Positions 1 through 64,000 of a DNA stretch of 64,000 bases are shown one piece after another. How positions within the stretch are numbered: the stretch's first letter is position 1; each line of letters starts with the position of its first letter. The position numbers and the translations under genes were made by a program. Origin of the DNA: Pseudoxanthomonas sp. JBR18 (GTDB lineage: Bacteria > Pseudomonadota > Gammaproteobacteria > Xanthomonadales > Xanthomonadaceae); NCBI RefSeq assembly GCF_028198165.1, contig NZ_CP116339.1, positions 3,789,001 to 3,853,000 of the forward strand, given 5' to 3'. The notes under the pieces are model-generated. The model was not told the DNA's origin and searched no databases. It saw nothing but the letters and a program-made list of their open reading frames with translations.

Positions 1-855
1 TTCGGGCAGGCCGCGCACGCCGGCCGGCGCGGCGAAGACATCGCCGGCGGCTGGATCACGGTCACTCCCCACCAGGCCGTCGTGGGCACTGGTGATGTAC
101 AGCGTGGACAGGTCCGCACCACCCAGCGCCGGCCGTGTGGGCTGGGCGGTAGGGAGATGGATATCGCGATCGTGTTGGCCGTCGGGCAGATAGCGCGTCA
201 CCCGGGCCGCGCCCCATTGCGCGCTCCAGAGGCCGCCTTGGGCGTCCACCGCCGCGCCGTCCGGCTCGCCGGGGTGATCGGACAGGTCGACGAACGTGGC
301 GGGCACACCCAGCGTGTCGCCATATGCGACGTGCTGGATGCGCCGGTCCAGCGAATCGCAGAAGTACATCGTGTCGCCAGCCGGGCTGAAGGCGATGCTG
401 TTGGAGATCGCCACGCCGGGCAGCGGCAGCGCCTCCAAAGTCAGATCCGCATTGAGCCGGAAGAAGCCGCCGACCTTGTGCTTGGGACCCTGCGCCGGCT
501 CGTGCAGCGTGCCGAACACGAAGCGACCCTGCCGGTCGCCGCCCCCATCGTTGGCGCGCGTATCGGGCGCACGTGGGATGTCGCATAGCGGGCGTAGTTC
601 CCCAGTGTCCAGGTGAAAGAAGGCAAGCCTGGAGGCCAGCGCCAGCAGCAGCCAGCCATCGGCCTGGCACAGCGCGAACGAGGCCAGCCGCTCGGGCATC
701 GGCCATTGCTGCGTGTGACCGGTGGCCGGGACGTGGCGCCACAGCACCGCGTTGTGGATGTCCGTCCACAGCAGGGCGCCGGTGCGCTCGCACCACACCA
801 CGCCTTCGCCCAGGCGGTTGCCGGCAGCCACGACCGTGCGTGCGTCGTCGCTCAC
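1..855 (-). CDS. SMP-30/gluconolactonase-family sugar lactonase (3' end outside window)
   Basis: The frame opens with GTG at 855, overlapping the stop of the upstream SDR gene by four bases (GTGA), and runs off the window edge, so the C-terminus is missing. The translation carries the metal-site landmarks of the SMP-30 beta-propeller family: GEGVVW near the N-terminus, RANDGG, AISNSIAFS and PDGAAVDAQGGLW. Family members hydrolyse aldonolactones in the cytoplasm. Placed after a sugar dehydrogenase and galactonate dehydratase, it most likely opens D-galactono-lactone to D-galactonate. Substrate is inferred from neighbours only. A long minus-strand frame covering 62-1000 in another register is a shadow. 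Confidence 0.88.
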   Translation of the reverse strand, partial: MSDDARTVVAAGNRLGEGVVWCERTGALLWTDIHNAVLWRHVPATGHTQQWPMPERLASFALCQADGWLLLALASRLAFFHLDTGELRPLCDIPRAPDTRANDGGGDRQGRFVFGTLHEPAQGPKHKVGGFFRLNADLTLEALPLPGVAISNSIAFSPAGDTMYFCDSLDRRIQHVAYGDTLGVPATFVDLSDHPGEPDGAAVDAQGGLWSAQWGAARVTRYLPDGQHDRDIHLPTAQPTRPALGGADLSTLYITSAHDGLVGSDRDPAAGDVFAAPAGVRGLPE

Positions 856-1643
856 ACCCAGCCCCCATCCACGATGAACTGCTGGCCGGTGCACATGCGG
901 CTGTCGTCGGCCGCCAGGAACAGCGCCATCCGCGCCAGGTCCTCGACCTGCAGGTAGCCGGGCAGGCACTGCGACTGGGCGATCTGCGCCTTGCCGGCAT
1001 CGTCCAGCCACAGGCGACGCTGCTTGTCGGTGATCACCCAGCCGGGCACCAGCGCGTTGATGCGGATGCGGTCGGCGCCCAGCTCGCGGGCCAGGCCGTT
1101 GACCAGGCCGTGCACGGCCGACTTGGCCATGGCGTACATCGGGTAGCCGGCATTCTTGATCATCCAACCGGTGGAACCCAGGCAGATGACCGAGCCACCA
1201 CCGGCTGCGCGCATGTCGCCGACCACCGACTGGGTGGCGAAGTACTGGTGGCGCAGGTTGACCGCGATGTTGCGTTCGAACTCAGCCGCGGTGGTCTGAC
1301 CGAAACGATGGCGCACGTCATTGGCCGCGTTGTTGACCAGCACGGTGATCGGCCCGAGCTGCGCACGGGCCTCGGCGATCGCCGTCTCTAGCGCCTCCAG
1401 ATCCGTGGCATCGCAGTGCCGGTAGAGCGGGACGTGTTCCGCATCGGCCAGGGTGGCCTGCAAGGCCTGCGCGCCGGCGTCGTCGATGTCCAGGAACGCT
1501 ACGCGCGCGCCCTGCCGCGCGAAGTGCGCGACGAAACCAGCGCCGATGCCGGTGGCGCCGCCGGTGACCAGCACCGTCCTCCCGGCCAGGCTGGGGTAGC
1601 GCGCCATCGACGCGGTCTCGGTGTGTTCGATGTCCTCCCTCAT
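852..1643 (-). CDS. SDR-family sugar 1-dehydrogenase (probable galactose dehydrogenase)
   Basis: Classical short-chain dehydrogenase of about 263 residues: Rossmann glycine motif TGGATGIG, NNAA motif, catalytic serine in CLGSTG, YPMYAMAK as the YxxxK pair, and a C-terminal VDGGWV typical of the family. The chosen ATG at 1643 has a purine-rich GGTGAG just upstream; a GTG at 1655 in frame is possible. It sits between dgoD (stop at 1649) and the lactonase (4-base overlap). With those neighbours the likely reaction is NAD(P)-dependent oxidation of D-galactose to galactono-lactone, the first step of the De Ley-Doudoroff route. L-fucose or L-arabinose dehydrogenase activity cannot be excluded. Confidence 0.88.
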   Translation of the reverse strand: MREDIEHTETASMARYPSLAGRTVLVTGGATGIGAGFVAHFARQGARVAFLDIDDAGAQALQATLADAEHVPLYRHCDATDLEALETAIAEARAQLGPITVLVNNAANDVRHRFGQTTAAEFERNIAVNLRHQYFATQSVVGDMRAAGGGSVICLGSTGWMIKNAGYPMYAMAKSAVHGLVNGLARELGADRIRINALVPGWVITDKQRRLWLDDAGKAQIAQSQCLPGYLQVEDLARMALFLAADDSRMCTGQQFIVDGGWV

Positions 1644-1648
1644 CGCAC

Positions 1649-2797
1649 TCACCACTCGGCCACGCTGCCATCGGCATGCCGCCAGATGGGGTTACGCCAT
1701 CGGTGGCCCTCGGCGACGCGTTCGTCCACATAGGCCTGGTTGATCTCGATGCCCAGGCCCGGGCCGCCGGGGATGGCGACATAACCGTCCTGGTAGGCGA
1801 ACGGCGAACGGTCCACCAGGTAATCCAGCAGATCGTTGGAGGCGTTGTAATGGATCCCCAGGCTTTGTTCCTGGATGAAGGCGTTGTAGCAGACCGCGTC
1901 GATCTGCAGGTTGGCCGCCAGCGCGATGGGCCCGAGCGGGCAATGCAGGGCGAGCGCCACGTCGAAGGCTTCGGCCATCGCGGCGATCTTGCACGTCTCG
2001 GTGATGCCGCCGGCATGCGAGGGATCGGGCTGGATGATGTCCACGCCGCCGGTGGTGAGGACGCGCTTGAAGTCGTAGCGCGAATACAGGCGCTCGCCCA
2101 GCGCGATCGGGGCAGGGGAGAGCGCGGCCAATTCTGGGATCGCCTCCAGGTGATCGGAGAGCACCGGCTCTTCGATGAACATCAGGTCGAAGGGCGCCAG
2201 CTCGCGCATGAGCACCTTGGCCATCGGCTTGTGCACGCGGCCATGGAAGTCCACGGCCAGGCCGATGTCCTTGCCGACCGCATCGCGCACGGCCTGCACG
2301 TTTTCCAGCACGCGGGTGACCTTGTCGTGGGAATCGACGAACTGCACCTCCTCGGTGGCGTTCATCTTGACCGCGCTGAAACCGCGCTCCACCGCCGCGG
2401 TGGCCGCGCGCGCGGTGTCGGCTGGGCGATCGCCCCCGATCCACGAGTACACACGCATGCGCTGGCGCACCGGGCCGCCCAGCAGCGCGTGCACCGGCTG
2501 GCCCAGGGCTTTGCCGTGGATGTCCCACAGGGCCTGGTCGATGCCCGCCAGGGCACTCATCAGGATCGGGCCGCCGCGATAGAAACCGCCGCGGTACAGC
2601 ACCTGCCAGTGGTCCTCGATGTGGCGCGGGTCCTTGCCGATCAGGTAATCGGAAAGTTCATCGACGGCCGCGGCGACGGTCTGCGCGCGGCCCTCGACGA
2701 CCGGTTCGCCCCAGCCGCTGATGCCGGCATCGGTATCGATGCGGACGAACAGCCAGCGCGGCGGAACCAGAAAGGTGGTGATGGCAGTGATTTTCAT
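1649..2797 (-). CDS. dgoD: D-galactonate dehydratase (enolase superfamily)
   Basis: 382 residues starting at ATG 2797 (MKITAITTF), the same length as E. coli DgoD. The start overlaps the dgoA stop by four bases; a longer open frame to 3007 only reads through dgoA in another register. Enolase-superfamily, mandelate-racemase-subgroup features are visible: VDFHGR (Asp and His), MFIEEPV, ALGERLY, and DIIQPDPSHAGGI near the second half. The enzyme dehydrates D-galactonate to 2-keto-3-deoxygalactonate with Mg2+ in the cytoplasm. The neighbouring aldolase, kinase and DgoR-like regulator support galactonate over other sugar acids. Confidence 0.93.
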   Translation of the reverse strand: MKITAITTFLVPPRWLFVRIDTDAGISGWGEPVVEGRAQTVAAAVDELSDYLIGKDPRHIEDHWQVLYRGGFYRGGPILMSALAGIDQALWDIHGKALGQPVHALLGGPVRQRMRVYSWIGGDRPADTARAATAAVERGFSAVKMNATEEVQFVDSHDKVTRVLENVQAVRDAVGKDIGLAVDFHGRVHKPMAKVLMRELAPFDLMFIEEPVLSDHLEAIPELAALSPAPIALGERLYSRYDFKRVLTTGGVDIIQPDPSHAGGITETCKIAAMAEAFDVALALHCPLGPIALAANLQIDAVCYNAFIQEQSLGIHYNASNDLLDYLVDRSPFAYQDGYVAIPGGPGLGIEINQAYVDERVAEGHRWRNPIWRHADGSVAEW

Positions 2798-3432
2798 GGG
2801 GTGGGGGCCCTGTGGGTCGTTTTGTTCCAGGCGTCGATGAACGTGCGGGCACGCGCGCCGACCTCGGCGGCTGGCGTGCCCGGCTTGTACAGCGCCGAGC
2901 CGATGCCGAAACCACGGGCTCCGGCGGCGAGGTAATCGGCCATGTTGTCCGGGGTGATGCCGCCGACCGGCAGCAGGGCGGTGCCCTTGGGCAGCACGCT
3001 CAGCCAAGCCTTGAGCACGGCAGGAGGGAGCTGTTCGGCGGGGAAGAGCTTGAGCGCGTCGGCGCCCGCGGCCAGCGTGGCGAAGGCCTCGGTCATGGTT
3101 GCCACGCCGGGGGCGCAGACCATGCCGGCGGCCTTGGCTTCGGCCACGACCGCCGTGTCGCCATGCGGCATGACGATGAGCCGGCCGCCAACGCGGGCGA
3201 TGTCATGGACCTGGGCTGGGGTGGTCACTGTGCCGGCACCGACCAGACAGCGATCACCGAAGGCCTCGGCCAGCAGGCCGATGCTCTCCAATGGGTCGGG
3301 CGAATTGAGCGGGACTTCCAGGGTGCGGAAGCCGGCATCGACCAGTGCGGTGCCGACGCCGATCGCGTCCTGCGGCGTCAGCCCCCGCAGGATCGCAACC
3401 AGTGGAAGAGGTTGCAGCCATGCGGTGCTCAT
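2794..3432 (-). CDS. dgoA: 2-dehydro-3-deoxy-6-phosphogalactonate aldolase
   Basis: 212-residue KDPG/KDPGal-type class I aldolase. The Schiff-base lysine is in ALKLFPAE, with the catalytic glutamate in RTLEVPLNS and the phosphate-binding GGIT and GIGSALY segments present. It cleaves 2-keto-3-deoxy-6-phosphogalactonate to pyruvate and glyceraldehyde-3-phosphate. It lies 16 bases downstream of dgoR and overlaps dgoD, so the three are one transcript. The gene is separate from dgoD, not fused. A KDPG aldolase of the Entner-Doudoroff pathway is the alternative, but the dgo context argues against it. Confidence 0.93.
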   Translation of the reverse strand: MSTAWLQPLPLVAILRGLTPQDAIGVGTALVDAGFRTLEVPLNSPDPLESIGLLAEAFGDRCLVGAGTVTTPAQVHDIARVGGRLIVMPHGDTAVVAEAKAAGMVCAPGVATMTEAFATLAAGADALKLFPAEQLPPAVLKAWLSVLPKGTALLPVGGITPDNMADYLAAGARGFGIGSALYKPGTPAAEVGARARTFIDAWNKTTHRAPTP

Positions 3433-3448
3433 GCGGACTCCGTCAGGT

Positions 3449-4159
3449 TTAAGTGGCTTTGCTGCGCGAACGGCGCCGGATGTTGGCGCGTGAATCGACG
3501 ATCATCCCGGCCATGGCTTCGCGCGCCGATTCCGGGCGCTTGAGCCGGATCGCGTCGTAGACGGCGAAGTGGCGCGGCAGCGAATACTTGAAGTCGGCCG
3601 CCTTGCGCGCCGACAGCAAAAAGTAGGTGCCCAGCGCGGTCTCGATCACCGAGAACAACGAGCCCATCAGCTCGTTGTTGGAGGCATCCAGCACGGCCTC
3701 GTGGAACTGCAGGTCCGCCTTGGTCCAGGCGTCCTGGTCCACGGCCGCGTCCATCGCCTCGTAGGCCTGCTTGATGCGGGCCAGCTGCTCGGCGGTGCGC
3801 CGCTTGGCGGCCGCCGCAGCGGCCGCCGGCTCGATGATCGCGCGCATCTCGACCAGCTTCTCCACGAAGTCCTCGGTGGGCATCGAGGCGCAGCGCCATC
3901 CCAGGATGTCGGCGTCCAGCTGGTTCCAGTAGCGCGGGTCGCGCACCCGGGTGCCGGTCTTCTGCTTGGTCTCGATCAGGCCCTTGGAGCCGAGCACCTT
4001 GAGCGCCTCGCGTAACGCCGAGCGGCTGACCGCCATGCGCTGGGCCAGCGCCTCCTCGCGCGGCAGCAGCTCGCCAGGCTTGATCTCGCCGCTGATGATG
4101 AGCCGGCCGATCTCCTGGATCACCTGGTCGTGCAGGTTGCGCACCGCGATCTGTCTCAC
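3449..4159 (-). CDS. dgoR: FadR/GntR-family regulator DgoR
   Basis: About 236 residues: an N-terminal winged helix-turn-helix (LPREEALAQRMAVSRSALRE) followed by an all-helical FCD effector domain with metal-ligand-type positions in the EMRAIIEP and DLQFHEAVL segments. The start is set at GTG 4159 because AGAGGA lies six bases upstream; an in-frame GTG at 4183 would add eight residues. It heads the dgoA-dgoD operon, as in E. coli, where DgoR represses the operon until galactonate binds. A candidate operator lies about 46 bases upstream of the start at 4205-4215 and recurs at two other promoters in the locus. Confidence 0.9.
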   Translation of the reverse strand: MRQIAVRNLHDQVIQEIGRLIISGEIKPGELLPREEALAQRMAVSRSALREALKVLGSKGLIETKQKTGTRVRDPRYWNQLDADILGWRCASMPTEDFVEKLVEMRAIIEPAAAAAAAKRRTAEQLARIKQAYEAMDAAVDQDAWTKADLQFHEAVLDASNNELMGSLFSVIETALGTYFLLSARKAADFKYSLPRHFAVYDAIRLKRPESAREAMAGMIVDSRANIRRRSRSKAT

Positions 4160-4204
4160 TGGAAATCCTCTGTCCAGACGCACGAGATGGCGCCGCTGAC
4201 AGTA

Positions 4205-4215
4205 TTATCCGACAA
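4205..4215. promoter_or_regulatory. Candidate DgoR operator upstream of dgoR
   Basis: TTATCCGACAA on the plus strand, read TTGTCGGATAA toward dgoR. It fits the FadR-subfamily TNGTNNNACNA pattern closely and overlaps a GATAAT -10-like hexamer of the dgoR promoter, which suits repression by blocking polymerase. Near-identical 11-mers occur at 10031 and 12074. Binding is inferred. Confidence 0.6.
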
Positions 4216-4261
4216 AATCTAGAACGCACGCGCGCGATCTCTGCCTGGGACGGTGTTCCGG

Positions 4262-5833
4262 TCATGGCGTCAGTCCCAGGATGTCCAGATGGTCATAATC
4301 CAGCGGGCGCTCCGGGTTGCTCAGCACCAGCGTGTTGGCGCCGCGCTGCAGCGGGACCGTCCAGCTCGCGAGCTGCCAGCCCTTGCCGTCCGGTGCTGGC
4401 GAAGCGTCTGGCGTCGCCAGCGCTCCATTGACCTGCAGCACGGGGATGGCCGGAAAGCCGACGGCCTCATAGCGCACCTGTACGCGCTGCCTGCCCGCGG
4501 TCCCGACCTGCACCTTGAAGCGCAGGGCCGCATCGGCATTGCTGGATAGGCGCATCTTGCGCCCGGCCGAGGCGTCGTCGGTCTGGATCTGCGCGGCGTC
4601 GTGGCGCTCGGCGTCCTCGGCCTCGTAGCGGTGCAGCGCAAGCGTTGCACGGGCATAGAGGATCTCGTTGGCGTCCTCACGGTCCGGGGCTGTCGGCGTG
4701 GAGGATGAGGTCACATGCAGCAGGCGCCCGTCCGGCAAGGGCACCAGGGCCTGTGTCCAACCCGCATGGATGTTGCCGGTCTGCTTCTGCACCGGCGCGA
4801 CCACTTCCCACCACGGCCCGCGGCCACCGGTGTCGTTGCGGTAGAACGTGCGCCCACCGGCATCGCCACCACCGCCGGCGCGCTGCGCCGCGACGATCAG
4901 GGTGCCCTGGTCGGTGGGGCCCGGCATCCACAGCACGGTCGGGCAGGCCGATGGCCATGCGCCCGAGACCGTCTGGATCGCCACGCCGTGGTCCTCGGGC
5001 GCCCCCCAGTCCAGGCCGTCGGTGCTGAACTTCATGTGCACCTGGCCGTTGTGGGGTGCCTGGGTGTTGTCGATGTTCTCGAACACCATGACGTAGCCGT
5101 GGCCCGGCACGTGCTCGACCACCGCCATGCCCGGGCGCTCGACGCCACCGGGGAAGGCCACGTCGAACACTTCCTCGCCCCAGGTCCGCCCGCCGTCGCT
5201 GGAGACCTTGTGGGCGAGCAGCTGGTTGTACCCTTGCGCCTTGTGGCGCTCGGTCGAGTAGTAGGCCACCAAGCGTCCATCGTCGAGCCGCACGATATCC
5301 GGCTCCCACACGCCCTGGTTGAGGCGGTCCGAGGGCTGGCCGTCGCCGTCGACGATACTGCTGCGGTAGTGCCAGCTGGCTCCGCCATCGGTGCTGGCAT
5401 AGAGCTGCAGGTCCTGCGCGATCAGGTGCTCCCCGGCGTCGCGGCGGATGGCGTTGGCGGCCAGCAGCAGGGTGCCGGGCTTGAGGTCTCCGCTGGCGCC
5501 GGCCAGCTCGCTCAGGTGGGGTTGCCAGCGCAGGGTCCACTCGGCGGATTGCCCATGGGCCTGGTCGGTGACGTGGCCGACCTGCCGCCAGTGATCACCG
5601 GCGTCGCGGCTCTCGTACAGGGGCAGGCTTTCCGGACCAGCAGGTTCGAACACCAGCAACAGGCGACCGTTGTCGGTCGCCCGCGCCTGATGGGACAGGC
5701 GCACGGCCGAGGCATAGCCGACGCCGTCGGCCAGGTGCCGTGCCGCCACCGCGGTATCGGCGTCCGCCGCACTGGCGAGGCCGATCGGCAGCATCGGCGT
5801 CAACGCGGCCAGCAGGAGCAGGGCAGGCCTCAC
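4262..5833 (-). CDS. Secreted sialidase-fold glycoside hydrolase (GH93-like), possible C-terminal carbohydrate-binding domain
   Basis: 523 residues from GTG 5833, which overlaps the TonB-receptor stop (GTGA). The first about 25 residues form a signal peptide ending ASAADA, so the enzyme is exported. The body carries BNR/Asp-box type motifs (STDGGASW, SSDGGRTW, STDGLDW), and the segment GVWEPDIVRLDDGRLVAYYS resembles exo-arabinanases of family GH93, which share the sialidase propeller. The last about 130 residues, starting at RYEAEDAE, look like a CBM35/CBM6-type beta-sandwich. Coupling to a TonB receptor and a nearby GH43 fits removal of arabinan side chains. True sialidase (GH33) is the alternative; family assignment needs a profile search. 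Confidence 0.75.
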   Translation of the reverse strand: MRPALLLLAALTPMLPIGLASAADADTAVAARHLADGVGYASAVRLSHQARATDNGRLLLVFEPAGPESLPLYESRDAGDHWRQVGHVTDQAHGQSAEWTLRWQPHLSELAGASGDLKPGTLLLAANAIRRDAGEHLIAQDLQLYASTDGGASWHYRSSIVDGDGQPSDRLNQGVWEPDIVRLDDGRLVAYYSTERHKAQGYNQLLAHKVSSDGGRTWGEEVFDVAFPGGVERPGMAVVEHVPGHGYVMVFENIDNTQAPHNGQVHMKFSTDGLDWGAPEDHGVAIQTVSGAWPSACPTVLWMPGPTDQGTLIVAAQRAGGGGDAGGRTFYRNDTGGRGPWWEVVAPVQKQTGNIHAGWTQALVPLPDGRLLHVTSSSTPTAPDREDANEILYARATLALHRYEAEDAERHDAAQIQTDDASAGRKMRLSSNADAALRFKVQVGTAGRQRVQVRYEAVGFPAIPVLQVNGALATPDASPAPDGKGWQLASWTVPLQRGANTLVLSNPERPLDYDHLDILGLTP

Positions 5834-8592
5834 AGCTTGAACCTGATGCCCACGCCGTAGGTCTTGTCCTGGAAGCGGATGTCGCGCGGCCGCGTGGTGC
5901 CGTCCCCCCAGAACTGATGGAAGTCGTTGCCGAGCAGGTTGGTTGCCGACAACACCATGGTCACGTGCGGGTTGAAGTCGTAGCTGAAGGAGAAGTCCAG
6001 CGAGTTGGCCGGTTCCACGTAGTCCTCGTTGCCCGATACCGTGTCCTGGGTGAAGCCGTCGATGTATCGGCTGCGGTAGCCGTAGGCCAGGCGCGCGGAG
6101 ATGCCGAAGTTCTCGTAGAAGAGCACCGCGTTGTAGTTGTTCTTCGAGACGTTCTGCAGCGGACGGGTGATGATCGGGCCACCCACCGAGGCCGGCGCCT
6201 TGGTCTCGCCTTCGATGTAGGTGTAGTTGAACTGCGCGCCCAGGCCGCTCCACGCGCCGGGCAGGAAGTCGAAGGTCTGCTGCCAGGCCGCTTCCACGCC
6301 CTGCAGGTAGCCGCTGCCGGCACTGAGCGGGATGGTCAGCTGGTACGGATCGCCGCCGATGGTAGTCGCGGTGGTGTAGGTCTGGATGTAGCCATCGATG
6401 TCGCGGCGGAACAGGCCAACGCTGGCATAGCCGACCTGCGAGAAATACCACTCCAGCGAGGCGTCGTAGTTCTTCGATTCGATCGGGGTCAGCTCGGGGT
6501 TGCCGCTGGCGGCCTGGCCCTCGCGATTGATGGTGCCCGGGTTGAGCGACAACGACGGGTTGAGCGAACCGAAGTCCGGATAGCTCAGCGTCTTGGCGGC
6601 GGCGAAGCGCAGCTGCCACGCCGGGCCGAAGTGGAAATTGGCGCTGACGTTGGGCAGCACGTTGAGATCGCTGGTGTTCTCGCTCAGGGGGCTGTAGGTC
6701 GCCGTGGCCGCGTCGTAGCTGAAGGCGTCCAGGTTGCGCCGGACCTTCTCGGCGCGCACGCCGACCAGGCCGTCGACGTGGACCGTCTCGCCCAGGTCAA
6801 TGTCGTACCGGGCCTGAAGATAGCCGGCCAGCTTCTTTTCGCCGATATCGAAGTAGCGGCCCGGGTTCTCCGCGGCAATGCCATCGGGCAGGCCGTAAAG
6901 CTCGCGCAATGCGTCGGCGTTCTTGATCAGGTAGTCGTAGCAGGGGACCAGCCAGTCCTGCTTCATCGCCGCGTTGCTGCCCATCGTGCACATGAAGTCG
7001 CTTCCCAGGCGGGTGACCTGGTTGTCCAGGTTGGGATCTGCGGTCGAGCCCTGGCCGCCTGGCGGCGGGGTGGAGATCTGCGTGCTGCCACGCGCCAGCG
7101 CCTCTCGGTCGGCGTAACGCAAGCCGAACTGGATGGAGGCGATCGGGCCGTCGAGGAAATCGAAGTGCCCGTCGCCGTGCCAGGCGTTTTCCTCGCCGTA
7201 GGTGTAGCTCCAGGTCTGGAACAGGCCGGCCAGGTAGAAGTTCTGCGGGTTCAGCGCCGGATCGCCATCCAGATACCAGTTGACGTGGTTGCCACCAGTG
7301 CCGGCCCAGACGGTGCTGATCGGGCCCTGAAGATAGGTGTCGATGATGAAGTTGCGGTCTCGGTAATATCCGGACGTGCGCGAAATTTCGGTGGACAGGT
7401 GCAGTTGTTGGCCATCCCACTTGAAGCCAAGCGCGTTCTGGATGTCCTGGCCGCGCTGCTTGTGCGCCTGCATGCTGGTGGCCGCATAGCTGTCACCGTC
7501 CCAGGTGCCGCTGGCCGCGTCGCAGATGGTCTGGCCCTGGTAGTCACCCGCCAACTGGTTGGCATAGCAGTTGTCGGTCACCGACAGCGAGGTCGGCGGG
7601 ATCACCCCGACCGGGAAGCTGAAGTAATACGCCTGCCCGTAGCGATCGCGCACGTAGTCGTACAGGCCTTCCAGGTAGACCTCGGTGTTGTCGCTGGGCT
7701 TCCACTGCAAGGCGTAGTTGAAAGCCCCGCGGCGGCGGTTGCCGTCGTTGTAGGCGGTGCCGAAGCCATTGGGCGCGGCGATCAGGTTGCCGTCGTCGGT
7801 GCGGATCGGGTTGGTCCCATCGGTGAGGACCTTGGGGTAGTCCGACCAGACCGCGTCATAGGCGTACTCCTTGGCCATGTAGCCGAAGTTCACCAGCGCG
7901 CCGATCTTGCCGATATCGGTATCCCAGGTGTTGCTCAGCAGCAGGCTGGCGTTGGGATCGTGCTTGCCACCGTAGTTGCTGTGGGTCAGGTCGTAGGTCG
8001 CGGCGACCTGCGGCCCTTCGAAGTCGAACGGCCGCCGCAGCTGGATGTCGACCAGGCCGGCGATGCCGCCCAGGGGCAGGGAGGCCTCGCTGGTCTTGTA
8101 CACGCTGAGCGTCTTGACCGCGGTGGCGGGCAGGTTCTGGAACGCATAGCCGCGTCCGGAGCCGCTGAAGATCTCGCGGCCGTTGACCGTGCTGATGATG
8201 TTGGGCAGGCCGCGGATCACCACGCCGGTGGTCTCACCCTGACTGCCCTGGGCGATCTGCACGCCGGTCACGCGCTGCAACGCATCGGCGACCGAGTTGT
8301 CCGGCAGCTTGCCGATGTCCTCGGCCACGATCGAGTCGACGATCATGTCCGCGCCTTGCTTGAGGTTCTGCGCGGTCTGCAGGCTCTGCCGCAGCGCGGT
8401 CACCTTGACCGCATCCAGGTCGGTTGGTGACGGGGTGGTGCCGTCCTGCGCGTTCGGTTCGGCAGGCGCAGCCGTCTGCGGCGCATCCTGCGATTGGGCG
8501 GTGGTGGACTGCTGTGCGTGGGCCAGCGCCGGGAGCAGCAGGGCCGACAGGATGGATACCGACAACAGCGTGCGTGCAGGCCGTTGGGACAT
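5830..8592 (-). CDS. TonB-dependent outer-membrane receptor (carbohydrate type)
   Basis: 920 residues with a signal peptide cut after ALAHA, a short Gln/Pro/Thr-rich linker, a plug domain (KLPDNSVADALQRVTGV, VVIRGLPNI, VNGREIF) and a long beta-barrel ending in an aromatic/hydrophobic strand (GIRFKL). The segment ALRQSLQTAQNLK before the plug is typical of the Xanthomonas/Caulobacter receptor subfamily that imports plant oligosaccharides. It overlaps the downstream sialidase-fold hydrolase by four bases and follows the mutarotase by 246 bases. It probably takes up arabino- or galacto-oligosaccharides released at the surface. The substrate is inferred from context. Confidence 0.92.
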   Translation of the reverse strand: MSQRPARTLLSVSILSALLLPALAHAQQSTTAQSQDAPQTAAPAEPNAQDGTTPSPTDLDAVKVTALRQSLQTAQNLKQGADMIVDSIVAEDIGKLPDNSVADALQRVTGVQIAQGSQGETTGVVIRGLPNIISTVNGREIFSGSGRGYAFQNLPATAVKTLSVYKTSEASLPLGGIAGLVDIQLRRPFDFEGPQVAATYDLTHSNYGGKHDPNASLLLSNTWDTDIGKIGALVNFGYMAKEYAYDAVWSDYPKVLTDGTNPIRTDDGNLIAAPNGFGTAYNDGNRRRGAFNYALQWKPSDNTEVYLEGLYDYVRDRYGQAYYFSFPVGVIPPTSLSVTDNCYANQLAGDYQGQTICDAASGTWDGDSYAATSMQAHKQRGQDIQNALGFKWDGQQLHLSTEISRTSGYYRDRNFIIDTYLQGPISTVWAGTGGNHVNWYLDGDPALNPQNFYLAGLFQTWSYTYGEENAWHGDGHFDFLDGPIASIQFGLRYADREALARGSTQISTPPPGGQGSTADPNLDNQVTRLGSDFMCTMGSNAAMKQDWLVPCYDYLIKNADALRELYGLPDGIAAENPGRYFDIGEKKLAGYLQARYDIDLGETVHVDGLVGVRAEKVRRNLDAFSYDAATATYSPLSENTSDLNVLPNVSANFHFGPAWQLRFAAAKTLSYPDFGSLNPSLSLNPGTINREGQAASGNPELTPIESKNYDASLEWYFSQVGYASVGLFRRDIDGYIQTYTTATTIGGDPYQLTIPLSAGSGYLQGVEAAWQQTFDFLPGAWSGLGAQFNYTYIEGETKAPASVGGPIITRPLQNVSKNNYNAVLFYENFGISARLAYGYRSRYIDGFTQDTVSGNEDYVEPANSLDFSFSYDFNPHVTMVLSATNLLGNDFHQFWGDGTTRPRDIRFQDKTYGVGIRFKL

Positions 8593-8838
8593 GAGGTCTT
8601 CTCCGGATGAAGTCTGTGGAACGCCGACGGCCTTGGGTCAGTGCAGGCACAAGTGCGGCGGTGGCGATGCGGGGGACGTGGTGCGATCAAGCGTGCGAAG
8701 CGTCTGGCGCGGGCAGGTCGCGCCGTGGATCCGTCCTTGCCAGTGCAGCAGCTCCAGGCATGCCTCCGGCTTCCGCACCGGCAGTGAGCCGGCACGTCGC
8801 GGGGAATCGGTGGGATGGACGTCCGAGGCAGCGCCGCG

Positions 8839-9990
8839 TCAGCGGCCCGCGGCGGCGTCCTTGTCGGTGGTGAAGCGGTAGACGATGCGGTTGACGTAGG
8901 TCTTGCCCGGATCCAGGCGCGCCGCGGCCGGGCCGAAGCTCGCTTGGTTGGGGGTATCGGGGAACAGCTGCGGCTCAAGCACGAAGGCATCGCCCTGGCG
9001 ATACAGGTGGCCGGACTTGCCCACCGTGGTGCCATCCAGGAAGTTGCCGGAATAGAACTGCAGGCCCGGCTGGTCGGAGACCAGGGACATCACACGACCG
9101 CTCTTGGGATCATGGACCCGGGCAACCTCGCGTGGCTTGGCCGCGCGCGTCTTGCTGATGACCCAGTTGTGGTCATAGCCGCGGCCCAGCGCCAGCTGTG
9201 GTTCCTTGCCGGCGTCACGCACGTCGCGGCCAATCGGCTTGGGGCTGCGGAAGTCGAACACCGTGCCGGCCACCGGCGTGATTTCACCGGTTGGGATCAG
9301 CGTGGCATCGACCGGGGTGTAGGCATCGCCATGGATGGTCAGCTCCTGGTCCATCGCCGAGCCCGAGCCTTCGCCGGCCAGGTTCCAGTAGGTGTGGTTG
9401 CTGAGGTTGACGACGGTGGGCTTGTCGGTGGTAGCGCGGTACTCGATGGCCAGCGTGCCGTTGCCTTCCAGCGTGTAGGTCGCGGTGACCGTGAGCTTGC
9501 CGGGAAAGCCCTGGTCGCCGTCCGGGCTGACGTGGCGCAGGGTGGCGCGATCGGGCTTGGCCTCCACGACATCCCACACCACCTTGTCCAGGCCTTGCTT
9601 GCCGCCGTGCAGGCTGTTGGGACCGTCGTTGAGTGGCACCTGATAGGCATGCCCATCCAGCGTGAAGCGGCCCTTCGCCAGCCGGTTGGCAAAGCGACCC
9701 ACGATCACGCCGAAGTACTGCGGATTATCCAGGGTCGCCTTGAGCGTGGCGTCGCCCAGCACCACGTCGCCGGGCTTGCCGTTGCGGTCGGGCACGTCCA
9801 GCGCATGCAGGGCCGCACCGAGCGTGCTGATCGTGGCCTGCATACCGTGGCCATCGTGCAGCGTGATCGTCTCGACCTTGGTGCCTTCCGGCGTGGTGCC
9901 GAGCACCGCGCGTTCCTGCGCATCCGCCGCGGCGGACGTGGCCAGCAAGCCGGCCGCGCACAGCATCGCCCCTCTCACGACATTCCCCAT
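8839..9990 (-). CDS. galM: Periplasmic aldose 1-epimerase (mutarotase)
   Basis: 383 residues with an N-terminal signal peptide ending SAAADAQE, so the enzyme acts in the periplasm. GalM fold motifs are present: FANRLAKG, NSLHGGKQG (first catalytic His), VNLSNHTYWNL (second His), and the C-terminal VLEPQLFPDTPNQ carrying the catalytic Glu. It interconverts alpha and beta anomers of galactose and related sugars after oligosaccharide cleavage. GGAGGG lies eight bases upstream of the ATG. It leads the transcript that continues into the TonB receptor and sialidase-fold hydrolase, and a candidate DgoR operator lies in its promoter. Confidence 0.92.
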   Translation of the reverse strand: MGNVVRGAMLCAAGLLATSAAADAQERAVLGTTPEGTKVETITLHDGHGMQATISTLGAALHALDVPDRNGKPGDVVLGDATLKATLDNPQYFGVIVGRFANRLAKGRFTLDGHAYQVPLNDGPNSLHGGKQGLDKVVWDVVEAKPDRATLRHVSPDGDQGFPGKLTVTATYTLEGNGTLAIEYRATTDKPTVVNLSNHTYWNLAGEGSGSAMDQELTIHGDAYTPVDATLIPTGEITPVAGTVFDFRSPKPIGRDVRDAGKEPQLALGRGYDHNWVISKTRAAKPREVARVHDPKSGRVMSLVSDQPGLQFYSGNFLDGTTVGKSGHLYRQGDAFVLEPQLFPDTPNQASFGPAAARLDPGKTYVNRIVYRFTTDKDAAAGR

Positions 9991-10030
9991 CGAACCATCC
10001 CTCCAGAAGTTGTGAGTCTACTAAACCATA

Positions 10031-10041
10031 TTATCGGACAA
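10031..10041. promoter_or_regulatory. Candidate DgoR operator upstream of galM
   Basis: TTATCGGACAA on the plus strand, 41 bases upstream of the galM start. On the minus strand the site overlaps a GATAAT hexamer that could serve as -10. It matches the site at dgoR in 10 of 11 positions. It lies in the 95-base gap between dgoK and galM, so the galM-receptor-hydrolase operon can be controlled separately from dgoK. Confidence 0.6.
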
Positions 10042-10085
10042 TTAAAACGCTGCACTGCAACAGCGCCATTGGCGGCTGCGCCCAT

Positions 10086-11009
10086 TCATGCGGCCATGCA
10101 TCGATCCAGTTCGACGAATCCCATCGCCACGGCGTCCTGCGAAGGCACGATGCTGGCGCTCTCGCCGAGTACCTCCAGCGCTGCGCGGTAGAGCGCACAC
10201 ACCGGTCCGGAGCCCACCAGCGGAATCGGACCGGCGTCGAAGCCACCGAACACCGACCGCGCATCGGCGATCTCTGCCCCGATCAGCAGTCCGCGCAGGT
10301 AGCTGCTGGCATCCTCGAGGGCCAAGCCCTGGCGGATGGCGCGGGCGCGCACGCCGAACAGCAGTGCGCCCAGTCCCAGGCCGCCGGACGCGCCTTCGCG
10401 CACCCCATCGGCGAAGGCCGCCCCAACCTGGCCGGGACCCCGCAGGATCGACGACAGCGCACCGCCGTTGGAGAGACGGTCATGCAACTCCCCGGACAGG
10501 GTGGTCATGAACTCCGCGATCCGTCCGTCCCGCACGCTGACCCACTTGGTGTGCGTCCCCGGCAGGGCCACCACTGGCGCCTGCCCAAGTCGACCGGCGG
10601 CCAACAGGCCAAAGAATTCGGTCTCCTCGCCGCGCATGATGTCCGGCGCGCCGTCGCGGGCACGGACGCAGGCCAGGCCGGGGACGATCTTCATGTCCAG
10701 CGTGCCGATGCGCACGTCGACCAGCCGCGCGGCCACTTGGGCCACGTCGGCCGGACACGGGACATAGCCCGCGTCGGTCCAGCCGATGTTGGAGCCGATC
10801 ATGCCGGCGGCGTAGACATGCTCGACCTGCGGCCAGCGGGTGCGGACCTGATGGGCGAGCGCGGCCATTCCGTCGCGGTCCAGGGTCGCCACGCCGGCCG
10901 CGACTTCCAGCGCATCCTCGATGCCGGCATCGGGCGCGATCCGGTAGGCGCGGAAGTTGGTGCTGCCCCAGTTGATGCCGACAATGCTGTCGGTGCGGGT
11001 CTCGGTCAT
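10086..11009 (-). CDS. dgoK: 2-dehydro-3-deoxygalactonokinase
   Basis: 307 residues from ATG 11009 (MTETRTDSIVGINWGSTNFR). The open frame continues to 11393 but that part is a shadow of the GH43 gene. Recognisable DgoK features are the N-terminal GINWGSTNFRAY nucleotide-binding segment, GSNIGW, RGEETE, LPGTHTKWV and the C-terminal VGSGPVCALY. It phosphorylates 2-keto-3-deoxygalactonate at C6, supplying DgoA. It lies 28 bases downstream of the GH43 lipoprotein gene and is probably co-transcribed with it, separate from dgoRAD, unlike the E. coli arrangement. Confidence 0.93.
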   Translation of the reverse strand: MTETRTDSIVGINWGSTNFRAYRIAPDAGIEDALEVAAGVATLDRDGMAALAHQVRTRWPQVEHVYAAGMIGSNIGWTDAGYVPCPADVAQVAARLVDVRIGTLDMKIVPGLACVRARDGAPDIMRGEETEFFGLLAAGRLGQAPVVALPGTHTKWVSVRDGRIAEFMTTLSGELHDRLSNGGALSSILRGPGQVGAAFADGVREGASGGLGLGALLFGVRARAIRQGLALEDASSYLRGLLIGAEIADARSVFGGFDAGPIPLVGSGPVCALYRAALEVLGESASIVPSQDAVAMGFVELDRCMAA

Positions 11010-11037
11010 ATGGTGGAATTCCGGTAGAAGGCGAGGA

Positions 11038-12072
11038 TCACGGGCCCACCACCGGGCGGCCGTGGGTCCAGTCCAGAGGCAGGATGTAGAGCGCACGGTA
11101 GCGCGACCCGCCGGGTCCGGCCGGCCGCCAGCCGTGGAAGGCGATCCAGTCGCGCCCATGGGCGTGGAAGACGCTCTGGTGGCCCGGTCCGACCAGCGCC
11201 GGCGGCCCCGGTCGACTGGACAGGATGGGATTCTCCGGCGCGTCGTGGCATGGGCCGAGCGGTCCGTCACAGCGCGCATAGCCGGTGGCATAAGCACCGG
11301 AGCCATAGTCGTTGCCGGCGTAGAACAGATACAACTGGCCGGCGTGCAGGACGAACTGCGGCGCCTCGATGACATGGCCTTCCCATGGCGCATCGTTGGC
11401 GATGCCGGCCAATGCCTGCGGCTGTCCGGCCAGCGACAGTCCGTCGCCCGCCAAGCGCTGGACCAGGAAGCGGGTGGTCACCCCGCAGCAGTTGCCGTCT
11501 GTCTTGTAGATCAGCCACAGCCGCGCGTGTCCTGCGGCATCGGTGTCGCGATACGGGCTGGCATCGATGACGCCGTAGGTTCCGCCGCAGGTCAGCGGCT
11601 CAGGCTGCGGCACGAACGGCCCCTGCGGCGTGTCCGAGGTCGCAGCGCCCAGGCACAAGGTGAGGCCATCAGGGCGCTGCCGGGTGGCATGCCGAGCGGT
11701 GAAGTACAGGACATAGCGCGTGCCGATCCTCATGACTTCCGGTGCCCAGATATCCGGACGTCCGGCCCGCGCCCATGGGGGCGGGGAGGGCATCGCATCG
11801 ACCGGTGCGGTCCAGTGCAGGCCATCTGCCGAGGTGGAGTGCGCGACGTGGATCGGCGCACCTCCAGGCCCGGCGCGGTTGGTCGCGTAGGCCGCCAGCG
11901 AACCGTCCTCCAGCGGAAGGATGAAAGGATCGGCAAAGCCGGTGTCGAGCACGGGCGTGACGGTCAGTGTCTGCATGCGCTGCGGCGGCGTGGCGCAGCC
12001 GCCCAGAAGCAGCGCGGCCAAGGTGATCGATGCCAGGCGGCGGCGCTTTTCGGCAAGAGTTGAAAAAATCAT
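11038..12072 (-). CDS. GH43-type glycoside hydrolase lipoprotein (arabinan/xylan-active family)
   Basis: 344 residues from ATG 12072 with a basic n-region, hydrophobic stretch and lipobox LLGGC, so a lipid-anchored envelope enzyme. Five-bladed GH43 landmarks: TGFADPFIL (catalytic-base Asp), YGVIDASPY (modulating Asp) and HVIEAPQF (general-acid Glu). GH43 enzymes remove alpha-L-arabinofuranosyl, xylosyl or galactosyl residues. It precedes dgoK in one operon. The start is unusual: no Shine-Dalgarno sequence precedes it, and a plausible transcription start lies only about two bases upstream, which suggests a leaderless message. A TTG at 12108 is in frame but forms part of a -35 box. Confidence 0.85.
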   Translation of the reverse strand: MIFSTLAEKRRRLASITLAALLLGGCATPPQRMQTLTVTPVLDTGFADPFILPLEDGSLAAYATNRAGPGGAPIHVAHSTSADGLHWTAPVDAMPSPPPWARAGRPDIWAPEVMRIGTRYVLYFTARHATRQRPDGLTLCLGAATSDTPQGPFVPQPEPLTCGGTYGVIDASPYRDTDAAGHARLWLIYKTDGNCCGVTTRFLVQRLAGDGLSLAGQPQALAGIANDAPWEGHVIEAPQFVLHAGQLYLFYAGNDYGSGAYATGYARCDGPLGPCHDAPENPILSSRPGPPALVGPGHQSVFHAHGRDWIAFHGWRPAGPGGSRYRALYILPLDWTHGRPVVGP

Positions 12073-12108
12073 ATTGTCGGATAATATGCGCGAACGCCGG
12101 CCTGTCAA
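12073..12108 (-). promoter_or_regulatory. Promoter of the GH43-dgoK operon
   Basis: On the minus strand a perfect -35 hexamer TTGACA (12108-12103) is followed after 16 bases by TATTAT (12086-12081), close to TATAAT. The expected transcription start is near 12074, two bases before the GH43 ATG. The operator-like 11-mer at 12074-12084 overlaps the -10 and the start point. Confidence 0.6.
12074..12084. promoter_or_regulatory. Candidate DgoR operator at the GH43-dgoK promoter
   Basis: TTGTCGGATAA, the exact reverse complement of the site at 4205. It overlaps the -10 hexamer and would block initiation. A partial copy, TTGTCGGCATC, follows near 12121 and may extend control to the divergent hydrolase-receptor operon. 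Confidence 0.6.
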
Positions 12109-12429
12109 AGGTCGGATCAGTTTGTCGGCATCAGCGCAACGCCTTGGGAGGGGACATGCGCGTCACGACCACCCTATCGGCGCCGTCCCGGCGTCGCATG
12201 TCCGCCAATGCTTCCGTGGCACGGCCTGCACCACGTGCGTGGTGCCCGCGCGGAATCCTACGTTGATGCCCGCCGGACTGCGGCACGGCACGCGTCCGCC
12301 CGCGTTGACGCCCCGCCGCGTCCGCGAATGGACATGCATCCCAGCGATCAGACACCCCATCCGCCTGCCTGCCGCCCATCCGGCGTACAGGCCGGCTCAC
12401 CGCACCTGAAACCCAGACCGGAGCACCTC
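12109..12429. other. Intergenic leader before the clan GH-A hydrolase
   Basis: About 320 bases without a convincing gene. The downstream hydrolase frame is open back to 12208, but the N-terminal extension has no signal-peptide sense and reads as arginine/proline-rich noise. A partial operator-like TTGTCGGCATC lies near 12121. It presumably holds the promoter and a long leader of the plus-strand operon. Confidence 0.5.
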
Positions 12430-13629
12430 ATGCCCTCACGCCCCCTTGCCGTCCTGCTCTTGAGCGCCGCTCTTGGCGCCGCCTGTGTCCTGCCGGCCGC
12501 CGCCCGTCCCGCGCCCGAGGGCGCCGCCGCGGTCGTCGACGCGCCTGGGCGCTGGAGCACCGAGCGCGCCAATGCCTGGTACCAGGCCCAGCCCTGGCTG
12601 GTGGGCAGCAACTACATCCCGGCCGATGCGATCAACCAGCTGGAGATGTTCCAGGCGGCGACCTTCGACCCGGCCCGCATCGACAAGGAGCTGGGCTGGG
12701 CACATGACCAGTTCGGCATGAACACCATGCGCGTCTACCTGCATGACCTGCTGTGGACGCAGGATCCCAAGGGCCTGATCAAGCGCCTGGACCAGTTCCT
12801 GACCATCGCCGACAAGCATGGCATCCGCCCGGTCTTCGTGCTGTTCGACAGCTGCTGGGATCCGGACCCGGTGCTGGGCCCGCAGCACCGGCCGATTCCC
12901 GGCGTGCACAACTCCGGCTGGGTGCAGAGCCCGGGGCGCCATGCGCTGGTCGACCCGGCCAACGACCCGCATTTCCGCAGCTATGTCCAGGGCGTGGTCG
13001 GTGCGTTCGCCAAGGACAAGCGCGTGCTGGCCTGGGACATCTGGAACGAGCCTGACAATCCCGGCGGCGGCAACTACATGGACAAGCAGTTGCCGGGCGA
13101 GCAGGAACGCATCGCCGAACTGCTGCCCAAGGCGTTCGCCTGGGCGCGCAGCCAGTCGCCCATCCAGCCGCTGACCAGCGGCGTGTGGATCGGCAAGGAC
13201 TGGTCGCCCGGTGCACCGGACCTCAACGCGATCCAGCAGGCGCAGCTGTCCAACTCGGACGTGATCACCTTCCACAACTACGAGCAGCCGGAGAACTTCG
13301 AGGCGCGCATCGCGCAGCTGCGCCCGTACGGCCGCCCATTGATCTGCACCGAATGGATGGCGCGCGGTAGTGGCTCGGCCGTGGACACCATCCTGCCGAT
13401 CGGCCATCGCGAACACGTCGGGATGATCAACTGGGGCCTGGTCGACGGCGCCATCCAGACCCGCTTCCCGTGGGACAGCTGGGAGCGGCCGTACACGATG
13501 AAGGAGCCGGTGCTCTGGTTCCACGACCTCATCCACGCCGACGGCACCCCGTATCGCGCCCGCGAAGCCCAGCTCTATCGCCAACTCGAGGCCGAGCAGG
13601 CCGCGACGGCACAAGCCGCGGCGCGCTAA
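12430..13629 (+). CDS. Secreted clan GH-A glycoside hydrolase (GH5-like)
   Basis: 399 residues from ATG 12430, chosen because GGAG stands a few bases upstream and the next residues form a signal peptide (LAVLLLSAALGAACVLPAAA). A TIM-barrel clan GH-A enzyme: the acid/base Glu is in WDIWNEPD and the nucleophile Glu in ICTEWMAR, with VITFHNYE between. Databases often label such Xanthomonas proteins cellulase-like or beta-xylanase. It stands 81 bases before a TonB receptor, so it probably processes the same polysaccharide. A galactan or mannan backbone fits the galactose pathway nearby, but the specificity is not visible in the sequence. Confidence 0.82.
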   Translation: MPSRPLAVLLLSAALGAACVLPAAARPAPEGAAAVVDAPGRWSTERANAWYQAQPWLVGSNYIPADAINQLEMFQAATFDPARIDKELGWAHDQFGMNTMRVYLHDLLWTQDPKGLIKRLDQFLTIADKHGIRPVFVLFDSCWDPDPVLGPQHRPIPGVHNSGWVQSPGRHALVDPANDPHFRSYVQGVVGAFAKDKRVLAWDIWNEPDNPGGGNYMDKQLPGEQERIAELLPKAFAWARSQSPIQPLTSGVWIGKDWSPGAPDLNAIQQAQLSNSDVITFHNYEQPENFEARIAQLRPYGRPLICTEWMARGSGSAVDTILPIGHREHVGMINWGLVDGAIQTRFPWDSWERPYTMKEPVLWFHDLIHADGTPYRAREAQLYRQLEAEQAATAQAAAR

Positions 13630-13710
13630 CTCGACGCAGCAGGCACCACCGAACACAGAAGGCCCCCACGCCCTCTCACGCGGCCACCAGGCCCCCTCCG
13701 GAGTTCCGGC

Positions 13711-16539
13711 ATGAACGTACGTATTTCCCGCCCCGTCGCCACCGTGCTGGCCAGCGCTGTTGCGCTGGCCCTGATGAGTCCCGCCACCGCGCAGGAAACA
13801 AGCACGAGCGACCCGGCATCCGCCCCAGCGACTTCCACGGCCACCCCGCGCGAAGACACCTTACAGCCTGCCCAGGCCCAGGACGTCACGCCCGAGCAGG
13901 TGGACGCGCAGGAACTGGCTGCGGTGAAGGTGGTCGGCCTGCGCGCCAGCCTGCAGACCGCCCAATCGATCAAGCGCGATGCCACCCAGATCGTCGATTC
14001 GGTGGTCGCCGAAGACCTGGGCAAGCTGCCCGACGTCACCGCCTCGGCGTCCCTGGCGCGCGTGACCGGCGTGCAGGTGACCCGCGCGGCGGGCGAGGCC
14101 GCCGACGTCCAGGTGCGCGGCCTGCCCAACCTCACCACCACCTACAACGGGCGGGAGATCTTCACCGCCGAGAACCGCAGCGTGGCCCTGCAGGACTTCC
14201 CGGCCGGCGGCGTGGCGGGGCTGGATGTCTACAAGTCCAGCACCGCCGACCTGGTCGAACCCGGTATCGCGGGCCTGATCGACGTGCGCTCGCGCCGGCC
14301 ATTCGACTTCGAGGGGCGCGAACTGTCCGGCTCGCTCAACTACGCCTATTTCGACCAGTCCGACAAGGGCGATGCCAACGGCAATTTTCTTTTCAGTGAC
14401 CGCTGGGACACCGAAGTGGGCGAGATGGGCTTTTTGGTCAACGCGGCCTGGAATCGCCTGCGCTTCCTGGATTCGACCCGCGAGAACTCGCTGGTGATGG
14501 GCGTGGCCCAGCCCAGCCAGACCGACCAACCCGGCTTCCGTTTCCCCGACGGCATCGGCACCTTCTACGGGCAGGGCATGCGGACGCGCCCGTCGATCAA
14601 CAGCGCCTTCCAGTGGAAGCCCAACGAAAGCTGGGAGCTCAATGCGGATTTCCTCTACCAGGGGTTCCGCAGCCACGACAACGACAGCTACATGTTCGTG
14701 CCGCTGTATACAGCCGAAACGCAGTTCTCCAACGTGGTCACCGTGCCGGGTGAATCGGGTCCACAGGCGCAGAGCCTGACCGCCACGGGAGGCCTGCGCC
14801 CGGAGGGATACCAGGCGTCGACCAACGCCAGCACCAACACCTACCAGATCGGGCTGGGCGCGGTGTACCACGAAGGCGGCGTGCGCTGGTCCACGGACCT
14901 GGCCGCGACCAATTCGAAGTACAAGCTCAAGCAGGCCAACATCGATTACGCCTTTGCGTATGCGCCGACCGTGGACGTCAACTACGCCGTGCCTGGCAGC
15001 GACGGCGGAGGCAGTTACGGCTTCCGAGATTTCGACCTGAGCAACCCTGAGAATTTCATCTTCCGCGGGCTTTACGACCGCAACTACGAAGCTTCGGGCA
15101 AGGATCTCCAGGCCCGGACCGATTTCGAGTTCGTCCCGCAGACCGGCATCATCAGCGCCTACCAGGCCGGCCTGCGCTTCACCAACCGCGACGCCGAGCG
15201 CAAGAGCGGCGATCGCTATGGCTATGTGGAGGGGGCGGGGCTCACCTATCTGGACCTGCCGGTCGACCTGTCGATGACCGGAGGTGGTTTCGAGGGCGAC
15301 GACCACGCGCCGCCGACCCGCTGGATTTCGCCCACCCGGGACAGCATCCGCGACAACATCAATGCCCTGCGCGAACTCACCGACGCGTTGCTGCCGGCGG
15401 ACAACCACGATTTCGACGCCATCGGCCTGCCGGCCTTCAATCCGCTCAATACCTTCAACGCCAACGAAAAGGCCACCACCGCATATGCCCAGGTCAAGTA
15501 CGTCCTGGACACGACGATCCCGATCGACGGTGCGCTGGGCCTGCGGGCGGTCCACACCAAGACCCAGGTGGACGGCACCTCACGCGATGACCAGACCTCG
15601 ACCTATTCCCCGATCAGCAGCAGCAACAGCTATACCGACTACCTGCCCAATGCCAGCATCCGCTTTCGCCTGACCGACAGCTTCCAGATCAGGGCGGCGG
15701 CGACCAAGACACGTACGCGCCCGAACTTCGACCAGCTCAATCCATCCACGATCGTCAACTCGCCGCAGGGCGCGTGCAACATCGATCCTGGCAGCGTGAA
15801 CTGCTTCCGCACCGCTTCGAGCGGCAACCCCGGGCTGTCCCCGCTGGAGTCGGAGAACTACGACCTGTCCTTCGAGTATTACTTCTCACCGACCGGCTCG
15901 GCCACGCTGGCGTTGTTCCGCCGCGATGTGAAGGGGTTCATCTCCAATGTCACCACCGATGTGGCCGATGCCGAATACGGCACCCTGCGCCTGACCCATC
16001 CGGAGAACGGCGGCGAAGGCAAGCTGCAGGGCACCGAGTTCGCCTTCACCAGCTTCCTGGATTTCGACGCCTTGCCCGAATGGGCGCGTGCCTTTGGCGT
16101 CCAGGCCAACTACACCTATATCGACAACGGCGCCGAACAGGGCCCGACCGTGGCCGCTTCGATCCCCGGCAAGCCTCGCGTGCCCGGGGTATCGAAGAAC
16201 TCTTACAACCTGGTCCTGATGTACGAAAAGCCCGAGTTCTCCGCGCGCCTGGCCTACAACTGGCGCTCCAAGTGGGTCCAGGAGTACTCCCAGGTCTACG
16301 ACGTCGCCCTGGATGCCAACGGCCCGTTCATGCCGCTGGTGCAGGACGATCGCGGCGTCCTGGACATGTCGCTCAACTGGACCCCTGTCGAGTCGGTGAC
16401 CTTTGCCTTCGATGTGTCCAACATTCTGGGCGATCCGATCACCAACTCGCGCACCTACAACGTGCAGGGCGACACCTATGCGCGCCAGGTCAAGTACCTG
16501 GAAACGGTGTATTCACTCGGGATGCGGGTGCGGTTCTGA
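13711..16539 (+). CDS. TonB-dependent outer-membrane receptor (carbohydrate type), second copy
   Basis: 942 residues with a signal peptide (VALALMSPATA), acidic linker, then the same pre-plug and plug blocks as the receptor at 5830-8592 (LRASLQTAQSIKRDATQIVDSVVAEDLGKLPD versus its counterpart, quoted here only by position: residues about 82-112). The barrel differs strongly from the other receptor, so the two are old paralogues with different ligands. It ends LGMRVRF, a typical terminal strand. It is probably co-transcribed with the GH-A hydrolase upstream. A GC-rich hairpin follows its stop. Confidence 0.92.
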   Translation: MNVRISRPVATVLASAVALALMSPATAQETSTSDPASAPATSTATPREDTLQPAQAQDVTPEQVDAQELAAVKVVGLRASLQTAQSIKRDATQIVDSVVAEDLGKLPDVTASASLARVTGVQVTRAAGEAADVQVRGLPNLTTTYNGREIFTAENRSVALQDFPAGGVAGLDVYKSSTADLVEPGIAGLIDVRSRRPFDFEGRELSGSLNYAYFDQSDKGDANGNFLFSDRWDTEVGEMGFLVNAAWNRLRFLDSTRENSLVMGVAQPSQTDQPGFRFPDGIGTFYGQGMRTRPSINSAFQWKPNESWELNADFLYQGFRSHDNDSYMFVPLYTAETQFSNVVTVPGESGPQAQSLTATGGLRPEGYQASTNASTNTYQIGLGAVYHEGGVRWSTDLAATNSKYKLKQANIDYAFAYAPTVDVNYAVPGSDGGGSYGFRDFDLSNPENFIFRGLYDRNYEASGKDLQARTDFEFVPQTGIISAYQAGLRFTNRDAERKSGDRYGYVEGAGLTYLDLPVDLSMTGGGFEGDDHAPPTRWISPTRDSIRDNINALRELTDALLPADNHDFDAIGLPAFNPLNTFNANEKATTAYAQVKYVLDTTIPIDGALGLRAVHTKTQVDGTSRDDQTSTYSPISSSNSYTDYLPNASIRFRLTDSFQIRAAATKTRTRPNFDQLNPSTIVNSPQGACNIDPGSVNCFRTASSGNPGLSPLESENYDLSFEYYFSPTGSATLALFRRDVKGFISNVTTDVADAEYGTLRLTHPENGGEGKLQGTEFAFTSFLDFDALPEWARAFGVQANYTYIDNGAEQGPTVAASIPGKPRVPGVSKNSYNLVLMYEKPEFSARLAYNWRSKWVQEYSQVYDVALDANGPFMPLVQDDRGVLDMSLNWTPVESVTFAFDVSNILGDPITNSRTYNVQGDTYARQVKYLETVYSLGMRVRF

Positions 16540-16557
16540 AGAAAGCCTCCGCAAGGT

Positions 16558-16580
16558 GGGGCGCCTGGAATGGGCGCCCC
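16558..16580 (+). terminator. GC-rich hairpin after the second TonB receptor
   Basis: Perfect 8-bp stem GGGGCGCC/GGCGCCCC with a 7-base loop, starting 19 bases after the receptor stop and lying before the convergent phosphatase gene. No clear T-run follows, so it may act as a weak or bidirectional terminator. Confidence 0.5.
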
Positions 16581-16669
16581 GCAGGCGTTTCGCGGCTGGT
16601 GCGTGGCTTGTCGGCCGGTCAGCGGGACATCCCGGGCCACCGAATTGACCCCATGCCGGGTCGTGGCGC

Positions 16670-17332
16670 TCAGGCCAGTACAGGCGCCACGTTCCAGCGC
16701 TCGATCACCGGGGTCATCGCATGGCGCGCATCCAGCGCCAGCAGGCTGAGCGTCGCAGGCTCCAGCACCAGGTGGGCGCCGGCCGCGACCGGCAGGCCGA
16801 GCCAGCGTGTGGCCAAGACCCGGCCGAAGTGTCCGTGCGAAAACAGCGCGATATCGCCAGACAGCCCGCGCAGGCGCCGCACCAGACGGTCGGCCCGCTC
16901 GGTGACCGCCGCCGGGCTTTCGCCATTCGGGCAGCCATCGCGCCAGATGTCCCAGTCCGGTCGCTCGGCCCGGATCTCGATCGAGGTCCGGCCCTCGTCG
17001 TCGCCGTAGTCCCACTCGGCCAGGTCGGGCTCCACCTCGGCCTGCGCTTCCAGGCCGGCCAGCGCGCAGGTGCTGCGCGCACGCATGCGGGGGCTGGTCA
17101 GGACGGTGGAAAACGCGGTGGCGCCCAACAGCGGGACCAGGGCGCGTGCCATCTGCTCGCCCCGCGCGGTCAGGGGGATCTCGCTGCGGCCGGTGTGCCG
17201 ACCTGTCCGCGACCATTCTGTTTCGCCATGCCGCATGAGGTGCAGGCGGGGAGGGTGGGCGATCGGCGGCGTGGCGGCGTCATGGTCGGGAACGGACATC
17301 GGAAAGCTCGACGGAATAGGGCGGGGGAGCAT
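16670..17332 (-). CDS. Histidine phosphatase family protein (phosphoglycerate mutase-like)
   Basis: 220 residues from ATG 17332, which has GGAGG seven bases upstream; the frame is open to 17572 but overlaps pyrC there. The family RHG motif with catalytic His is HLMRHGETEWS, the second His is in FSHGHFGRV, and AEWDYGDDEG is also typical. Members are small cytoplasmic phosphatases, some acting on sugar phosphates, others on ribazole phosphate (CobC) or fructose-2,6-bisphosphate. No cobalamin genes are near, so the substrate is open. It is divergent from pyrC with about 100 bases between. Confidence 0.88.
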   Translation of the reverse strand: MLPRPIPSSFPMSVPDHDAATPPIAHPPRLHLMRHGETEWSRTGRHTGRSEIPLTARGEQMARALVPLLGATAFSTVLTSPRMRARSTCALAGLEAQAEVEPDLAEWDYGDDEGRTSIEIRAERPDWDIWRDGCPNGESPAAVTERADRLVRRLRGLSGDIALFSHGHFGRVLATRWLGLPVAAGAHLVLEPATLSLLALDARHAMTPVIERWNVAPVLA

Positions 17333-17435
17333 CGCATGACCTCCATGAATAGGTGTCCGGCGCGAGTGCCCGTGGAGCAAAAGATGCCTTGGGATACCAT
17401 GACCGGCTGCTCGACTCCTGATTCCGACGCCCCCC

Positions 17436-18488
17436 GTGACTGACTCCATGCGCCTTGACATCACCCGCCCCGACGACTGGCATCTGCACCTGCGCGACGG
17501 CGAGACGCTCGCCTCCGTCATCGGGCACACCGCCGCGCGCTTCGCCCGCGCCATCGTGATGCCCAATCTCAAGCCGCCCGTGGCGACCGTGGCCCAGGCC
17601 GAGGCCTATCGGGAGCGCATCCTGTCCAGCTTGCCGGCCGGGTCGGACTTCCAGCCGCTGATGACCCTGTACCTCACCGAGGACACCGCACCGGAGGAGA
17701 TCGTCCGGGCCAAGGCCAGCGATGCGGTGTTCGCGGTCAAGTACTACCCGGCCGGAGCTACAACCAATTCGCAGTCCGGCGTGCGTGACCTGGCGCGCGT
17801 CAATGCCGTGCTCGAGGCAATGGAAGAACACGAGCTGCCGTTGCTGCTGCATGGCGAGGTCACCGATGCAGACATCGACATCTTCGATCGCGAACGGGTG
17901 TTCATCGAGCGCCATCTGCTGCCGCTGCGGGCGCGCTTCCCGGGGCTGCGCATGGTCCTCGAACACATCACCACCAAGGACGCGGTGGAGTTCGTGACCG
18001 CTGCGCCGTCCAATGTGGCCGCCACCCTGACTGCGCACCACCTGCTGCTCAACCGCAACGCGCTGTTCGAAGGCGGCATCCGCCCGCACAATTACTGCGC
18101 GCCCATCCTCAAGCGCGAGACCCATCGCCAGGCGCTGCTGCAGGCCGCGACCAGCGGCGATACGCATTTCTTCCTCGGTACCGACAGTGCGCCGCACGCG
18201 CGCGAAGGCAAGGAAACCGCCTGCGGCTGCGCCGGCCTGTACACCGCGCATGCGGCCATCGAGCTGTACGCCGAAGCTTTCGAGCAAGCCGGCAAGCTGG
18301 AGAACCTGGAGGCGTTCGCCAGCTTCAATGGCCCGGACTTCTACCGCCTGCCGCGCAACACCGGCCGCATCGTGCTGGAGCGCAAGTCCTGGACCGTGCC
18401 AGGAAGTTATCCATTGGCTGGTTCGGCTGTGGTGCCGATGCGCGCGGGCGGGACGGTGGGCTGGTCGCTGGTCGACACGGACGTTTGA
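17436..18488 (+). CDS. pyrC: Dihydroorotase
   Basis: 350 residues from GTG 17436 (an ATG at 17448 is the alternative), close to E. coli PyrC (348). Amidohydrolase metal motif HLHLRDG, carboxylated lysine in [11 protein letters not shown], substrate segment [30 protein letters not shown], and the catalytic Asp in GTDSAPHAR. It cyclises carbamoyl-aspartate to dihydroorotate in pyrimidine synthesis and is a cytoplasmic zinc enzyme. It stands alone; no other pyr gene is nearby. This is a housekeeping gene flanked by accessory loci. Confidence 0.96.
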
Positions 18489-19085
18489 CGCGTCGGGCTG
18501 TGTCCATGGCGGGGAGGGCGGTTCTAGCCTACTCCGAGCCCCGCTCCGATGCCTTTGGACATATGGCGTCCAGGTCACAGTGACGGCCGTGCGATAGCGG
18601 AAGACCGTCATGTCGTCAGAGAACATGGCGTGCGCCAAGCCGCGCGCTCTTGCATCCTGCCCACACGGGTGCGCTCCTTCTTCAGGCTCCTGAAACAAGG
18701 TCCGACTCGGCATCTTTCCAGCAGCGGCAACGCCGATCCATGCCGGGTACCGGGAAGGCTGGGGCACAAGGTCTTTTGCCACTGCGCACTGCCGCAGCGT
18801 GTGCCTTGGCACGGCTGCGCGACCTCGCGAGCTTCCTGTGAAGCGACGCGCCTACAAGCGTGGCCGACGTGGGGAGCCGGGCGCGCTCGACCATTCGCCG
18901 AACGGCAAGCCGCTAGAACGCGGCGTTGAAACGGGGTCGCTCATCCGCCGGCTTCGACGCGCAAGTCATGGGGCAACACCTGCTGCGTCCATCGAAATGG
19001 ACCGATTTCAGCGTGCTTGGCTAACAGACGGAAGCCGAGGCGACTGCCGCCTTGTACGGCGGCCGACGATGAGCGGCCTTGACAT
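18489..19085. other. Gene-poor stretch between pyrC and the MarR gene
   Basis: About 600 bases. Several short frames exist (for example 18549-18929 plus and 18682-18894 minus), but they are arginine/serine-rich, carry no recognisable motif and lack clear ribosome sites. I see no RNA gene. It may be decayed sequence. Confidence 0.5.
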
Positions 19086-19123
19086 TTGTTTTCCGGCAAA
19101 CATACTTGTTTGATGGCAAACAA
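19086..19123 (+). promoter_or_regulatory. Two tandem operator copies over the marR start codon
   Basis: The pattern TTGTTTNNNGGCAAACA occurs at 19086-19102 and again at 19106-19122, exactly 20 bases apart, so both face the same side of the helix. The second copy is also a perfect inverted repeat (TTGTTTG/CAAACAA around ATGG, 19106-19123) with the marR ATG at its centre. This is a strong autoregulatory operator candidate. Confidence 0.65.
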
Positions 19124-19565
19124 AGTGAACAGTGCACAGCACGATTCGGTCGCCGCATGGGCCAAGCGCTGCTATCTCACAGGGCGCTCCGTGATGGATG
19201 CCGCGCTTCGTCCGTACGGCATTGGCTCTACGCAGTGGTATGTGCTGCATCAGTTGGCGCACGAAGGGCCGACCATGCAGCGCGAGCTGATGCGTCTTCT
19301 TCAGATCGAGCGTGCGACGTTGAGCATCGTGGTGGGGGCTCTGGTACGCAAAGGACTGGTCGAGCAGGTTGCGGACAGCATTGACCAACGACAGAAGTTG
19401 CTGCGGATGACCAAGGCCGGCACCAAGCTGTGGAAAGCGCTCCCGGATCTCAACTTCATCCGCGCCGTGGCCTTCGACGGCCTAGACCCGGCCGAGGTCG
19501 CAACGGCCATCAAGGTGCTCAAGACCGCGACCGAACGCCTTCTAGAACATGGGACCAACACATGA
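19113..19565 (+). CDS. MarR-family transcriptional regulator
   Basis: 150 residues from ATG 19113. Winged-helix MarR pattern: dimerisation helices at the ends, recognition region MQRELMRLLQIERATLSIVVGALVRKGLVEQ, and the wing SIDQRQKLLRMTKAG with the characteristic D-x-R. These proteins are usually ligand-responsive repressors of an adjacent gene and of themselves. It overlaps the next gene by four bases (ATGA), so the NAD-dependent epimerase is the likely target. An in-frame start at 19086 would place the operators inside the coding region and is less likely. Confidence 0.88.
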   Translation: MANKVNSAQHDSVAAWAKRCYLTGRSVMDAALRPYGIGSTQWYVLHQLAHEGPTMQRELMRLLQIERATLSIVVGALVRKGLVEQVADSIDQRQKLLRMTKAGTKLWKALPDLNFIRAVAFDGLDPAEVATAIKVLKTATERLLEHGTNT

Positions 19566-20377
19566 CGCTCCTGATCACTGGCGCCAGCGGACTGGTGGGC
19601 GCGCGTCTGCTGCCGCGCCTCGTCCTCAACGGAGAAACCTGCCGGGCACTCGTTCGGGCCGGAAAGGAAGTGCCTGCCGGCGCGACGGCCGTCGAAGGCG
19701 ACTTGCTCGATCCGGCTTCGCTTGCGCGAGCGGTGGAGGGCGTTTCGGCGATCATCCATCTCGCCGCGGTATTTCGCACGCAAGACACCGACCTGATCTG
19801 GAAAATCAATCTGGAAGGAACGCGCAACCTGATTTCCGCGGCGAAAGCGCATGCGCCCGAGGCGCGATTCATCATGGCCAGTACCACCCATGTCTATGAC
19901 CAGGACAATGCCCATCCCGGTCGTGAGGATGACGCCACCGCTCCCACGCTGGCGTATCCGGCCAGCAAGCTCGCTGCGGAAAAGGAACTGCGCCAAAGCG
20001 GTCTTGGTTGGTCGATTCTGCGGTTTGGCTTCGTCTATGGCGACAAGGATGGGCATCTTGAATCGCTGCCCAGGCATGCCGCCCACGCCAGGTTTCACCC
20101 GGCCAAGACGATGAGCCTGATTCATCATCGCGATATCGCCGTTGCCATGCAGCTTGCGCTGTCCGGCGTCATGGATGGCCACATCGTCAACCTCACCGAT
20201 GAGGCACCGACTTCGCTTTACGAGTTGGCCTCGCTGGTCGGCGAGCCGATGGCATCCTCGTCCGAGCCATTGACCAATCCCTGGCATCTGCACGTGGACG
20301 GATCGCTGGCGCGCCGACTCGGCTTCCAACCCCGCGTGAGAACCATCCACCAGGCCGTGGCAGAGCAGCTGCTGTGA
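19562..20377 (+). CDS. NAD(P)-dependent epimerase/dehydratase-type extended SDR
   Basis: 271 residues from ATG 19562, translationally coupled to marR. The N-terminal Rossmann motif is TGASGLVG; HLAAVF, INLEGTRNL and the active-site YPASK (YxxxK) follow. The C-terminal half is short, as in nucleoside-sugar epimerase relatives that act on small metabolites. The physiological substrate is not evident; redox detoxification or sugar modification are both possible. Control by the partner MarR protein is inferred from overlap and shared promoter. Confidence 0.8.
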   Translation: MTLLITGASGLVGARLLPRLVLNGETCRALVRAGKEVPAGATAVEGDLLDPASLARAVEGVSAIIHLAAVFRTQDTDLIWKINLEGTRNLISAAKAHAPEARFIMASTTHVYDQDNAHPGREDDATAPTLAYPASKLAAEKELRQSGLGWSILRFGFVYGDKDGHLESLPRHAAHARFHPAKTMSLIHHRDIAVAMQLALSGVMDGHIVNLTDEAPTSLYELASLVGEPMASSSEPLTNPWHLHVDGSLARRLGFQPRVRTIHQAVAEQLL

Positions 20378-20533
20378 CGCGGGAGGGAGCGGCCTGCAAG
20401 ATTGGCCGTTCGCGCCTCGCCAAGCGGGGCAAGGTGGGCAGCCTGGGATTCAGAGCCGAGGCCAAGGCGGGATCGCGATGAAGAGACGGCTTCGGGCTGA
20501 TGCCGTCGAATCCTGCCTCGAAATCCAGTCAGG

Positions 20534-21145
20534 TCAAAGCGCTGTTTTCAAGCTGTCGAAGGCGTCCCGGAGGAATTTGGCGGCAGGCTTCCGTGGCCCG
20601 GTCTGCTCTCTCCACGCCTGAAGCGCGATTTTCATGGCACCGATGGAGACCATCGCCACCATCCGCAGCGCAGGACGGCGTTCGGGCTGGCGCCAGACCT
20701 CGCACAGCGCATTGAAAAGCGCCTGCTCCTGCACCGCATAGTGGGCCTGCTTGCGCGCGATCAGCGACGCGCTCGACAGCATGAGGTTGTCCACGGCCAT
20801 CATCTGTTCGCTCGTGTAGTGCGCGATGTGCTTCACCATCACGTCGCGCACCGCGGCGAGCGGCGGCACGTCAGGCGATGTCGTGAGCAGGCTGGCGATC
20901 AGGTTGGCCCCATCGGCTTCCAGCCAGAAGAAGATGATGTCGTCCTTGGATTTGAAGTAGGAGAAGAAGGCGCGGCGAGAGATGCCTGCTTCGGCCGCGA
21001 TCGCGTCCAGTGTCGTGGCTTCGTAGCCGTTCGTGAGGAAAAGCCGCTGACCAACCTCGGCAATGCGCTGACGTGTTGCGCGGCGCTTGCGCTCACGCGG
21101 GCCTTCCGCGGCCGTCGCGCCTGCTGACTGGAGGATTTCTGACAT
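20534..21145 (-). CDS. TetR-family transcriptional regulator
   Basis: 203 residues. The N-terminal helix-turn-helix is typical: RQRIAEVGQRLFLTNGYEATTLDAIAAEAGISRRAFFSYF is spread over about residues 24-64, with YFKSKDDI closing it. The C-terminal helical ligand domain has no recognisable signature. It is divergent from the SDR gene at 21250 across a 104-base region full of GTGCA repeats, so it probably represses that gene and itself. Confidence 0.88.
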   Translation of the reverse strand: MSEILQSAGATAAEGPRERKRRATRQRIAEVGQRLFLTNGYEATTLDAIAAEAGISRRAFFSYFKSKDDIIFFWLEADGANLIASLLTTSPDVPPLAAVRDVMVKHIAHYTSEQMMAVDNLMLSSASLIARKQAHYAVQEQALFNALCEVWRQPERRPALRMVAMVSIGAMKIALQAWREQTGPRKPAAKFLRDAFDSLKTAL

Positions 21146-21174
21146 GTGCGTAGCCTATTGCATGCGCGGACCAA

Positions 21175-21221
21175 GTGCAATAATGTCTGCACTCGGTGCA
21201 TATTTATTGGCATCAGGTGCA
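21175..21221. promoter_or_regulatory. Phased GTGCA repeats in the tetR/SDR divergent promoter
   Basis: GTGCA begins at 21175, 21196 and 21217, exactly 21 bases apart each time. An inverted TGCAC at 21188 forms a perfect TGCAC-TCG-GTGCA palindrome with the middle copy (21188-21200). The arrangement suits a TetR-type dimer binding on one helix face. Confidence 0.6.
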
Positions 21222-21249
21222 ACATCACTCTTTCAGGCAGGCAAGGCTC

Positions 21250-22179
21250 ATGACCCACTGGACAGCATCGAACATTCCTCCGCAGCAAGGTCGCTCGGCC
21301 ATCGTCACAGGCACCGGCGGTCTTGGATACGAGACCGCCCTGGCGCTGGCACGGGCTGGCGGCGAGGTCATCATTGCGGGGCGCAACCGCCAGAAAGGCG
21401 AGCAGGCGATCTCAAGCATCCTCGCCGCAATCCCGTCCGCGTCCGTTCGGTTCGAGCAGGTCGATCTTGCCAGCCTCAAGTCCATCGTCGCGTTCAGCGA
21501 GCGGCTACGGAGCCAGAGAGATCACCTCGATCTGCTGATCAACAACGCCGGCGTCATGGCGCCCCCGCAGCGTCGGGAGACCAGCGATGGCTTCGAGTTG
21601 CAGTTCGGCACCAACTATCTCGGCCACTTTGCCCTCACTGCCGGCCTCCTCCCCCTGCTGCGAAAGGGCAGGGAGCCGCGTGTTGTCACCTTGTCGAGCA
21701 TCGCCGCGCGTTCGGGCACGATCAATTTCGACGATCTCAACGCGCGGAAAAGCTACCGCGCGCTTCCGGTCTATAGTCAGTCCAAGCTCGCCTGTCTGAT
21801 GTTTGCCTTCGAACTGCAGCGACGCAGTGTGGCCGGTGGATGGGGCTTGGCCAGTCTCGGCGCACATCCCGGCGTGAGTCGCACCGACCTGATCGTCAAT
21901 GGCGCCGGCGCGCGGAGCATGAGCGGGTGGGTTCGGCGCTATCTGCCTTTCCTCTTTTCTCCCGTATGGCAGGGCGCCTTGCCGACGCTCTACGCCGCAA
22001 CGTCACCGGAGGCTGAGCCCGGCGCCTACTACGGGCCGAATCAGCTGAGCGAGACGCGTGGCTATCCCGTTGTGGCCAAGGCCCCCAAGGCGTCGCTGGA
22101 TAGGCAGGTTACGGCACGGCTATGGGACGAGTCCGAACGGTTGACGGGTGTGGTCTTTCCCACCGGCGAGGAATTGTAG
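21250..22179 (+). CDS. Short-chain dehydrogenase (retinol dehydrogenase-like)
   Basis: 309 residues from ATG 21250; the frame is open to 21196 but that part covers the operator repeats. Rossmann motif VTGTGGLGYETA, NNAGVM, catalytic Ser in LSSIAA, and YSQSKL as the YxxxK pair. The longer C-terminus and the DDLNARKSY segment match the subgroup with retinol dehydrogenases and WW-domain oxidoreductases, which reduce assorted carbonyls. Control by the divergent TetR gene is likely. The substrate is unknown. Confidence 0.85.
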   Translation: MTHWTASNIPPQQGRSAIVTGTGGLGYETALALARAGGEVIIAGRNRQKGEQAISSILAAIPSASVRFEQVDLASLKSIVAFSERLRSQRDHLDLLINNAGVMAPPQRRETSDGFELQFGTNYLGHFALTAGLLPLLRKGREPRVVTLSSIAARSGTINFDDLNARKSYRALPVYSQSKLACLMFAFELQRRSVAGGWGLASLGAHPGVSRTDLIVNGAGARSMSGWVRRYLPFLFSPVWQGALPTLYAATSPEAEPGAYYGPNQLSETRGYPVVAKAPKASLDRQVTARLWDESERLTGVVFPTGEEL

Positions 22180-22514
22180 CCGTCAGTCACGGCGCATCCG
22201 ATACGCTCCCTGTATGGATGAAGCGGCAAGTCTGATAGTGCTGGAGGCCAGCACCGGCCGCCGTCGTGCGCACCGGGCCTACACGCAGGCGCAACAATGG
22301 CGGCAGGGACCGCTGGCTTCGCGGCCCGGGCCTTATGTGATGCGTCTGCTGGGTGTGACCGCGACCAATTGAGCCAGCGCGAGAAGGTTGGCCTGCCCGA
22401 CTACCGAGGTTTGCGACCAATGACGGTGGGGCGTCGAACTCTTCACGCCTCACCGTTTCAAAGCGCGCATGATCCGGGCCTTGGCAGCGCTCACGCTGCA
22501 GGGAAGTATCAAAC
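22180..22514. other. Intergenic region upstream of ndvB
   Basis: About 335 bases without a convincing gene. Short frames on both strands lack motifs. It probably holds the ndvB promoter, but I recognise no clear -35/-10 pair. Confidence 0.5.
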
Positions 22515-25500
22515 ATGCTTCCACCTTGGAGGACGTTCCTCTCGGCGTTTTCGAATTGGCGCTCGGAGGCACGCAAGTCGCGGGAAGCGACGCCGAGCCA
22601 GGTCCCGATTTCACTTGCCTCGATACGAGATGCGCTCTTTGGCGACGAGCAGATGGAGGCCTTGGGCGAACAGCTCGGCCAAAGTCATGTCCTGCATCGC
22701 GAGCAGGGCAGGGAACTCCTACTCGCGCGCCTGAAGTCCAACGAGCGCGCCCTGTTTCTGTCTGCCGCGAGCCTGACCAAGGCGGCGACCGATGGACGGC
22801 GAATCCAGCCCGCCGGTGAATGGCTACTCGACAACTTCTATCTGGTCGAAGAGCAGGTGCGGGTGGCCGGCCTCCATCTTCCTGTCGGATATAGCCGCAA
22901 GCTGCCCAGGTTGAAGGCGGGGTCCGAGATTGGCGTGCCACGCGTCTACGAGCTTGCCAGGTTGGTCGTGGCGCATGGCCACGGGCGCGTAGACGCGATC
23001 ACGCTGAGCCGCTTCATCGCCGCCTATCAACGTCGATCGCCGTTGATGCTGGGGGAATTGTGGGCCATTCCCATCATGCTGCGGTTGGCCTTGATCGAGG
23101 ACATCCGCCGCGCCTCCGATATCGTCATGCGCGACGGCGAGCAGCAGCGTCTCGCGCAAACATGGACTTCCCTTCTCAATGAGACCGCCGCGCGCACGCC
23201 GGAACACGTGGTGCTCGTCGTGGCGGACCTGGCCCGTTCGGATCCGCCCAAGACGGGAGCTTTCGTTTCCGAATTGACGCGCGGCATCCAGGGGCGCGGT
23301 CCCTTGCTCAATGTGGTGAGCACATGGGTCGAACAATGGCTTGCCACTGACGGCCAGCGACTGGACCAGCTGATTCACGCGGAGAGCCAGCGACAGGCGG
23401 CCGATCAGGTCTCGATCAGCAACAGCATTGGCAGCTTTCGCTTCCTCAACAACATGGATTGGCGTGAGTTCGTCGAGACCATGAGTGTTGTCGACCAGCG
23501 ATTGCGCGAGGATCCGGCAAATGTCTATGCGCGCATGGATTTTCAGACGCGCGATGCCTACCGACGCGTCGTCGAACGCCTGGCGCAGCGCGCCGGGATG
23601 GCCGAGCTCGAGGTGGCCCAGGTCGCCATCGGGCTTGCACGCGACGCAAAGGGCGCTCCGGAGATCGCCGGGCACGTCGGCTACTACCTGTTGGATGCAG
23701 GGCTGGCAGGGCTTCGGACAGCCATCGGCAGCAAGCCCGACATCGGCGCCAGACAACTTTCCTCCTCCAGAGCGCCGTTAGCGCTTTATTTGCTTCCTAT
23801 CGCGTTGATCGCAGGGGTCTGGAGCATTGTCCTGATGCGCTGGGCGCCTGGGTCGGAGAACGGAGCCCTGTGGTGGACATGCGTGTGCCTGGCCGTGTTG
23901 TGCGCGAGCGAGCTGGGGGTTGCCATCGTCAACTGGATCGCGGCGCTGGTGTTCGTGCCGGTCCCCCTTGCGCGCATGGACCTGCGTAGCGGGATTCCGG
24001 CGGACTGCCGGACCTTGGTGGTCATGCCCAGCATGCTCGCCAGCCTGGCGGCGATCGATGAACTGATCTCGGCGCTGGAAGTCCATCACCTCGCCAATCG
24101 GGACGATCAGCTGCGGTTTGCGCTTCTCACCGATTTTCTTGACGCAGGCCAGAAGCTGCAACCTGACGATCAGGCGCTGCTGGAACACGCCGCTGAACAG
24201 ATCGGCATGCTCAATGCGCGCTACGCGCCGGAACGCGGGGGGCTCTTCTTCCTGTTGCACAGGGACCGCAGCTGGAATGCCGCTGAAGGCTGCTGGATGG
24301 GGCACGAGCGCAAGCGCGGAAAGCTGGAGGCGCTCAACCGGCTGCTGAGCGCTGAGGACCTCGAGGCGCAATCGCTGATCGAGTTCGCGCGTGCCTGCGG
24401 CGATCTGATCGGTCTGGCCCATGTGCGATACGTGATCACGCTCGATAGCGATACCCAGCTCCCACGCGATGCTGCACGGATCCTGGTGGGCGCCATGTCG
24501 CATCCGTTGAATGCGCCGCGACTCGACACGTCCGGCCAGGTCGTCGAGGCCGGTTACGGAATCCTGCAACCCGGGCTTGGCACCGGAATGCGTGGCAGCG
24601 CCGAGTCCCGCTTCGCGCGCATGTTCGGCGTGGAACCCGGAATCGATCCCTATACGCGCATGGTGTCCGATGTCTACCAGGACCTGTTCGGGGAGGGCTC
24701 GTTCATCGGCAAGGGAATCTACGAGGTCGCCACGTTCGAGCGGGTCGTCGCGGGAAGGTTTCCGGAGAACCAGGTGCTCAGCCACGACCTGTTGGAGGGC
24801 TGCTATGCGCGGGCCGGGCTGATCAGCGATGTCCGGCTTTACGAGGCCCACGCACAGCGCTATGCGACGGATATCCAGCGCCGCATCCGTTGGGTGCGGG
24901 GCGATTGGCAACTGCTGCCGTGGCTTCTTCCCTGGGTGCCGACCGCGACGCGCCGCTACGCACGCAATCCGCTGTCCTGGCTGTCGCGAGGCAAGTTGCT
25001 GGACAACCTGCGTCGCAGCCTGGTGTCGCCTGCGGCCATCGTGCTGCTGCTGATCGGCTGGGGATGGTCTTCCGCGCCGGTTCGATGGACCTGCTGGTGG
25101 CTGCTGCTCTGGGTGCTACCGAGTGTGCTTTCGGCGCTATACGCGTTGCTGCGATTGCCGGCTGGCACGTCCATGCGTTTCCATGCCGTCCAGGTATTCG
25201 GATCATTGCGCAGGCAGCTGCTACGGGCCGGGGTGCTCATCGCTTGCCTCCCTTACGAGTCGGGCGTGCAGCTGTTGGCGATCGCGCGGACGCTGTTCCG
25301 CCTGCTGGTCTCGCGGCGTCACTTGCTGCAGTGGAATCCCTCCAGCGAAGTGGAACGCCAGCGGAGCGGGTCGCAGCCAGAGTTGCGGCAGATGGCGGTT
25401 GTGGGCCTGTGTGCCGCAATGGTCGGCGTGGCCATCGCCGTTTGGACGCCTGGCGCCCTGTGGGTCGCCCTGCCGTTGGCGGCTGCATGGCTGGCGGCAC

Positions 25501-28500
25501 CTTGGCTGATGCGCTGGCTGGGCCTACCGCCAAGCCCGCCCAGTGCCAAGCTTTCTTGCGAGCAGCGGGCCTTCCTTGGGCGGCTTTCGTGCCGGACCTG
25601 GGATTTCTTTGAAGTGCATTGCAACGCCCAGCATCACTGGCTGCCGCCGGACAACGTGCAGGAACATCCGGTTGCCGTCGTGGCCAACCGGACTTCGCCC
25701 ACCAATATCGGCTTGGCATTGCTTGCCAACCTGGCCGCCTACGATCTGGGATATCTGAGTCTCTCGGGCGTGCTCGATCGCACATCCAACAGCTTGGCAA
25801 CCCTTGAGAAGTTACCGCGCTACCGCGGCCACTTCTTCAACTGGTACGACACGCAGTCCCTGATTCCATTGCCACCCCGGTACGTCTCCAGCGTGGACAG
25901 CGGCAATCTGGCGGGCCATCTACTCACGCTGCGGCAAGGCCTGCTCGCGATGGTGGATGCACCGGTGGTGTCCAAGGCCGTCTTCAGTGGACTCGCAGAC
26001 ACCCTGTCCCTGTTGCGCGACTCGCACGCTTCGCATTGCGAGGCCGTCGAACGCGGTATCGCCTTGTTCGGCCATACCCTGAACTCGGTGAGCGCGTTGC
26101 CGGAGCCGAGCCTGCGCCAGATGGGCGAGGCGTTCGCCACCATGCTCTCGCAAAGCGAACACATCGTGGCCGCACAGCGGTCAGCGCCGATGGAACATGA
26201 GGGCCAATGGTCGGTGCGACTTGTCGAGCGGTGTCGCGCCGCGCGTGATGATCTCTTCCATTGCGCGCCCTGGCTGGCTGGAACGCCCCCGCTGGCGGAA
26301 GACGTCGTTTCACGCGGGATTCCCAGCCTTCGGGAACTGCATCGCGCCAGCGGCATTGTCAGCGTCAGGTCCTGGGCAGGCGAGCACATCCATCAGCTGG
26401 AGCGGTTGGCACATGTGGCCGGACAGCTGTCTCTGATGGACTACGGCTTGGTTTACAGCCGTTCCAGGCACCTGATGTCGATCGGCTACAACGTCGACGA
26501 GCGACGACTGGACGAGGGCCACTATGACCTGCTGGCGTCCGAAGCCAGGCTGGGGAATTTCGTGGCGATCGCACAGGGGCAGCTGCCGCAGGACAGCTGG
26601 TTCGCACTCGCCCGCACCCTGACCCACACCGATACCGAGCCCACGCTGCTGTCATGGAGCGGCTCGATGTTCGAGTATCTGATGCCCCAACTGGTCATGC
26701 CCAGCTACCCGCAGACCCTGCTCGCACGCACGTCCACCGGCGCGGTACGTGCTCAAATCGCATATGGCGACTTGCGCGGGGTTCCCTGGGGGATCTCCGA
26801 GTCCGGCTACAACACCGTCGATACGCGCAGGAACTACCAGTATCGCGCCTTTGGCGTCCCCGGCCTGGGCCTGAAGCGGGGACTCGGCCGGGATCTGGTG
26901 ATTGCCCCCTATGCCAGCGCGATGGCCCTGATGGTCGCACCCGATGCGGCATGCAAGAACCTGCAGCGCCTGGATGCACTGGGTTTCGGTGGCCGCTTTG
27001 GTCTGTACGAGGCCATTGATTACACACCGTCACGTGTGCCGCGAGGTGAATCCTGCGCCGTGGTCCGTTCGTTCATGTCGCACCACCAGGGCATGAGCTT
27101 GCTTGCATTGGACTACGTCTTGCGCGATGCGCCCATGCAAAAGCGTTTCGTGGCCGATCCCGAGTTCCAGGCGACGCTCCTGCTGTTGCAGGAGCGTGCG
27201 CCCAAACTCAGCGGGGTCTACGCCAAGGGCTTGGCTCGGGTCACCGAAAGCGCGAAGCCGGAAGATCTCGGAATACCGTTGCGTATCTTCCGGGATCCCG
27301 GGCAAGCGCGGCCGGTCGTGCAACTCTTATCCAACGGCCGCTATCACGGCATGCTGACAAGCGCCGGGGGCGGCTACAGTAAATCTCGTGACATGGCCGT
27401 GACCCGATGGCGCGAGGACGGCGTGCGGGACCACTGGGGCACGTTCTGTTATCTGCGTGACATCGACAGCGGCGCGTTTTGGTCGGCGACCCATCAGCCC
27501 ACCTGCGTCGAGGTGGAGCGATATGAGGCGATCTTCTCCGATGCCAAGGCCGAGTTCAAAGGCAGTCATCTCGGCTATGACACGCACCTGGAGATCGCAA
27601 TCTCGGCTGAGGACGACGTCGAGCTGAGAAGGCTGACGCTGCGCAACCGCTCGCGGGTCACCCGGGTCATCGAGATCACCACGTACGCTGAGGTCGTATT
27701 GGCGCCTGGATTGGCCGATGAAATGCATCCGGCCTTCAGCAACCTCTTCATTCAGACCGAGGTGCTGGCCGAAAAGCAGTCGCTCCTGTGTACCCGGCGT
27801 CCGCGTGCCCAAGATGAAGCGCAACCGTGGATGTTTCACCTGGTCGCCGTGCACGATGCCGACGTGGCCTCCATTTCCTATGAGACAGATCGATCGGCCT
27901 TTGTGGGCCGGGGACGCACGACACGCCGGCCCGCGGCGCTGGTGGGTCCGCATGAACTGTCCGGCACGGTCGGCTCGGTGCTGGACCCGATCCTGGCAAT
28001 CAGATGCAGGATCGCGCTTGCGCCAGGCCAGCGAGCGCAGGTGGACATGGTGTATGGCATCGGCGAGCAGCGAGAGATCTGCCAGGGTTTGATTGACAAG
28101 TATCGCGATCGCCGACTCGCCGATCGGGTCTTCGATCTGGCGTTGACGCAGAGCCAGGTGGTCCGGCGGCAGATCGATGCGTCGCTTGAAGACGCCCTGC
28201 TTTACGAGCGCCTGGCCGCGGCCGTGCTGTTCGTTGATCCGCAGATGCGCGCGGACGCAGACGTGCTGCTGCAGAACCGTCGAGGTCAGTCCGCGCTTTG
28301 GAGTCATGCGATTTCAGGAGATTTGCCGATCGTGCTGCTGAGGGTGGCGGACAGCGACAGCACGCACCTCGCGCGGCAGATGGTGCAGACGCATGCGTAC
28401 TGGCGGCTCAAGGGGCTACGGGTGGACCTGGTGATCTGGAACGAAAGTCAGGCCGGATATCGCCAGGCGCTGCAAGACAACCTTGTCGCGTTGATTTCTT

Positions 28501-31181
28501 CTGATCCCGAGGCGAACGTGCTCGACCGTCCGGGGGGCATTTTTGTCCGCTCGATCGAGCACATCGCCCAGGAAGACCGCGTGCTGCTACAGACGGTCGC
28601 GCGGGTGATCCTCAATGACGCGCACGGCACGCTTGCGGCCCAGCTTGAGCAACTGACGGCGGCCCTGCAGCTTCCACCCGTCCTACAGCCCAGTTCGGCG
28701 AACTCCACTCCACGGCTTGAACATCGAGATGCGTCCCATGCCGACCGCCCATCCTTGGACGCGGCCCCAGGCGAAGTGGTCCAGTTCGATAATGGATTGG
28801 GCGCGTTTGTCCAGGATGGCAGCGAGTACCGCATCGTGTTGGAGGAGGGCGTTTGCACGCCTGCGCCTTGGTGCAATGTGATGGCCAATGCCCAGTTCGG
28901 GACCGTGGTCAGCGAGAGCAACCCGGGCTACACCTGGGCCGAAAACGCGCACGAGTTTCGCCTGACGCCTTGGCACAATGATCCGGTCAGTGATGCAAGT
29001 GGCGAGGCCTTCTACCTTCGCGACGAGGAGAACGGACAGGTCTGGTCGCCCACGCCCCTGCCGTGCAGAGGTCGCGGGCGCTACGAGGTGCGGCACGGCT
29101 TCGGCTATAGCGTCTATCGGCATGTGGAGCAGGGCATCTCGAGCGAACTATGGGTCTTCGTCGACCTCGAGCGCGCGGTCAAGTACAGCCTGCTACGACT
29201 CGAGAACCTGTCCGGGCAGCCGCGTCGCCTGAGCGCAACCGGATACGTCGAGTGGGTGCTGGCGGACATCCGTGCGCGCTCGCAGCTTCATGTGGCGACC
29301 GAGCTGGACCTGGCTGGCGGAGTGCTCATCGCCTGGAATGCATTCAACACCGCGTTCGATGGACGTGTGGCGTTCTTCGATGTCGATGCGCCATCCCGCA
29401 GTGTGACCGGCGACCGCAGTGAATTCTTGGGGCGCAACGGCTCCCTGGCCGATCCGGCGGCGCTGCGGCGTCAACGGCTTTCGGGGCAGGTCGGCGCGGG
29501 GCTGGACTCGTGCGCGGCCCTGCAGATTCCGGTCGATCTGGCCGCCGGTCAGGTCTTCGAGACGGTCTTTCGCCTCGGTGCAGCGAGCGGGCGCGATGCA
29601 GCGCTTTCCCTGGCCTCGCAAGTCCGCGGAGTGCCTGCCGCGCAGGCGGCATTGGAAGCGGTGAGGCAGCACTGGCACCAGGTGCTTGGCGTGGTGCAGG
29701 TTTCCACGCCGGACCCGGCCGTGAACCTCCTGGCTAATGGTTGGCTTCTGTACCAGACCATCGCATGCCGCTACCTGGCGCGCAGCGGCTATTACCAGTC
29801 CGGAGGTGCGTTCGGCTTCCGCGACCAGTTGCAGGACAGCATGGCCATGGTCCACGCGCGGCCGGCGTTGGCACGCGCGCATCTGCTTCGGTGTGCGGCC
29901 CAGCAGTTCGTGCAGGGCGACGTGCAGCATTGGTGGCATCCGCCGCAAGGCCACGGCGTGCGCACCCATTGCTCCGATGATTTCCTCTGGCTGCCGCAGG
30001 CGCTATGCCGATACCTGGACAGCACTGCCGATGTGGCGGTGCTCGAAGAACAAGTCGGCTTCATTGAAGGCCGTGCGCTCAATGCCGACGAAGAGTCCTA
30101 CTACGACTCGCCGCGACCCCTCGGTCCGCCTCAGACGCTGTACCAGCACTGCAAACTGGCGCTGCAGCATGGCTTGCTGCGTATGGGGACACACGGGCTC
30201 CCGTTGATCGGGAGCGGAGACTGGAACGATGGCTTGAACCGTGTTGGCAAGGAGGGGAAGGGCGAGAGTGTCTGGCTGGCCTTCTTCCTCTACGACACCC
30301 TGAAGCGCTTCGCGCCGGTCGCCGCTCGTCAGGGCGATCAAGCCTTCTCTGATCGCTGCCTGCACGAAGCCTCAGGATTGCGCGAGTCTGTGGAGACGCA
30401 CGGCTGGGACGGGCAGTGGTACAGAAGGGCCTGGTATGACGACGGCACGCCGTTGGGATCCACAGCCTCGGTCGAATGCCAGATTGACTCGCTCTCGCAG
30501 AGTTGGGCTGTGTTGTCCGGCGCAGGCCGTCGATCGCGCACCCAGCAAGGGATGGACGCCGTACAAGCGCAGCTTGTGGATCTGGATGCGGGCCTCATCA
30601 AGCTGCTGACGCCCGCCTTCGATCGGACGACCGATGATCCTGGCTATATCCGCGGGTACGTGCCGGGTGTGCGGGAGAACGGAGGTCAGTACACGCACGC
30701 AGCGGTGTGGGTCTCCATGGCGTTTGCGGCGTTGGGTGACAGTCGCCGGGCCTGGGAGATGGTCGACCTGATCAACCCGATCCATCACGCCCATGACGCC
30801 GTCTCTCTCCAGCGCTACAAGGTCGAGCCCTACGTCATGGCCGCCGATGTGTACGCGGCGGTTCCTCATCAAGGACGTGGTGGATGGAGCTGGTATACCG
30901 GTGCGGCGGGCTGGATGTATCGATTGCTGACCGAGTCCTTGCTCGGCCTTGGCCGGGAGGGCGACCGCATGCGGATGACCCCGTGCATGCCCCTGCACTG
31001 GGATCGCTACGAGATGACCTACCAGATGGGCGCCAGCAACTACCGGATCGTCGTGCGACGGCACGCCGGGGGCACGGCTTCAATGTCGGTGGACGGCGTT
31101 GTGATGAGCGATCCGAGTTTTGCCCTGGTGGACGATGGCGCCCGCCACGAGGTGTTGGTGGAAATTCCGGAAGCGGGCTGA
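22515..31181 (+). CDS. ndvB: Cyclic beta-1,2-glucan synthase
   Basis: 2888 residues, matching rhizobial NdvB and Brucella Cgs in size and order. The N-terminal region is followed by membrane segments at about 420-490. The GT84 catalytic domain has DSDTQLP (about 643), GKGIYEV and an RxxRW motif in RRIRWVRGD (about 789). More membrane segments lie at about 835-1000. A glycoamylase-like segment follows, and the C-terminal third is a GH94 phosphorylase-type domain with GSGDWNDG at about 2568. The inner-membrane enzyme builds, trims and cyclises periplasmic beta-1,2-glucan from UDP-glucose, for osmoadaptation and host interaction. GGGAAG precedes the ATG. The 1-base stop/start overlap with the next ORF suggests coupling. 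Confidence 0.95.
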   Translation: MLPPWRTFLSAFSNWRSEARKSREATPSQVPISLASIRDALFGDEQMEALGEQLGQSHVLHREQGRELLLARLKSNERALFLSAASLTKAATDGRRIQPAGEWLLDNFYLVEEQVRVAGLHLPVGYSRKLPRLKAGSEIGVPRVYELARLVVAHGHGRVDAITLSRFIAAYQRRSPLMLGELWAIPIMLRLALIEDIRRASDIVMRDGEQQRLAQTWTSLLNETAARTPEHVVLVVADLARSDPPKTGAFVSELTRGIQGRGPLLNVVSTWVEQWLATDGQRLDQLIHAESQRQAADQVSISNSIGSFRFLNNMDWREFVETMSVVDQRLREDPANVYARMDFQTRDAYRRVVERLAQRAGMAELEVAQVAIGLARDAKGAPEIAGHVGYYLLDAGLAGLRTAIGSKPDIGARQLSSSRAPLALYLLPIALIAGVWSIVLMRWAPGSENGALWWTCVCLAVLCASELGVAIVNWIAALVFVPVPLARMDLRSGIPADCRTLVVMPSMLASLAAIDELISALEVHHLANRDDQLRFALLTDFLDAGQKLQPDDQALLEHAAEQIGMLNARYAPERGGLFFLLHRDRSWNAAEGCWMGHERKRGKLEALNRLLSAEDLEAQSLIEFARACGDLIGLAHVRYVITLDSDTQLPRDAARILVGAMSHPLNAPRLDTSGQVVEAGYGILQPGLGTGMRGSAESRFARMFGVEPGIDPYTRMVSDVYQDLFGEGSFIGKGIYEVATFERVVAGRFPENQVLSHDLLEGCYARAGLISDVRLYEAHAQRYATDIQRRIRWVRGDWQLLPWLLPWVPTATRRYARNPLSWLSRGKLLDNLRRSLVSPAAIVLLLIGWGWSSAPVRWTCWWLLLWVLPSVLSALYALLRLPAGTSMRFHAVQVFGSLRRQLLRAGVLIACLPYESGVQLLAIARTLFRLLVSRRHLLQWNPSSEVERQRSGSQPELRQMAVVGLCAAMVGVAIAVWTPGALWVALPLAAAWLAAPWLMRWLGLPPSPPSAKLSCEQRAFLGRLSCRTWDFFEVHCNAQHHWLPPDNVQEHPVAVVANRTSPTNIGLALLANLAAYDLGYLSLSGVLDRTSNSLATLEKLPRYRGHFFNWYDTQSLIPLPPRYVSSVDSGNLAGHLLTLRQGLLAMVDAPVVSKAVFSGLADTLSLLRDSHASHCEAVERGIALFGHTLNSVSALPEPSLRQMGEAFATMLSQSEHIVAAQRSAPMEHEGQWSVRLVERCRAARDDLFHCAPWLAGTPPLAEDVVSRGIPSLRELHRASGIVSVRSWAGEHIHQLERLAHVAGQLSLMDYGLVYSRSRHLMSIGYNVDERRLDEGHYDLLASEARLGNFVAIAQGQLPQDSWFALARTLTHTDTEPTLLSWSGSMFEYLMPQLVMPSYPQTLLARTSTGAVRAQIAYGDLRGVPWGISESGYNTVDTRRNYQYRAFGVPGLGLKRGLGRDLVIAPYASAMALMVAPDAACKNLQRLDALGFGGRFGLYEAIDYTPSRVPRGESCAVVRSFMSHHQGMSLLALDYVLRDAPMQKRFVADPEFQATLLLLQERAPKLSGVYAKGLARVTESAKPEDLGIPLRIFRDPGQARPVVQLLSNGRYHGMLTSAGGGYSKSRDMAVTRWREDGVRDHWGTFCYLRDIDSGAFWSATHQPTCVEVERYEAIFSDAKAEFKGSHLGYDTHLEIAISAEDDVELRRLTLRNRSRVTRVIEITTYAEVVLAPGLADEMHPAFSNLFIQTEVLAEKQSLLCTRRPRAQDEAQPWMFHLVAVHDADVASISYETDRSAFVGRGRTTRRPAALVGPHELSGTVGSVLDPILAIRCRIALAPGQRAQVDMVYGIGEQREICQGLIDKYRDRRLADRVFDLALTQSQVVRRQIDASLEDALLYERLAAAVLFVDPQMRADADVLLQNRRGQSALWSHAISGDLPIVLLRVADSDSTHLARQMVQTHAYWRLKGLRVDLVIWNESQAGYRQALQDNLVALISSDPEANVLDRPGGIFVRSIEHIAQEDRVLLQTVARVILNDAHGTLAAQLEQLTAALQLPPVLQPSSANSTPRLEHRDASHADRPSLDAAPGEVVQFDNGLGAFVQDGSEYRIVLEEGVCTPAPWCNVMANAQFGTVVSESNPGYTWAENAHEFRLTPWHNDPVSDASGEAFYLRDEENGQVWSPTPLPCRGRGRYEVRHGFGYSVYRHVEQGISSELWVFVDLERAVKYSLLRLENLSGQPRRLSATGYVEWVLADIRARSQLHVATELDLAGGVLIAWNAFNTAFDGRVAFFDVDAPSRSVTGDRSEFLGRNGSLADPAALRRQRLSGQVGAGLDSCAALQIPVDLAAGQVFETVFRLGAASGRDAALSLASQVRGVPAAQAALEAVRQHWHQVLGVVQVSTPDPAVNLLANGWLLYQTIACRYLARSGYYQSGGAFGFRDQLQDSMAMVHARPALARAHLLRCAAQQFVQGDVQHWWHPPQGHGVRTHCSDDFLWLPQALCRYLDSTADVAVLEEQVGFIEGRALNADEESYYDSPRPLGPPQTLYQHCKLALQHGLLRMGTHGLPLIGSGDWNDGLNRVGKEGKGESVWLAFFLYDTLKRFAPVAARQGDQAFSDRCLHEASGLRESVETHGWDGQWYRRAWYDDGTPLGSTASVECQIDSLSQSWAVLSGAGRRSRTQQGMDAVQAQLVDLDAGLIKLLTPAFDRTTDDPGYIRGYVPGVRENGGQYTHAAVWVSMAFAALGDSRRAWEMVDLINPIHHAHDAVSLQRYKVEPYVMAADVYAAVPHQGRGGWSWYTGAAGWMYRLLTESLLGLGREGDRMRMTPCMPLHWDRYEMTYQMGASNYRIVVRRHAGGTASMSVDGVVMSDPSFALVDDGARHEVLVEIPEAG

Positions 31182-31522
31182 TGCACAGTAGCCGCCCGCA
31201 GCTGGAGACGAGGCTTGATCAACTCAGCCAGATGCTTCCCATCTGGTTGGAGAAACTTCGGCATCCGGCCGGATTCTGGCCTCAGTTTGATGCCTTGGCA
31301 CAACAGATCATTGATGACACACCGGCCGAACTGCTCTGGTGCGTGAGGCTGCGACTCACCGACATGCTTGCCGAGCATGGTCTGGAACACCCACTGGATA
31401 CCCGAGCCTCGCCAGGCCGACCAGGCCGTCAAGGAACCGCGGGGTCTTGGTGTACGAGTACCAGCGGCCAAGGACCCCGCCGCCCCTCCGAATTCCCAGG
31501 GGTCACTTGGAAATCAGTGTAA
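31181..31522 (+). CDS. Small hypothetical protein coupled to ndvB
   Basis: 113 residues. Its ATG shares one base with the ndvB stop (TGATG), a normal coupling arrangement. The first about 65 residues are amphipathic and helix-prone (RLDQLSQMLPIWLEKLRHP, QQIIDDTPAELLWCVRLRL) and look protein-like. The remainder, from about residue 75, is rich in Gly/Pro/Arg/Ser and may be read-through of a degraded or frameshifted tail. I do not recognise a family. It could be a small accessory of glucan synthesis or a remnant. Confidence 0.45.
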   Translation: MHSSRPQLETRLDQLSQMLPIWLEKLRHPAGFWPQFDALAQQIIDDTPAELLWCVRLRLTDMLAEHGLEHPLDTRASPGRPGRQGTAGSWCTSTSGQGPRRPSEFPGVTWKSV

Positions 31523-31617
31523 GGTCGAGGCCATGGATCGAGCGTTGCAATTCATCTCCGAGTATTCGTCATGTCCCCGGCCTTGAAGCCCGACGTGTAC
31601 GCGTCAGCAAGAAGGCC

Positions 31618-31884
31618 ATGCTAAGGCACGTGCATATGCATCGCTTTGTTCTGCGTCTAGGGCGGCAACAATCGATAGGGCCAGCCCGGCTGGGCACAAT
31701 CTGGCGGGATGTGTGCGGCTCACGCCTGGGGAACGTCTGCAGGTTGGGAGATGCCGATACCAAGAGCGGTGTCTCCTATCTGTTGATGATGCCCTCCGAC
31801 ACCCTGCTGCCTGAGATCGAACAGCGCATGCGTCTGGCACTGATTGCTGAAGGACTCTCTGTCCGCATGAGCCGCACGAGCTGA
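31618..31884 (+). CDS. Small hypothetical protein
   Basis: 88 residues if started at ATG 31618; a second ATG at 31636 is also possible. The region SGVSYLLMMPSDTLLPEIEQRMRLALIAEGL looks like a folded segment and its codons keep G/C at third positions, so it may be real. No motif is recognised. The 5' end is uncertain because the frame is open upstream into low-quality sequence. Confidence 0.35.
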   Translation: MLRHVHMHRFVLRLGRQQSIGPARLGTIWRDVCGSRLGNVCRLGDADTKSGVSYLLMMPSDTLLPEIEQRMRLALIAEGLSVRMSRTS

Positions 31885-32094
31885 CGCATTTGTCGAGACG
31901 GAGTTCGAGACCTTGCCGGCTTTTCACTTGTCTGCACTGTTCGTCCGAATCCATGGATTGTCCGACTGGATGAACATGACCCAGCGTACTGCGCATCGTG
32001 CGAAGCATGATGTGCCGCCAGCATTCGCCGCACCTGGCGCGTGCCTGCGACCGGAGCAGGTAATGCCCGAACCCCGGCCCAGAGCCGCCCCAAG

Positions 32095-32214
32095 TCAAGG
32101 CAACAGCCACAAGCGCAGCACGCCGGCAACCGCGCTGAGCACCAGGACACTGGCTAACCAGATGCCTGCCAGCCAGGCGAGGCGCTTCCATAGGGGGGAG
32201 TGGATCCGTTGCAT
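32095..32214 (-). CDS. DUF2474-type tiny subunit of cyanide-insensitive bd oxidase
   Basis: A 39-residue protein, MQRIHSPLWKRLAWLAGIW at its N-terminus, with one membrane helix over about residues 15-35 and a short basic head. Its ATG shares one base with the cioB stop (TGATG), so it is coupled to the oxidase genes. Size, position and the W-K-R-L-x-W pattern match DUF2474 proteins, the CydX-like third subunit of CIO-type oxidases, thought to stabilise haem binding. Too short for routine gene callers. Confidence 0.8.
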   Translation of the reverse strand: MQRIHSPLWKRLAWLAGIWLASVLVLSAVAGVLRLWLLP

Positions 32215-33218
32215 CAGTGGTATCCCTCCGTGCCGACCTTTCCCCTGAAGATCCAGTAGGACCAACTGGTGTACGCAATGATCACGGGGATGATGGTCGC
32301 CGCGCCGAACAGCATGAACCTCTGGCTCCCGAGCGGAGCGGCGGCCTCCCAGATGCTGATCGATCCTGGCACGACATACGGGAAAACGCTGATCAACAGC
32401 CCGATGAAGCCCAGCAGGAACAATGCCAGCGCCATGAGGAAGGGCACACGTTCGCGGCCGCGTCGCAGGCTGCGAAACAATACGAACGCGGCGATCAGCG
32501 TGAGCAGCGGCACCTGCGCGGTGAGCAGGACGTTGGGCATGGCCATCCAGCGACGCGCATATTCAAGATCCAGGAACGGTGTGGCGACACTGACCGCGGC
32601 AATGGCGAGCAGCACTACGACGAGCAGCCAGGAAGCCAGTCGCCTGGCATGAGATTGGGCGCTGCCTTCGGTCTTGCCCACCAGCCAGGTCGAGCCCAGC
32701 AGTGCGTAACCGGCCAACAAGGCGAAGCCGGTCATCAGGGAGAACGGACTGAGCCAGTCGAGCCAGCCACCGGCATACGCGAGGTTTTCGACGTCAATGC
32801 CTTGCAGGATGGCGCCCAGCATGACGCCCTGGGCAAAGGTGGCCGTGATCGAGCCCAGGCAGAACGCCCAGTCCCAGAACGCGCGGTGTCGCGGATCACG
32901 CCAGCGAAACTCGAAGGCCACCCCACGGAACACCAGGCCCAGCAGCATGGCGATCACCAATGGATAGGTGGCTGGCAGGATGATCGCGTAGGCCACCGGA
33001 AAGGCGGCCATCAGCCCGCCGCCGCCCATGATCAGCCAGGTCTCGTTGCCATCCCAGACAGGGGCGATGGAGTTCATCGCCTGGTCGCGCTCCTCGCCGA
33101 CGGCAAAACTGGGGAACAGAATGCCGATGCCCAGGTCGAAACCGTCCATCACGACGTAGGCGAATACCGCAAGGGCAATGATGCCCGCCCAGACCACCGT
33201 CAGATCGATGCCCTCCAT
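32214..33218 (-). CDS. cioB: Cytochrome bd-type (cyanide-insensitive) ubiquinol oxidase subunit II
   Basis: 334 residues from ATG 33218 (MEGIDLTVVWAGII), one base from the cioA stop; the longer frame to 33305 overlaps cioA. Eight to nine membrane segments are visible, with the family segments DGFDLGIGIL, PVWDGNETWLI and GVAFEFRWRD. Subunit II pairs with subunit I in the cytoplasmic membrane and reduces oxygen with quinol electrons without proton pumping. The protein is shorter than E. coli CydB, as usual for CIO. Confidence 0.93.
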   Translation of the reverse strand: MEGIDLTVVWAGIIALAVFAYVVMDGFDLGIGILFPSFAVGEERDQAMNSIAPVWDGNETWLIMGGGGLMAAFPVAYAIILPATYPLVIAMLLGLVFRGVAFEFRWRDPRHRAFWDWAFCLGSITATFAQGVMLGAILQGIDVENLAYAGGWLDWLSPFSLMTGFALLAGYALLGSTWLVGKTEGSAQSHARRLASWLLVVVLLAIAAVSVATPFLDLEYARRWMAMPNVLLTAQVPLLTLIAAFVLFRSLRRGRERVPFLMALALFLLGFIGLLISVFPYVVPGSISIWEAAAPLGSQRFMLFGAATIIPVIIAYTSWSYWIFRGKVGTEGYH

Positions 33219-33219
33219 C

Positions 33220-34617
33220 TCAGTGCTCTCCCGGAAGCCGTTGGACCCCGGCGGCCGGGGTGATGCCGGCTGCGTGCTGGGGGACCCGATCCGGCTCGCT
33301 CTCATGCGGCCGCGGTGGTTTGGACATCAGGCGCAGCAGGTAGTAAGTCCCGGCGCCGAAGGCAAAGAAATACACGATCACAAAAGCCAGCAGCGATGCC
33401 GCCAGGGCCGGTGCATGCAGCGGCGAGGCCGAGTCGGCCGTCCGCAGCAGGCCGTAGACGGTGAAGGGCTGACGGCCCACCTCGGTGGTCACCCAGCCGG
33501 CGATGACAGCCACGAATCCGGCAGGCCCCATGGCCACCGCCGCACGATGCAGCCAGGGCCAGGCATACAGGCGCTTGCGCGCACGCGCCAGCAGACTGAA
33601 CAGCCCAAGCCCCAGCATGGCCATTCCCAGCCCGACCATGATCCGGAACGACCAGAACACCACCGGCGTTGGCGGCCACAGTTCGCGTGGATAGTCGGTC
33701 AGCCCGGGCAGGGGCGCATTCGGGTCGTGCTTGAGGATCAACGAGCCAAGCTTGGGAATGGCCACTTCTGCGTGGACCTTGGCTGCATCGTTGTCTGGCA
33801 GCCCGAACAGGATCAATGGCGCGCCTTGCGGGCTGGGGTGGTAGTCACCCTCCATGGCCAGGACCTTCATCGGCTGGTGCTCCAGCGTGTTCAAGCCATG
33901 CGCATCGCCCACCAGGATCTGGATTGGCGCGGCAATGGCCACCATCCACATCGCCATCGAGAACATCTTGCGTGCGCCGGCATTGCCGCGGTCCTTCAGC
34001 AGATGCCAGGCGCCCACGCCGCCCACGACCAGGGAGGTGGTCAAGAACGCGGCAATGACGGTGTGGACAAGGCGATAAGGGAAGCTCGGGTTGAAGATGA
34101 TCGGCAGCCATGATCCGGCCGGCACGAACTGCCCGGCAGCGTTGATGGCATAGCCGGTCGGCGTCTGCATCCAGCTGTTGGCGCTGATGATCCAGGTCGC
34201 CGAGATCAGGGTGCCTAGCGCCACCATGCAGGTGGCGAAGAAATGCAGCTTCGGGCCCACCTTGGAGATGCCGAACAGCATCACTCCCAGAAATCCCGCC
34301 TCCAGGAAGAACGCCGTCATCACCTCGTAGGCCATCAGCGGCCCGATGATCGGACCGGCCTTGGCAGAGAACACCGACCAGTTGGTGCCGAACTGGTAGG
34401 ACATCACGATGCCAGAGACCACGCCCATCCCGAACACCACCGCGAAGATCTTCAGCCAGTAGCGGTAGAGGTTGGCGTAGACCCCGCTGCCGGTGCGCAG
34501 CCACAGCGCTTCGAGCACCATCAGAAAGCTGGCCAGACCGATGGAAAACGCCGGGAAGATGAAATGGAACGAAATGGTGAACGCGAACTGCGCGCGTGCG
34601 AGTAACAGGGCGTCCAT
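33220..34617 (-). CDS. cioA: Cytochrome bd-type (cyanide-insensitive) ubiquinol oxidase subunit I
   Basis: 465 residues from ATG 34617, which shares one base with the stop of the regulator gene. Haem ligand histidine is in ISFHFIFPAFSIG (His18), a second in YRLVHTVIAAF, and the quinol loop is short (EHQPMKVLAMEG followed by a brief insert), the hallmark of CIO rather than the long Q-loop E. coli enzyme. GRQPFTVYGLLRT and the last helices complete the family pattern. It makes the oxidase less sensitive to cyanide and useful at low oxygen. Confidence 0.94.
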   Translation of the reverse strand: MDALLLARAQFAFTISFHFIFPAFSIGLASFLMVLEALWLRTGSGVYANLYRYWLKIFAVVFGMGVVSGIVMSYQFGTNWSVFSAKAGPIIGPLMAYEVMTAFFLEAGFLGVMLFGISKVGPKLHFFATCMVALGTLISATWIISANSWMQTPTGYAINAAGQFVPAGSWLPIIFNPSFPYRLVHTVIAAFLTTSLVVGGVGAWHLLKDRGNAGARKMFSMAMWMVAIAAPIQILVGDAHGLNTLEHQPMKVLAMEGDYHPSPQGAPLILFGLPDNDAAKVHAEVAIPKLGSLILKHDPNAPLPGLTDYPRELWPPTPVVFWSFRIMVGLGMAMLGLGLFSLLARARKRLYAWPWLHRAAVAMGPAGFVAVIAGWVTTEVGRQPFTVYGLLRTADSASPLHAPALAASLLAFVIVYFFAFGAGTYYLLRLMSKPPRPHESEPDRVPQHAAGITPAAGVQRLPGEH

Positions 34618-35201
34618 CAAGTCTTCCCCGTCCCGTCGCGTTCCGGCGCAGCCTTGCGCAGGACACTGACCTTGTTCTTGAGCTCAAGGATCCGCGAGAC
34701 GCCACGACCCAGGGTCAAGAGCTGGCGCAAGCTTTGGTCATCCAGCTTGCGCACGTCGTCCAGCCAGAACGTCAGCAGCTCGATGAACTCGTGCATTTCC
34801 CGCATCTTGGCCTGTGCGTGCCGCTCCGCGGTGGAGGCAGGCTTCTCCAGCAGCACGTCCCGCAACAGCGTCAGGGTCGGGTCGATCTCGCGACGGCGGC
34901 GTTCTTCGGCCAGCGTGCGTACGATCTGCCAGATGTCGTCGGGCGCCTCGAGGTAGTCGCGTCGGTCGCCGGGGAGATGACGCTTGCGCACCAGATTCCA
35001 CGCATCCAGCTCCTTCAGCCCCATGCTCACATTCGAGCGCGACATCCCCAGGGTCTCGGTGATCTCATCGGCCGTCAGCGGCCGATCCGAGAGGAACAGC
35101 AGCGCATAGATCTGGCCGACCGTGCGGTTGATGCCCCAACGGCTCCCCATTTCACCGAAGTGAAGGATGAAGCGCTGGATCGAGGGAGGGAGGTCGTGCA
35201 T
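34617..35201 (-). CDS. GbsR/MarR-type regulator of the cio operon
   Basis: 194 residues from ATG 35201 (AGGA a few bases upstream; GTG 35204 is in frame). A winged helix-turn-helix covers about residues 25-85: GQIYALLFLSDRPLTADEI, LGMSRSNVSMGLKELDAW and the wing RHLPGDRRDYLEA. The rest is helical and charged. It matches GbsR-type proteins. It is the first gene of the cio operon, and a near-perfect palindrome lies directly before it, so autoregulation and control of cioAB are likely. The sensed signal is unknown. Confidence 0.85.
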   Translation of the reverse strand: MHDLPPSIQRFILHFGEMGSRWGINRTVGQIYALLFLSDRPLTADEITETLGMSRSNVSMGLKELDAWNLVRKRHLPGDRRDYLEAPDDIWQIVRTLAEERRRREIDPTLTLLRDVLLEKPASTAERHAQAKMREMHEFIELLTFWLDDVRKLDDQSLRQLLTLGRGVSRILELKNKVSVLRKAAPERDGTGKT

Positions 35202-35213
35202 CACGGAATCCTG

Positions 35214-35235
35214 TTATTTCAGAAATAACTGAAAT
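35214..35235. promoter_or_regulatory. Palindromic operator before the GbsR-cio operon
   Basis: TTATTTC-A-GAAATAA (35214-35228) is a perfect 15-base palindrome. It is nested with a second inverted repeat, ATTTCAG (35216-35222) and CTGAAAT (35229-35235). TACAAT, a good -10, lies just upstream on the minus strand. A repressor here would cover the promoter. Confidence 0.6.
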
Positions 35236-35672
35236 TATTGTACATTAGTTGCGGGGCCGCCGTTGCCGGCGTGGCCTAGGAGCAGTCCGGGGCACCAGAT
35301 TCCGCCGCATTGTGATTGCCGCAATCGCAAACGACAGCGCACATGGCCGCGGGCCGTGCATGCTTGAGCGAGCCGGGCACGCGTTCGCGCGAGCGGGAAC
35401 CTCGAAATCAGCTCAGGACTGAAGTGCCGGGTATGCGCGACTCGCTCTGCCGCTAAGGCTTACCTTCACCCCCGGTCAATCTGCTCACTGACCACGCCGC
35501 CTCCTACGGGATACGACCAAGCAGGCGAGGGTGTCCGCTTGAGAGCGCGCTTTGGGGTCAGCGGATGGCGTGCACTGCGGATCGTGGCGAGACCGCGCTC
35601 GGCGCTCCCGTTGTCAGGGGCCTTGAGGCGATGAGGAAGAGCAATCTCGAAGCTTTGCGATGGAGATTGACC
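35236..35672. other. Gene-poor stretch between cio operon and hydrolase
   Basis: About 440 bases with no convincing gene. A minus-strand stretch around 35590-35620 reads APDNGSAERGL, faintly like the DNNAAER block of IS66 transposases, but it is too short to call. Confidence 0.45.
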
Positions 35673-36497
35673 TCACGACTGGAAACGCAATTGATTGACG
35701 AAATGCGTTGAATGGGAGGTTGTGCCGGCCGGATCCTCCAGATGGGGCGTATGCCCGCAATCGTGCATCGAGACGACAGTCGTTGGGCCGTTTGCTAAGG
35801 CCGACACATGATGTGCCTGATCGATCGTTCCATAAGGATCTTTCGACCCGTGAAGCAGCAGGATCGGGCAGGCGATCTGCGTCAGAAGTTGGTCAAGGTT
35901 CCAATCGTCGAACCAGGGAGAAAGCCAGGTTTCGATCCAAGTGTCGAGCACCCAACGTGCCCGGCAGCCGTGGTGGCGCTCGAGTCGTCCAAACTGCGCA
36001 GGGTCCTGGAAACGCAGGCGCGCAGCCTCGACGCCACGGCGCGTGCAGTTCTCGACGAAAGCATGGCCTGACTCGGACACGACGCCGACGCAGCGCTCAC
36101 CCAACTGGGCGGCAGCAGCCAGCGCCATTGACCCGCCGGTGCTGTGGCCGAAGCCGATGAATCGGTCGACCTGCAGCGCTTCCAACAGTGGCAACACGGT
36201 GCCTTCCGCCTCATCGGTGATGAAGCCACGGTTCGGGCGGCGCCTGGATGGAGTCGACTGCCCGTAGCCGATGCGGTCGTAGGCGATCACAGCGCGCCCT
36301 GTCGCCGCACACAGCTGGGAGGGAAAGTCCCGCCACATCGTCGTGCAGCCCAGCGATTCATGGAACAGCAGGAAGGGCGCCTGCGCGGCGCCGGATTCAA
36401 CTGCCTGCCAGCGCCGGACGAAGACCGAATGTGAGCCGAGGGCAACGTGTTGGTCGCAAAAGGAAATGGGGTCCATCGGTTGGACAAGGTAACGCAT
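35673..36497 (-). CDS. Alpha/beta-hydrolase
   Basis: 274 residues from ATG 36497 with AAGG upstream; ATG 36476 is also possible. Alpha/beta-hydrolase fold: oxyanion segment LLFHESLGC, nucleophile elbow GFGHSTGGS, acid in HGSKDPYG and catalytic His in DCGHTPHLED. Such enzymes hydrolyse esters, lactones or C-C bonds. It is divergent from the ThDP-enzyme gene across a 218-base promoter region, so it may belong to the furan island as an esterase, but nothing in the sequence fixes its substrate. Confidence 0.85.
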   Translation of the reverse strand: MRYLVQPMDPISFCDQHVALGSHSVFVRRWQAVESGAAQAPFLLFHESLGCTTMWRDFPSQLCAATGRAVIAYDRIGYGQSTPSRRRPNRGFITDEAEGTVLPLLEALQVDRFIGFGHSTGGSMALAAAAQLGERCVGVVSESGHAFVENCTRRGVEAARLRFQDPAQFGRLERHHGCRARWVLDTWIETWLSPWFDDWNLDQLLTQIACPILLLHGSKDPYGTIDQAHHVSALANGPTTVVSMHDCGHTPHLEDPAGTTSHSTHFVNQLRFQS

Positions 36498-36556
36498 GGC
36501 TGCCTTGGTGATATGGCGCCGTGGACGCCCGGCGGGGTCTGTCACGGTCGATATGG

Positions 36557-36567
36557 TGGATCATCCA
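36557..36567. promoter_or_regulatory. Candidate LysR-type box in the hydrolase/ThDP-enzyme divergent promoter
   Basis: TGGATCATCCA is an inverted repeat (TGGAT/ATCCA around C). Its first eight bases, TGGATCAT, recur at 53314-53321 in the divergent lysR/MFS promoter. An AT-rich stretch (GGATAATTAATCATTAC) follows and could hold the plus-strand promoter. Confidence 0.35.
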
Positions 36568-36715
36568 ATCTGATGTTGTGGATAATTAATCATTACTTGT
36601 TCTGATCGGACCCCTCTTTGTAGAGTCGATCCGTCAACTCTCTGCTGCCAGGTGTGGCGGAGTGATGAGAACGCCAACAGACGCACGCCACGTGCGTCGA
36701 CACCGGGAGGGTGTG

Positions 36716-38437
36716 ATGTCCGATGGGACCGCGAAAGCGGGCATATCGTCGTGCGCGGATAGCGCCGCCGATCTGTTCGTCAGCAGCCTGGCGCGAGCCG
36801 GCGTGCGCTATTTCTTTGCCAATGGCGGCACCGATTTTCCGCCGATCGCGGAGGCTTTCGCCAGGGCGGCCGGCGCCGGCACGCCGATGCCCCGGCCGAT
36901 GGTCATTCCGCACGAGAACGTCGCGGTGGCCATGGCCCACGGCAGCTATATGATCGACGGCCAGCCGCAGGCGGTGATGGTCCACGTCAACGTCGGCACG
37001 GCCAACACCATCAACGCCGTGCTGGATGCCAGCCGCGACCTGACGCCTGTGCTGCTGTTCGCCGGGCGATCGCCATATTCCGAGCGCAGCCGCCACGGCA
37101 CGCGGACGCGGTACATCCACTGGGCGCAGGAAATGTTCGACCAGGCCGGCATGATCCGCGAAGCGGTCAAGTGGGACTACGAACTGCACCTGCCTGAGCA
37201 GGCGGGCGATATCGTGCAGCGGGCATTGCAAGTCGCGATGACTTCGCCGCGCGGGCCGACCTACGTCACGCTGCCGCGCGACGTGCTGGCCGAGTCGGTG
37301 GGCGAGCACCTGTCGACACCGCAGCCGCTGAAAGCGCCGTCGCCGCCGCTTCCGGATCCCCAGGACATCGCGACGCTGGCCGGCTGGATCCGTCAGGCCG
37401 AGCGACCGGTGCTCGTCACCGCCAGCGCCGGTCGCACCACCGCGGGTTTCGAGGCGCTCGCCACTTTTGCCGAGCGCTTCGGCATTCCAGTCGCGGTGTT
37501 CCACCCGCGTTTCCAGAACATCTCCACCGACCACCCGCTGTTTGCCGGCTATGACCCGGCGCCGCTGGTGGCCACAGCCGACCTGATCATCGCGCTGGAC
37601 TGCGACGTGCCATGGGTGCCGGCGGTGCAGGCGCCGCCGGCCGATTGCCGTGTCGCCCATCTAGGCGAAGACCCGGCGTACGTGCGGTACCCAATGCGCA
37701 GCTTCCGCACCGATCTTGCGTTATCCGGCATGACCGAGGTGCTGCTGCGCTCGCTTACCCATGCCATCGACGCCATGGGCGGTATCGCAGAGGAAATCGT
37801 GCAGTCGCGCACCGAACGGTGCAGCAAGAAGACCGCCGAACTGCGCAGCCAGTGGCGACTGGCTGCCGCACAACCGTCCGGGGCGATCACTCCAGAATGG
37901 ATCAGCGCCTGCCTTCGCGAGGCGGCTGGCGATGAAGCGATCATCGTCAACGAATATCCGCTGCGCCAGCAGCAGTTCCCACAGACCCAGCCGAACACTT
38001 ACTTTGGGCTAAGCCCGGCCGGTGGCCTGGGCTGGGGCCTGGGCGCGGCACTTGGCGCAAAACTGGCTGCGCCGGACAAGCTGGTGGTGGCCACGCTTGG
38101 CGATGGTGCCTACATCTTCGCCAATCCGACAGCCTGTCATTGGGTGAGCGAGGCGCACGCCCTTCCGGTGTTGACGGTGATCTTCAACAACGCCCTCTAC
38201 GGCGCGGTGCGCAATTCAACCAAGGCGATGTACCGCGATGGGCATGCCTCGCAGGAAGCACATCGCATGCTGGCCGACTTGTCGCCATCACCGCGCTTTG
38301 AACATGCGGTGGAAGCCAGCGGCGGGTTGGGCATTCGCGTCGAACGCGCCGACGAACTCCCAGCCGCGCTTGCGCGCGCGGTGGAGGCAGTCCGCGGGGG
38401 GCGCCAGGCGCTGGTCAACGTCCTCTGTGAGTACTGA
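36716..38437 (+). CDS. ThDP-dependent enzyme of the acetolactate synthase/benzoylformate decarboxylase superfamily
   Basis: 573 residues from ATG 36716, which has GGGAGG five to six bases upstream; an earlier GTG at 36662 lacks this. N-terminal Pyr domain with cofactor-activating Glu in VIPHENVAVAMAHG; central domain about 200-330; C-terminal PP domain with the ThDP motif LGDGAYIF...NNALYG. Cytoplasmic. Superfamily members decarboxylate 2-keto acids or join aldehydes to acyloins. It overlaps an FMN 2-hydroxyacid dehydrogenase region downstream, which recalls the mandelate pair MdlB-MdlC, so decarboxylation of an aryl- or furyl-glyoxylate to the aldehyde is the best guess. True acetolactate synthase is unlikely: no small subunit is present. 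Confidence 0.8.
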   Translation: MSDGTAKAGISSCADSAADLFVSSLARAGVRYFFANGGTDFPPIAEAFARAAGAGTPMPRPMVIPHENVAVAMAHGSYMIDGQPQAVMVHVNVGTANTINAVLDASRDLTPVLLFAGRSPYSERSRHGTRTRYIHWAQEMFDQAGMIREAVKWDYELHLPEQAGDIVQRALQVAMTSPRGPTYVTLPRDVLAESVGEHLSTPQPLKAPSPPLPDPQDIATLAGWIRQAERPVLVTASAGRTTAGFEALATFAERFGIPVAVFHPRFQNISTDHPLFAGYDPAPLVATADLIIALDCDVPWVPAVQAPPADCRVAHLGEDPAYVRYPMRSFRTDLALSGMTEVLLRSLTHAIDAMGGIAEEIVQSRTERCSKKTAELRSQWRLAAAQPSGAITPEWISACLREAAGDEAIIVNEYPLRQQQFPQTQPNTYFGLSPAGGLGWGLGAALGAKLAAPDKLVVATLGDGAYIFANPTACHWVSEAHALPVLTVIFNNALYGAVRNSTKAMYRDGHASQEAHRMLADLSPSPRFEHAVEASGGLGIRVERADELPAALARAVEAVRGGRQALVNVLCEY

Positions 38438-38450
38438 GCAGGCCCTGGGC

Positions 38451-39674
38451 ATGACGACGCCTGCAGCCCCTCATGCGACGCGCGGGTGGGGCACTGGTGG
38501 CCTGAGTGGCGCCGCGGCCTCGCTTCGCCGCCGCTATCCAGCCATTGATGACCTGGAGCGCGGGGCACGTCGGCGTGCCCCGCGATTTGCCTACGATTTC
38601 GTCGCTGGCGGACTCGGCGACGACGTCTGCCTGCTGCGTAACCGTGCGGCGCTGGACGCGGTCCAGATCACCCCGCGCTATGGCTTGGACGTGGCGGGCG
38701 TGGATACCGGTGTGGACCTGTTCGGTCGTCATTACGCCATGCCGATCGGTATCGCGCCGATGGGCTTGGCCGGGCTGCTGCGCAGCGGCGCAGATGAATC
38801 CCTGGCCGCCGCGGCGCAAGCGGCGAACATTCCCTATACCTATTCGTCGGTCGGCAATTCCACGATCGAGCGCATCGGCCAACTCGCGCCGGATGTGTTC
38901 TGGTACCAGCTCTATGGTGTTCCGGCCAATCAGCACCGCGTGTCCCTGGACCTGATCCGCCGCGCCGACCATGCCGGCGCACGCGTGCTGGTGGTGACGC
39001 TGGACGTGCCGGTGCGGGCCAAGCGTGCGGGTGATGTACGCAACGGGTTGGTCGTGCCATTCAAACCGCGCGTGCGGACCGTGCTGGATGTCGTGCGCGC
39101 GCCCCGCTGGGCGCTGGACATGCTGCGACACGGCCAGCCGCGCTTCGGCAATTTCGAGCCCTACGTTGGTCCCAAGCCGAGTACGCAGGATCTGGCGACC
39201 TATGTCTTCCAGCAGATGGCCGGGCCGATGACCTGGGACGCACTGGCTCGCCTACGCGAGGCCTGGCCACGCGCAATGGTGGTCAAAGGCGTCCTCCATC
39301 CCGATGACGCGGAGCGCGCAGTTCAGCTGGGCATGGATGGCGTGCTGGTTTCAAACCATGGCGGACGTCAGTTCGATGCCTCGCCAGCTGCGGTGGATGC
39401 GCTGCCGGCCATCGTCCAGCGCATCGGTGACCGCGCGACGGTGCTGGTCGATGGTGGCATGCGCCACGGCGTGGACGTGTTGCGGGCGCTGCACCGCGGC
39501 GCCCATGCGGCGCTGTCCGGCCGTGCGTTCCTGTGGGGCCATGGTGCAGCCGGTGCGGCGGGCGCTGCCCACGTCGCGGCATTGTTCAACGAAGAATATC
39601 GGATCGCGCTGGCTCAGTCCGGTGCGCGCGGCACGCAGGAAGCTCGCGCAGGAGGCGCCGCAACACCGCACTGA
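38451..39674 (+). CDS. FMN-dependent alpha-hydroxy-acid dehydrogenase (lactate/mandelate dehydrogenase family)
   Basis: 407 residues from ATG 38451; GTG 38427 overlaps the previous stop and is the alternative. Family pattern: FAYDFVAGGLGDD, PIGIAPMGLAGL, YSSVGNSTIE, FWYQLYG, LVVTLDVPV, VVKGVL, and the active-site His/Arg block SNHGGRQFDASPA followed by VLVDGGMRHG. Members oxidise L-lactate, glycolate or (S)-mandelate to the 2-keto acid, passing electrons to quinone or oxygen. Directly after a ThDP decarboxylase-type gene it suggests a 2-hydroxyacid to keto acid to aldehyde sequence. Substrate not determined. Confidence 0.88.
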   Translation: MTTPAAPHATRGWGTGGLSGAAASLRRRYPAIDDLERGARRRAPRFAYDFVAGGLGDDVCLLRNRAALDAVQITPRYGLDVAGVDTGVDLFGRHYAMPIGIAPMGLAGLLRSGADESLAAAAQAANIPYTYSSVGNSTIERIGQLAPDVFWYQLYGVPANQHRVSLDLIRRADHAGARVLVVTLDVPVRAKRAGDVRNGLVVPFKPRVRTVLDVVRAPRWALDMLRHGQPRFGNFEPYVGPKPSTQDLATYVFQQMAGPMTWDALARLREAWPRAMVVKGVLHPDDAERAVQLGMDGVLVSNHGGRQFDASPAAVDALPAIVQRIGDRATVLVDGGMRHGVDVLRALHRGAHAALSGRAFLWGHGAAGAAGAAHVAALFNEEYRIALAQSGARGTQEARAGGAATPH

Positions 39675-39680
39675 ATCAGC

Positions 39681-39700
39681 CCGCGGTCAAGCGACCGCGG
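39681..39700 (+). terminator. Hairpin after the hydroxyacid dehydrogenase gene
   Basis: Perfect 8-bp stem CCGCGGTC/GACCGCGG with AAGC loop, six bases after the stop. No T-run follows, so it may attenuate rather than end transcription into the symporter-hmf genes, or stabilise the 3' end. Confidence 0.45.
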
Positions 39701-39749
39701 TCCACCGCATATTGATTCGCGTCATGACGCTTTCCTGGGAGGGGAGGAA

Positions 39750-39821
39750 ATGAAACCGAAGCAAACGATAGACGCAGGACTTGTCCGATACGTACTGGCG
39801 GAGGGTCGCGCACATGCATGA
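39750..39821 (+). CDS. Possible 23-residue leader peptide coupled to the symporter
   Basis: ATG 39750 follows an ideal ribosome site (GGGAGGGGAGGAA). The frame encodes MKPKQTIDAGLVRYVLAEGR plus three residues and stops at 39821, overlapping the symporter ATG (39814) by eight bases. The strong site and overlap suggest translational coupling or a regulatory leader. No homologue is recognised; it could be chance. Confidence 0.4.
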   Translation: MKPKQTIDAGLVRYVLAEGRAHA

Positions 39822-41226
39822 GGCCCGATGGTTCGTTCTCGCCGGCGTGGCGGCCTACATGGTGGCGCTCAGCCTGGTCAGCTTCTGGTCGCTGCGCTAT
39901 TCGCGTAACGCCGGTTCGTACACCTCCGGTACCGGGCATGGTCAGCGCACCATACCAGCGGCGTTGATCGGCCTGCTGTTGATGTCCGAGTTCATCGGCA
40001 CCACAGCCAGCGTCGGCACCGCGCAGTACGCCTACCAGTACGGCATCTCCGCCGGCTGGAACATCGCGGTGCTTGGTATCGGCTTCCTGATTTTTTCCTT
40101 CCTGTTGGCGCGCAAGTACAAAGAGCTGGGCGAGAACACGATCTCGGGCGTGCTCGACAGAACCTATGGTCCGCGGGTGAAGGTTGCCACGTCGATCATC
40201 ATGATTTTCGCGCTGCAGATCGTGGCGGTGTCGACCTATGCCAGCGGCGGCGCGGTCCTGGCACCGCTGTTGGGCGTCGATCGAAAGCTGGGGACCATCG
40301 TGATGGGCGCGCTGGCGGCGATCTATGTCGGCGTAGGTGGCATGCGCTCGGTGATCTATACCAACGTCATCCATGGCGTGGTGATCTTTACCGGCATCTT
40401 CTTCGCCCTGTGGTTTGGCGTGGACCAGGTCGGTGGCTGGCAGGCGCTACAGGCCAAGGTGCCGCCGGAGTTCTGGTCGTTGACCAAGGTCGGTTGGCCG
40501 CAGATCATCGCGTGGCTTGTGGCCGGCGCTGGCGCGACCTTCGCCACCCAATATGTGATCCAGGCCATCGCCACGGTCAATGATGGCGGCAAGGCACGGG
40601 TGGCGTCGGTCTTCGCCTCGCTGTACCTGATCCCGTTCGGCTTTGCAGCGGCACTGTGCGGCATGTGCGCGCTGGTGTTGTATCCGGATGTCGCGCCGCT
40701 GCAGGCATTTCCGTCACTGGTGTCCGGCATGGATCGCCTGCTTGCGACCTTCGTGGTGGCCGGCCTGACAGCGGCCGTGTTTGGCACGATCTCCGCGCTC
40801 AACATCGGCACGGCTACGCTGCTGCTCAAGGACTTCTACCTGCCGATCACCAAACGCGACGCCGAGCATCCACGCTCGCTGCTGTTCGTGCGTGCGGCCA
40901 CGGTGCTGGTCGGCGTCCTCCCTCTGCTGCTGGCGCTGTTCGCGGCCGACGTAGTCAAGGTGACCTTCTTGGCCAAGGCGCTGAGGGCCTCGCTGGCGGT
41001 GCTGGTGTTCATGGCGTTCTACTCACCGCGTTTCGGCACCCGTACCGGCGCCATCATCAGCATCGCGCTGTCACTGATCGGCACGATCGGCTGGTTCTTG
41101 GCCGGTAACCCCTTCGGGATCGATAACGCTTATGTCGCTCTGGCCATCCCGTTGGTCGTGATGACGTTGAGCCACCTGTTCGGCGGCAAGCCGGTCGCAG
41201 GCCCGTTAAGCGCAAAGGCAAGATGA
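39814..41226 (+). CDS. Sodium:solute symporter family transporter
   Basis: 470 residues from ATG 39814 (GGAGGG eight bases upstream); a TTG at 39781 is less likely. Twelve or more membrane segments, with the SSS-family pattern EFIGTTASVGTAQYAYQYG near the start, GVGGMRSVIYTNVIHG in the middle, and the second-repeat sodium-site region FGTISALNIGTATLLLKD. It overlaps hmfA by four bases (ATGA), so it is in the furoyl-CoA operon and probably imports a furan carboxylate or related hydroxy acid with Na+. The substrate is inferred. Confidence 0.9.
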   Translation: MHEARWFVLAGVAAYMVALSLVSFWSLRYSRNAGSYTSGTGHGQRTIPAALIGLLLMSEFIGTTASVGTAQYAYQYGISAGWNIAVLGIGFLIFSFLLARKYKELGENTISGVLDRTYGPRVKVATSIIMIFALQIVAVSTYASGGAVLAPLLGVDRKLGTIVMGALAAIYVGVGGMRSVIYTNVIHGVVIFTGIFFALWFGVDQVGGWQALQAKVPPEFWSLTKVGWPQIIAWLVAGAGATFATQYVIQAIATVNDGGKARVASVFASLYLIPFGFAAALCGMCALVLYPDVAPLQAFPSLVSGMDRLLATFVVAGLTAAVFGTISALNIGTATLLLKDFYLPITKRDAEHPRSLLFVRAATVLVGVLPLLLALFAADVVKVTFLAKALRASLAVLVFMAFYSPRFGTRTGAIISIALSLIGTIGWFLAGNPFGIDNAYVALAIPLVVMTLSHLFGGKPVAGPLSAKAR

Positions 41227-44219
41227 ACCCGCTTGACACGCTCGAGCACGATGCGTCGGTGACGCCCGGTCAATGGACTGGGCGCTCGCTGCCTCGCGTG
41301 GAAGACGCCGCCCTCCTGACCGGGCGTGGCCGCTATTTCGATGATGTCGGCGTGCCGCCGCGCACGCAGCACGCGGCCATCCTTCGTTCGCCCCACGGCC
41401 ACGCGCGCTTGGTCAGCATCAATGTGGATAACGCCCGTGCGCTGGACGGCGTGTCGGCCGTGCTGACCGGCGAGGACATTCAGGCGCTCACCACCAGCCT
41501 CGTGGTCGGGGTCAAGGCGCCGATTGAATGCTGGCCCATCGCGACCGACCGCGTGCGCTATGTCGGCGAGCCGGTGGCGATCGTGGTTGCACGAGATCGC
41601 TATCTGGCTGAAGACGCCATGGATCTGATCGAGGTCGAGTACGAAGCGCTGGACGCGGTGGTCGATCCACAGCGGGCCGTCGCCACCGACGCGCCGGTGC
41701 TGCACGAAGGGCTGGGCAGCAACATCGCCAGCGAGCGGTCGTTCCGCTATGGCGATCCGGAAGCAGCCTTTGCGCAGGCGCCGCACCGCGTGTCGGTGGA
41801 CGTGCGCTATCCGCGCAACAGCTGCACGCCGATCGAGTGCTATGGCGTACTGGCCGAGTACGACCCTGGCATCGACGGCTACGACGTGCTGGCCAACTTC
41901 CAGGGCCCTTTCAGCATCCACGCAGTGATCTCGCGGGCGCTGAAGGTACCTGGCAACCGCCTGCGCCTGCGCACGCCACCCGAGTCCGGTGGCAGCTACG
42001 GCATCAAGCAGGGCATCTTCCCCTACATCGTGCTGATCGCCGCCGCCGCGCGTGTGGCGCGGTGCCCGGTGAAGTGGGTCGAGGACCGGCTGGAGCACCT
42101 GTCCGCCTCGGTCTGCGCGACCAACCGCGACACCACCTTGGAGGCCGCGGTCGATGCCGAAGGCCGCGTACGTGCCCTTGCTTGGGACCAGCTGGAGGAT
42201 TGCGGCGCGCACCTGCGCGCGCCCGAACCGGCCACGCTGTACCGCATGCACGGCAACATGACCGGCGCATACGCGATCGAGCACGTGTCGATCCGCAACC
42301 GCGTGGTCCTGACCAACAAGATGCCGACGGGCCTGAACCGTGGCTTTGGCGGTCCGCAGGTGTACTTCGCGCTGGAACGGCTGATGCAGCGTATCGCCGT
42401 CGAACTCGACCTCGATCCGCTCGAGGTGATCCGTCGCAACCTGGTGCCGGCCGAGGCGTTTCCGTATCGCACTGCGACCGGCGCGCTGCTGGATTCCGGC
42501 GACTACCTCACCGCGGTGGATCGCGCGGTGGAAGCGGGGGGCTTGGCCGAGCTGATCGCGCGCCGTGACGCCGCGCGCGCCGAGGGGCGGCACTATGGCA
42601 TCGGCTTCACCGCCGCGGTCGAGCCCAGCGTGTCCAACATGGGCTACATCACCGCGGTGCTCACGCCCGAGCAGCGCGCCAAGGCCGGTCCGAAGAATGG
42701 CGCGCAGGCCACCGCGACGATTCAGATCGACGCGGTCGGTTCGGTCAGCGTGCACGTGGCCTCGGTGCCGCAGGGCCAGGGCCATCGCACCGTGATCTCG
42801 CAGGTGGTCGCCGATGTCTTCGGCTTGACCCCGCGCGAGATCCGCGTGGTCACCGAGATGGACACCGCGCGCGATGCCTGGTCGATCGCCTCGGGCAACT
42901 ATTCCAGCCGTTTCGCCGCCGCCGTGGCTGGCGCCGCGCATATCGCCGCCACGCGCTTGCGCGAGAAGCTGGCAAAGATCGCCGCCGCGCAGCTCAAGTG
43001 CGAGTGGGACGAGATCGAGTTTGCCGACGGCACGCTGCGGCGGAAGGACAGCGAAGCCAAGCCGCTGCCCTTCGCGCGCGTGGCATCAAGCAGCCACTGG
43101 GCACCTGGCACGCTGCCGGACGACGTCGATCATGCGATCCGCGAGACCGCATTCTGGACGCCGCCGCAGCTCACCGCGCCGGATGCGCAGGACGGCGTCA
43201 ACAGCTCGCTGTGCCACGGCTTCATCTTCGACTTCTGCGGCATCGAGATCGACCGCGACACCGCTGAAGTTCGCATCGACAAGTACGTGACCATGCACGA
43301 CTGCGGCCGGATCCTGCATCCGGGCATGGTCGAGGGGCAGGTCAACGGCGGCTACGCGCATGCGCTGGGCGCGGCGCTGTACGAAGAACACAGCTACGGT
43401 GCCGACGGCAGCTTCCTTTCCGGCACCTTCGCCGACTACCTGGTGCCGACCACCATGGAAGTGGTCTCGCCGCTGATCCTGCATCACGAGACGCCGTCGC
43501 CGTTTACGCCGCTGGGCGCCAAAGGCGTGGGCGAGGGCAACTGCATGTCCACGCCGGTGTGCCTGGCCAATGCCGTCGCCGATGCGCTGTCCATCAGTGA
43601 CGTCGAGTTGCCGTTGCTGCCCTCGCGCCTAGCGTTGCACCTGCACGGTGAGGAAGCACCGCCCAAGCGGCCGTTGGCCAAGAAAGCCGCGCCGCCGGCC
43701 AAGCCCGGCGAGCGCAAGCTCACCGGCGAAGGCATCGCCAAGGTGTCCGCCCCGCGCCAGCAGGTGTGGGAGATGCTGCTGGACCCGGATACGCTGGCCT
43801 CGGTGATTCCCGGCGCGCACGGCATCGAGAAGCCGTCACCGACCGAGTTCACTGCCGACGTCACCCTCGGCATCGGTCCGGTCAAGGGGCGCTACAAGGC
43901 CAAGGTTGGCCTGTACGACTTGAACGAGCCCGAGTCGCTCACGCTCAAGGGCACCACCACCGGCGCGCTGGGCTTCGGCAACGGCAGCGGTGCAGTGACC
44001 CTGAAGGAACCGACGCCCGGCCAGACCGAAATCCATTACCAGTACGAGGTTGTCATCGGTGGCAAGGTCGCGTCCATCGGCGGGCGCCTGCTGGACGGCG
44101 CGGCCAAGGTGGTGATCGGCCAGTTGTTCGACGGGCTTGCGTCCAAGGCCGGCGGCGGCCGCGGTGGCCTTGTCGGCTGGTTCAAGCGCGTGCTGCGCAA
44201 GTTCGGGGTCAACTTGTGA
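41223..44219 (+). CDS. hmfA: Furoyl-CoA dehydrogenase large (molybdenum) subunit with fused CoxG domain
   Basis: 998 residues. Residues about 15-800 are the molybdopterin hydroxylase large subunit: hammerhead domain with VRYVGEPVAIVVA, molybdenum-domain glycine loops LNRGFGGPQ and PQGQGHRTV, and the catalytic Glu in GAKGVGEGNCM. After a Lys/Pro-rich linker (about 810-835) comes an SRPBCC/CoxG-like domain of about 160 residues (GEGIAKVSAPRQQVWEMLLD, then VIPGAHGIEK), usually a separate protein assisting cofactor insertion or membrane attachment. Order large-FAD-2Fe2S followed by CoA ligase and hydrolase equals hmfABCDE of Cupriavidus. It hydroxylates 2-furoyl-CoA at C5. CO dehydrogenase or 4-hydroxybenzoyl-CoA reductase are the alternatives. 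Confidence 0.85.
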   Translation: MNPLDTLEHDASVTPGQWTGRSLPRVEDAALLTGRGRYFDDVGVPPRTQHAAILRSPHGHARLVSINVDNARALDGVSAVLTGEDIQALTTSLVVGVKAPIECWPIATDRVRYVGEPVAIVVARDRYLAEDAMDLIEVEYEALDAVVDPQRAVATDAPVLHEGLGSNIASERSFRYGDPEAAFAQAPHRVSVDVRYPRNSCTPIECYGVLAEYDPGIDGYDVLANFQGPFSIHAVISRALKVPGNRLRLRTPPESGGSYGIKQGIFPYIVLIAAAARVARCPVKWVEDRLEHLSASVCATNRDTTLEAAVDAEGRVRALAWDQLEDCGAHLRAPEPATLYRMHGNMTGAYAIEHVSIRNRVVLTNKMPTGLNRGFGGPQVYFALERLMQRIAVELDLDPLEVIRRNLVPAEAFPYRTATGALLDSGDYLTAVDRAVEAGGLAELIARRDAARAEGRHYGIGFTAAVEPSVSNMGYITAVLTPEQRAKAGPKNGAQATATIQIDAVGSVSVHVASVPQGQGHRTVISQVVADVFGLTPREIRVVTEMDTARDAWSIASGNYSSRFAAAVAGAAHIAATRLREKLAKIAAAQLKCEWDEIEFADGTLRRKDSEAKPLPFARVASSSHWAPGTLPDDVDHAIRETAFWTPPQLTAPDAQDGVNSSLCHGFIFDFCGIEIDRDTAEVRIDKYVTMHDCGRILHPGMVEGQVNGGYAHALGAALYEEHSYGADGSFLSGTFADYLVPTTMEVVSPLILHHETPSPFTPLGAKGVGEGNCMSTPVCLANAVADALSISDVELPLLPSRLALHLHGEEAPPKRPLAKKAAPPAKPGERKLTGEGIAKVSAPRQQVWEMLLDPDTLASVIPGAHGIEKPSPTEFTADVTLGIGPVKGRYKAKVGLYDLNEPESLTLKGTTTGALGFGNGSGAVTLKEPTPGQTEIHYQYEVVIGGKVASIGGRLLDGAAKVVIGQLFDGLASKAGGGRGGLVGWFKRVLRKFGVNL

Positions 44220-45043
44220 AGCCCGCGCCGTTCGACTATCTCCGCGCCGAATCGCGCGAGGACGTGCTGGCGCAGCTGCACGAGCACGGCGACCAGGCGC
44301 GCATCATCGCCGGTGGCCAGTCGCTGGTGCCGATGCTGAGCATGCGCCTGGCCAAGCCGGCGCTGCTGGTGGACGTGATGCACGTCGAATCGCTCTCGAA
44401 GATCGAAGCGACTGACGCCGGTATCCGTGTCGGCGCCGGCGTGCGCCAGGCCAGGCTGCTGGACTGGGCCACGCGCGATCCGCGCTTGCCCCTGCTGGCC
44501 AAGGCGTTGCCGTGGGTCGGCCACGCGCAGACCCGCAACCGCGGCACCGTGGTCGGTTCGGTTGCTCATGCCGATCCCAGTGCCGAGCAGCCGCTGTGCC
44601 TGCTGACCCTGGGCGGCACGCTGCAGCTACGCCATCGTAAGAAAGCGCGTTCGATCCCGGCCTCGGAGTTCTTCGTCGGCATGATGGCCACCGCGCGTGG
44701 CGACACTGAGCTGATCGAGTCGGTAACGTTCCCCGCCGCACAGCCGGGCACCGGCTATGCGTTCCGTGAGGTCGGCCGTCGCCACGGCGATTTCGCCATC
44801 GTCGCCTGCGCCGCAGTTGCCACCCATACCGGCGTGCGCCTGGGCGTCGGCGGCGTCGCCGACATTCCCAACGTTCGTGAGCTGCCGCTGCCCGGCGCAT
44901 CGGATTTCGACGACGCCCTCAACCAGTACGCCTGGGACCTAGAAGCCCGCGACGACCTGCACGCCACCGCGCGCTATCGCCGCGAGCTGGTGCGCCGCCT
45001 GGGCCGCGAGACCATCGAGGAGGCACTGCGATGCCGAAACTGA
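44216..45043 (+). CDS. hmfB: Furoyl-CoA dehydrogenase FAD-binding subunit
   Basis: 275 residues from GTG 44216, overlapping the hmfA stop by four bases; a longer frame upstream is a shadow. FAD-binding-5 motifs AGGQSLVPMLSMRLAKP and RNRGTVVGSVAHADPSAE are clear, followed by the CO-dehydrogenase-flavoprotein C-terminal domain. It carries electrons from the iron-sulfur subunit to the acceptor. It ends 13 bases inside hmfC, so expression is coupled. Confidence 0.88.
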   Translation: MKPAPFDYLRAESREDVLAQLHEHGDQARIIAGGQSLVPMLSMRLAKPALLVDVMHVESLSKIEATDAGIRVGAGVRQARLLDWATRDPRLPLLAKALPWVGHAQTRNRGTVVGSVAHADPSAEQPLCLLTLGGTLQLRHRKKARSIPASEFFVGMMATARGDTELIESVTFPAAQPGTGYAFREVGRRHGDFAIVACAAVATHTGVRLGVGGVADIPNVRELPLPGASDFDDALNQYAWDLEARDDLHATARYRRELVRRLGRETIEEALRCRN

Positions 45044-45543
45044 TTGCCAGCATGCGCCACGCGGTCAGCCTCACCCTCAACGGCCGCAAGGTCGAAGGGC
45101 AGGCCGAACCGCGGATGCTGTTGTCCGACTTCCTGCGCCACCAGCTGGGCGCCACCGGCACCCACGTGGGCTGCGAGCACGGTGTCTGCGGTGCCTGCAC
45201 CGTGCTGATCGATGGTCTGCCGGCCCGCTCATGCCTGGCGCTGGCTGTGCAGAGCGACGGCGCTGACGTGAAGACCATCGAGGGCCTCTCGCCCGACGGA
45301 GGCCACACGCTGGGTGTGCTGCAGGAGGCCTTCCGCGAACACCACGGTCTGCAGTGTGGCTTCTGCACGCCGGGCATCCTGATGTCGCTGGATGGCTTCC
45401 TACGCGCGCAGCCCGACGCGAGCGAGCGTGAACTCAAAGAAATGTTGTCCGGGCACCTGTGCCGGTGCACGGGTTACGCCACCATTATCAAGGCCGCCTT
45501 GCATGCGCAGCAGCGGTTGAAGGAGGAACGCGCATATGCTTGA
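45031..45543 (+). CDS. hmfC: Furoyl-CoA dehydrogenase 2Fe-2S subunit
   Basis: 170 residues with both clusters of the family: the plant-ferredoxin-type cysteines in GCEHGVCGACTVLIDG and the helical-domain cysteines in CGFCTPG and LCRCTGY. It relays electrons between the molybdenum centre of HmfA and the FAD of HmfB. It overlaps hmfB by 13 bases and hmfD by 8 bases. Confidence 0.92.
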   Translation: MPKLIASMRHAVSLTLNGRKVEGQAEPRMLLSDFLRHQLGATGTHVGCEHGVCGACTVLIDGLPARSCLALAVQSDGADVKTIEGLSPDGGHTLGVLQEAFREHHGLQCGFCTPGILMSLDGFLRAQPDASERELKEMLSGHLCRCTGYATIIKAALHAQQRLKEERAYA

Positions 45544-47059
45544 TCTCGGCACCAGTTTCCTGGCCAGCGTCGAACGCAATCCCAAGGCCCTCGCCATCGT
45601 CGACGGCGATACCCGCCTGAGCTACGAGGCGTGGTACCACGCCATCTCGTCCGTCGTGGCCGCGCTGGACGCGGCGGGCGTCAAGCACGGCGATCACGTG
45701 GTCAGCGTGCTGCGCAACCGCTGGGAAGCGGCGACGCTGCACTGGGCCTGCCAGTTCGCCGGTGTCATCCTCACCCCGCTCAACTGGCGCGCAACGGCCG
45801 AGGACGTGGGTTTCTGTGTGCACGACGCCGAGGCGCGCGTCATCGTCTATGAAGACGCGCCTTCAAAGTCGATTGCCGCCGCCGGCCTGGACGAATCGGT
45901 GCTGCATGTGACCCTGGACATCGATCGGCCGGGCGCGCAGCGCTTCGCCGATTGGCTGGAGCTGGATGCGCCGCCGGCCCCGCCGCGTGCCAGTGCCGAC
46001 GATTGGTCGCTGATGCTCTACACCTCGGGCACCACGTCCAAGCCCAAGGGCGTGCCGCGCCGGCACCGCGCCGAGCGCGCCGCGGCCATCGCCCACGTCG
46101 CTCAGAACCTCTATGGCAACGGCGAGCGCACGCTGGGCGTGATGCCGCTGTATCACACGATGGGCGTGCGCTCGTTGCTGGCCAGCTCGATCACCAATGG
46201 CGTCTTTGTGTGCCTGCCCAAGTTCGACGCGGCCGGTGCGCTGAAGCTGATCGCCAAGGAAAAGATCGACAACCTGTACCTGGTGCCGACGCTGTACCAC
46301 GATCTTGTGCACCACCCGAGTTTTGCCGACACCGACGTAGCCTCGGTCCGCAAGCTGGGTTATGCAGGTGCCTCGATGACCGATGGCTTGTTGCGGAAGC
46401 TGGACCAGGCCTTCAGGCCCGACCTGTTCGTCAATCACTATGGTTCCTCGGAGGTCTATACCTTCACCATCGAGGACGACGCGGCCGGCAAGCCGGGCAG
46501 CGCCGGACGCTCAGGCATCAACCAGATGATCCGGGTGGTCAAGCTGGAGGCGACCTCGGGCGACGAGCGCGCCGCGGTCAACGAGGAAGGCCAGATCGTC
46601 GCGCTGCTGGCCGGCGACGAGGCCTTCGAGGGCTACTGGCGCCGCCCGGATGCCGATGCAAAATCGCTGCGCGACGGCTGGTATTTCACCGGCGACACCG
46701 GCTATGTCGACGAGGAGGGCGATTTGTTCGTCACCGGCCGCGTCGACGACATGATCATCTCTGGTGGCGAAAACGTCTCGCCGGTGGAGATCGAGAGCCA
46801 TCTCTCGCTGCATCCCAAGGTCGACGAGGTGGCCGTGGTTGGCCTGCCCGACGAGCGCTGGGGCAGTGTGGTCACCGCCTTCATCAAGGCCAGCGCTCCG
46901 GTCACCCAGGAAGAGCTCGACGCCTGGTGCCGCGACTCAAAACTGGCCAACTTCAAGCGTCCGCGCCGCTTCGTGTTCGTACAGGACATCCCCAAATCGC
47001 CGGTCGGCAAGCTGCTGCGCCGCAAGCTCACCGCGGGCGAATACGCTCCGGCCCCTTGA
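45536..47059 (+). CDS. hmfD: Acyl-CoA synthetase, probable 2-furoyl-CoA synthetase
   Basis: 507 residues of the AMP-forming adenylate superfamily. P-loop-like LMLYTSGTTSKPKGVPR, acyl pocket region YGSSEVYTF, hinge YFTGDTGYVDEEG...TGRVDDMIISGGENV, and the C-terminal catalytic lysine in KSPVGKLLRRKL. It activates a carboxylate with ATP and CoA. Its place between the molybdenum hydroxylase and an enoyl-CoA hydratase-like hydrolase matches HmfD of furoate degradation. A benzoate-type ligase would be the alternative if the molybdenum enzyme were a benzoyl-CoA-type reductase. Confidence 0.85.
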   Translation: MLDLGTSFLASVERNPKALAIVDGDTRLSYEAWYHAISSVVAALDAAGVKHGDHVVSVLRNRWEAATLHWACQFAGVILTPLNWRATAEDVGFCVHDAEARVIVYEDAPSKSIAAAGLDESVLHVTLDIDRPGAQRFADWLELDAPPAPPRASADDWSLMLYTSGTTSKPKGVPRRHRAERAAAIAHVAQNLYGNGERTLGVMPLYHTMGVRSLLASSITNGVFVCLPKFDAAGALKLIAKEKIDNLYLVPTLYHDLVHHPSFADTDVASVRKLGYAGASMTDGLLRKLDQAFRPDLFVNHYGSSEVYTFTIEDDAAGKPGSAGRSGINQMIRVVKLEATSGDERAAVNEEGQIVALLAGDEAFEGYWRRPDADAKSLRDGWYFTGDTGYVDEEGDLFVTGRVDDMIISGGENVSPVEIESHLSLHPKVDEVAVVGLPDERWGSVVTAFIKASAPVTQEELDAWCRDSKLANFKRPRRFVFVQDIPKSPVGKLLRRKLTAGEYAPAP

Positions 47060-47095
47060 GCCGTTACCTTTCACGTTCCCACAAGGCAGAACCCC

Positions 47096-47881
47096 ATGTC
47101 CAAGACCACCGAAACCCACGACGGCTTCCGCATCGAAGTCGACGCCGACGCTCAGCGCGGCGACATCGTGCTGGAACGCGCGCCGTTCAACACGATCAGC
47201 ATGGAGCAGCGCGACGCGCTGCGCTTGGCATTCGAGCAGCTCGATGCCGATGACCGCGTGCGCGTGATCGTGCTGCGCGCCGAAGGCGAGCACTTCTCCT
47301 CCGGCGGCTACATCATGGGTTTCCTTGAAGCTTCGCCCGAACACGTCTCGCATCTGGCCTGGAACATTGCCGCCCCCGCGCGCGCCAAGAAGCCGGTGAT
47401 CGCGGCCAACCGTGGCTACACCTTCGGCGTGGGCTTTGAGATCTCGCTGGCCTGCGATTTCCGCATCGTCTCCGAGACGGTCGAATACGCGCTGCCCGAG
47501 CAGAAGCTCGGCCAGATCCCGGGGTCGGGCGGTTCGGCGCGCTTGCAGAAGATCGTCGGTATCACCCGCACCAAGGACATCGTCATGCGCTCCAAGCGCA
47601 TCAAGGCGCAACAGGCCTATGACTGGGGCATCGCCACTGAACTGGTCGCCGATAGCGAGTTGGAGGCTGCCACCGACGCGCTGGTCAAGGAGCTGGTCGG
47701 CTTCTCGCCACTGGCCCAGCGCACCGCCAAAAAGCTACTCAACGATACCGAAGATTCTTCGCTGTCCATCGCCATCGAGCTGGAAGGTCACTGCTATAGC
47801 CGCCTGCGCAGCTCGGACGATTTCCGCGAAGGCGTCGAGGCGTTCCACGCCAAGCGCAAGCCGAATTTCCAGGGTAGCTGA
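47096..47881 (+). CDS. hmfE: Enoyl-CoA hydratase/isomerase family protein, probable 2-oxoglutaroyl-CoA hydrolase
   Basis: 261 residues of the crotonase fold. Oxyanion-hole segments are EHFSSGGYIMGF and NRGYTFGVGFEISLACDFRI; EQKLGQIPGSGGSARL follows at the usual second catalytic position. HmfE-type members hydrolyse the CoA thioester of 2-oxoglutaroyl-CoA formed after ring hydroxylation and opening, giving 2-oxoglutarate for the TCA cycle. It is the last gene before a strong terminator. Without context it would be called only a crotonase-family protein. Confidence 0.82.
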   Translation: MSKTTETHDGFRIEVDADAQRGDIVLERAPFNTISMEQRDALRLAFEQLDADDRVRVIVLRAEGEHFSSGGYIMGFLEASPEHVSHLAWNIAAPARAKKPVIAANRGYTFGVGFEISLACDFRIVSETVEYALPEQKLGQIPGSGGSARLQKIVGITRTKDIVMRSKRIKAQQAYDWGIATELVADSELEAATDALVKELVGFSPLAQRTAKKLLNDTEDSSLSIAIELEGHCYSRLRSSDDFREGVEAFHAKRKPNFQGS

Positions 47882-47929
47882 TCGCTTCGCCCGCCAGGCG
47901 CGACCGCGCATGCGCGCCGCGCCGTCGTC

Positions 47930-47960
47930 CCACGCGCGTGCGGCGCGCGTGGATTTTTTT
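47930..47960 (+). terminator. Rho-independent terminator after hmfE
   Basis: Perfect 8-bp stem CCACGCGC/GCGCGTGG (47930-47937 and 47945-47952) with a 7-base loop, followed by A and seven T. It ends the hmfABCDE transcript 48 bases after the stop, so hmfH probably has its own promoter or depends on read-through. Confidence 0.8.
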
Positions 47961-48002
47961 CCAGGCCTGCGCCGCGTGGCGCGGGCCGCGGAGGGGAGTG
48001 CG

Positions 48003-49694
48003 ATGACGCAGGTGTTCGATGAGGTGATCGTCGGCGGTGGTTCGGCGGGCTGCGTGCTTGCCAACCGGCTTTCTGCCGATCCCTCCCGACGCGTGCTACT
48101 GGTCGAGGCCGGCGTCGACACGCCGCCGGGCAACGTGCCTGCGGCGCTGCTCGACAGCTATCCGATGGCGCTGTTTCACGGAGCGCGTTATATCTGGCCG
48201 GGCCTGTCGGCCTCGACCACGCGCACCTCGGAAGGCCGCACCTTGTCGCGCGCCTATGAACAGGCCCGGGTGATGGGCGGCGGCTCGTCCATCAACGTGC
48301 AGGCGGCCAACCGCGGTCTGCCGCGCGATTACGACACCTGGGCCGCGCTGGGCGCCAAGGGATGGGACTGGAGTGGCGTGCTGCCTTACTTCCGCCGGCT
48401 CGAACGCGATCTCGACTGCAACGGCCCGTTGCATGGCGCTGAAGGCCCCATCCCGATCCGGCGGATCAAGCCTCAGGATTTCCCGCCCTATGCCGTGGCG
48501 GTGACCCAGGCGCTGTCGGCCAGCGGACTGTCGATGCGCCTGGACCAGAACGGCGACTTCGACGACGGCCTGTTCCCGCCAGCGTTCTCCAACGAACACG
48601 ACCGGCGCGTCTCCAGCGCGATGGGGTACCTCGACGCGGGTGTACGCGCGCGCCACAACCTGGAGATCCGCGCCAACGCACGCGTGGTCGGCCTGAGGTT
48701 TGAAGGCCGTCGCGTGGTCGGCGTCGAGCTGGAGCGCGCCGGCGCGCGCGAGGTGGTGCGGGCAGGGCGGGTCAGCCTTACCGCCGGCGCGCTACAGTCG
48801 CCCGCGCTGCTGATGCGTGCCGGCATCGGGGAAGGCAGGACGCTGGCGGCTCTGGGAATCGACGTCGTTGCCGATCGCCCAGGCGTCGGCCGCAATCTGC
48901 ATGATCATCCCGCGCTGACGCTGTGCCAGTACCTGCCGCGTGCGCTGCGGCTGCCGGCCAGCTACCGCCGCGCCAGCTTCGTCGCCATGCGCTACAGCTC
49001 CGGCATTGAGGGCGGAACCGCATCTGACATGTATCTGACTGCATCGGCCCGCGCCGGTTGGCATGCGCTGGGCCAGCGCCTGAGCTTGTTGTTCCTGTGG
49101 TGCAACCAGCCGCAGTCGCAGGGCAGCGTGCAGCTGGTGTCGGCTTCGCCCGATGACTATCCCAGGGTCGATCTGAACCTGCTGTCCGCGCCGGCCGATC
49201 TGCAACGGATGATGCACGGCGTGCGCCAGCTGGTACGCCTGGCGGTGTGCGAGGCGCTCAATCCCAGCCTCGACGACCTGTTCCCGGCCGGCTTCACGCC
49301 CGCCATCAAGAAGCTCAGTGCGGTCACGCGTCGCAATGCGCTGCTGACGCAGGTGCTGGGGGCGATTTTGGATGTGCCGGCGGGGCTGCGTGGGCCGGTG
49401 TTGCGGCGCTTCATGAACGGTGGGCGGTCGATGGCGGCGGTGCTGGCCGATGATGCGCAGTTGGAGGCGTTCGTGCGCGCCAACGTGTTCGGCGTGTGGC
49501 ACGCCAGTGGGACCTGCCGGATGGGGCAGGCGGGCGACCCGGAGGCGGTGGTGGATCATGCTGGCCGGGTGATCGGAATGGAGAACCTCTATGTGGCCGA
49601 TGCATCGGTGATGCCGCGACTGCCATCGGCCAATACCAATATTCCGACGATCATGATTGCGGAGAAGATCGCGGAAGGGATGCTGCGGGCTTGA
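48003..49694 (+). CDS. hmfH: GMC-family oxidoreductase, probable HMF/furfural oxidase
   Basis: 563 residues from ATG 48003 (GAGGGGAG just upstream). N-terminal FAD motif VIVGGGSAGCVLANRLS, GMC signature 1 region ARVMGGGSSINVQAANRG, signature 2 TAGALQSPALLMRAGIG, and active-site His in FGVWHASGTCRMG plus the closing NTNIPTIMIAEKIAE. FAD enzymes of this kind oxidise alcohols and hydrated aldehydes with oxygen or another acceptor. Next to hmfABCDE it matches HmfH, which converts 5-hydroxymethylfurfural stepwise toward furandicarboxylate. Choline dehydrogenase-like activity is the generic alternative. Confidence 0.82.
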   Translation: MTQVFDEVIVGGGSAGCVLANRLSADPSRRVLLVEAGVDTPPGNVPAALLDSYPMALFHGARYIWPGLSASTTRTSEGRTLSRAYEQARVMGGGSSINVQAANRGLPRDYDTWAALGAKGWDWSGVLPYFRRLERDLDCNGPLHGAEGPIPIRRIKPQDFPPYAVAVTQALSASGLSMRLDQNGDFDDGLFPPAFSNEHDRRVSSAMGYLDAGVRARHNLEIRANARVVGLRFEGRRVVGVELERAGAREVVRAGRVSLTAGALQSPALLMRAGIGEGRTLAALGIDVVADRPGVGRNLHDHPALTLCQYLPRALRLPASYRRASFVAMRYSSGIEGGTASDMYLTASARAGWHALGQRLSLLFLWCNQPQSQGSVQLVSASPDDYPRVDLNLLSAPADLQRMMHGVRQLVRLAVCEALNPSLDDLFPAGFTPAIKKLSAVTRRNALLTQVLGAILDVPAGLRGPVLRRFMNGGRSMAAVLADDAQLEAFVRANVFGVWHASGTCRMGQAGDPEAVVDHAGRVIGMENLYVADASVMPRLPSANTNIPTIMIAEKIAEGMLRA

Positions 49695-50027
49695 TGCTTG
49701 TCACGTCTAGCTCGGCATGGCATTTGGGTGTTGGATGGTCGTTTGCTTCGCCTTCTTCTGAGCGTTACGTGCGATGCAGGCGCAGGTCAAAGGCAAGATC
49801 AAGGGCTTTCGGGCCGCGAAGCGGCACGAAAGCCTTTGCTCTTAGCCAACAACCCAAACAAAGGTGAAAAGCGTAGGTCACACGGCCGAAGCCGCGCGAC
49901 AGCCTTCGCACTGAGAACGTCGGCAGCAAAAGCCAGGGAACTGCGGGCTCATCGAGGTGACGAACGCCCATCGCCAACACCCGCAAGCAGCGCCAATCAC
50001 CACGTCACGGCAACCAACACGTGACCG
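49695..50027. other. Convergent intergenic region with hairpin
   Basis: About 330 bases between convergent hmfH and hmfG. The clear element is a hairpin at 49804-49834: GGCTTTCG pairs with CGAAAGCC, then after one mismatch GCCGC pairs with GCGGC around GAA. It may end transcription from both sides. No gene is seen. Confidence 0.55.
49804..49834. terminator. Large hairpin between convergent hmfH and hmfG
   Basis: A 31-base stem-loop (8 bp, one mismatch, 5 bp, GAA loop) flanked by AAG and TTT. Sited midway between two convergent operons, it is a plausible bidirectional terminator. An intergenic repeat element is the alternative. Confidence 0.5.
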
Positions 50028-50636
50028 CTAGTTCTCCTCGCTCACCGCGACATCCACTCCCTGCCGCCACCGCTTCACCGTCCCCGTCTCAATCTCGAAC
50101 AGATCCAATACCCGGCCGACGGTGTGGTCGACCATCTCATCGATCGACGACGGCCGCGCGTAGAACGCTGGCACCGGCGGGGCGATGATCGCGCCCATCT
50201 CCGACAGCTGGGTCATGCTGCGCAGGTGGCCGGTGTGCAGCGGCGTCTCGCGCACCATCAGGACCAGGCGGCGGCGCTCCTTGAGCACCACGTCGGCGGC
50301 GCGGGTCAGCAGGCTGGAGGTCACGCCGGTGGCGATCTCGGACATCGAACGCATCGAGCACGGGGCGATGATCATGCCGCGCGTGCGGAACGAGCCCGAC
50401 GAGATGCCCGCGGCGATGTCGTGATGCGCGTGGACCTGCGTGGCCAGCGCCTTGACGTCGGCAATCTTCAGGTCGGTCTCGTGGGCGATGGTGATCTCGG
50501 CGGACTTGGACATCACCAGGTGCGAGGGAATCTGCAGGGCCTTGAGCATTTCCAGCAGGCGCACGCCGTAGATCACGCCACTGGCGCCGGAGATGCCGAC
50601 AATCATCGGCGGATTCTGGTGCGGGTCTGCACGCAT
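50028..50636 (-). CDS. hmfG: UbiX-type flavin prenyltransferase
   Basis: 202 residues from ATG 50636, preferred because AGGAG lies eight bases upstream; ATG 50660 overlaps the aldehyde dehydrogenase stop. Flavoprotein pattern: VGISGASGVIYGVRLLE at the N-terminus, MSKSAE, FRTRGMIIAPCSMRSMSEIATG, and VLMVRETPLHTGHLR. It makes prenylated FMN, the cofactor UbiD enzymes need. The partner is HmfF, encoded 4.3 kb away on the other strand in the same island. A housekeeping UbiX for ubiquinone is less likely given the co-transcribed dehydrogenase. Confidence 0.9.
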   Translation of the reverse strand: MRADPHQNPPMIVGISGASGVIYGVRLLEMLKALQIPSHLVMSKSAEITIAHETDLKIADVKALATQVHAHHDIAAGISSGSFRTRGMIIAPCSMRSMSEIATGVTSSLLTRAADVVLKERRRLVLMVRETPLHTGHLRSMTQLSEMGAIIAPPVPAFYARPSSIDEMVDHTVGRVLDLFEIETGTVKRWRQGVDVAVSEEN

Positions 50637-50659
50637 CGGGTTTTCTCCTGAGTCGGCCA

Positions 50660-52117
50660 TTACAGGCCGGTGCCGGCCACGCCCGGCGCCTGGTAGATGT
50701 GCTTGAGTTCGGTGAAGTCGGCCAGCGCGTCGTAGCCATGCAGGCGGCCCAGGCCGCTCTGTCGATAGCCGCCGGTTTCCACCTCGGCCAGCAGCTTGTT
50801 GTGCTCGTTGATCCACACCGTACCGTTGCGCAGCGCACGCGCCACGCGCAGGGCACGCGCGCCGTCGTGGGTCCACACGCTGGCCGACAAGCCGAACACC
50901 GTATGGTTGGCCCGCGCAATCGCCTCGGCTTCGTCCTCGAAGGATTCCAGCACCAGGAAGGGTCCGAAGATCTCCTCCTGAACGAAATCCGCGCTGCTGT
51001 CGCGGTGATACACCAGCGAGGGCTTGAAGAACGCACCGGCGGCCAGCGCGCCGTCGGGCACGCCGCCGCGCAGCAGCACTTCGTCGGCGTGCTCGCAGGC
51101 CTTGGCGACCTGTGCGGCGACGGTGTCGCGCGAGCGGCGATCGATCAACGGGCCCACCTGCGTGGCCGGATCGATGCCCGGGCCGAGGCGTAGGGCGTCG
51201 AGCGCGCCGGCCAGGGCCTGCTTCATTTCCGCCAGCTTGCTTGCATGCACCAGCACGCGACGCGCGGCGGTGCACTGCTGGCCGGAGATGATGGTGGCGG
51301 CCGCGGCGAGCTTGGGCGCGACCGCGTTCAAGTCCGCGTCGGGGAACACCAGGCAGGCCGAGTTGCCGCCCAGTTCCAGCGAGAGTTTCTTCATGCTGTC
51401 GGCTGCGTTGCGCATGATGGTCTTGCCCACCGCGGTCGAGCCGGTGAAGCAGATCACGTCGACGTTGTGCGAGGTCGCCAGCAGCGAGGCGCCGGCGCTG
51501 CCGGCCTCGCTGAAGACGTTGACCACCCCGGCCGGCAGCTGCGGATGCTGCAGCAGCGGGGCGAGGATCGCGGCATTGAACAGCGTGGTCTGCGCGGCCG
51601 GCTTGACCACCACCGTGCAGCCGGCGGCCAGCGCCGGGCCAAGCGCGCGAACCAGCAGCACCGCCGGCGCATTCCACGGCACGATGATGCCGGCCACGCC
51701 GGCCGGCTCGCGCAGCACCGTGGAGAGCACGCCGGGCTCGGGCTCCAGCACATGGCCGGGGATGTGACGGGCCAGGCCGCCGTAGTACTCCACTTCGGAG
51801 ATCGCCCCGGCCACTTCGCCGCGCGATTGGGCGATGACCTTACCGTTCTCATGGGTCAGCAATTCGGCGAGTTCACCGGCACGCGCCTGCAGCGCAGCGG
51901 CCCAGTCCAGCAGCACGCGCTGGCGCAGACGCGGCGAGGCGGCCCAGGCGCTGTGGTCGAACGCGCGCCGCGCCGCGTTGATCGCGGCCTGCGCTTCGGC
52001 GGTGCCGCCATCGGCGTACTGGCCGAGGACCGCGCCGTTGGCCGGGTCTTCGCTGGGGAGGGAGACGGTGCCGACGGCGGTGCCGTCGATCCAGTGCTTG
52101 GCGGGAAAACGGGTCAC
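50660..52117 (-). CDS. Aldehyde dehydrogenase (furfural/aryl-aldehyde type)
   Basis: 485 residues from GTG 52117 (AGGA eight bases upstream); the frame runs to 52297 but that part is arginine-rich noise. ALDH family pattern: IVPWNAPAVLL, FTGSTAVGK (NAD loop), LELGGNSA (general-base Glu), and the catalytic Cys in SGQQCTAAR. It oxidises an aldehyde to the acid with NAD(P)+. Between LysR and hmfG, it probably converts furfural or HMF-derived aldehydes, and also the product of the ThDP enzyme, to the carboxylate. Benzaldehyde or vanillin dehydrogenase are close alternatives. Confidence 0.88.
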   Translation of the reverse strand: MTRFPAKHWIDGTAVGTVSLPSEDPANGAVLGQYADGGTAEAQAAINAARRAFDHSAWAASPRLRQRVLLDWAAALQARAGELAELLTHENGKVIAQSRGEVAGAISEVEYYGGLARHIPGHVLEPEPGVLSTVLREPAGVAGIIVPWNAPAVLLVRALGPALAAGCTVVVKPAAQTTLFNAAILAPLLQHPQLPAGVVNVFSEAGSAGASLLATSHNVDVICFTGSTAVGKTIMRNAADSMKKLSLELGGNSACLVFPDADLNAVAPKLAAAATIISGQQCTAARRVLVHASKLAEMKQALAGALDALRLGPGIDPATQVGPLIDRRSRDTVAAQVAKACEHADEVLLRGGVPDGALAAGAFFKPSLVYHRDSSADFVQEEIFGPFLVLESFEDEAEAIARANHTVFGLSASVWTHDGARALRVARALRNGTVWINEHNKLLAEVETGGYRQSGLGRLHGYDALADFTELKHIYQAPGVAGTGL

Positions 52118-52341
52118 GGAGGCGGTCCTGTGTGCGTGGCGCACGACGATCCGGACGCGTCGGTGGCAGGACGCCTGGTGCGTAACGGCAACGGCCCGCG
52201 GCCGCGTCGATGCACGCTGCATCCCACCGCGCCTCCCGACCGCCGCGCCCCGAGGAATCGAAGTTCGGCGGCGGCACGCCCGCGGATGGCGCGCCACTCC
52301 CAGAGGCGACGCTAGCGCGGCACTATCATCAAGTCTAATAA

Positions 52342-53280
52342 TCAGTCCTTATCTTTTTTATCAGATGATCTGATGAGAATCGGCTCCAGCGATGCGCGAG
52401 TGTCGTGCAGCGCATCGCGCAGGCGCTCGACCAGCAGCGTGGCTGCCGGACCCAACGGGTGACGCGCCTGGTGGATGACCACCAAGTGGCGGGTGATGCG
52501 GGAGCGACCGATCGAGTAACCGACCAGGGAGCCGTCCAGCAGCTGCCGGTGCACGGCGATGCTGGGCAGTACGGTGAACCAGTCGCTGCGTGCGACCAGG
52601 TCGGCGATCGAGTCGGTCGAGTCGATCTCCAGTTGCGGTTCCAGTTCGACCGTGAGACCGGCCATATGGCGCTCCAGTTCGGCGCGCAGGCCGTGGCGCT
52701 TGGACGGCAGCACCAGCTTCAGCGCGGTCACGTCGCCGAGCGAGCGGATCGGCGGCGGCACGTTGCCGCGCGCGCCGACCAGGACCATCTCTTCTTCCAG
52801 CAACGGGATCATCTCCAGGCCCAGGCGCCGCGCCGGCCGGTTGATCACCGCCAGGTCCAGGCGCCCCGTGTTGACCCACTCGATGAAAGTCTGCGAATAA
52901 CCATCGGCGATGGAGATGCGCACCTCGGGATAGTCGGCCGAGTAGGCCATCAGCACCGCGGGGATCACGCTGCGCGTGACCGAGGACAGCACGCCGATGG
53001 ACACCTCGCCCGAGACCGTGCCGGACAGGTTGGCCATATGCGTCATCGCAGCGGCCAGGTCGCGCTGGATCGGCGTCACCAGCCGATGCAGGGTGCGGCC
53101 GGCCGCGGTCGGCACCATGCGTTTGGGCGTGCGCTCGAACAGTTTCTGTTCCAGCTCCCGCTCCAGCTTGGCGATCTGCATCGACAGCGCAGGCTGGACC
53201 ACGTTCATGCGCTGGGCCGCGCGCGTGACGCTGCCTTCTTCGTACAGCGCCAGGAAGTAGTTGATCTGCCGCAGGTCCAT
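52342..53280 (-). CDS. LysR-family regulator of the furan island
   Basis: 312 residues from ATG 53280 with GGGAGGGG upstream. N-terminal helix-turn-helix over residues about 3-62 (LRQINYFLALYEEGSVTRAAQ, then MNVVQPALSMQIAKLE), followed by the periplasmic-binding-like effector domain. It is divergent from the MFS-hmfF-porin operon and precedes the aldehyde dehydrogenase and hmfG genes on the same strand, the usual layout for an activator responding to a pathway acid. The inducer, perhaps furoate or furandicarboxylate, is inferred. Confidence 0.9.
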   Translation of the reverse strand: MDLRQINYFLALYEEGSVTRAAQRMNVVQPALSMQIAKLERELEQKLFERTPKRMVPTAAGRTLHRLVTPIQRDLAAAMTHMANLSGTVSGEVSIGVLSSVTRSVIPAVLMAYSADYPEVRISIADGYSQTFIEWVNTGRLDLAVINRPARRLGLEMIPLLEEEMVLVGARGNVPPPIRSLGDVTALKLVLPSKRHGLRAELERHMAGLTVELEPQLEIDSTDSIADLVARSDWFTVLPSIAVHRQLLDGSLVGYSIGRSRITRHLVVIHQARHPLGPAATLLVERLRDALHDTRASLEPILIRSSDKKDKD

Positions 53281-53493
53281 CGCCCCCTCCCGGGATGAAG
53301 TCAGAAAATTTGATGGATCATATCTAAATTCATTATTTGGAATTATCGATTGCCTGGGCGAGGCTGCGGCCATTGCCCCTTCCGGGGTGCGCCCGTCGGG
53401 CAGGCCAACGCCGCAAGGCGCGATGCCCATGCGGCCTTGGCCGCGCACGGCTACAACTTGAGCAACGTTCATCCATTTCCGAGGAGGGGAAAC
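53281..53493. promoter_or_regulatory. Divergent lysR/MFS promoter region
   Basis: 213 bases with a markedly AT-rich core (about 53305-53350) in GC-rich surroundings. TGGATCAT at 53314-53321 also occurs in the promoter region at 36557. TGAT-GG-ATCA (53311-53320) forms a short inverted repeat fitting a LysR T-N11-A type site. Exact promoters are not resolved. Confidence 0.5.
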
Positions 53494-54843
53494 ATGAGCG
53501 GAACCATGACCTCGCCAGGCGGGGCGGCGGAGGCGGCTGCGCCCATTCCACCGCGCAAGGTGCTGCTCGCAGCATTTGCTTCCACCTTCGGGTGGGCGCT
53601 CGACCTGTTCGACCTGTTTCTGCTGCTGTATGTCGCCCCGATCGTGGGCCGGCTGTTCTTCCCCTCGCATACGCCCACGCTGTCGCTGGCGGCGGTCTAC
53701 GCCTCTTTCGCGGTGGCGCTGCTGGTGCGTCCGCTGGGCTCGGCCGTGTTCGGTGCCTATGCCGACCGCAAGGGCCGCAAGATCGCGCTGATGGTGGCAA
53801 TGGTCGGCGTCGGCCTGGCCACCGCCGCCTTCGGCGTGCTACCGACCATCGAGCAAGTCGGATACCTGGCGCCGGTGCTGTTCCTGGCCCTGCGCGTGGT
53901 GCAAGGCCTGTTTGTCGGCGGCATCGTGGCTTCCACCCACACCATCGGCACCGAATCGATCCCACCGCAGTACCGCGGCCTGGTGTCCGGCCTGGTCGGC
54001 GGAGCCGGCGCGGGAATCGGCGCGCTGATGGCCTCGGTCGCGTACTTCGTGCTGTCGGGCATCTTTCCCGATGCGCAGTTCGATCAATGGGGCTGGCGCT
54101 TCATGTTCTTCACCGGCCTGATCAGCACGGCCTTCGGCCTGATCATGTTCAAGTTTCTGGAGGAATCTCCGGTCTGGAAGCAGCTGCAGGAGGCCAAGGT
54201 CAGCGGCAAGGTCGCGGCGGCACCCAAGCTCTCGCCGGTGCGCCGCGTGTTCGGCCGTGAATACCGCAAGATCATGCTGGTCAACCTGCTGATCACCTTC
54301 GGTGGCGGCGCCACCTACTACCTGACCTCCGGCTATCTGCCGACGCTGCTCAACCTGGTCGCCAAGGTGCCGCACGGGCAGAGCTCGCACATCCTGATGT
54401 GGGGCTCGGTGGCAGTGATCGTCAGCTCGCTGTGCTTCGGTTGGCTCAGCGACAAGGTCGGCCGTAAACCGAGCTTCCTGGTCGCCGGCCTGGCCGCGAT
54501 GGTCTGCCTGCCGCTGCTGTTCCATGGCGTCAGCGGTGTAGCCGGATCGGTCGACAGGGTGCTGCTGTACGCGGTGGCGATCTCGCTGATCGGCGGCGCG
54601 GCGATCGCGCCGATCATGATCTTCCTCAACGAGCGCTTCTCCACCGATCTGCGTGCCAGCGGCACCGGCTTGAGCTGGAACATCGGTTTCGCGCTGGGCG
54701 GCACCATGCCGACCTTCGTCTCCCTCGCCAGCGCCACGCCTGAGCAGATCCCGACTGTGCTGGCGGTGTTCACCGGCGTGATCGGGCTGATCTACCTGAT
54801 CGGCGCGGTGGTCATTCCCGAAACGCGCGGCAAGACGCTCTGA
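53494..54843 (+). CDS. MFS transporter, aromatic/furan acid:H+ symporter type
   Basis: 449 residues from ATG 53494 (GAGGAGGGG upstream). Twelve membrane segments are expected. The signature between helices 2 and 3 is ADRKGRKIALM, repeated as SDKVGRKPSFL in the second half, and TIGTESIPPQYRG lies in the 4-5 region, all typical of the metabolite:H+ symporter family. It heads the operon with hmfF and the porin, so import of furandicarboxylate or furoate across the inner membrane is likely. Confidence 0.9.
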   Translation: MSGTMTSPGGAAEAAAPIPPRKVLLAAFASTFGWALDLFDLFLLLYVAPIVGRLFFPSHTPTLSLAAVYASFAVALLVRPLGSAVFGAYADRKGRKIALMVAMVGVGLATAAFGVLPTIEQVGYLAPVLFLALRVVQGLFVGGIVASTHTIGTESIPPQYRGLVSGLVGGAGAGIGALMASVAYFVLSGIFPDAQFDQWGWRFMFFTGLISTAFGLIMFKFLEESPVWKQLQEAKVSGKVAAAPKLSPVRRVFGREYRKIMLVNLLITFGGGATYYLTSGYLPTLLNLVAKVPHGQSSHILMWGSVAVIVSSLCFGWLSDKVGRKPSFLVAGLAAMVCLPLLFHGVSGVAGSVDRVLLYAVAISLIGGAAIAPIMIFLNERFSTDLRASGTGLSWNIGFALGGTMPTFVSLASATPEQIPTVLAVFTGVIGLIYLIGAVVIPETRGKTL

Positions 54844-54972
54844 CGCCGCAGGATCGCGCGGCGCATGGCGTCCGGGCGATCCCCCTGCAATTTCCCGCCG
54901 GCACAGGGGCGTGCCGGTGTTCACACACCACGTGCGCAGTCCCTGGCGCGCGGCAGAACGATGGAGTCAACC

Positions 54973-56388
54973 ATGGCTGATTCGAATTCCCAAACCGTGC
55001 GTACGAGTGGTGCGCTGTCGCTGCGCGAATGGCTGGACCGCCTATCCGAGCGTGGTGCACTGGCCGTGGCGCGAGACGGGCTCAAGCTGCGCCACCAGAT
55101 CGCCGCGGTCGCGCACAAGCTGGATGGCCGCCAGGCCACGTATTTCCCCAATCCCGATGGCGCACATGCGATCCCGGTCATCTCCGGCATCGTCTCCGAC
55201 CGTGGATGGATGGCCGAGGCCCTGGGCGTGGCGCAGGAGGATCTGTTGGCCCGCTTCCAGCACGCCGCATCCAATCCGATCCCCTTCAAGGAAGTCACCG
55301 ACGCGCCGGCGCAAGAGGTCGTGCACACCGACGTCGACCTGCTCAAGCAGCTGCCGATCCCGACCCACAACGAACACGACAGCGGCGCCTACATCACCGC
55401 CGGCCTGCTGATTTCGCGCAGCCCGGAAACCGGCATCCAGAACGTCGCCATCCACCGCTGCCAGATCAGCGGCAAGAACCGCATCGGCGTGCTGCTGCTT
55501 CCGCGCCATACCGACCACTACTACCGCATGGCCGAAAAGGACGGCAAGCCGCTGCAGATGGCAATCGCCATCGGCGTGGACCCGGCCACGTTGCTGTCCT
55601 CGCAGGCAATCGTGCCGGTTGATCACGACGAATTGGAGATCGCCGGTGCGCTGCATGGCCAGCCGCTGGAGGTGGTCAAGTGCACCACCAACGAAGTGCG
55701 CGTGCCGGCGCATGCCGAGATCATCATCGAAGGCCGCCTGCTGGCCGACGAACGCGAGGAAGAAGGCCCGTTCGGCGAGTTCCCCCAGTATTACGGCGAG
55801 CGCGCGCGCCGCCATGTGATCGAGGTCGATGCGATCACCCATCGCCGCGACGCGATGTTCCACACCATCGTCGGCGGTGGCCTGGAGCATTTGCTCCTGG
55901 GTGCGATCCCGCGCGAGGCCACCATCCTCAACGAACTGCAGCGCAGCTTTCCCGGCGTGCAGGACGTACATCTGGCGCTGGGCGGCGTCGGCCGTTACCA
56001 CCTGTACGTCAAGCTGGCCAAGCGCCAGAACGGCGAGGGCAAGAACGTCATCCTCGGCGCGTTCGCCGCGCACTACGACATCAAGCATGTCGTGGTGGTG
56101 GATACCGATGTGGATATCCACAACCCGCAGGAAGTCGAGTGGGCGGTGTCCACGCGCTTCCAGGCCGACCGCGACCTGGTCGTGATCGGCAACTCGCAGG
56201 GTTCCAAGCTCGATCCGTCTACCGACGATGGCGTGGGCGCAAAGATGGGCCTGGACGCCACGATTCCGGTCGATGCCCCGGAGATGAAATACAAGCGCAT
56301 CCGCATCCCCGGCGAAGACACGCTGGACCTGGATGCGGTGATTACCAACAACCACGACTGGCGCGGAGCATCCAACCGCGTCGCATGA
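54973..56388 (+). CDS. hmfF: UbiD-family decarboxylase, probable 2,5-furandicarboxylate decarboxylase
   Basis: 471 residues from ATG 54973 with GGAG six bases upstream; ATG 54961 lacks a ribosome site. UbiD fold features: NVAIHRCQISGKNRIGV in the prenyl-FMN and metal region, the active-site Glu block EGPFGEFPQYY, and the C-terminal KRIRIPGEDTLD. The enzyme reversibly decarboxylates an unsaturated acid with prenylated FMN. With HmfABCDE in the same island, decarboxylation of furandicarboxylate to 2-furoate is the best fit. Protocatechuate- or vanillate-type decarboxylases are alternatives. It is coupled to the porin gene. Confidence 0.86.
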   Translation: MADSNSQTVRTSGALSLREWLDRLSERGALAVARDGLKLRHQIAAVAHKLDGRQATYFPNPDGAHAIPVISGIVSDRGWMAEALGVAQEDLLARFQHAASNPIPFKEVTDAPAQEVVHTDVDLLKQLPIPTHNEHDSGAYITAGLLISRSPETGIQNVAIHRCQISGKNRIGVLLLPRHTDHYYRMAEKDGKPLQMAIAIGVDPATLLSSQAIVPVDHDELEIAGALHGQPLEVVKCTTNEVRVPAHAEIIIEGRLLADEREEEGPFGEFPQYYGERARRHVIEVDAITHRRDAMFHTIVGGGLEHLLLGAIPREATILNELQRSFPGVQDVHLALGGVGRYHLYVKLAKRQNGEGKNVILGAFAAHYDIKHVVVVDTDVDIHNPQEVEWAVSTRFQADRDLVVIGNSQGSKLDPSTDDGVGAKMGLDATIPVDAPEMKYKRIRIPGEDTLDLDAVITNNHDWRGASNRVA

Positions 56389-56411
56389 AGACCTTCGGGA
56401 GGGGGAGCGCC

Positions 56412-57851
56412 GTGCACAAGCGCAAGATCACGCTATTCATCACCATTGCCATGGCGGCGGGCGCGCCCACCGCGCAGGCGCAGGTCGCCAGCAAGGATGC
56501 GGGGTATCCGCTGGCCGCGCAGGGCTGGGGCGGCAAGACCGGTGCCGACACCTGGTTGTCGCGCTACGTCGAGGACTGGTCCGTGCTGCGCGATCCAGCC
56601 AAGCGCACCGGGATGTTCGACGGGCTCAAGTACATCCCGTTCAACGACAGCGGTAGCGCCTATCTCAGCCTGAGCATGGAGCAGCGCTTCCGTGGCAACT
56701 ACTACAGCGCCATCGGCCTGCGCGACGGCGCGGCCTCGCAGTCGCCTTGGCTGTATCGCGCCTTCCTCGGCGCGGACCTGCACGTGGGCGAGCATTTCCG
56801 TGCATTTACAGAATTGGCGCACGGCAGCTACGACGGCCGCAACGTCACCAGCAAGCCGGTCTCACAACAAGACGACGCCACGCTGCAGCAGGCCTTCGTC
56901 GACCTGACCGGCAAGTGGGGCGATGCCGATGTCGGTATGCGCGTGGGACGCCAGGACTTCCAGGATGGTCCGCAGTGGCTGGTAACCACGCGCGAGAATG
57001 CCAACACCCGCATCACGTTCGACGGCGTGCGTGCCTGGGCGATCGGCGCGGACAAGCGCCTGGACGTGTTCGACTACCGCTACGTGGACCAACAGAGCGG
57101 CTACTTCGACGATGGCACGCTGTCGAGCAAACGTTTCAGCGGCGTGCTGGCCGGCTTTCGGCTGGCGGGCACTGGCCTGTACCTGGACCCGTTCTGGTTC
57201 CACGCCAGCGATGACAACAAGGCCTGGGGCGGCAAGGCCGCCAAGGAGACGCGCGACTACTTCGGCGTGCACTTCTACGGCACGCACGGCGCGCTGACCT
57301 TCGACACCGCGGCGATCTACCAGACCGGCGACTTCGGCGACCGCGACCTGCGCGCCTATTCGGCGTACTCGACCTTCAACTGGAAGCTGTCCACGCAGGG
57401 CTGGTCACCGCAACTCGGCTTCCACGCCGACCTCAGCTCCGGCGGCGGCGCCTACGGCACCGGCACGCTGCACAACAGTTCGATCCTGTTCGGCAGTGGC
57501 CCGTATCACAGTTGGGGAACCTGGTTCGGCGCATCGAACTACATGGCGTTTGCGCCGATCTTCCAGTTCGCGCCGACCAAAACCACTAGCGTGCAGCTGC
57601 AGTACCAGCGGGTTTGGCGCGAGGACACCCGCGATGCCGTCTACACCAGCACCGGCGCGCCGTACGCCGGTACTCAGCTGATCGGTGGCAAACACACCGG
57701 TGACCTGTTGCGCCTCAACACGACCTGGAAGGTCAACCGCTACGTATCTTTCACCGCGCGTGCCGAGCGGTTCCTCGCTTCGTCATCGATGGAGGATGCC
57801 GGGTTCGGCGATGCCACGTTCTTCGGCGGCTGGATGACCTTCAGATTCTGA
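56412..57851 (+). CDS. Outer-membrane porin (alginate-export/aromatic porin type)
   Basis: 479 residues from GTG 56412, chosen for the strong GGGAGGGGGAG just upstream; ATG 56385 overlapping the hmfF stop would add nine residues. A signal peptide ends PTAQA. The rest alternates in beta-barrel fashion, rich in aromatic girdle residues, with VGRQDFQDGPQWLVTTREN typical of the alginate-export-like family, and ends with FFGGWMTFRF, a terminal-strand Phe. It likely provides outer-membrane entry for the acid taken up by the MFS carrier. The final terminator closes the operon. Confidence 0.85.
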   Translation: MHKRKITLFITIAMAAGAPTAQAQVASKDAGYPLAAQGWGGKTGADTWLSRYVEDWSVLRDPAKRTGMFDGLKYIPFNDSGSAYLSLSMEQRFRGNYYSAIGLRDGAASQSPWLYRAFLGADLHVGEHFRAFTELAHGSYDGRNVTSKPVSQQDDATLQQAFVDLTGKWGDADVGMRVGRQDFQDGPQWLVTTRENANTRITFDGVRAWAIGADKRLDVFDYRYVDQQSGYFDDGTLSSKRFSGVLAGFRLAGTGLYLDPFWFHASDDNKAWGGKAAKETRDYFGVHFYGTHGALTFDTAAIYQTGDFGDRDLRAYSAYSTFNWKLSTQGWSPQLGFHADLSSGGGAYGTGTLHNSSILFGSGPYHSWGTWFGASNYMAFAPIFQFAPTKTTSVQLQYQRVWREDTRDAVYTSTGAPYAGTQLIGGKHTGDLLRLNTTWKVNRYVSFTARAERFLASSSMEDAGFGDATFFGGWMTFRF

Positions 57852-57902
57852 AGTCCAAGCAGCGATAAAACGCTTGACCTGCCTGCAATCACTTATCAAA
57901 GG

Positions 57903-57930
57903 CGCCCGGTAATGCGGGCGTCTTTTTTTT
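57903..57930 (+). terminator. Rho-independent terminator after the porin gene
   Basis: Stem CGCCCG/CGGGCG (57903-57908 and 57915-57920) with GTAATG loop, extended by a G-T pair, then TC and eight T. A strong intrinsic terminator for the MFS-hmfF-porin operon. Confidence 0.85.
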
Positions 57931-58455
57931 ATCACATCTAACTCGGCCGTTACTTCTCCAGCGGGAGACCAATTGAGTTTGAAGGCAAGGCCGGCATGGC
58001 CTAGATGTTTTCATAACGCTCGCGGAGTCACTGAGGAGCCGCAGGTGCTGTACGTGGCAAGCGGGGCAGGGCTGGACACCAATGGCGATCCAAGCGAGAG
58101 CGGTCGCCACTGCGTGATCGAGCAGAACAGGGCTCATGACATGAGTGAGCCTGAGTGCCAGAGTGTCACGCGCGTCGGCCCGACCATCACCCATGCTGTG
58201 AGCCCCGCCAGGAGGCTCGGCAGCAGGCCTTGGCAGGCGTTCCAATGGTTCCAATAGCCAGCCTAAGTATCTCTATCGTCGCCATGACTTATGGCTCCGA
58301 GACATCTACGAAGGGCCGGCCGATACAAGGACGCTGATTAGGGCGCGTTATCGCAGGTAGAAAGGCCTGCCCTTAAGCTGTTCGTACTTCATCGTGATTG
58401 CCTGCTATGGCTGCCTTTACGGCTGTCAAACTGCGGGGATGTCGAAGCCGCAGAT
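57931..58455. other. Gene-poor junction between furan island and Wadjet operon
   Basis: About 525 bases. The only frame of note, 57973-58257 plus, has no motif, no ribosome site and irregular composition. No repeat, tRNA end or integrase is seen. It may be decayed sequence at the edge of the acquired defence operon. Confidence 0.5.
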
Positions 58456-59634
58456 TCAAGCAACTACTGGCGGCAAGCGAATGGCGATGCCTTCCTGCTC
58501 CATAGTCTGCGCCAGCATGTGTCGGGAAAGCGCATCCCAACCGGCATCATGTGCGTGCCGCGCCATGCGGCCACGCTCGGCTTCTGTCACTTCGGAGAGT
58601 GCCGTTCCGCTTAACTGTGTAGCGTCCATCAGCCATGGAAGAAACGCATGGCGAAGGATGCATTTGCGCCTTATATGTGCCGCAATCCGGAAACCGCCCT
58701 GGTCGATGTCGCCCCAGTGATAGACCAAGATGCGCGGTGGAATGGATTCTAGAATCGTGGCGTAAGCGCGGCACCAACTGGGGGATGGCATCCCGCCTGT
58801 GTAGAGGATCAGGCCAGCGTCGGCATCCGGGTGCTGGCTGGCCTGATGGAACGTGGTCAGATTCTCGATGCTCAGAACCCACGCCGGCATACCTGCATAG
58901 GCAATAACGTGCCTGCCTGAAACGCCGATGTAGGGTTTTGCGACGGGACAGCCCTGCGTTGATTCGAGCGTAAGACTGCCGGTGCCGGCCATCAGGAAGG
59001 GCCGAGGTTCCTTGACCAGCCCCAGTGCGCCGAACACTTCTTCCTGCTGCCGCGTAGGTGAGCTGAGCTGCTCTGCCGTGAGCAGGTCGATATGGCGCAC
59101 CAGTGCCTCGATTCGCTTGCTGTCACGGAACAGACGACGGCTGAAGGCGCGGACGATCTGGTCCTCGCCCTGTTCGAGTTGTAGCGCATCGAGCACCAGC
59201 AATGCAGCCGCGACATCAGGGGTGCTTTCCGCCCCCAGTCCACGCGGCGTCTTCAGGTGTTTCCAGGCATCCAGCAATTCGATCACGCGAGGATGCGTCG
59301 CCAGCCAGGGGGTCAAGGTCTCGCGTGATTTCTGCAGCGTTTCGGATCGGCTGGCGATGCCAAGAAATGCCGCCAGCTTGTCCGCATCCAGCAAGCGAAT
59401 GTTTTCCAACGGACGGTCGTCGCCACCTTGCCTCGCCCAGCGCAATTGCACGGCCCCCGCGTGTTCGGCAGCGGAAAAACGGACATGCACGTGCTGCCGC
59501 TGTGCATAGCCTAGTCGCCAATAGGGCGAGTCCTCGTTGGTGAACGTGGTCTGGATGGCGCGGTTGGAGCCCCGGAGGCGCGCGCGTTCGCCTCGCGCGA
59601 GCAGACCTGATAGCACCTCGTCAGCCAGGGTCAT
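58456..59634 (-). CDS. jetD: Wadjet nuclease subunit JetD
   Basis: 392 residues. N-terminal DUF3322-like arm, then a Toprim-type DUF2220 domain related to topoisomerase VI subunit A: the acidic residue in VLSIENLTTF (about 255), IPPRILVYHWGDIDQGG with the Asp-x-Asp pair (about 306-312), and a C-terminal WDALSRHMLAQTMEQEGIA. JetD cuts closed circular DNA extruded by the JetABC motor. Its ATG lies 14 bases inside jetC. It is the last gene of the operon. All expected metal residues are present, so it appears intact. Confidence 0.93.
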   Translation of the reverse strand: MTLADEVLSGLLARGERARLRGSNRAIQTTFTNEDSPYWRLGYAQRQHVHVRFSAAEHAGAVQLRWARQGGDDRPLENIRLLDADKLAAFLGIASRSETLQKSRETLTPWLATHPRVIELLDAWKHLKTPRGLGAESTPDVAAALLVLDALQLEQGEDQIVRAFSRRLFRDSKRIEALVRHIDLLTAEQLSSPTRQQEEVFGALGLVKEPRPFLMAGTGSLTLESTQGCPVAKPYIGVSGRHVIAYAGMPAWVLSIENLTTFHQASQHPDADAGLILYTGGMPSPSWCRAYATILESIPPRILVYHWGDIDQGGFRIAAHIRRKCILRHAFLPWLMDATQLSGTALSEVTEAERGRMARHAHDAGWDALSRHMLAQTMEQEGIAIRLPPVVA

Positions 59635-62600
59635 GTTCGGTTTCCGCCATGTCCTTCATGGCCATGTCCAGAAGTTCCGGATGCAGCAGGTAATTGTCGC
59701 TTTGCAGAAGTTCGCGGGCCTCGTCGAGCACGACGTTCCTTGTCAACTGCACGGTGCGCGACCCATAACGGGCCATGTCGTAGTAGATGTTGAGAAACGA
59801 GGACATCTTGGCCTGATCCGCCTCGGGCCCGGCCATGACCAGTTGCAAGCCGAGGGCATTGAGATAGTCGGCTGTGGCGCGAACGTTTTGCGCATCCATT
59901 TTTTCGAAAGCTTCGTCCAGCAGCATGATGCCGCCGCTGGTCTTCGCGCTGCGCGACTTGCCGTACGCCGCTGCCAGTGCAGCACCGAAGATCACATACA
60001 AAGGAGTGCGATGCTCACCGCCGGAGCCAGGTCCAAGACGTTTGCTCAGCAGCCCGATGGACGTGCTTCCAGTAAGTATTTCCACGTCGTAGCTGAAGAA
60101 GCGGCGGTGATCGTTGAGCGGGCTGGTTTCATTCAGAAGTTCGGAGCTGGCATCGCCTTCGACCAGTGCCTTGAAGTCGTCGGGCACTTTGCCTGCACCG
60201 CCGAAGATGTCTTCCTCCGCATTACCGTGCTCGCGTACGCGCTTGAGGAAGTCGTACAGCGCACGATGCTGTTCGACCGGCGTGTGCTTGAAATGATAGC
60301 GCTCGCCGTTGCTGAACTCCGGCGCGTGCTTCAACACGTCGTTAAGACCATCGATCTGTTCCTTGATAGCGTCAAAGCCTTCCAGCAGGGTTTGTGCCAC
60401 GTCCGTGCGAAACACCTTGACCGCCGCTTCATAGGCCTCTTTTGATCGTGCTTCCTGCTCAGCCAGTTCCATGTCTTCCAGGCGCTGCCGATCATTGAGG
60501 ATGAAGCCGTACGCGCGTTCCCACTGGCTGCTGGCGATATCGGTGTTCTGCAACTGGAAGTCACGGATATAAAAACTGAATTTTTCCCATGCTTCACGAT
60601 CATGGTTCTCCGCGGCCGTTTCGGCGTTGCGGATGGCACTTTGCAAAGCAGCCAGCAGTTCGTTCCAGCGGTCGCCGTGGCGCTCGTCATAGCGTTCGCG
60701 GTGACGCTGCACCTCGTTGGCGTTGTACAGCGGCTGCTGACGCGTTTTGGTTTCATCCAGCACGGCAAGGTCTTGCTGCTCGGTCAACCCCTTAATGCGG
60801 TCCTGAGAGTTACGCAATTCGCTTTCCAGCGTTGATTTGAGTTCGATCAACCGCTTTTCGCCAGCATCCGCATCGGATAGCCGCTTGCCTGCCAATTCAA
60901 AGTTTTCATTCAGGCTGGCCAGTTGACCGGACTGGGTGGCAAGCAGTGCATTGCGCAGATCCTGCAATTCGCGGTTACCTTCGGCCGCGGCAGTGAACAG
61001 GGCGTCCAGTCTTGGCGACGTGGTGCCAGCATCCGCAAACAGGGACAGGCGCTGTTCGACCGGCGTGACGTGTGCGACCTGTGCGGTGGCGCTGTCCAGC
61101 GCAGCCTTGGCGTCGTCAAGAGCCAATTGCGCCCCGTGACGATGCGCGTCAGTGTCACTGCGGCCAATCAGCCACTCATTGCGGGCAGGAGGGCGCAAGC
61201 GCTCGACGCCGCCGCCGGAGCTGACCATGCCCTCAACGGAAAGCGCCTTGACGCCAGTCTGTAGTTGCTCGGCGCTAGTGGCCAGCGACAACTGACCCAG
61301 CTCCCCTTGCAGGTAGCGCACGGCCGCCTTGTCTTCACCCTCGATCAATTGTGCAGCGAACTTGCCGCCACCCCGGGCTACCCAGGCGCGGCCACGCGAG
61401 GGCAGGGCCAGCTTCACTCGGAAGATGGTTCGCGCCTCCTTATGCTCCTTGTAGATGCGGATGGCATCCAGTTCCCGCGCTTCCGGTACCAGCAGTGCAT
61501 CGACATGGATGCCCAGATAGGCCTCCAGCGCCGGCTGCCACTGTGGATCAGCGATCCTCACCCGATCGCAGACCGGCTGGGCATCAATGCCGGCGTCAGC
61601 CAATAAGCGTTGCAGCGCGATCACCGGCGGGCGCAACGTGGTCAGACCACGCCGGTTGCGCTCCCATGCACTACGTGCATCGCGCCATGCGTCACGGGCT
61701 TTTTCAACTTCGCGATCGGCATGGGACAAGGCCTTGTTGACTAGGCCGCGCACGTGGGCCATGGCCAGCATCGCGGACTGAATGGCGACCGGTTCCGGCA
61801 CGGCAAGTGCTTCGGCGTGCTGCTGCAGGTCGAGCAACTGATGGACAACGTCTTCGAAGTCGCCCTGATGGTCGGCCATCACCGACAGTTTTCCAGCGCT
61901 AACGGCCGCTTCCAGCGCCAGCTTCAACAGGTTGCCCAGTTCCCTGTGCTTTTCGGCGTGCTGCTTTTCTTTGTCCTTCAAGCGCTCGGTTTCACCAGCC
62001 TGCTTCAGGTACTCCGGATCAATGCTGCGTAGTTCGAAGGCACGATCGCGCGCCTCTTGAGCCTGCCTCTTCTCGGTGGTTGCACGTTTCAGGTCCAGCC
62101 CGGCTTTTTCCAGCTGGCGCGCCACTTCTGCGGCCTTCTCCTGCTGTTCGCTCAGCGCTTCACCGATGCGCTCCGTTTCGTATGCCGCACGCAATGCATC
62201 CAGGTTGGTGTGGATGGTGCGTTCGCGCTTCACCTGTACGTATTTGTCGACCACCACACCGGCCCGCTCAATGCGATCGATCAGGCGACGGATCATCTCG
62301 CGCACTTCGCGGAACTGTTCCAGCCGCGTTCGGAACGCCTTCACGTTGGTCAGGCGCTGCTCGATCAAATGCTGGCGCAAGGTCTCGTTGAGATCGTCCA
62401 CGTCCTTGTTGAGCTTGAGCGAGCGTGCGAAAGCCGAGCGAATGGCGCGCGTGTTGGGACGCTCGCCGGGCGAAGCCAGATGGCCAACGAAAAGCTGGCG
62501 CAGAAAGTCTTCACGGTTCTGGGTGAAAACCGGCGTGGTGCCGACCAGCGTGCAGGCGTCCTTGGCAACATGCTGGAACTTACGCCAAGGCAGGATGGTT

Positions 62601-63043
62601 TCCCGGTCGGCCTCGGGATCCATATGGTCCCGGGTGGCCAGCGCCACACCCGGCAGGATGTAGAGACTGTTGAAGGTGTGATCCGGGTCGCCGACGCTGG
62701 CCGAGAGCGATACCCCCGCCGTGACCGGCACGCCCGTTTCCGGATCGCGGAATACCAAGTTGATGTATGTGTTGGCCGAGGGGCGGCAGCGTTCGGCATC
62801 GCTTTGCCCGTACACACCCAGGCAATACTCGCGCAAGCTGCGGGCGCGCTTCTTGCTCTCACCGGAGGCGTTGAAGTGGGTCCTGTTGCTGTCGGCAGCC
62901 AGCAGCACGATCTGGAAGGCATCCAGCAACGCGGTCTTGCCGGTGCCGTTCGGTCCGAGAAAGGCGGTATTGCCGCCCAGCTGCAGATCCTCTCGCTCGT
63001 ACAGGAAGTACTGCACCAACCCCAGCGACTCAAGCTGTTTCAT
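59621..63043 (-). CDS. jetC: Wadjet SMC-like ATPase JetC
   Basis: 1140 residues from ATG 63043, overlapping jetB by 14 bases. Walker A GPNGTGKT (residues 30-37), long coiled-coil arms with a hinge at about 480-560 (DAGIDAQPVCDRV, GIHVDALLVPEAREL), signature LGPGSGGEHRTPLYVI (about 1003), and Walker B IMLLDEAFEKMD (about 1044) with the catalytic Glu. This is the MukB/SMC-like motor that extrudes DNA loops and detects small circles. Frame is unbroken. A condensin of the MksB type is the nearest relative, but jetD makes Wadjet certain. Confidence 0.94.
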   Translation of the reverse strand: MKQLESLGLVQYFLYEREDLQLGGNTAFLGPNGTGKTALLDAFQIVLLAADSNRTHFNASGESKKRARSLREYCLGVYGQSDAERCRPSANTYINLVFRDPETGVPVTAGVSLSASVGDPDHTFNSLYILPGVALATRDHMDPEADRETILPWRKFQHVAKDACTLVGTTPVFTQNREDFLRQLFVGHLASPGERPNTRAIRSAFARSLKLNKDVDDLNETLRQHLIEQRLTNVKAFRTRLEQFREVREMIRRLIDRIERAGVVVDKYVQVKRERTIHTNLDALRAAYETERIGEALSEQQEKAAEVARQLEKAGLDLKRATTEKRQAQEARDRAFELRSIDPEYLKQAGETERLKDKEKQHAEKHRELGNLLKLALEAAVSAGKLSVMADHQGDFEDVVHQLLDLQQHAEALAVPEPVAIQSAMLAMAHVRGLVNKALSHADREVEKARDAWRDARSAWERNRRGLTTLRPPVIALQRLLADAGIDAQPVCDRVRIADPQWQPALEAYLGIHVDALLVPEARELDAIRIYKEHKEARTIFRVKLALPSRGRAWVARGGGKFAAQLIEGEDKAAVRYLQGELGQLSLATSAEQLQTGVKALSVEGMVSSGGGVERLRPPARNEWLIGRSDTDAHRHGAQLALDDAKAALDSATAQVAHVTPVEQRLSLFADAGTTSPRLDALFTAAAEGNRELQDLRNALLATQSGQLASLNENFELAGKRLSDADAGEKRLIELKSTLESELRNSQDRIKGLTEQQDLAVLDETKTRQQPLYNANEVQRHRERYDERHGDRWNELLAALQSAIRNAETAAENHDREAWEKFSFYIRDFQLQNTDIASSQWERAYGFILNDRQRLEDMELAEQEARSKEAYEAAVKVFRTDVAQTLLEGFDAIKEQIDGLNDVLKHAPEFSNGERYHFKHTPVEQHRALYDFLKRVREHGNAEEDIFGGAGKVPDDFKALVEGDASSELLNETSPLNDHRRFFSYDVEILTGSTSIGLLSKRLGPGSGGEHRTPLYVIFGAALAAAYGKSRSAKTSGGIMLLDEAFEKMDAQNVRATADYLNALGLQLVMAGPEADQAKMSSFLNIYYDMARYGSRTVQLTRNVVLDEARELLQSDNYLLHPELLDMAMKDMAETEHDPG

Positions 63044-63629
63044 CGGATGCGTCCTCTTCCGGTGCATTGGCATGTGCGGCCAGTTGCAGCAGGGCGGCTT
63101 CGCCCAACACGTCGACGATGCCGGGGCGGATCACCACCTGCTGACGCTGCTCGTCATGCGTGTCCTCCAGGCGGGCGATGCCGTAACGCTTCATCGCCTG
63201 CAATTGCTCGTTGAGCGCAGAACTGGCTGGCAGTTCGCGGTTGAGGAGATCCTTGTAGGCGCGCTCCAGCTCGATCATGTCGACGAAGGCCTCACCACCG
63301 ACGATCTCGGCAACATGCATCTTGTCGTCGTACAGGCGGCGCAACACCAGCGCCAGTCGTGTTTCAGAGAGGCGCATCTTGTCGGCAACATACTGGCTGG
63401 GTGTGGCCACCACGTAACCCATATGCGGGTTGTGGGTGATAGTCATGCCGAGCTGGGCGAGCAGGGCGTCGTAGTCCTTGCGGTGCCGGACGATCAACTC
63501 GTACGCGGTGCGGCTGCGCGAATCGCCGGCATAAAGCACGTGCTCCATGACCAGCCGGTAGCCGGCTTTCTGGTAGTCGCTTTCAGCATGGATCTGGCTT
63601 TGGGTGGCCAACCGCTCCCAATGGCTCAT
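63030..63629 (-). CDS. jetB: Wadjet subunit JetB (DUF4194)
   Basis: 199 residues, MukE-like winged-helix kite protein. The pattern HWERLATQSQIHAE, AYELIVRHRKDYDALLAQLG, LSETRLALVLRRLYDD and EAFVDMIELERAYKDL matches DUF4194. It bridges the kleisin-like JetA and the JetC heads. It overlaps jetA by four bases and jetC by 14. Confidence 0.92.
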   Translation of the reverse strand: MSHWERLATQSQIHAESDYQKAGYRLVMEHVLYAGDSRSRTAYELIVRHRKDYDALLAQLGMTITHNPHMGYVVATPSQYVADKMRLSETRLALVLRRLYDDKMHVAEIVGGEAFVDMIELERAYKDLLNRELPASSALNEQLQAMKRYGIARLEDTHDEQRQQVVIRPGIVDVLGEAALLQLAAHANAPEEDASDETA

Positions 63630-64000
63630 CGGACAAGCTCACGCTGGATGTGGAACCGGGGATGTTCGAGATAGGGGTTGGACGTCGTGCCATTGGGCAT
63701 GAACTCGATGCGTACGCTCCTGAGCATTTGTAGTTGCGGATCAGATCGCCGCTGCGATGGCGGACACGCATCATGCGCGGCGATCAGCAGCAGGCGCTGA
63801 TAGCAGCACAGGTCGTTGATTGACTCGATGCCCAGTTCGTCGGAGGTCACCGAGATGCGATCACGCAGGTGACGGCCGACGTAGTTGGCCAGCTTCACTC
63901 TGTCGACCAGGCGGTTGTCAGCCATGCGCTTGCGCAACTGCTCCATGGCCAGTTCCCGCAATGTGGGTGGGCGCTTCTCCACGGCGGTGGCCACCGCTGG
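63626..64000 (-). CDS. jetA: Wadjet subunit JetA (DUF3375), C-terminal part only
   Basis: About 124 C-terminal residues; the frame stays open to the window edge, so the N-terminus lies outside. Visible text includes LRELAMEQLRKRMADNRLVD and the ending HPRFHIQRELVR, and its position first in the operon before jetB fits the kleisin-like JetA of type I Wadjet. The ATGA overlap with jetB supports one transcript. Without its N-terminal half, the family rests mainly on operon order. Confidence 0.85.
   Translation of the reverse strand, partial: PAVATAVEKRPPTLRELAMEQLRKRMADNRLVDRVKLANYVGRHLRDRISVTSDELGIESINDLCCYQRLLLIAAHDACPPSQRRSDPQLQMLRSVRIEFMPNGTTSNPYLEHPRFHIQRELVR

Follow-up and report, generated by a model that had tools for sequence, protein, structure and literature searches.

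A sharply bounded block of 15 genes on a Pseudoxanthomonas chromosome (~21 kb, positions 36716-57851 of the 64,000-nucleotide stretch analysed, here called the window) raises the question of whether it encodes furan degradation by the Hmf pathway, and what the genes at its 5' end contribute. The initial annotation had read the block as an Hmf island with a candidate for every step. All the genes that it named were found in place as open frames, every named Hmf step being represented, and family matches were obtained for HmfA to HmfH and for the aldehyde dehydrogenase (ALDH) (Table 1). This interpretation stood for the core genes but was incomplete, since it overlooked the portability of the block and the pair of genes at its 5' end, where a TPP enzyme is followed by an FMN dehydrogenase and the GMC gene is not first. 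We consider it likely that the block is a horizontally acquired, self-contained cassette for growth on furans, possibly with a side entry that resembles the mandelate pathway. Judged from sequence, the novelty appears to be that of a variant, in which the TPP/FMN pair and portability are added to a known core.

Identity of the Hmf core enzymes

The UbiD protein was nearest to HmfF among solved structures (6h6v, 457 bits; next family AnInD, 243 bits), and the GMC protein was nearest to HMF oxidase (4udp, 472 bits; next family, 217 bits), in agreement with the furan substrates first proposed. In the alignment to 6h6v, H306 and H297 of the UbiD protein matched chain residues 296 and 287, respectively, both candidate positions for the furan-specificity His being kept. 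His297 is given as this residue of HmfF (PMC7976604).

We weighed these matches against a pathway for aromatic acids without furans, in which a protocatechuate-type UbiD would act with a molybdenum enzyme of the CO dehydrogenase or 4-hydroxybenzoyl-CoA reductase type. The proteins belong to the same broad superfamilies, and the best PDB match of HmfA was a CoxL (383 bits), but the scores of the HmfA, UbiD and GMC proteins favoured the furan families. HmfA fell far below the cut-offs for CO dehydrogenase (474 vs 950 and 423 vs 991) and for 4-hydroxybenzoyl-CoA reductase (TIGR03194, 367 vs 995). Furthermore, the CoxL Cys loop, whose Cys belongs to the CO dehydrogenase active site, was absent from HmfA in the HmfA-CoxL alignment. 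The UbiD protein scored 174-186 bits against 3,4-dihydroxybenzoate/protocatechuate decarboxylases in the PDB comparison and was below the VdcC cut-off (298 vs 650). On these results we rejected the CO dehydrogenase and 4-hydroxybenzoyl-CoA reductase readings of HmfA and the protocatechuate-type reading of UbiD, the groupings that the initial annotation had regarded as fatal to its furan reading. The name 2-furoyl-CoA dehydrogenase was carried by ~30 of the 120 relatives listed for the molybdenum subunit, and relatives of HmfA at 70-74% identity are named as the large subunit of that enzyme. An aromatic acid pathway is already contradicted by the sequence and is very improbable.

The molybdenum hydroxylase subunits were seen in the order large-FAD-2Fe2S (41223-45543), as first described, with the CoA ligase and crotonase genes (HmfD and HmfE, 45536-47881) directly downstream. 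Among the 80 named hmfA loci that were kept, hmfC, hmfD and hmfE came after hmfAB in 77, and in the remaining three (L037, L080, L081) the contig ends just past the matched genes. All 15 genes were syntenic in three other Pseudoxanthomonas genomes (58-96% protein identity). On both counts the grouping of the genes goes beyond chance. HmfG exceeded the UbiX-type cut-offs (NF004685, 270 vs 188; TIGR00421, 249 vs 109). The ALDH reached no NCBIfam cut-off among the best 25 of 40 families, its likeness to succinate-semialdehyde dehydrogenase (SSADH) being sub-threshold (336 vs 646). The three transporters noted earlier (symporter, MFS and porin) were present, the best NCBIfam match of the MFS protein, TIGR00883, being below cut-off. 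The symporter gene overlaps hmfA by 4 bp, and the FMN gene starts ~14 bp past the TPP gene. An alpha/beta hydrolase gene (35673-36545) was considered for the lactone or ring-opening hydrolase that the block lacks, and was rejected because it lies outside the conserved block, where homology ends at 36582; it was not found in the examined stretches of the three other Pseudoxanthomonas loci, nor in loci L017-L019.

The furan reading of the block is supported by these comparisons, with substrate roles that are predicted. Roles were assigned by family and synteny, and the chemistry of the core steps is that of published Hmf work. Oxidation of HMF-type alcohols and furan aldehydes by HmfH and the ALDH would lead to FDCA, which HmfF, together with HmfG (prFMN), would decarboxylate to 2-furoate. 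HmfD would convert this to 2-furoyl-CoA, which HmfABC would hydroxylate, and HmfE would release 2-oxoglutarate.

As far as the available parts of the published descriptions go, the cassette shares HmfABCDE, HmfF with a UbiX partner, a LysR regulator and transporters with the clusters of Cupriavidus basilensis HMF14 and Pseudomonas umsongensis GO16, and it has HmfH as in C. basilensis, while GO16 has PsfG instead (PMC6678421, PMC12064950). According to the same parts, it differs from both in that its operon is headed by the TPP enzyme, the FMN 2-hydroxyacid dehydrogenase and a sodium symporter, in its additional alginate-export-type porin, and in having no XdhC/PsfD-type or AraC gene among its 15 genes. 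An XdhC maturation gene is described for the Cupriavidus pinatubonensis and GO16 clusters, and its absence from these 15 counts against our reading.

Table 1. Features of the furan cassette (window positions) and the evidence for each.
Feature	Position	Strand	Evidence
TPP-dependent enzyme, benzoylformate-decarboxylase-like; proposed furyl-glyoxylate decarboxylase	36716..38437	+	NF006203, nearest PDB group, active-site alignment
FMN-dependent 2-hydroxyacid dehydrogenase, mandelate-dehydrogenase-like; proposed furyl-glycolate dehydrogenase	38451..39674	+	PF01070 366 bits; 6bfg; active-site residues
Sodium:solute symporter (alternative start 39781)	39814..41226	+	PF00474
HmfA, 2-furoyl-CoA dehydrogenase large subunit, C-terminal CoxG domain	41223..44219	+	Family scores, names of relatives
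HmfB, FAD subunit	44216..45043	+	PF00941; synteny
HmfC, 2Fe-2S subunit (alternative start 45031)	45052..45543	+	PF01799/PF00111
HmfD, furoyl-CoA synthetase	45536..47059	+	PF00501; present in 77/80 loci
HmfE, crotonase-fold 2-oxoglutaroyl-CoA hydrolase candidate	47096..47881	+	PF00378; present in 77/80 loci
HmfH, GMC oxidoreductase (HMF/HMFCA oxidase)	48003..49694	+	PDB 4udp, 472 bits
HmfG, UbiX-type flavin prenyltransferase (alternative starts 50636, 50660)	50028..50606	-	NF004685, TIGR00421
Aldehyde dehydrogenase	50660..52117	-	PF00171 457 bits
LysR regulator	52342..53280	-	PF00126, PF03466
MFS transporter, metabolite:H+ symporter type	53494..54843	+	PF07690, PF00083
HmfF, FDCA decarboxylase (UbiD)	54973..56388	+	PDB 6h6v, 457 bits
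Outer-membrane channel, alginate-export type	56385..57851	+	PF13372 167 bits
Portable cassette	36582..57851	.	Homology edges vs 3 other Pseudoxanthomonas; empty site

Portability and origin of the block

Homology to the three other Pseudoxanthomonas genomes ended at or near the edges of the cassette (36582 and 57851), and Luteimonas FCS-9 had the same left edge. The site that the cassette takes up in two of these three is empty in the present genome. From these sharp edges and the empty site, we infer that the block is portable. HmfA was nested among alphaproteobacterial sequences in the tree, which suggests that the cassette was gained horizontally. We rejected an integrative mobile element moved by repeats, a tRNA or an integrase: no tRNA was found within the window, no integrase among the 15 genes, and no repeat joining both edges among those listed (the best 20 of the 30 families of direct repeats, and 17 pairs of inverted repeats). 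No paper on hmf genes in Pseudoxanthomonas, or in Xanthomonadaceae among the literature matches listed, none of which named the family, was found by title or start of abstract. With the cassette, the range of the Hmf pathway would come to include Xanthomonadaceae, in the form of a single transferable unit of use for furan detoxification and FDCA work.

The TPP/FMN pair

The TPP enzyme scored above cut-off as a 'thiamine pyrophosphate-requiring protein' (NF006203, 697 vs 456) and below cut-off as a benzoylformate decarboxylase (NF005485, 148 vs 493), although the latter enzyme was its nearest PDB group (96 bits). Its E67, H90 and H315 aligned with E47, H70 and H281 of benzoylformate decarboxylase, which are active-site residues of that enzyme. 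E67 and H90 were invariant, and H315 was conserved in at least 90%, across 27 aligned sequences (the protein itself and 26 picked from the 120 relatives listed; one row, P0214, looks partly frameshifted). For the FMN enzyme the best full-length PDB match was (S)-mandelate dehydrogenase (6bfg, 227 bits), whose active site comprises Y26, Y131, D158, R165, H274 and R277 along with Gly81, a residue with a role in aromatic substrates. Six of these seven residues are kept (H303, R306, R192, Y155, D185 and G105), and the Tyr26 position is taken by F50; 4-hydroxymandelate oxidase likewise has Phe there in the alignment. Most of the checked active-site residues are thus common to the pair and to benzoylformate decarboxylase and mandelate dehydrogenase. 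Since the Arg/His residues of the alpha-hydroxy-acid site are conserved, the substrate of the FMN enzyme is probably an alpha-hydroxy acid.

In Azospirillum sp. B510 (pAB510a), the TPP, FMN and symporter (SSS) genes occur in the same order and are followed by UbiD and hmfABCDE. Azospirillum oryzae carries TPP-FMN-SSS-UbiD with UbiX-LysR-ALDH on plasmid unnamed6, whose full length showed no HmfA match exceeding 35% identity; its hmfABCDE genes lie on another plasmid, unnamed4. These modules resemble the cassette in TPP-FMN-SSS, UbiD and UbiX-LysR-ALDH; they differ from it in that no GMC match was found in the two 40-kb Azospirillum stretches bearing both genes, and in the split from hmfABCDE in A. 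oryzae. Loci with an HmfF-type UbiD and one or both genes were also found in Luteimonas, Jiella, Acetobacteraceae, Roseomonas and Bradyrhizobium. The FMN gene adjoins UbiD in two Acetobacteraceae and LysR-UbiX-UbiD in Bradyrhizobium hereditatis, and the TPP gene adjoins UbiD in Roseomonas KE2513; Jiella has TPP-FMN-UbiX-LysR-UbiD, its FMN protein being only 48% identical.

Most hmf loci examined were without the pair. In flanks reaching no further than 10 kb, an FMN gene with at least 50% identity was found in 6 of the 80 hmfA loci, and a TPP gene with at least 55% in 4. HmfF-like proteins were found in 28 plasmid records (25 listed), and only two Azospirillum records were shared with the TPP and FMN lists (the best 15 of 31 and of 26, respectively). 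Away from hmf, TPP relatives were found on a Roseomonas marmotae plasmid without HmfA (58%), as a second, split copy in Roseomonas KE2513, and in Geminicoccaceae (47%). Neorhizobium galegae has FMN-TPP-ALDH without UbiD, the ALDH gene being annotated as SSADH.

This distribution bears on whether the pair might be unrelated passengers of an ordinary HMF/furfural cluster, such as a route for mandelate or lactate that shares the operon by chance. The scarcity of the pair among the 80 loci and the occurrence of both families elsewhere fit such passengers, as does the fact that published hmf clusters, in the available parts of their descriptions, name no TPP or FMN genes. On the other hand, none of the four Pseudoxanthomonas cassettes found is without the pair, which Luteimonas FCS-9 retains too, and other lineages again show it together with HmfF-type UbiD, including as the plasmid module with UbiD/UbiX/ALDH/LysR. 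We regard passengers as rather unlikely.

It is improbable that the FMN enzyme is an alternative oxidase for HMFCA (5-hydroxymethyl-2-furoate) replacing HmfH/PsfG, with the TPP enzyme acting as a carboligase or lyase that detoxifies furan aldehydes. The Azospirillum stretches without a GMC match would suit such an oxidase, and carboligases and benzaldehyde lyase are among the TPP relatives in the PDB comparison. However, HmfH is also present in Pseudoxanthomonas, the conserved Arg/His residues of the FMN enzyme imply an alpha-hydroxy acid, and the TPP enzyme keeps both His positions of benzoylformate decarboxylase.

Nor do we give much credence to a role below the pathway, in which the FMN enzyme would oxidise L-2-hydroxyglutarate, the TPP enzyme would convert 2-oxoglutarate to succinate semialdehyde and the ALDH would yield succinate. 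The Hmf pathway does end at 2-oxoglutarate, and the sub-threshold SSADH likeness of the ALDH and the annotation of the Neorhizobium trio point the same way. Yet in A. oryzae the module, with UbiD/UbiX, and the genes that yield 2-oxoglutarate are on different plasmids, and the FMN enzyme keeps Gly81 of mandelate dehydrogenase; this role is quite improbable.

A putative side entry for furan alpha-hydroxy acids

We give a little less than even weight to the proposal that the symporter, the FMN dehydrogenase and the TPP enzyme form a side entry for furan alpha-hydroxy acids. The symporter would take up a furan with a CH(OH)COOH group, the FMN enzyme would turn this alpha-hydroxy acid into the glyoxylate, the TPP enzyme would decarboxylate the furyl glyoxylate to a furan aldehyde, and the acid then made by the ALDH would enter at HmfF or HmfD. 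In Pseudomonas putida, the mandelate pathway (mandelate dehydrogenase and benzoylformate decarboxylase) is similar in its enzyme families and in its order from hydroxy acid to keto acid to aldehyde. The cassette differs from it in having no mandelate racemase among its 15 genes, in coupling the pair to furan genes, and in the TPP score and Phe substitution. A side entry is favoured by the active-site residues of the pair, by the close spacing of the TPP and FMN genes and the overlap of the symporter gene with hmfA, and by the recurrence of these genes with HmfF-type UbiD. The rarity of the pair in hmf loci, the occurrence of both genes away from hmf, the TPP score below the benzoylformate decarboxylase cut-off, the Phe at the Tyr26 position and the absence of a bacterial route from the literature matches for furan alpha-hydroxy acids count against it.

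As for the substrate, a 5-carboxy-type 2-furylglycolate, which would yield 5-formyl-2-furoate and then FDCA, is favoured by the recurrent linkage of the pair to HmfF, although as a specific assignment it is doubtful. More broadly, and still tentatively, the system may be an undescribed furan entry in which 2-furylglycolate or 5-carboxy-2-furylglycolate, imported by its own sodium symporter, would reach the HmfF/HmfABCDE trunk through a mandelate-like FMN/TPP pair; the system would be portable in Xanthomonadaceae and form a separate plasmid module in Azospirillum. The split in A. oryzae makes the side entry separable from the trunk pathway for testing. The pair may act on a class of compounds for which a limited literature search, in the parts of the sources available, revealed no bacterial route.

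Glucose can be turned into furylglycolic acid by way of cortalcerone, which wood-decay fungi produce as a metabolite. Because of this origin, the side entry, if true, could allow the bacterium to feed on a compound related to a proposed fungal antibacterial, or to render it harmless. DHA, KDO and other 3-deoxy-2-ulosonic acids are a conceivable sugar-acid source of 5-carboxy-furylglycolate; the literature matches listed held nothing usable on such an origin.

A 'plant-cell-wall sugar locus' had also been noted earlier in the window. A sample of eight proteins from it included two TonB receptors, one protein whose GH5 match barely exceeded the cut-off (27.3 vs 23.5) and a 2888-aa protein with GH94/glucoamylase domains, which we take to be a cyclic-glucan-synthase architecture.

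Gene content and identity of the Hmf enzymes

The furan (Hmf) cassette comprises 15 genes, all in open frames, in a 4.6-Mb single-contig genome (contig C1). All named genes of the complete Hmf pathway claimed in the initial annotation were present, but it had missed two genes at the start of the block, encoding a TPP enzyme and an FMN 2-hydroxyacid dehydrogenase. The hmfA gene shares 4 bp with the symporter gene before it and 4 bp with hmfB after it, and the TPP, FMN and symporter genes are therefore most likely part of the hmf operon. HmfA carries a CoxG domain at its C-terminus. The product of an xdhC-type gene is the usual maturation partner. This gene lies away from the cassette, whereas it accompanies the hmf cluster in Cupriavidus pinatubonensis and, according to PMC12064950, in GO16.

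Features of the cassette and its surroundings (window coordinates unless contig C1 is named)
Feature	Coordinates	Strand
Window	C1:3789001-3853000	
GH94 + glucoamylase protein (2888 aa)	22515-31181	
Alpha/beta hydrolase, divergent	35673-36545	
Cassette, 15 genes	36716-57851	
1, TPP enzyme	36716-38437	+
2, FMN 2-hydroxyacid dehydrogenase	38451-39674	+
3, sodium:solute symporter	39814-41226	+
4, HmfA		+
5, HmfB		+
6, HmfC		+
7, CoA ligase HmfD		+
8, crotonase HmfE		+
9, GMC HmfH		+
10, UbiX HmfG		-
11, aldehyde dehydrogenase		-
12, LysR		-
13, MFS transporter		+
14, UbiD HmfF		+
15, alginate-export-type porin		+
JetD and JetC genes	58456-63073	
xdhC-type gene	C1:584049-584477	

The furan reading was compared with other affiliations of HmfF and HmfABC and withstood both comparisons. 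The UbiD protein scored 457 bits against 6h6v, an HmfF structure according to PMC8988006, 243 against the indole-carboxylate decarboxylase AnInD and 174-186 against 3,4-dihydroxybenzoate/protocatechuate decarboxylase structures; a protocatechuate decarboxylase identity was thus rejected. PMC7976604 names His297 as the key residue for furan specificity of HmfF. Histidines 287 and 296 of the 6h6v chain, near the His297 place, are both kept in the alignment (H297 and H306 of the UbiD protein). HmfA scored far under the curated cut-offs of CO dehydrogenase and 4-hydroxybenzoyl-CoA reductase; its closest solved relative was a CoxL (383 bits), the Cys loop of which was absent from their alignment, and both identities were rejected. 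Among the 120 best HmfA relatives listed, about 30 (hand count) bear the name 2-furoyl-CoA dehydrogenase large subunit; the remainder have generic names or none. The GMC protein matched HMF oxidase (4udp) at 472 bits, with the next family at 217. Elsewhere in the window, the 2888-aa protein has what we take to be the architecture of a cyclic beta-glucan synthase rather than of a plant-cell-wall enzyme.

Distribution of the hmf genes and the TPP/FMN pair

HmfF orthologues (87-100% identity) were found in four of 37 same-genus genomes, JBR18 included; a fifth match, at 35%, was outside the family (61 genomes searched in all). With at most two candidates scored per genome, 7 of the 398 phylum genomes sampled, JBR18 included, had HmfA at E <= 1e-220, the other six being 57-60% identical. 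From 266 stretches with a pattern match, 261 of which encode a relative, the best-matching 80 named hmfA loci were kept. Nearly full 10-kb flanks were present in only 57 of these, so that locus counts are lower bounds: hmfC, hmfD and hmfE each in 77, HmfF in at least 32, UbiX in at least 31 and GMC in at least 8. In a quick HmfA tree (85 rows), five Xanthomonadaceae rows formed one group (support 100) adjoining Sphingomonas, Rhizobium and Afipia rows (97) within the alphaproteobacterial part, while two Azospirillum rows, also alphaproteobacterial, fell outside on long branches with the sole Cupriavidus row. This suggests, short of proof in a midpoint-rooted tree of rows picked by similarity with one betaproteobacterial row, that the Xanthomonadaceae gained the hmf genes horizontally.

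The pair is rarer. Of the 80 loci, six had an FMN match at >=50% identity (three Xanthomonadaceae, two Acetobacteraceae and Bradyrhizobium hereditatis) and four had a TPP match at >=55% (three Xanthomonadaceae and Roseomonas KE2513). Across the 398 phylum genomes, where no more than three or four candidates were scored in each, the best matches beyond JBR18 were 47% for FMN (E <= 1e-90; 3 genomes matched, JBR18 among them) and 42% for TPP (E <= 1e-100; 10 genomes, again with JBR18). At E <= 1e-130 the TPP protein matched JBR18 alone among 149 family genomes, and the other three cassette genomes were not among the matches. In Azospirillum sp. B510, TPP-FMN-SSS-UbiD-hmfABCDE (SSS, the symporter) is accompanied by UbiX-LysR-ALDH. 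A. oryzae carries this module, TPP-FMN-SSS-UbiD and UbiX-LysR-ALDH, on plasmid unnamed6, along the entire length of which HmfA had no match above 35%; its hmfABCDE genes are on plasmid unnamed4, together with an AraC gene. In both strains the identity to our proteins is 65-72% for TPP, FMN, UbiD, UbiX and ALDH and only 60% for HmfA, so the module seems to have a history of its own there, apart from HmfA. In Jiella, TPP-FMN-UbiX-LysR-UbiD and hmfA share a contig, about 10 kb apart; the FMN protein there (48%) barely exceeds the best phylum-sample match. Other results count against the association of the pair with HmfF: no furan genes were found beside the TPP relatives of Roseomonas marmotae (no HmfA on the plasmid) or Geminicoccaceae. 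Roseomonas KE2513 has a second, apparently broken TPP copy (locus L119, G596:C164) split into overlapping pieces that lie in two different frames, with no hmf genes matched in the 18-kb stretch. Neorhizobium galegae has an FMN-TPP-ALDH trio without UbiD, which suggests that the hydroxy acid to keto acid to aldehyde to acid chemistry also moves as a unit outside furans. In B. hereditatis a different TPP enzyme (28% identity; locus L084, 7210-8943) lies between UbiD and hmfA, possibly an independent recruitment.

A proposed side entry to the pathway

The TPP protein is a member of NF006203 (697 bits against a cut-off of 456), for which no reaction is stated, and falls under the benzoylformate decarboxylase cut-off (148 against 493). 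Its nearest solved group is nevertheless benzoylformate decarboxylase, and the positions of Glu47, His70 and His281, presumably functional residues of that enzyme, correspond to E67, H90 and H315, conserved across 27 aligned sequences. The best full-length solved relative of the FMN protein is (S)-mandelate dehydrogenase (227 bits), outscored in sum by two lactate-oxidase entries with doubled domains. It retains mandelate dehydrogenase Gly81, Tyr131, Asp158, Arg165, His274 and Arg277 and has Phe at the Tyr26 position.

We propose that the FMN enzyme would oxidize a hydroxy acid to a keto acid, probably passing electrons to the membrane, that the TPP enzyme would convert the keto acid to an aldehyde and CO2, and that the aldehyde dehydrogenase would yield the acid. 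As the pair is found together with HmfF, the aldehyde would most simply be 5-formyl-2-furoate, giving FDCA, the HmfF substrate; plain furylglycolate would give furoate, with no need for HmfF. There are leads to possible natural substrates: furylglycolic acid has been prepared from glucose via cortalcerone, a wood-decay fungal product proposed to be antibacterial (PMC7910265, partly from a reference title therein), and is a table entry among tobacco root exudate compounds (PMC3813511).

The published hmf clusters, in the available texts of PMC6678421 and PMC12064950, name neither a TPP nor an FMN 2-hydroxyacid gene, unlike our cassette, and the terms mandelate and benzoylformate are absent from those texts. 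Judged by title, abstract start and term counts, no paper among the matches listed joined mandelate-pathway enzymes with furoate genes; the sole listed match with both sets of terms was a general review on aldehyde-forming enzymes. Our cassette has HmfH; the stretches examined around the Azospirillum modules yielded no GMC match. The gene comparison with published clusters indicates that the HmfABCDE, HmfF/HmfG and HmfH genes are a new member of the known pathway and that the side entry is probably a new variant. The symporter is the least conserved cassette gene in P. winnipegensis and in G017, another cassette-bearing Pseudoxanthomonas genome (59% identity in both, against 86-96% for the Hmf proteins), and is 82% identical in P. 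composti; it thus appears to have been swapped.

Edges and chromosomal sites of the block

Nucleotide homology between our region and the three other Pseudoxanthomonas loci begins at window position 36758 in P. composti and at 36582 in the other two; in all three it ends at 57851, the porin stop codon. With upstream DNA of about 5.5 kb for P. composti and 5.3 kb for Luteimonas FCS-9, the left edge remained at 36758 for the former and was 36581 for the latter. To account for movement of the block, no tRNA was found in the window, no integrase among the 15 genes and no edge repeat among the repeats listed. The flanks of the G017 block adjoin in our genome at C1:876520-881002, where about 140 bases separate their matches. 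They also adjoin in G007 and, on contig C23, in G015, which has its own block on contig C8. Ours is without a 2.3-kb piece of one flank, and parts of that flank occur in repeated copies in these genomes. The other flank had one strong match in each of the six genomes except G014 (none); in G013 about 2.9 kb lies between the matches of the two flanks. G004 carries the block where G017 does, and the 5.3 kb preceding the P. composti block had no match to our region or to the G004 and G017 stretches. Together, the adjoining flanks, the shared site and the differing upstream DNA argue that the block occupies at least two chromosomal places in the genus, probably three.

A divergent alpha/beta hydrolase gene lies just outside the conserved block on the left. 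On the right, two genes of a Wadjet-type defence system, JetD and JetC (PADLOC: JetD1, 473 bits; JetC1, 1391 bits), start about 600 bases beyond the cassette edge.
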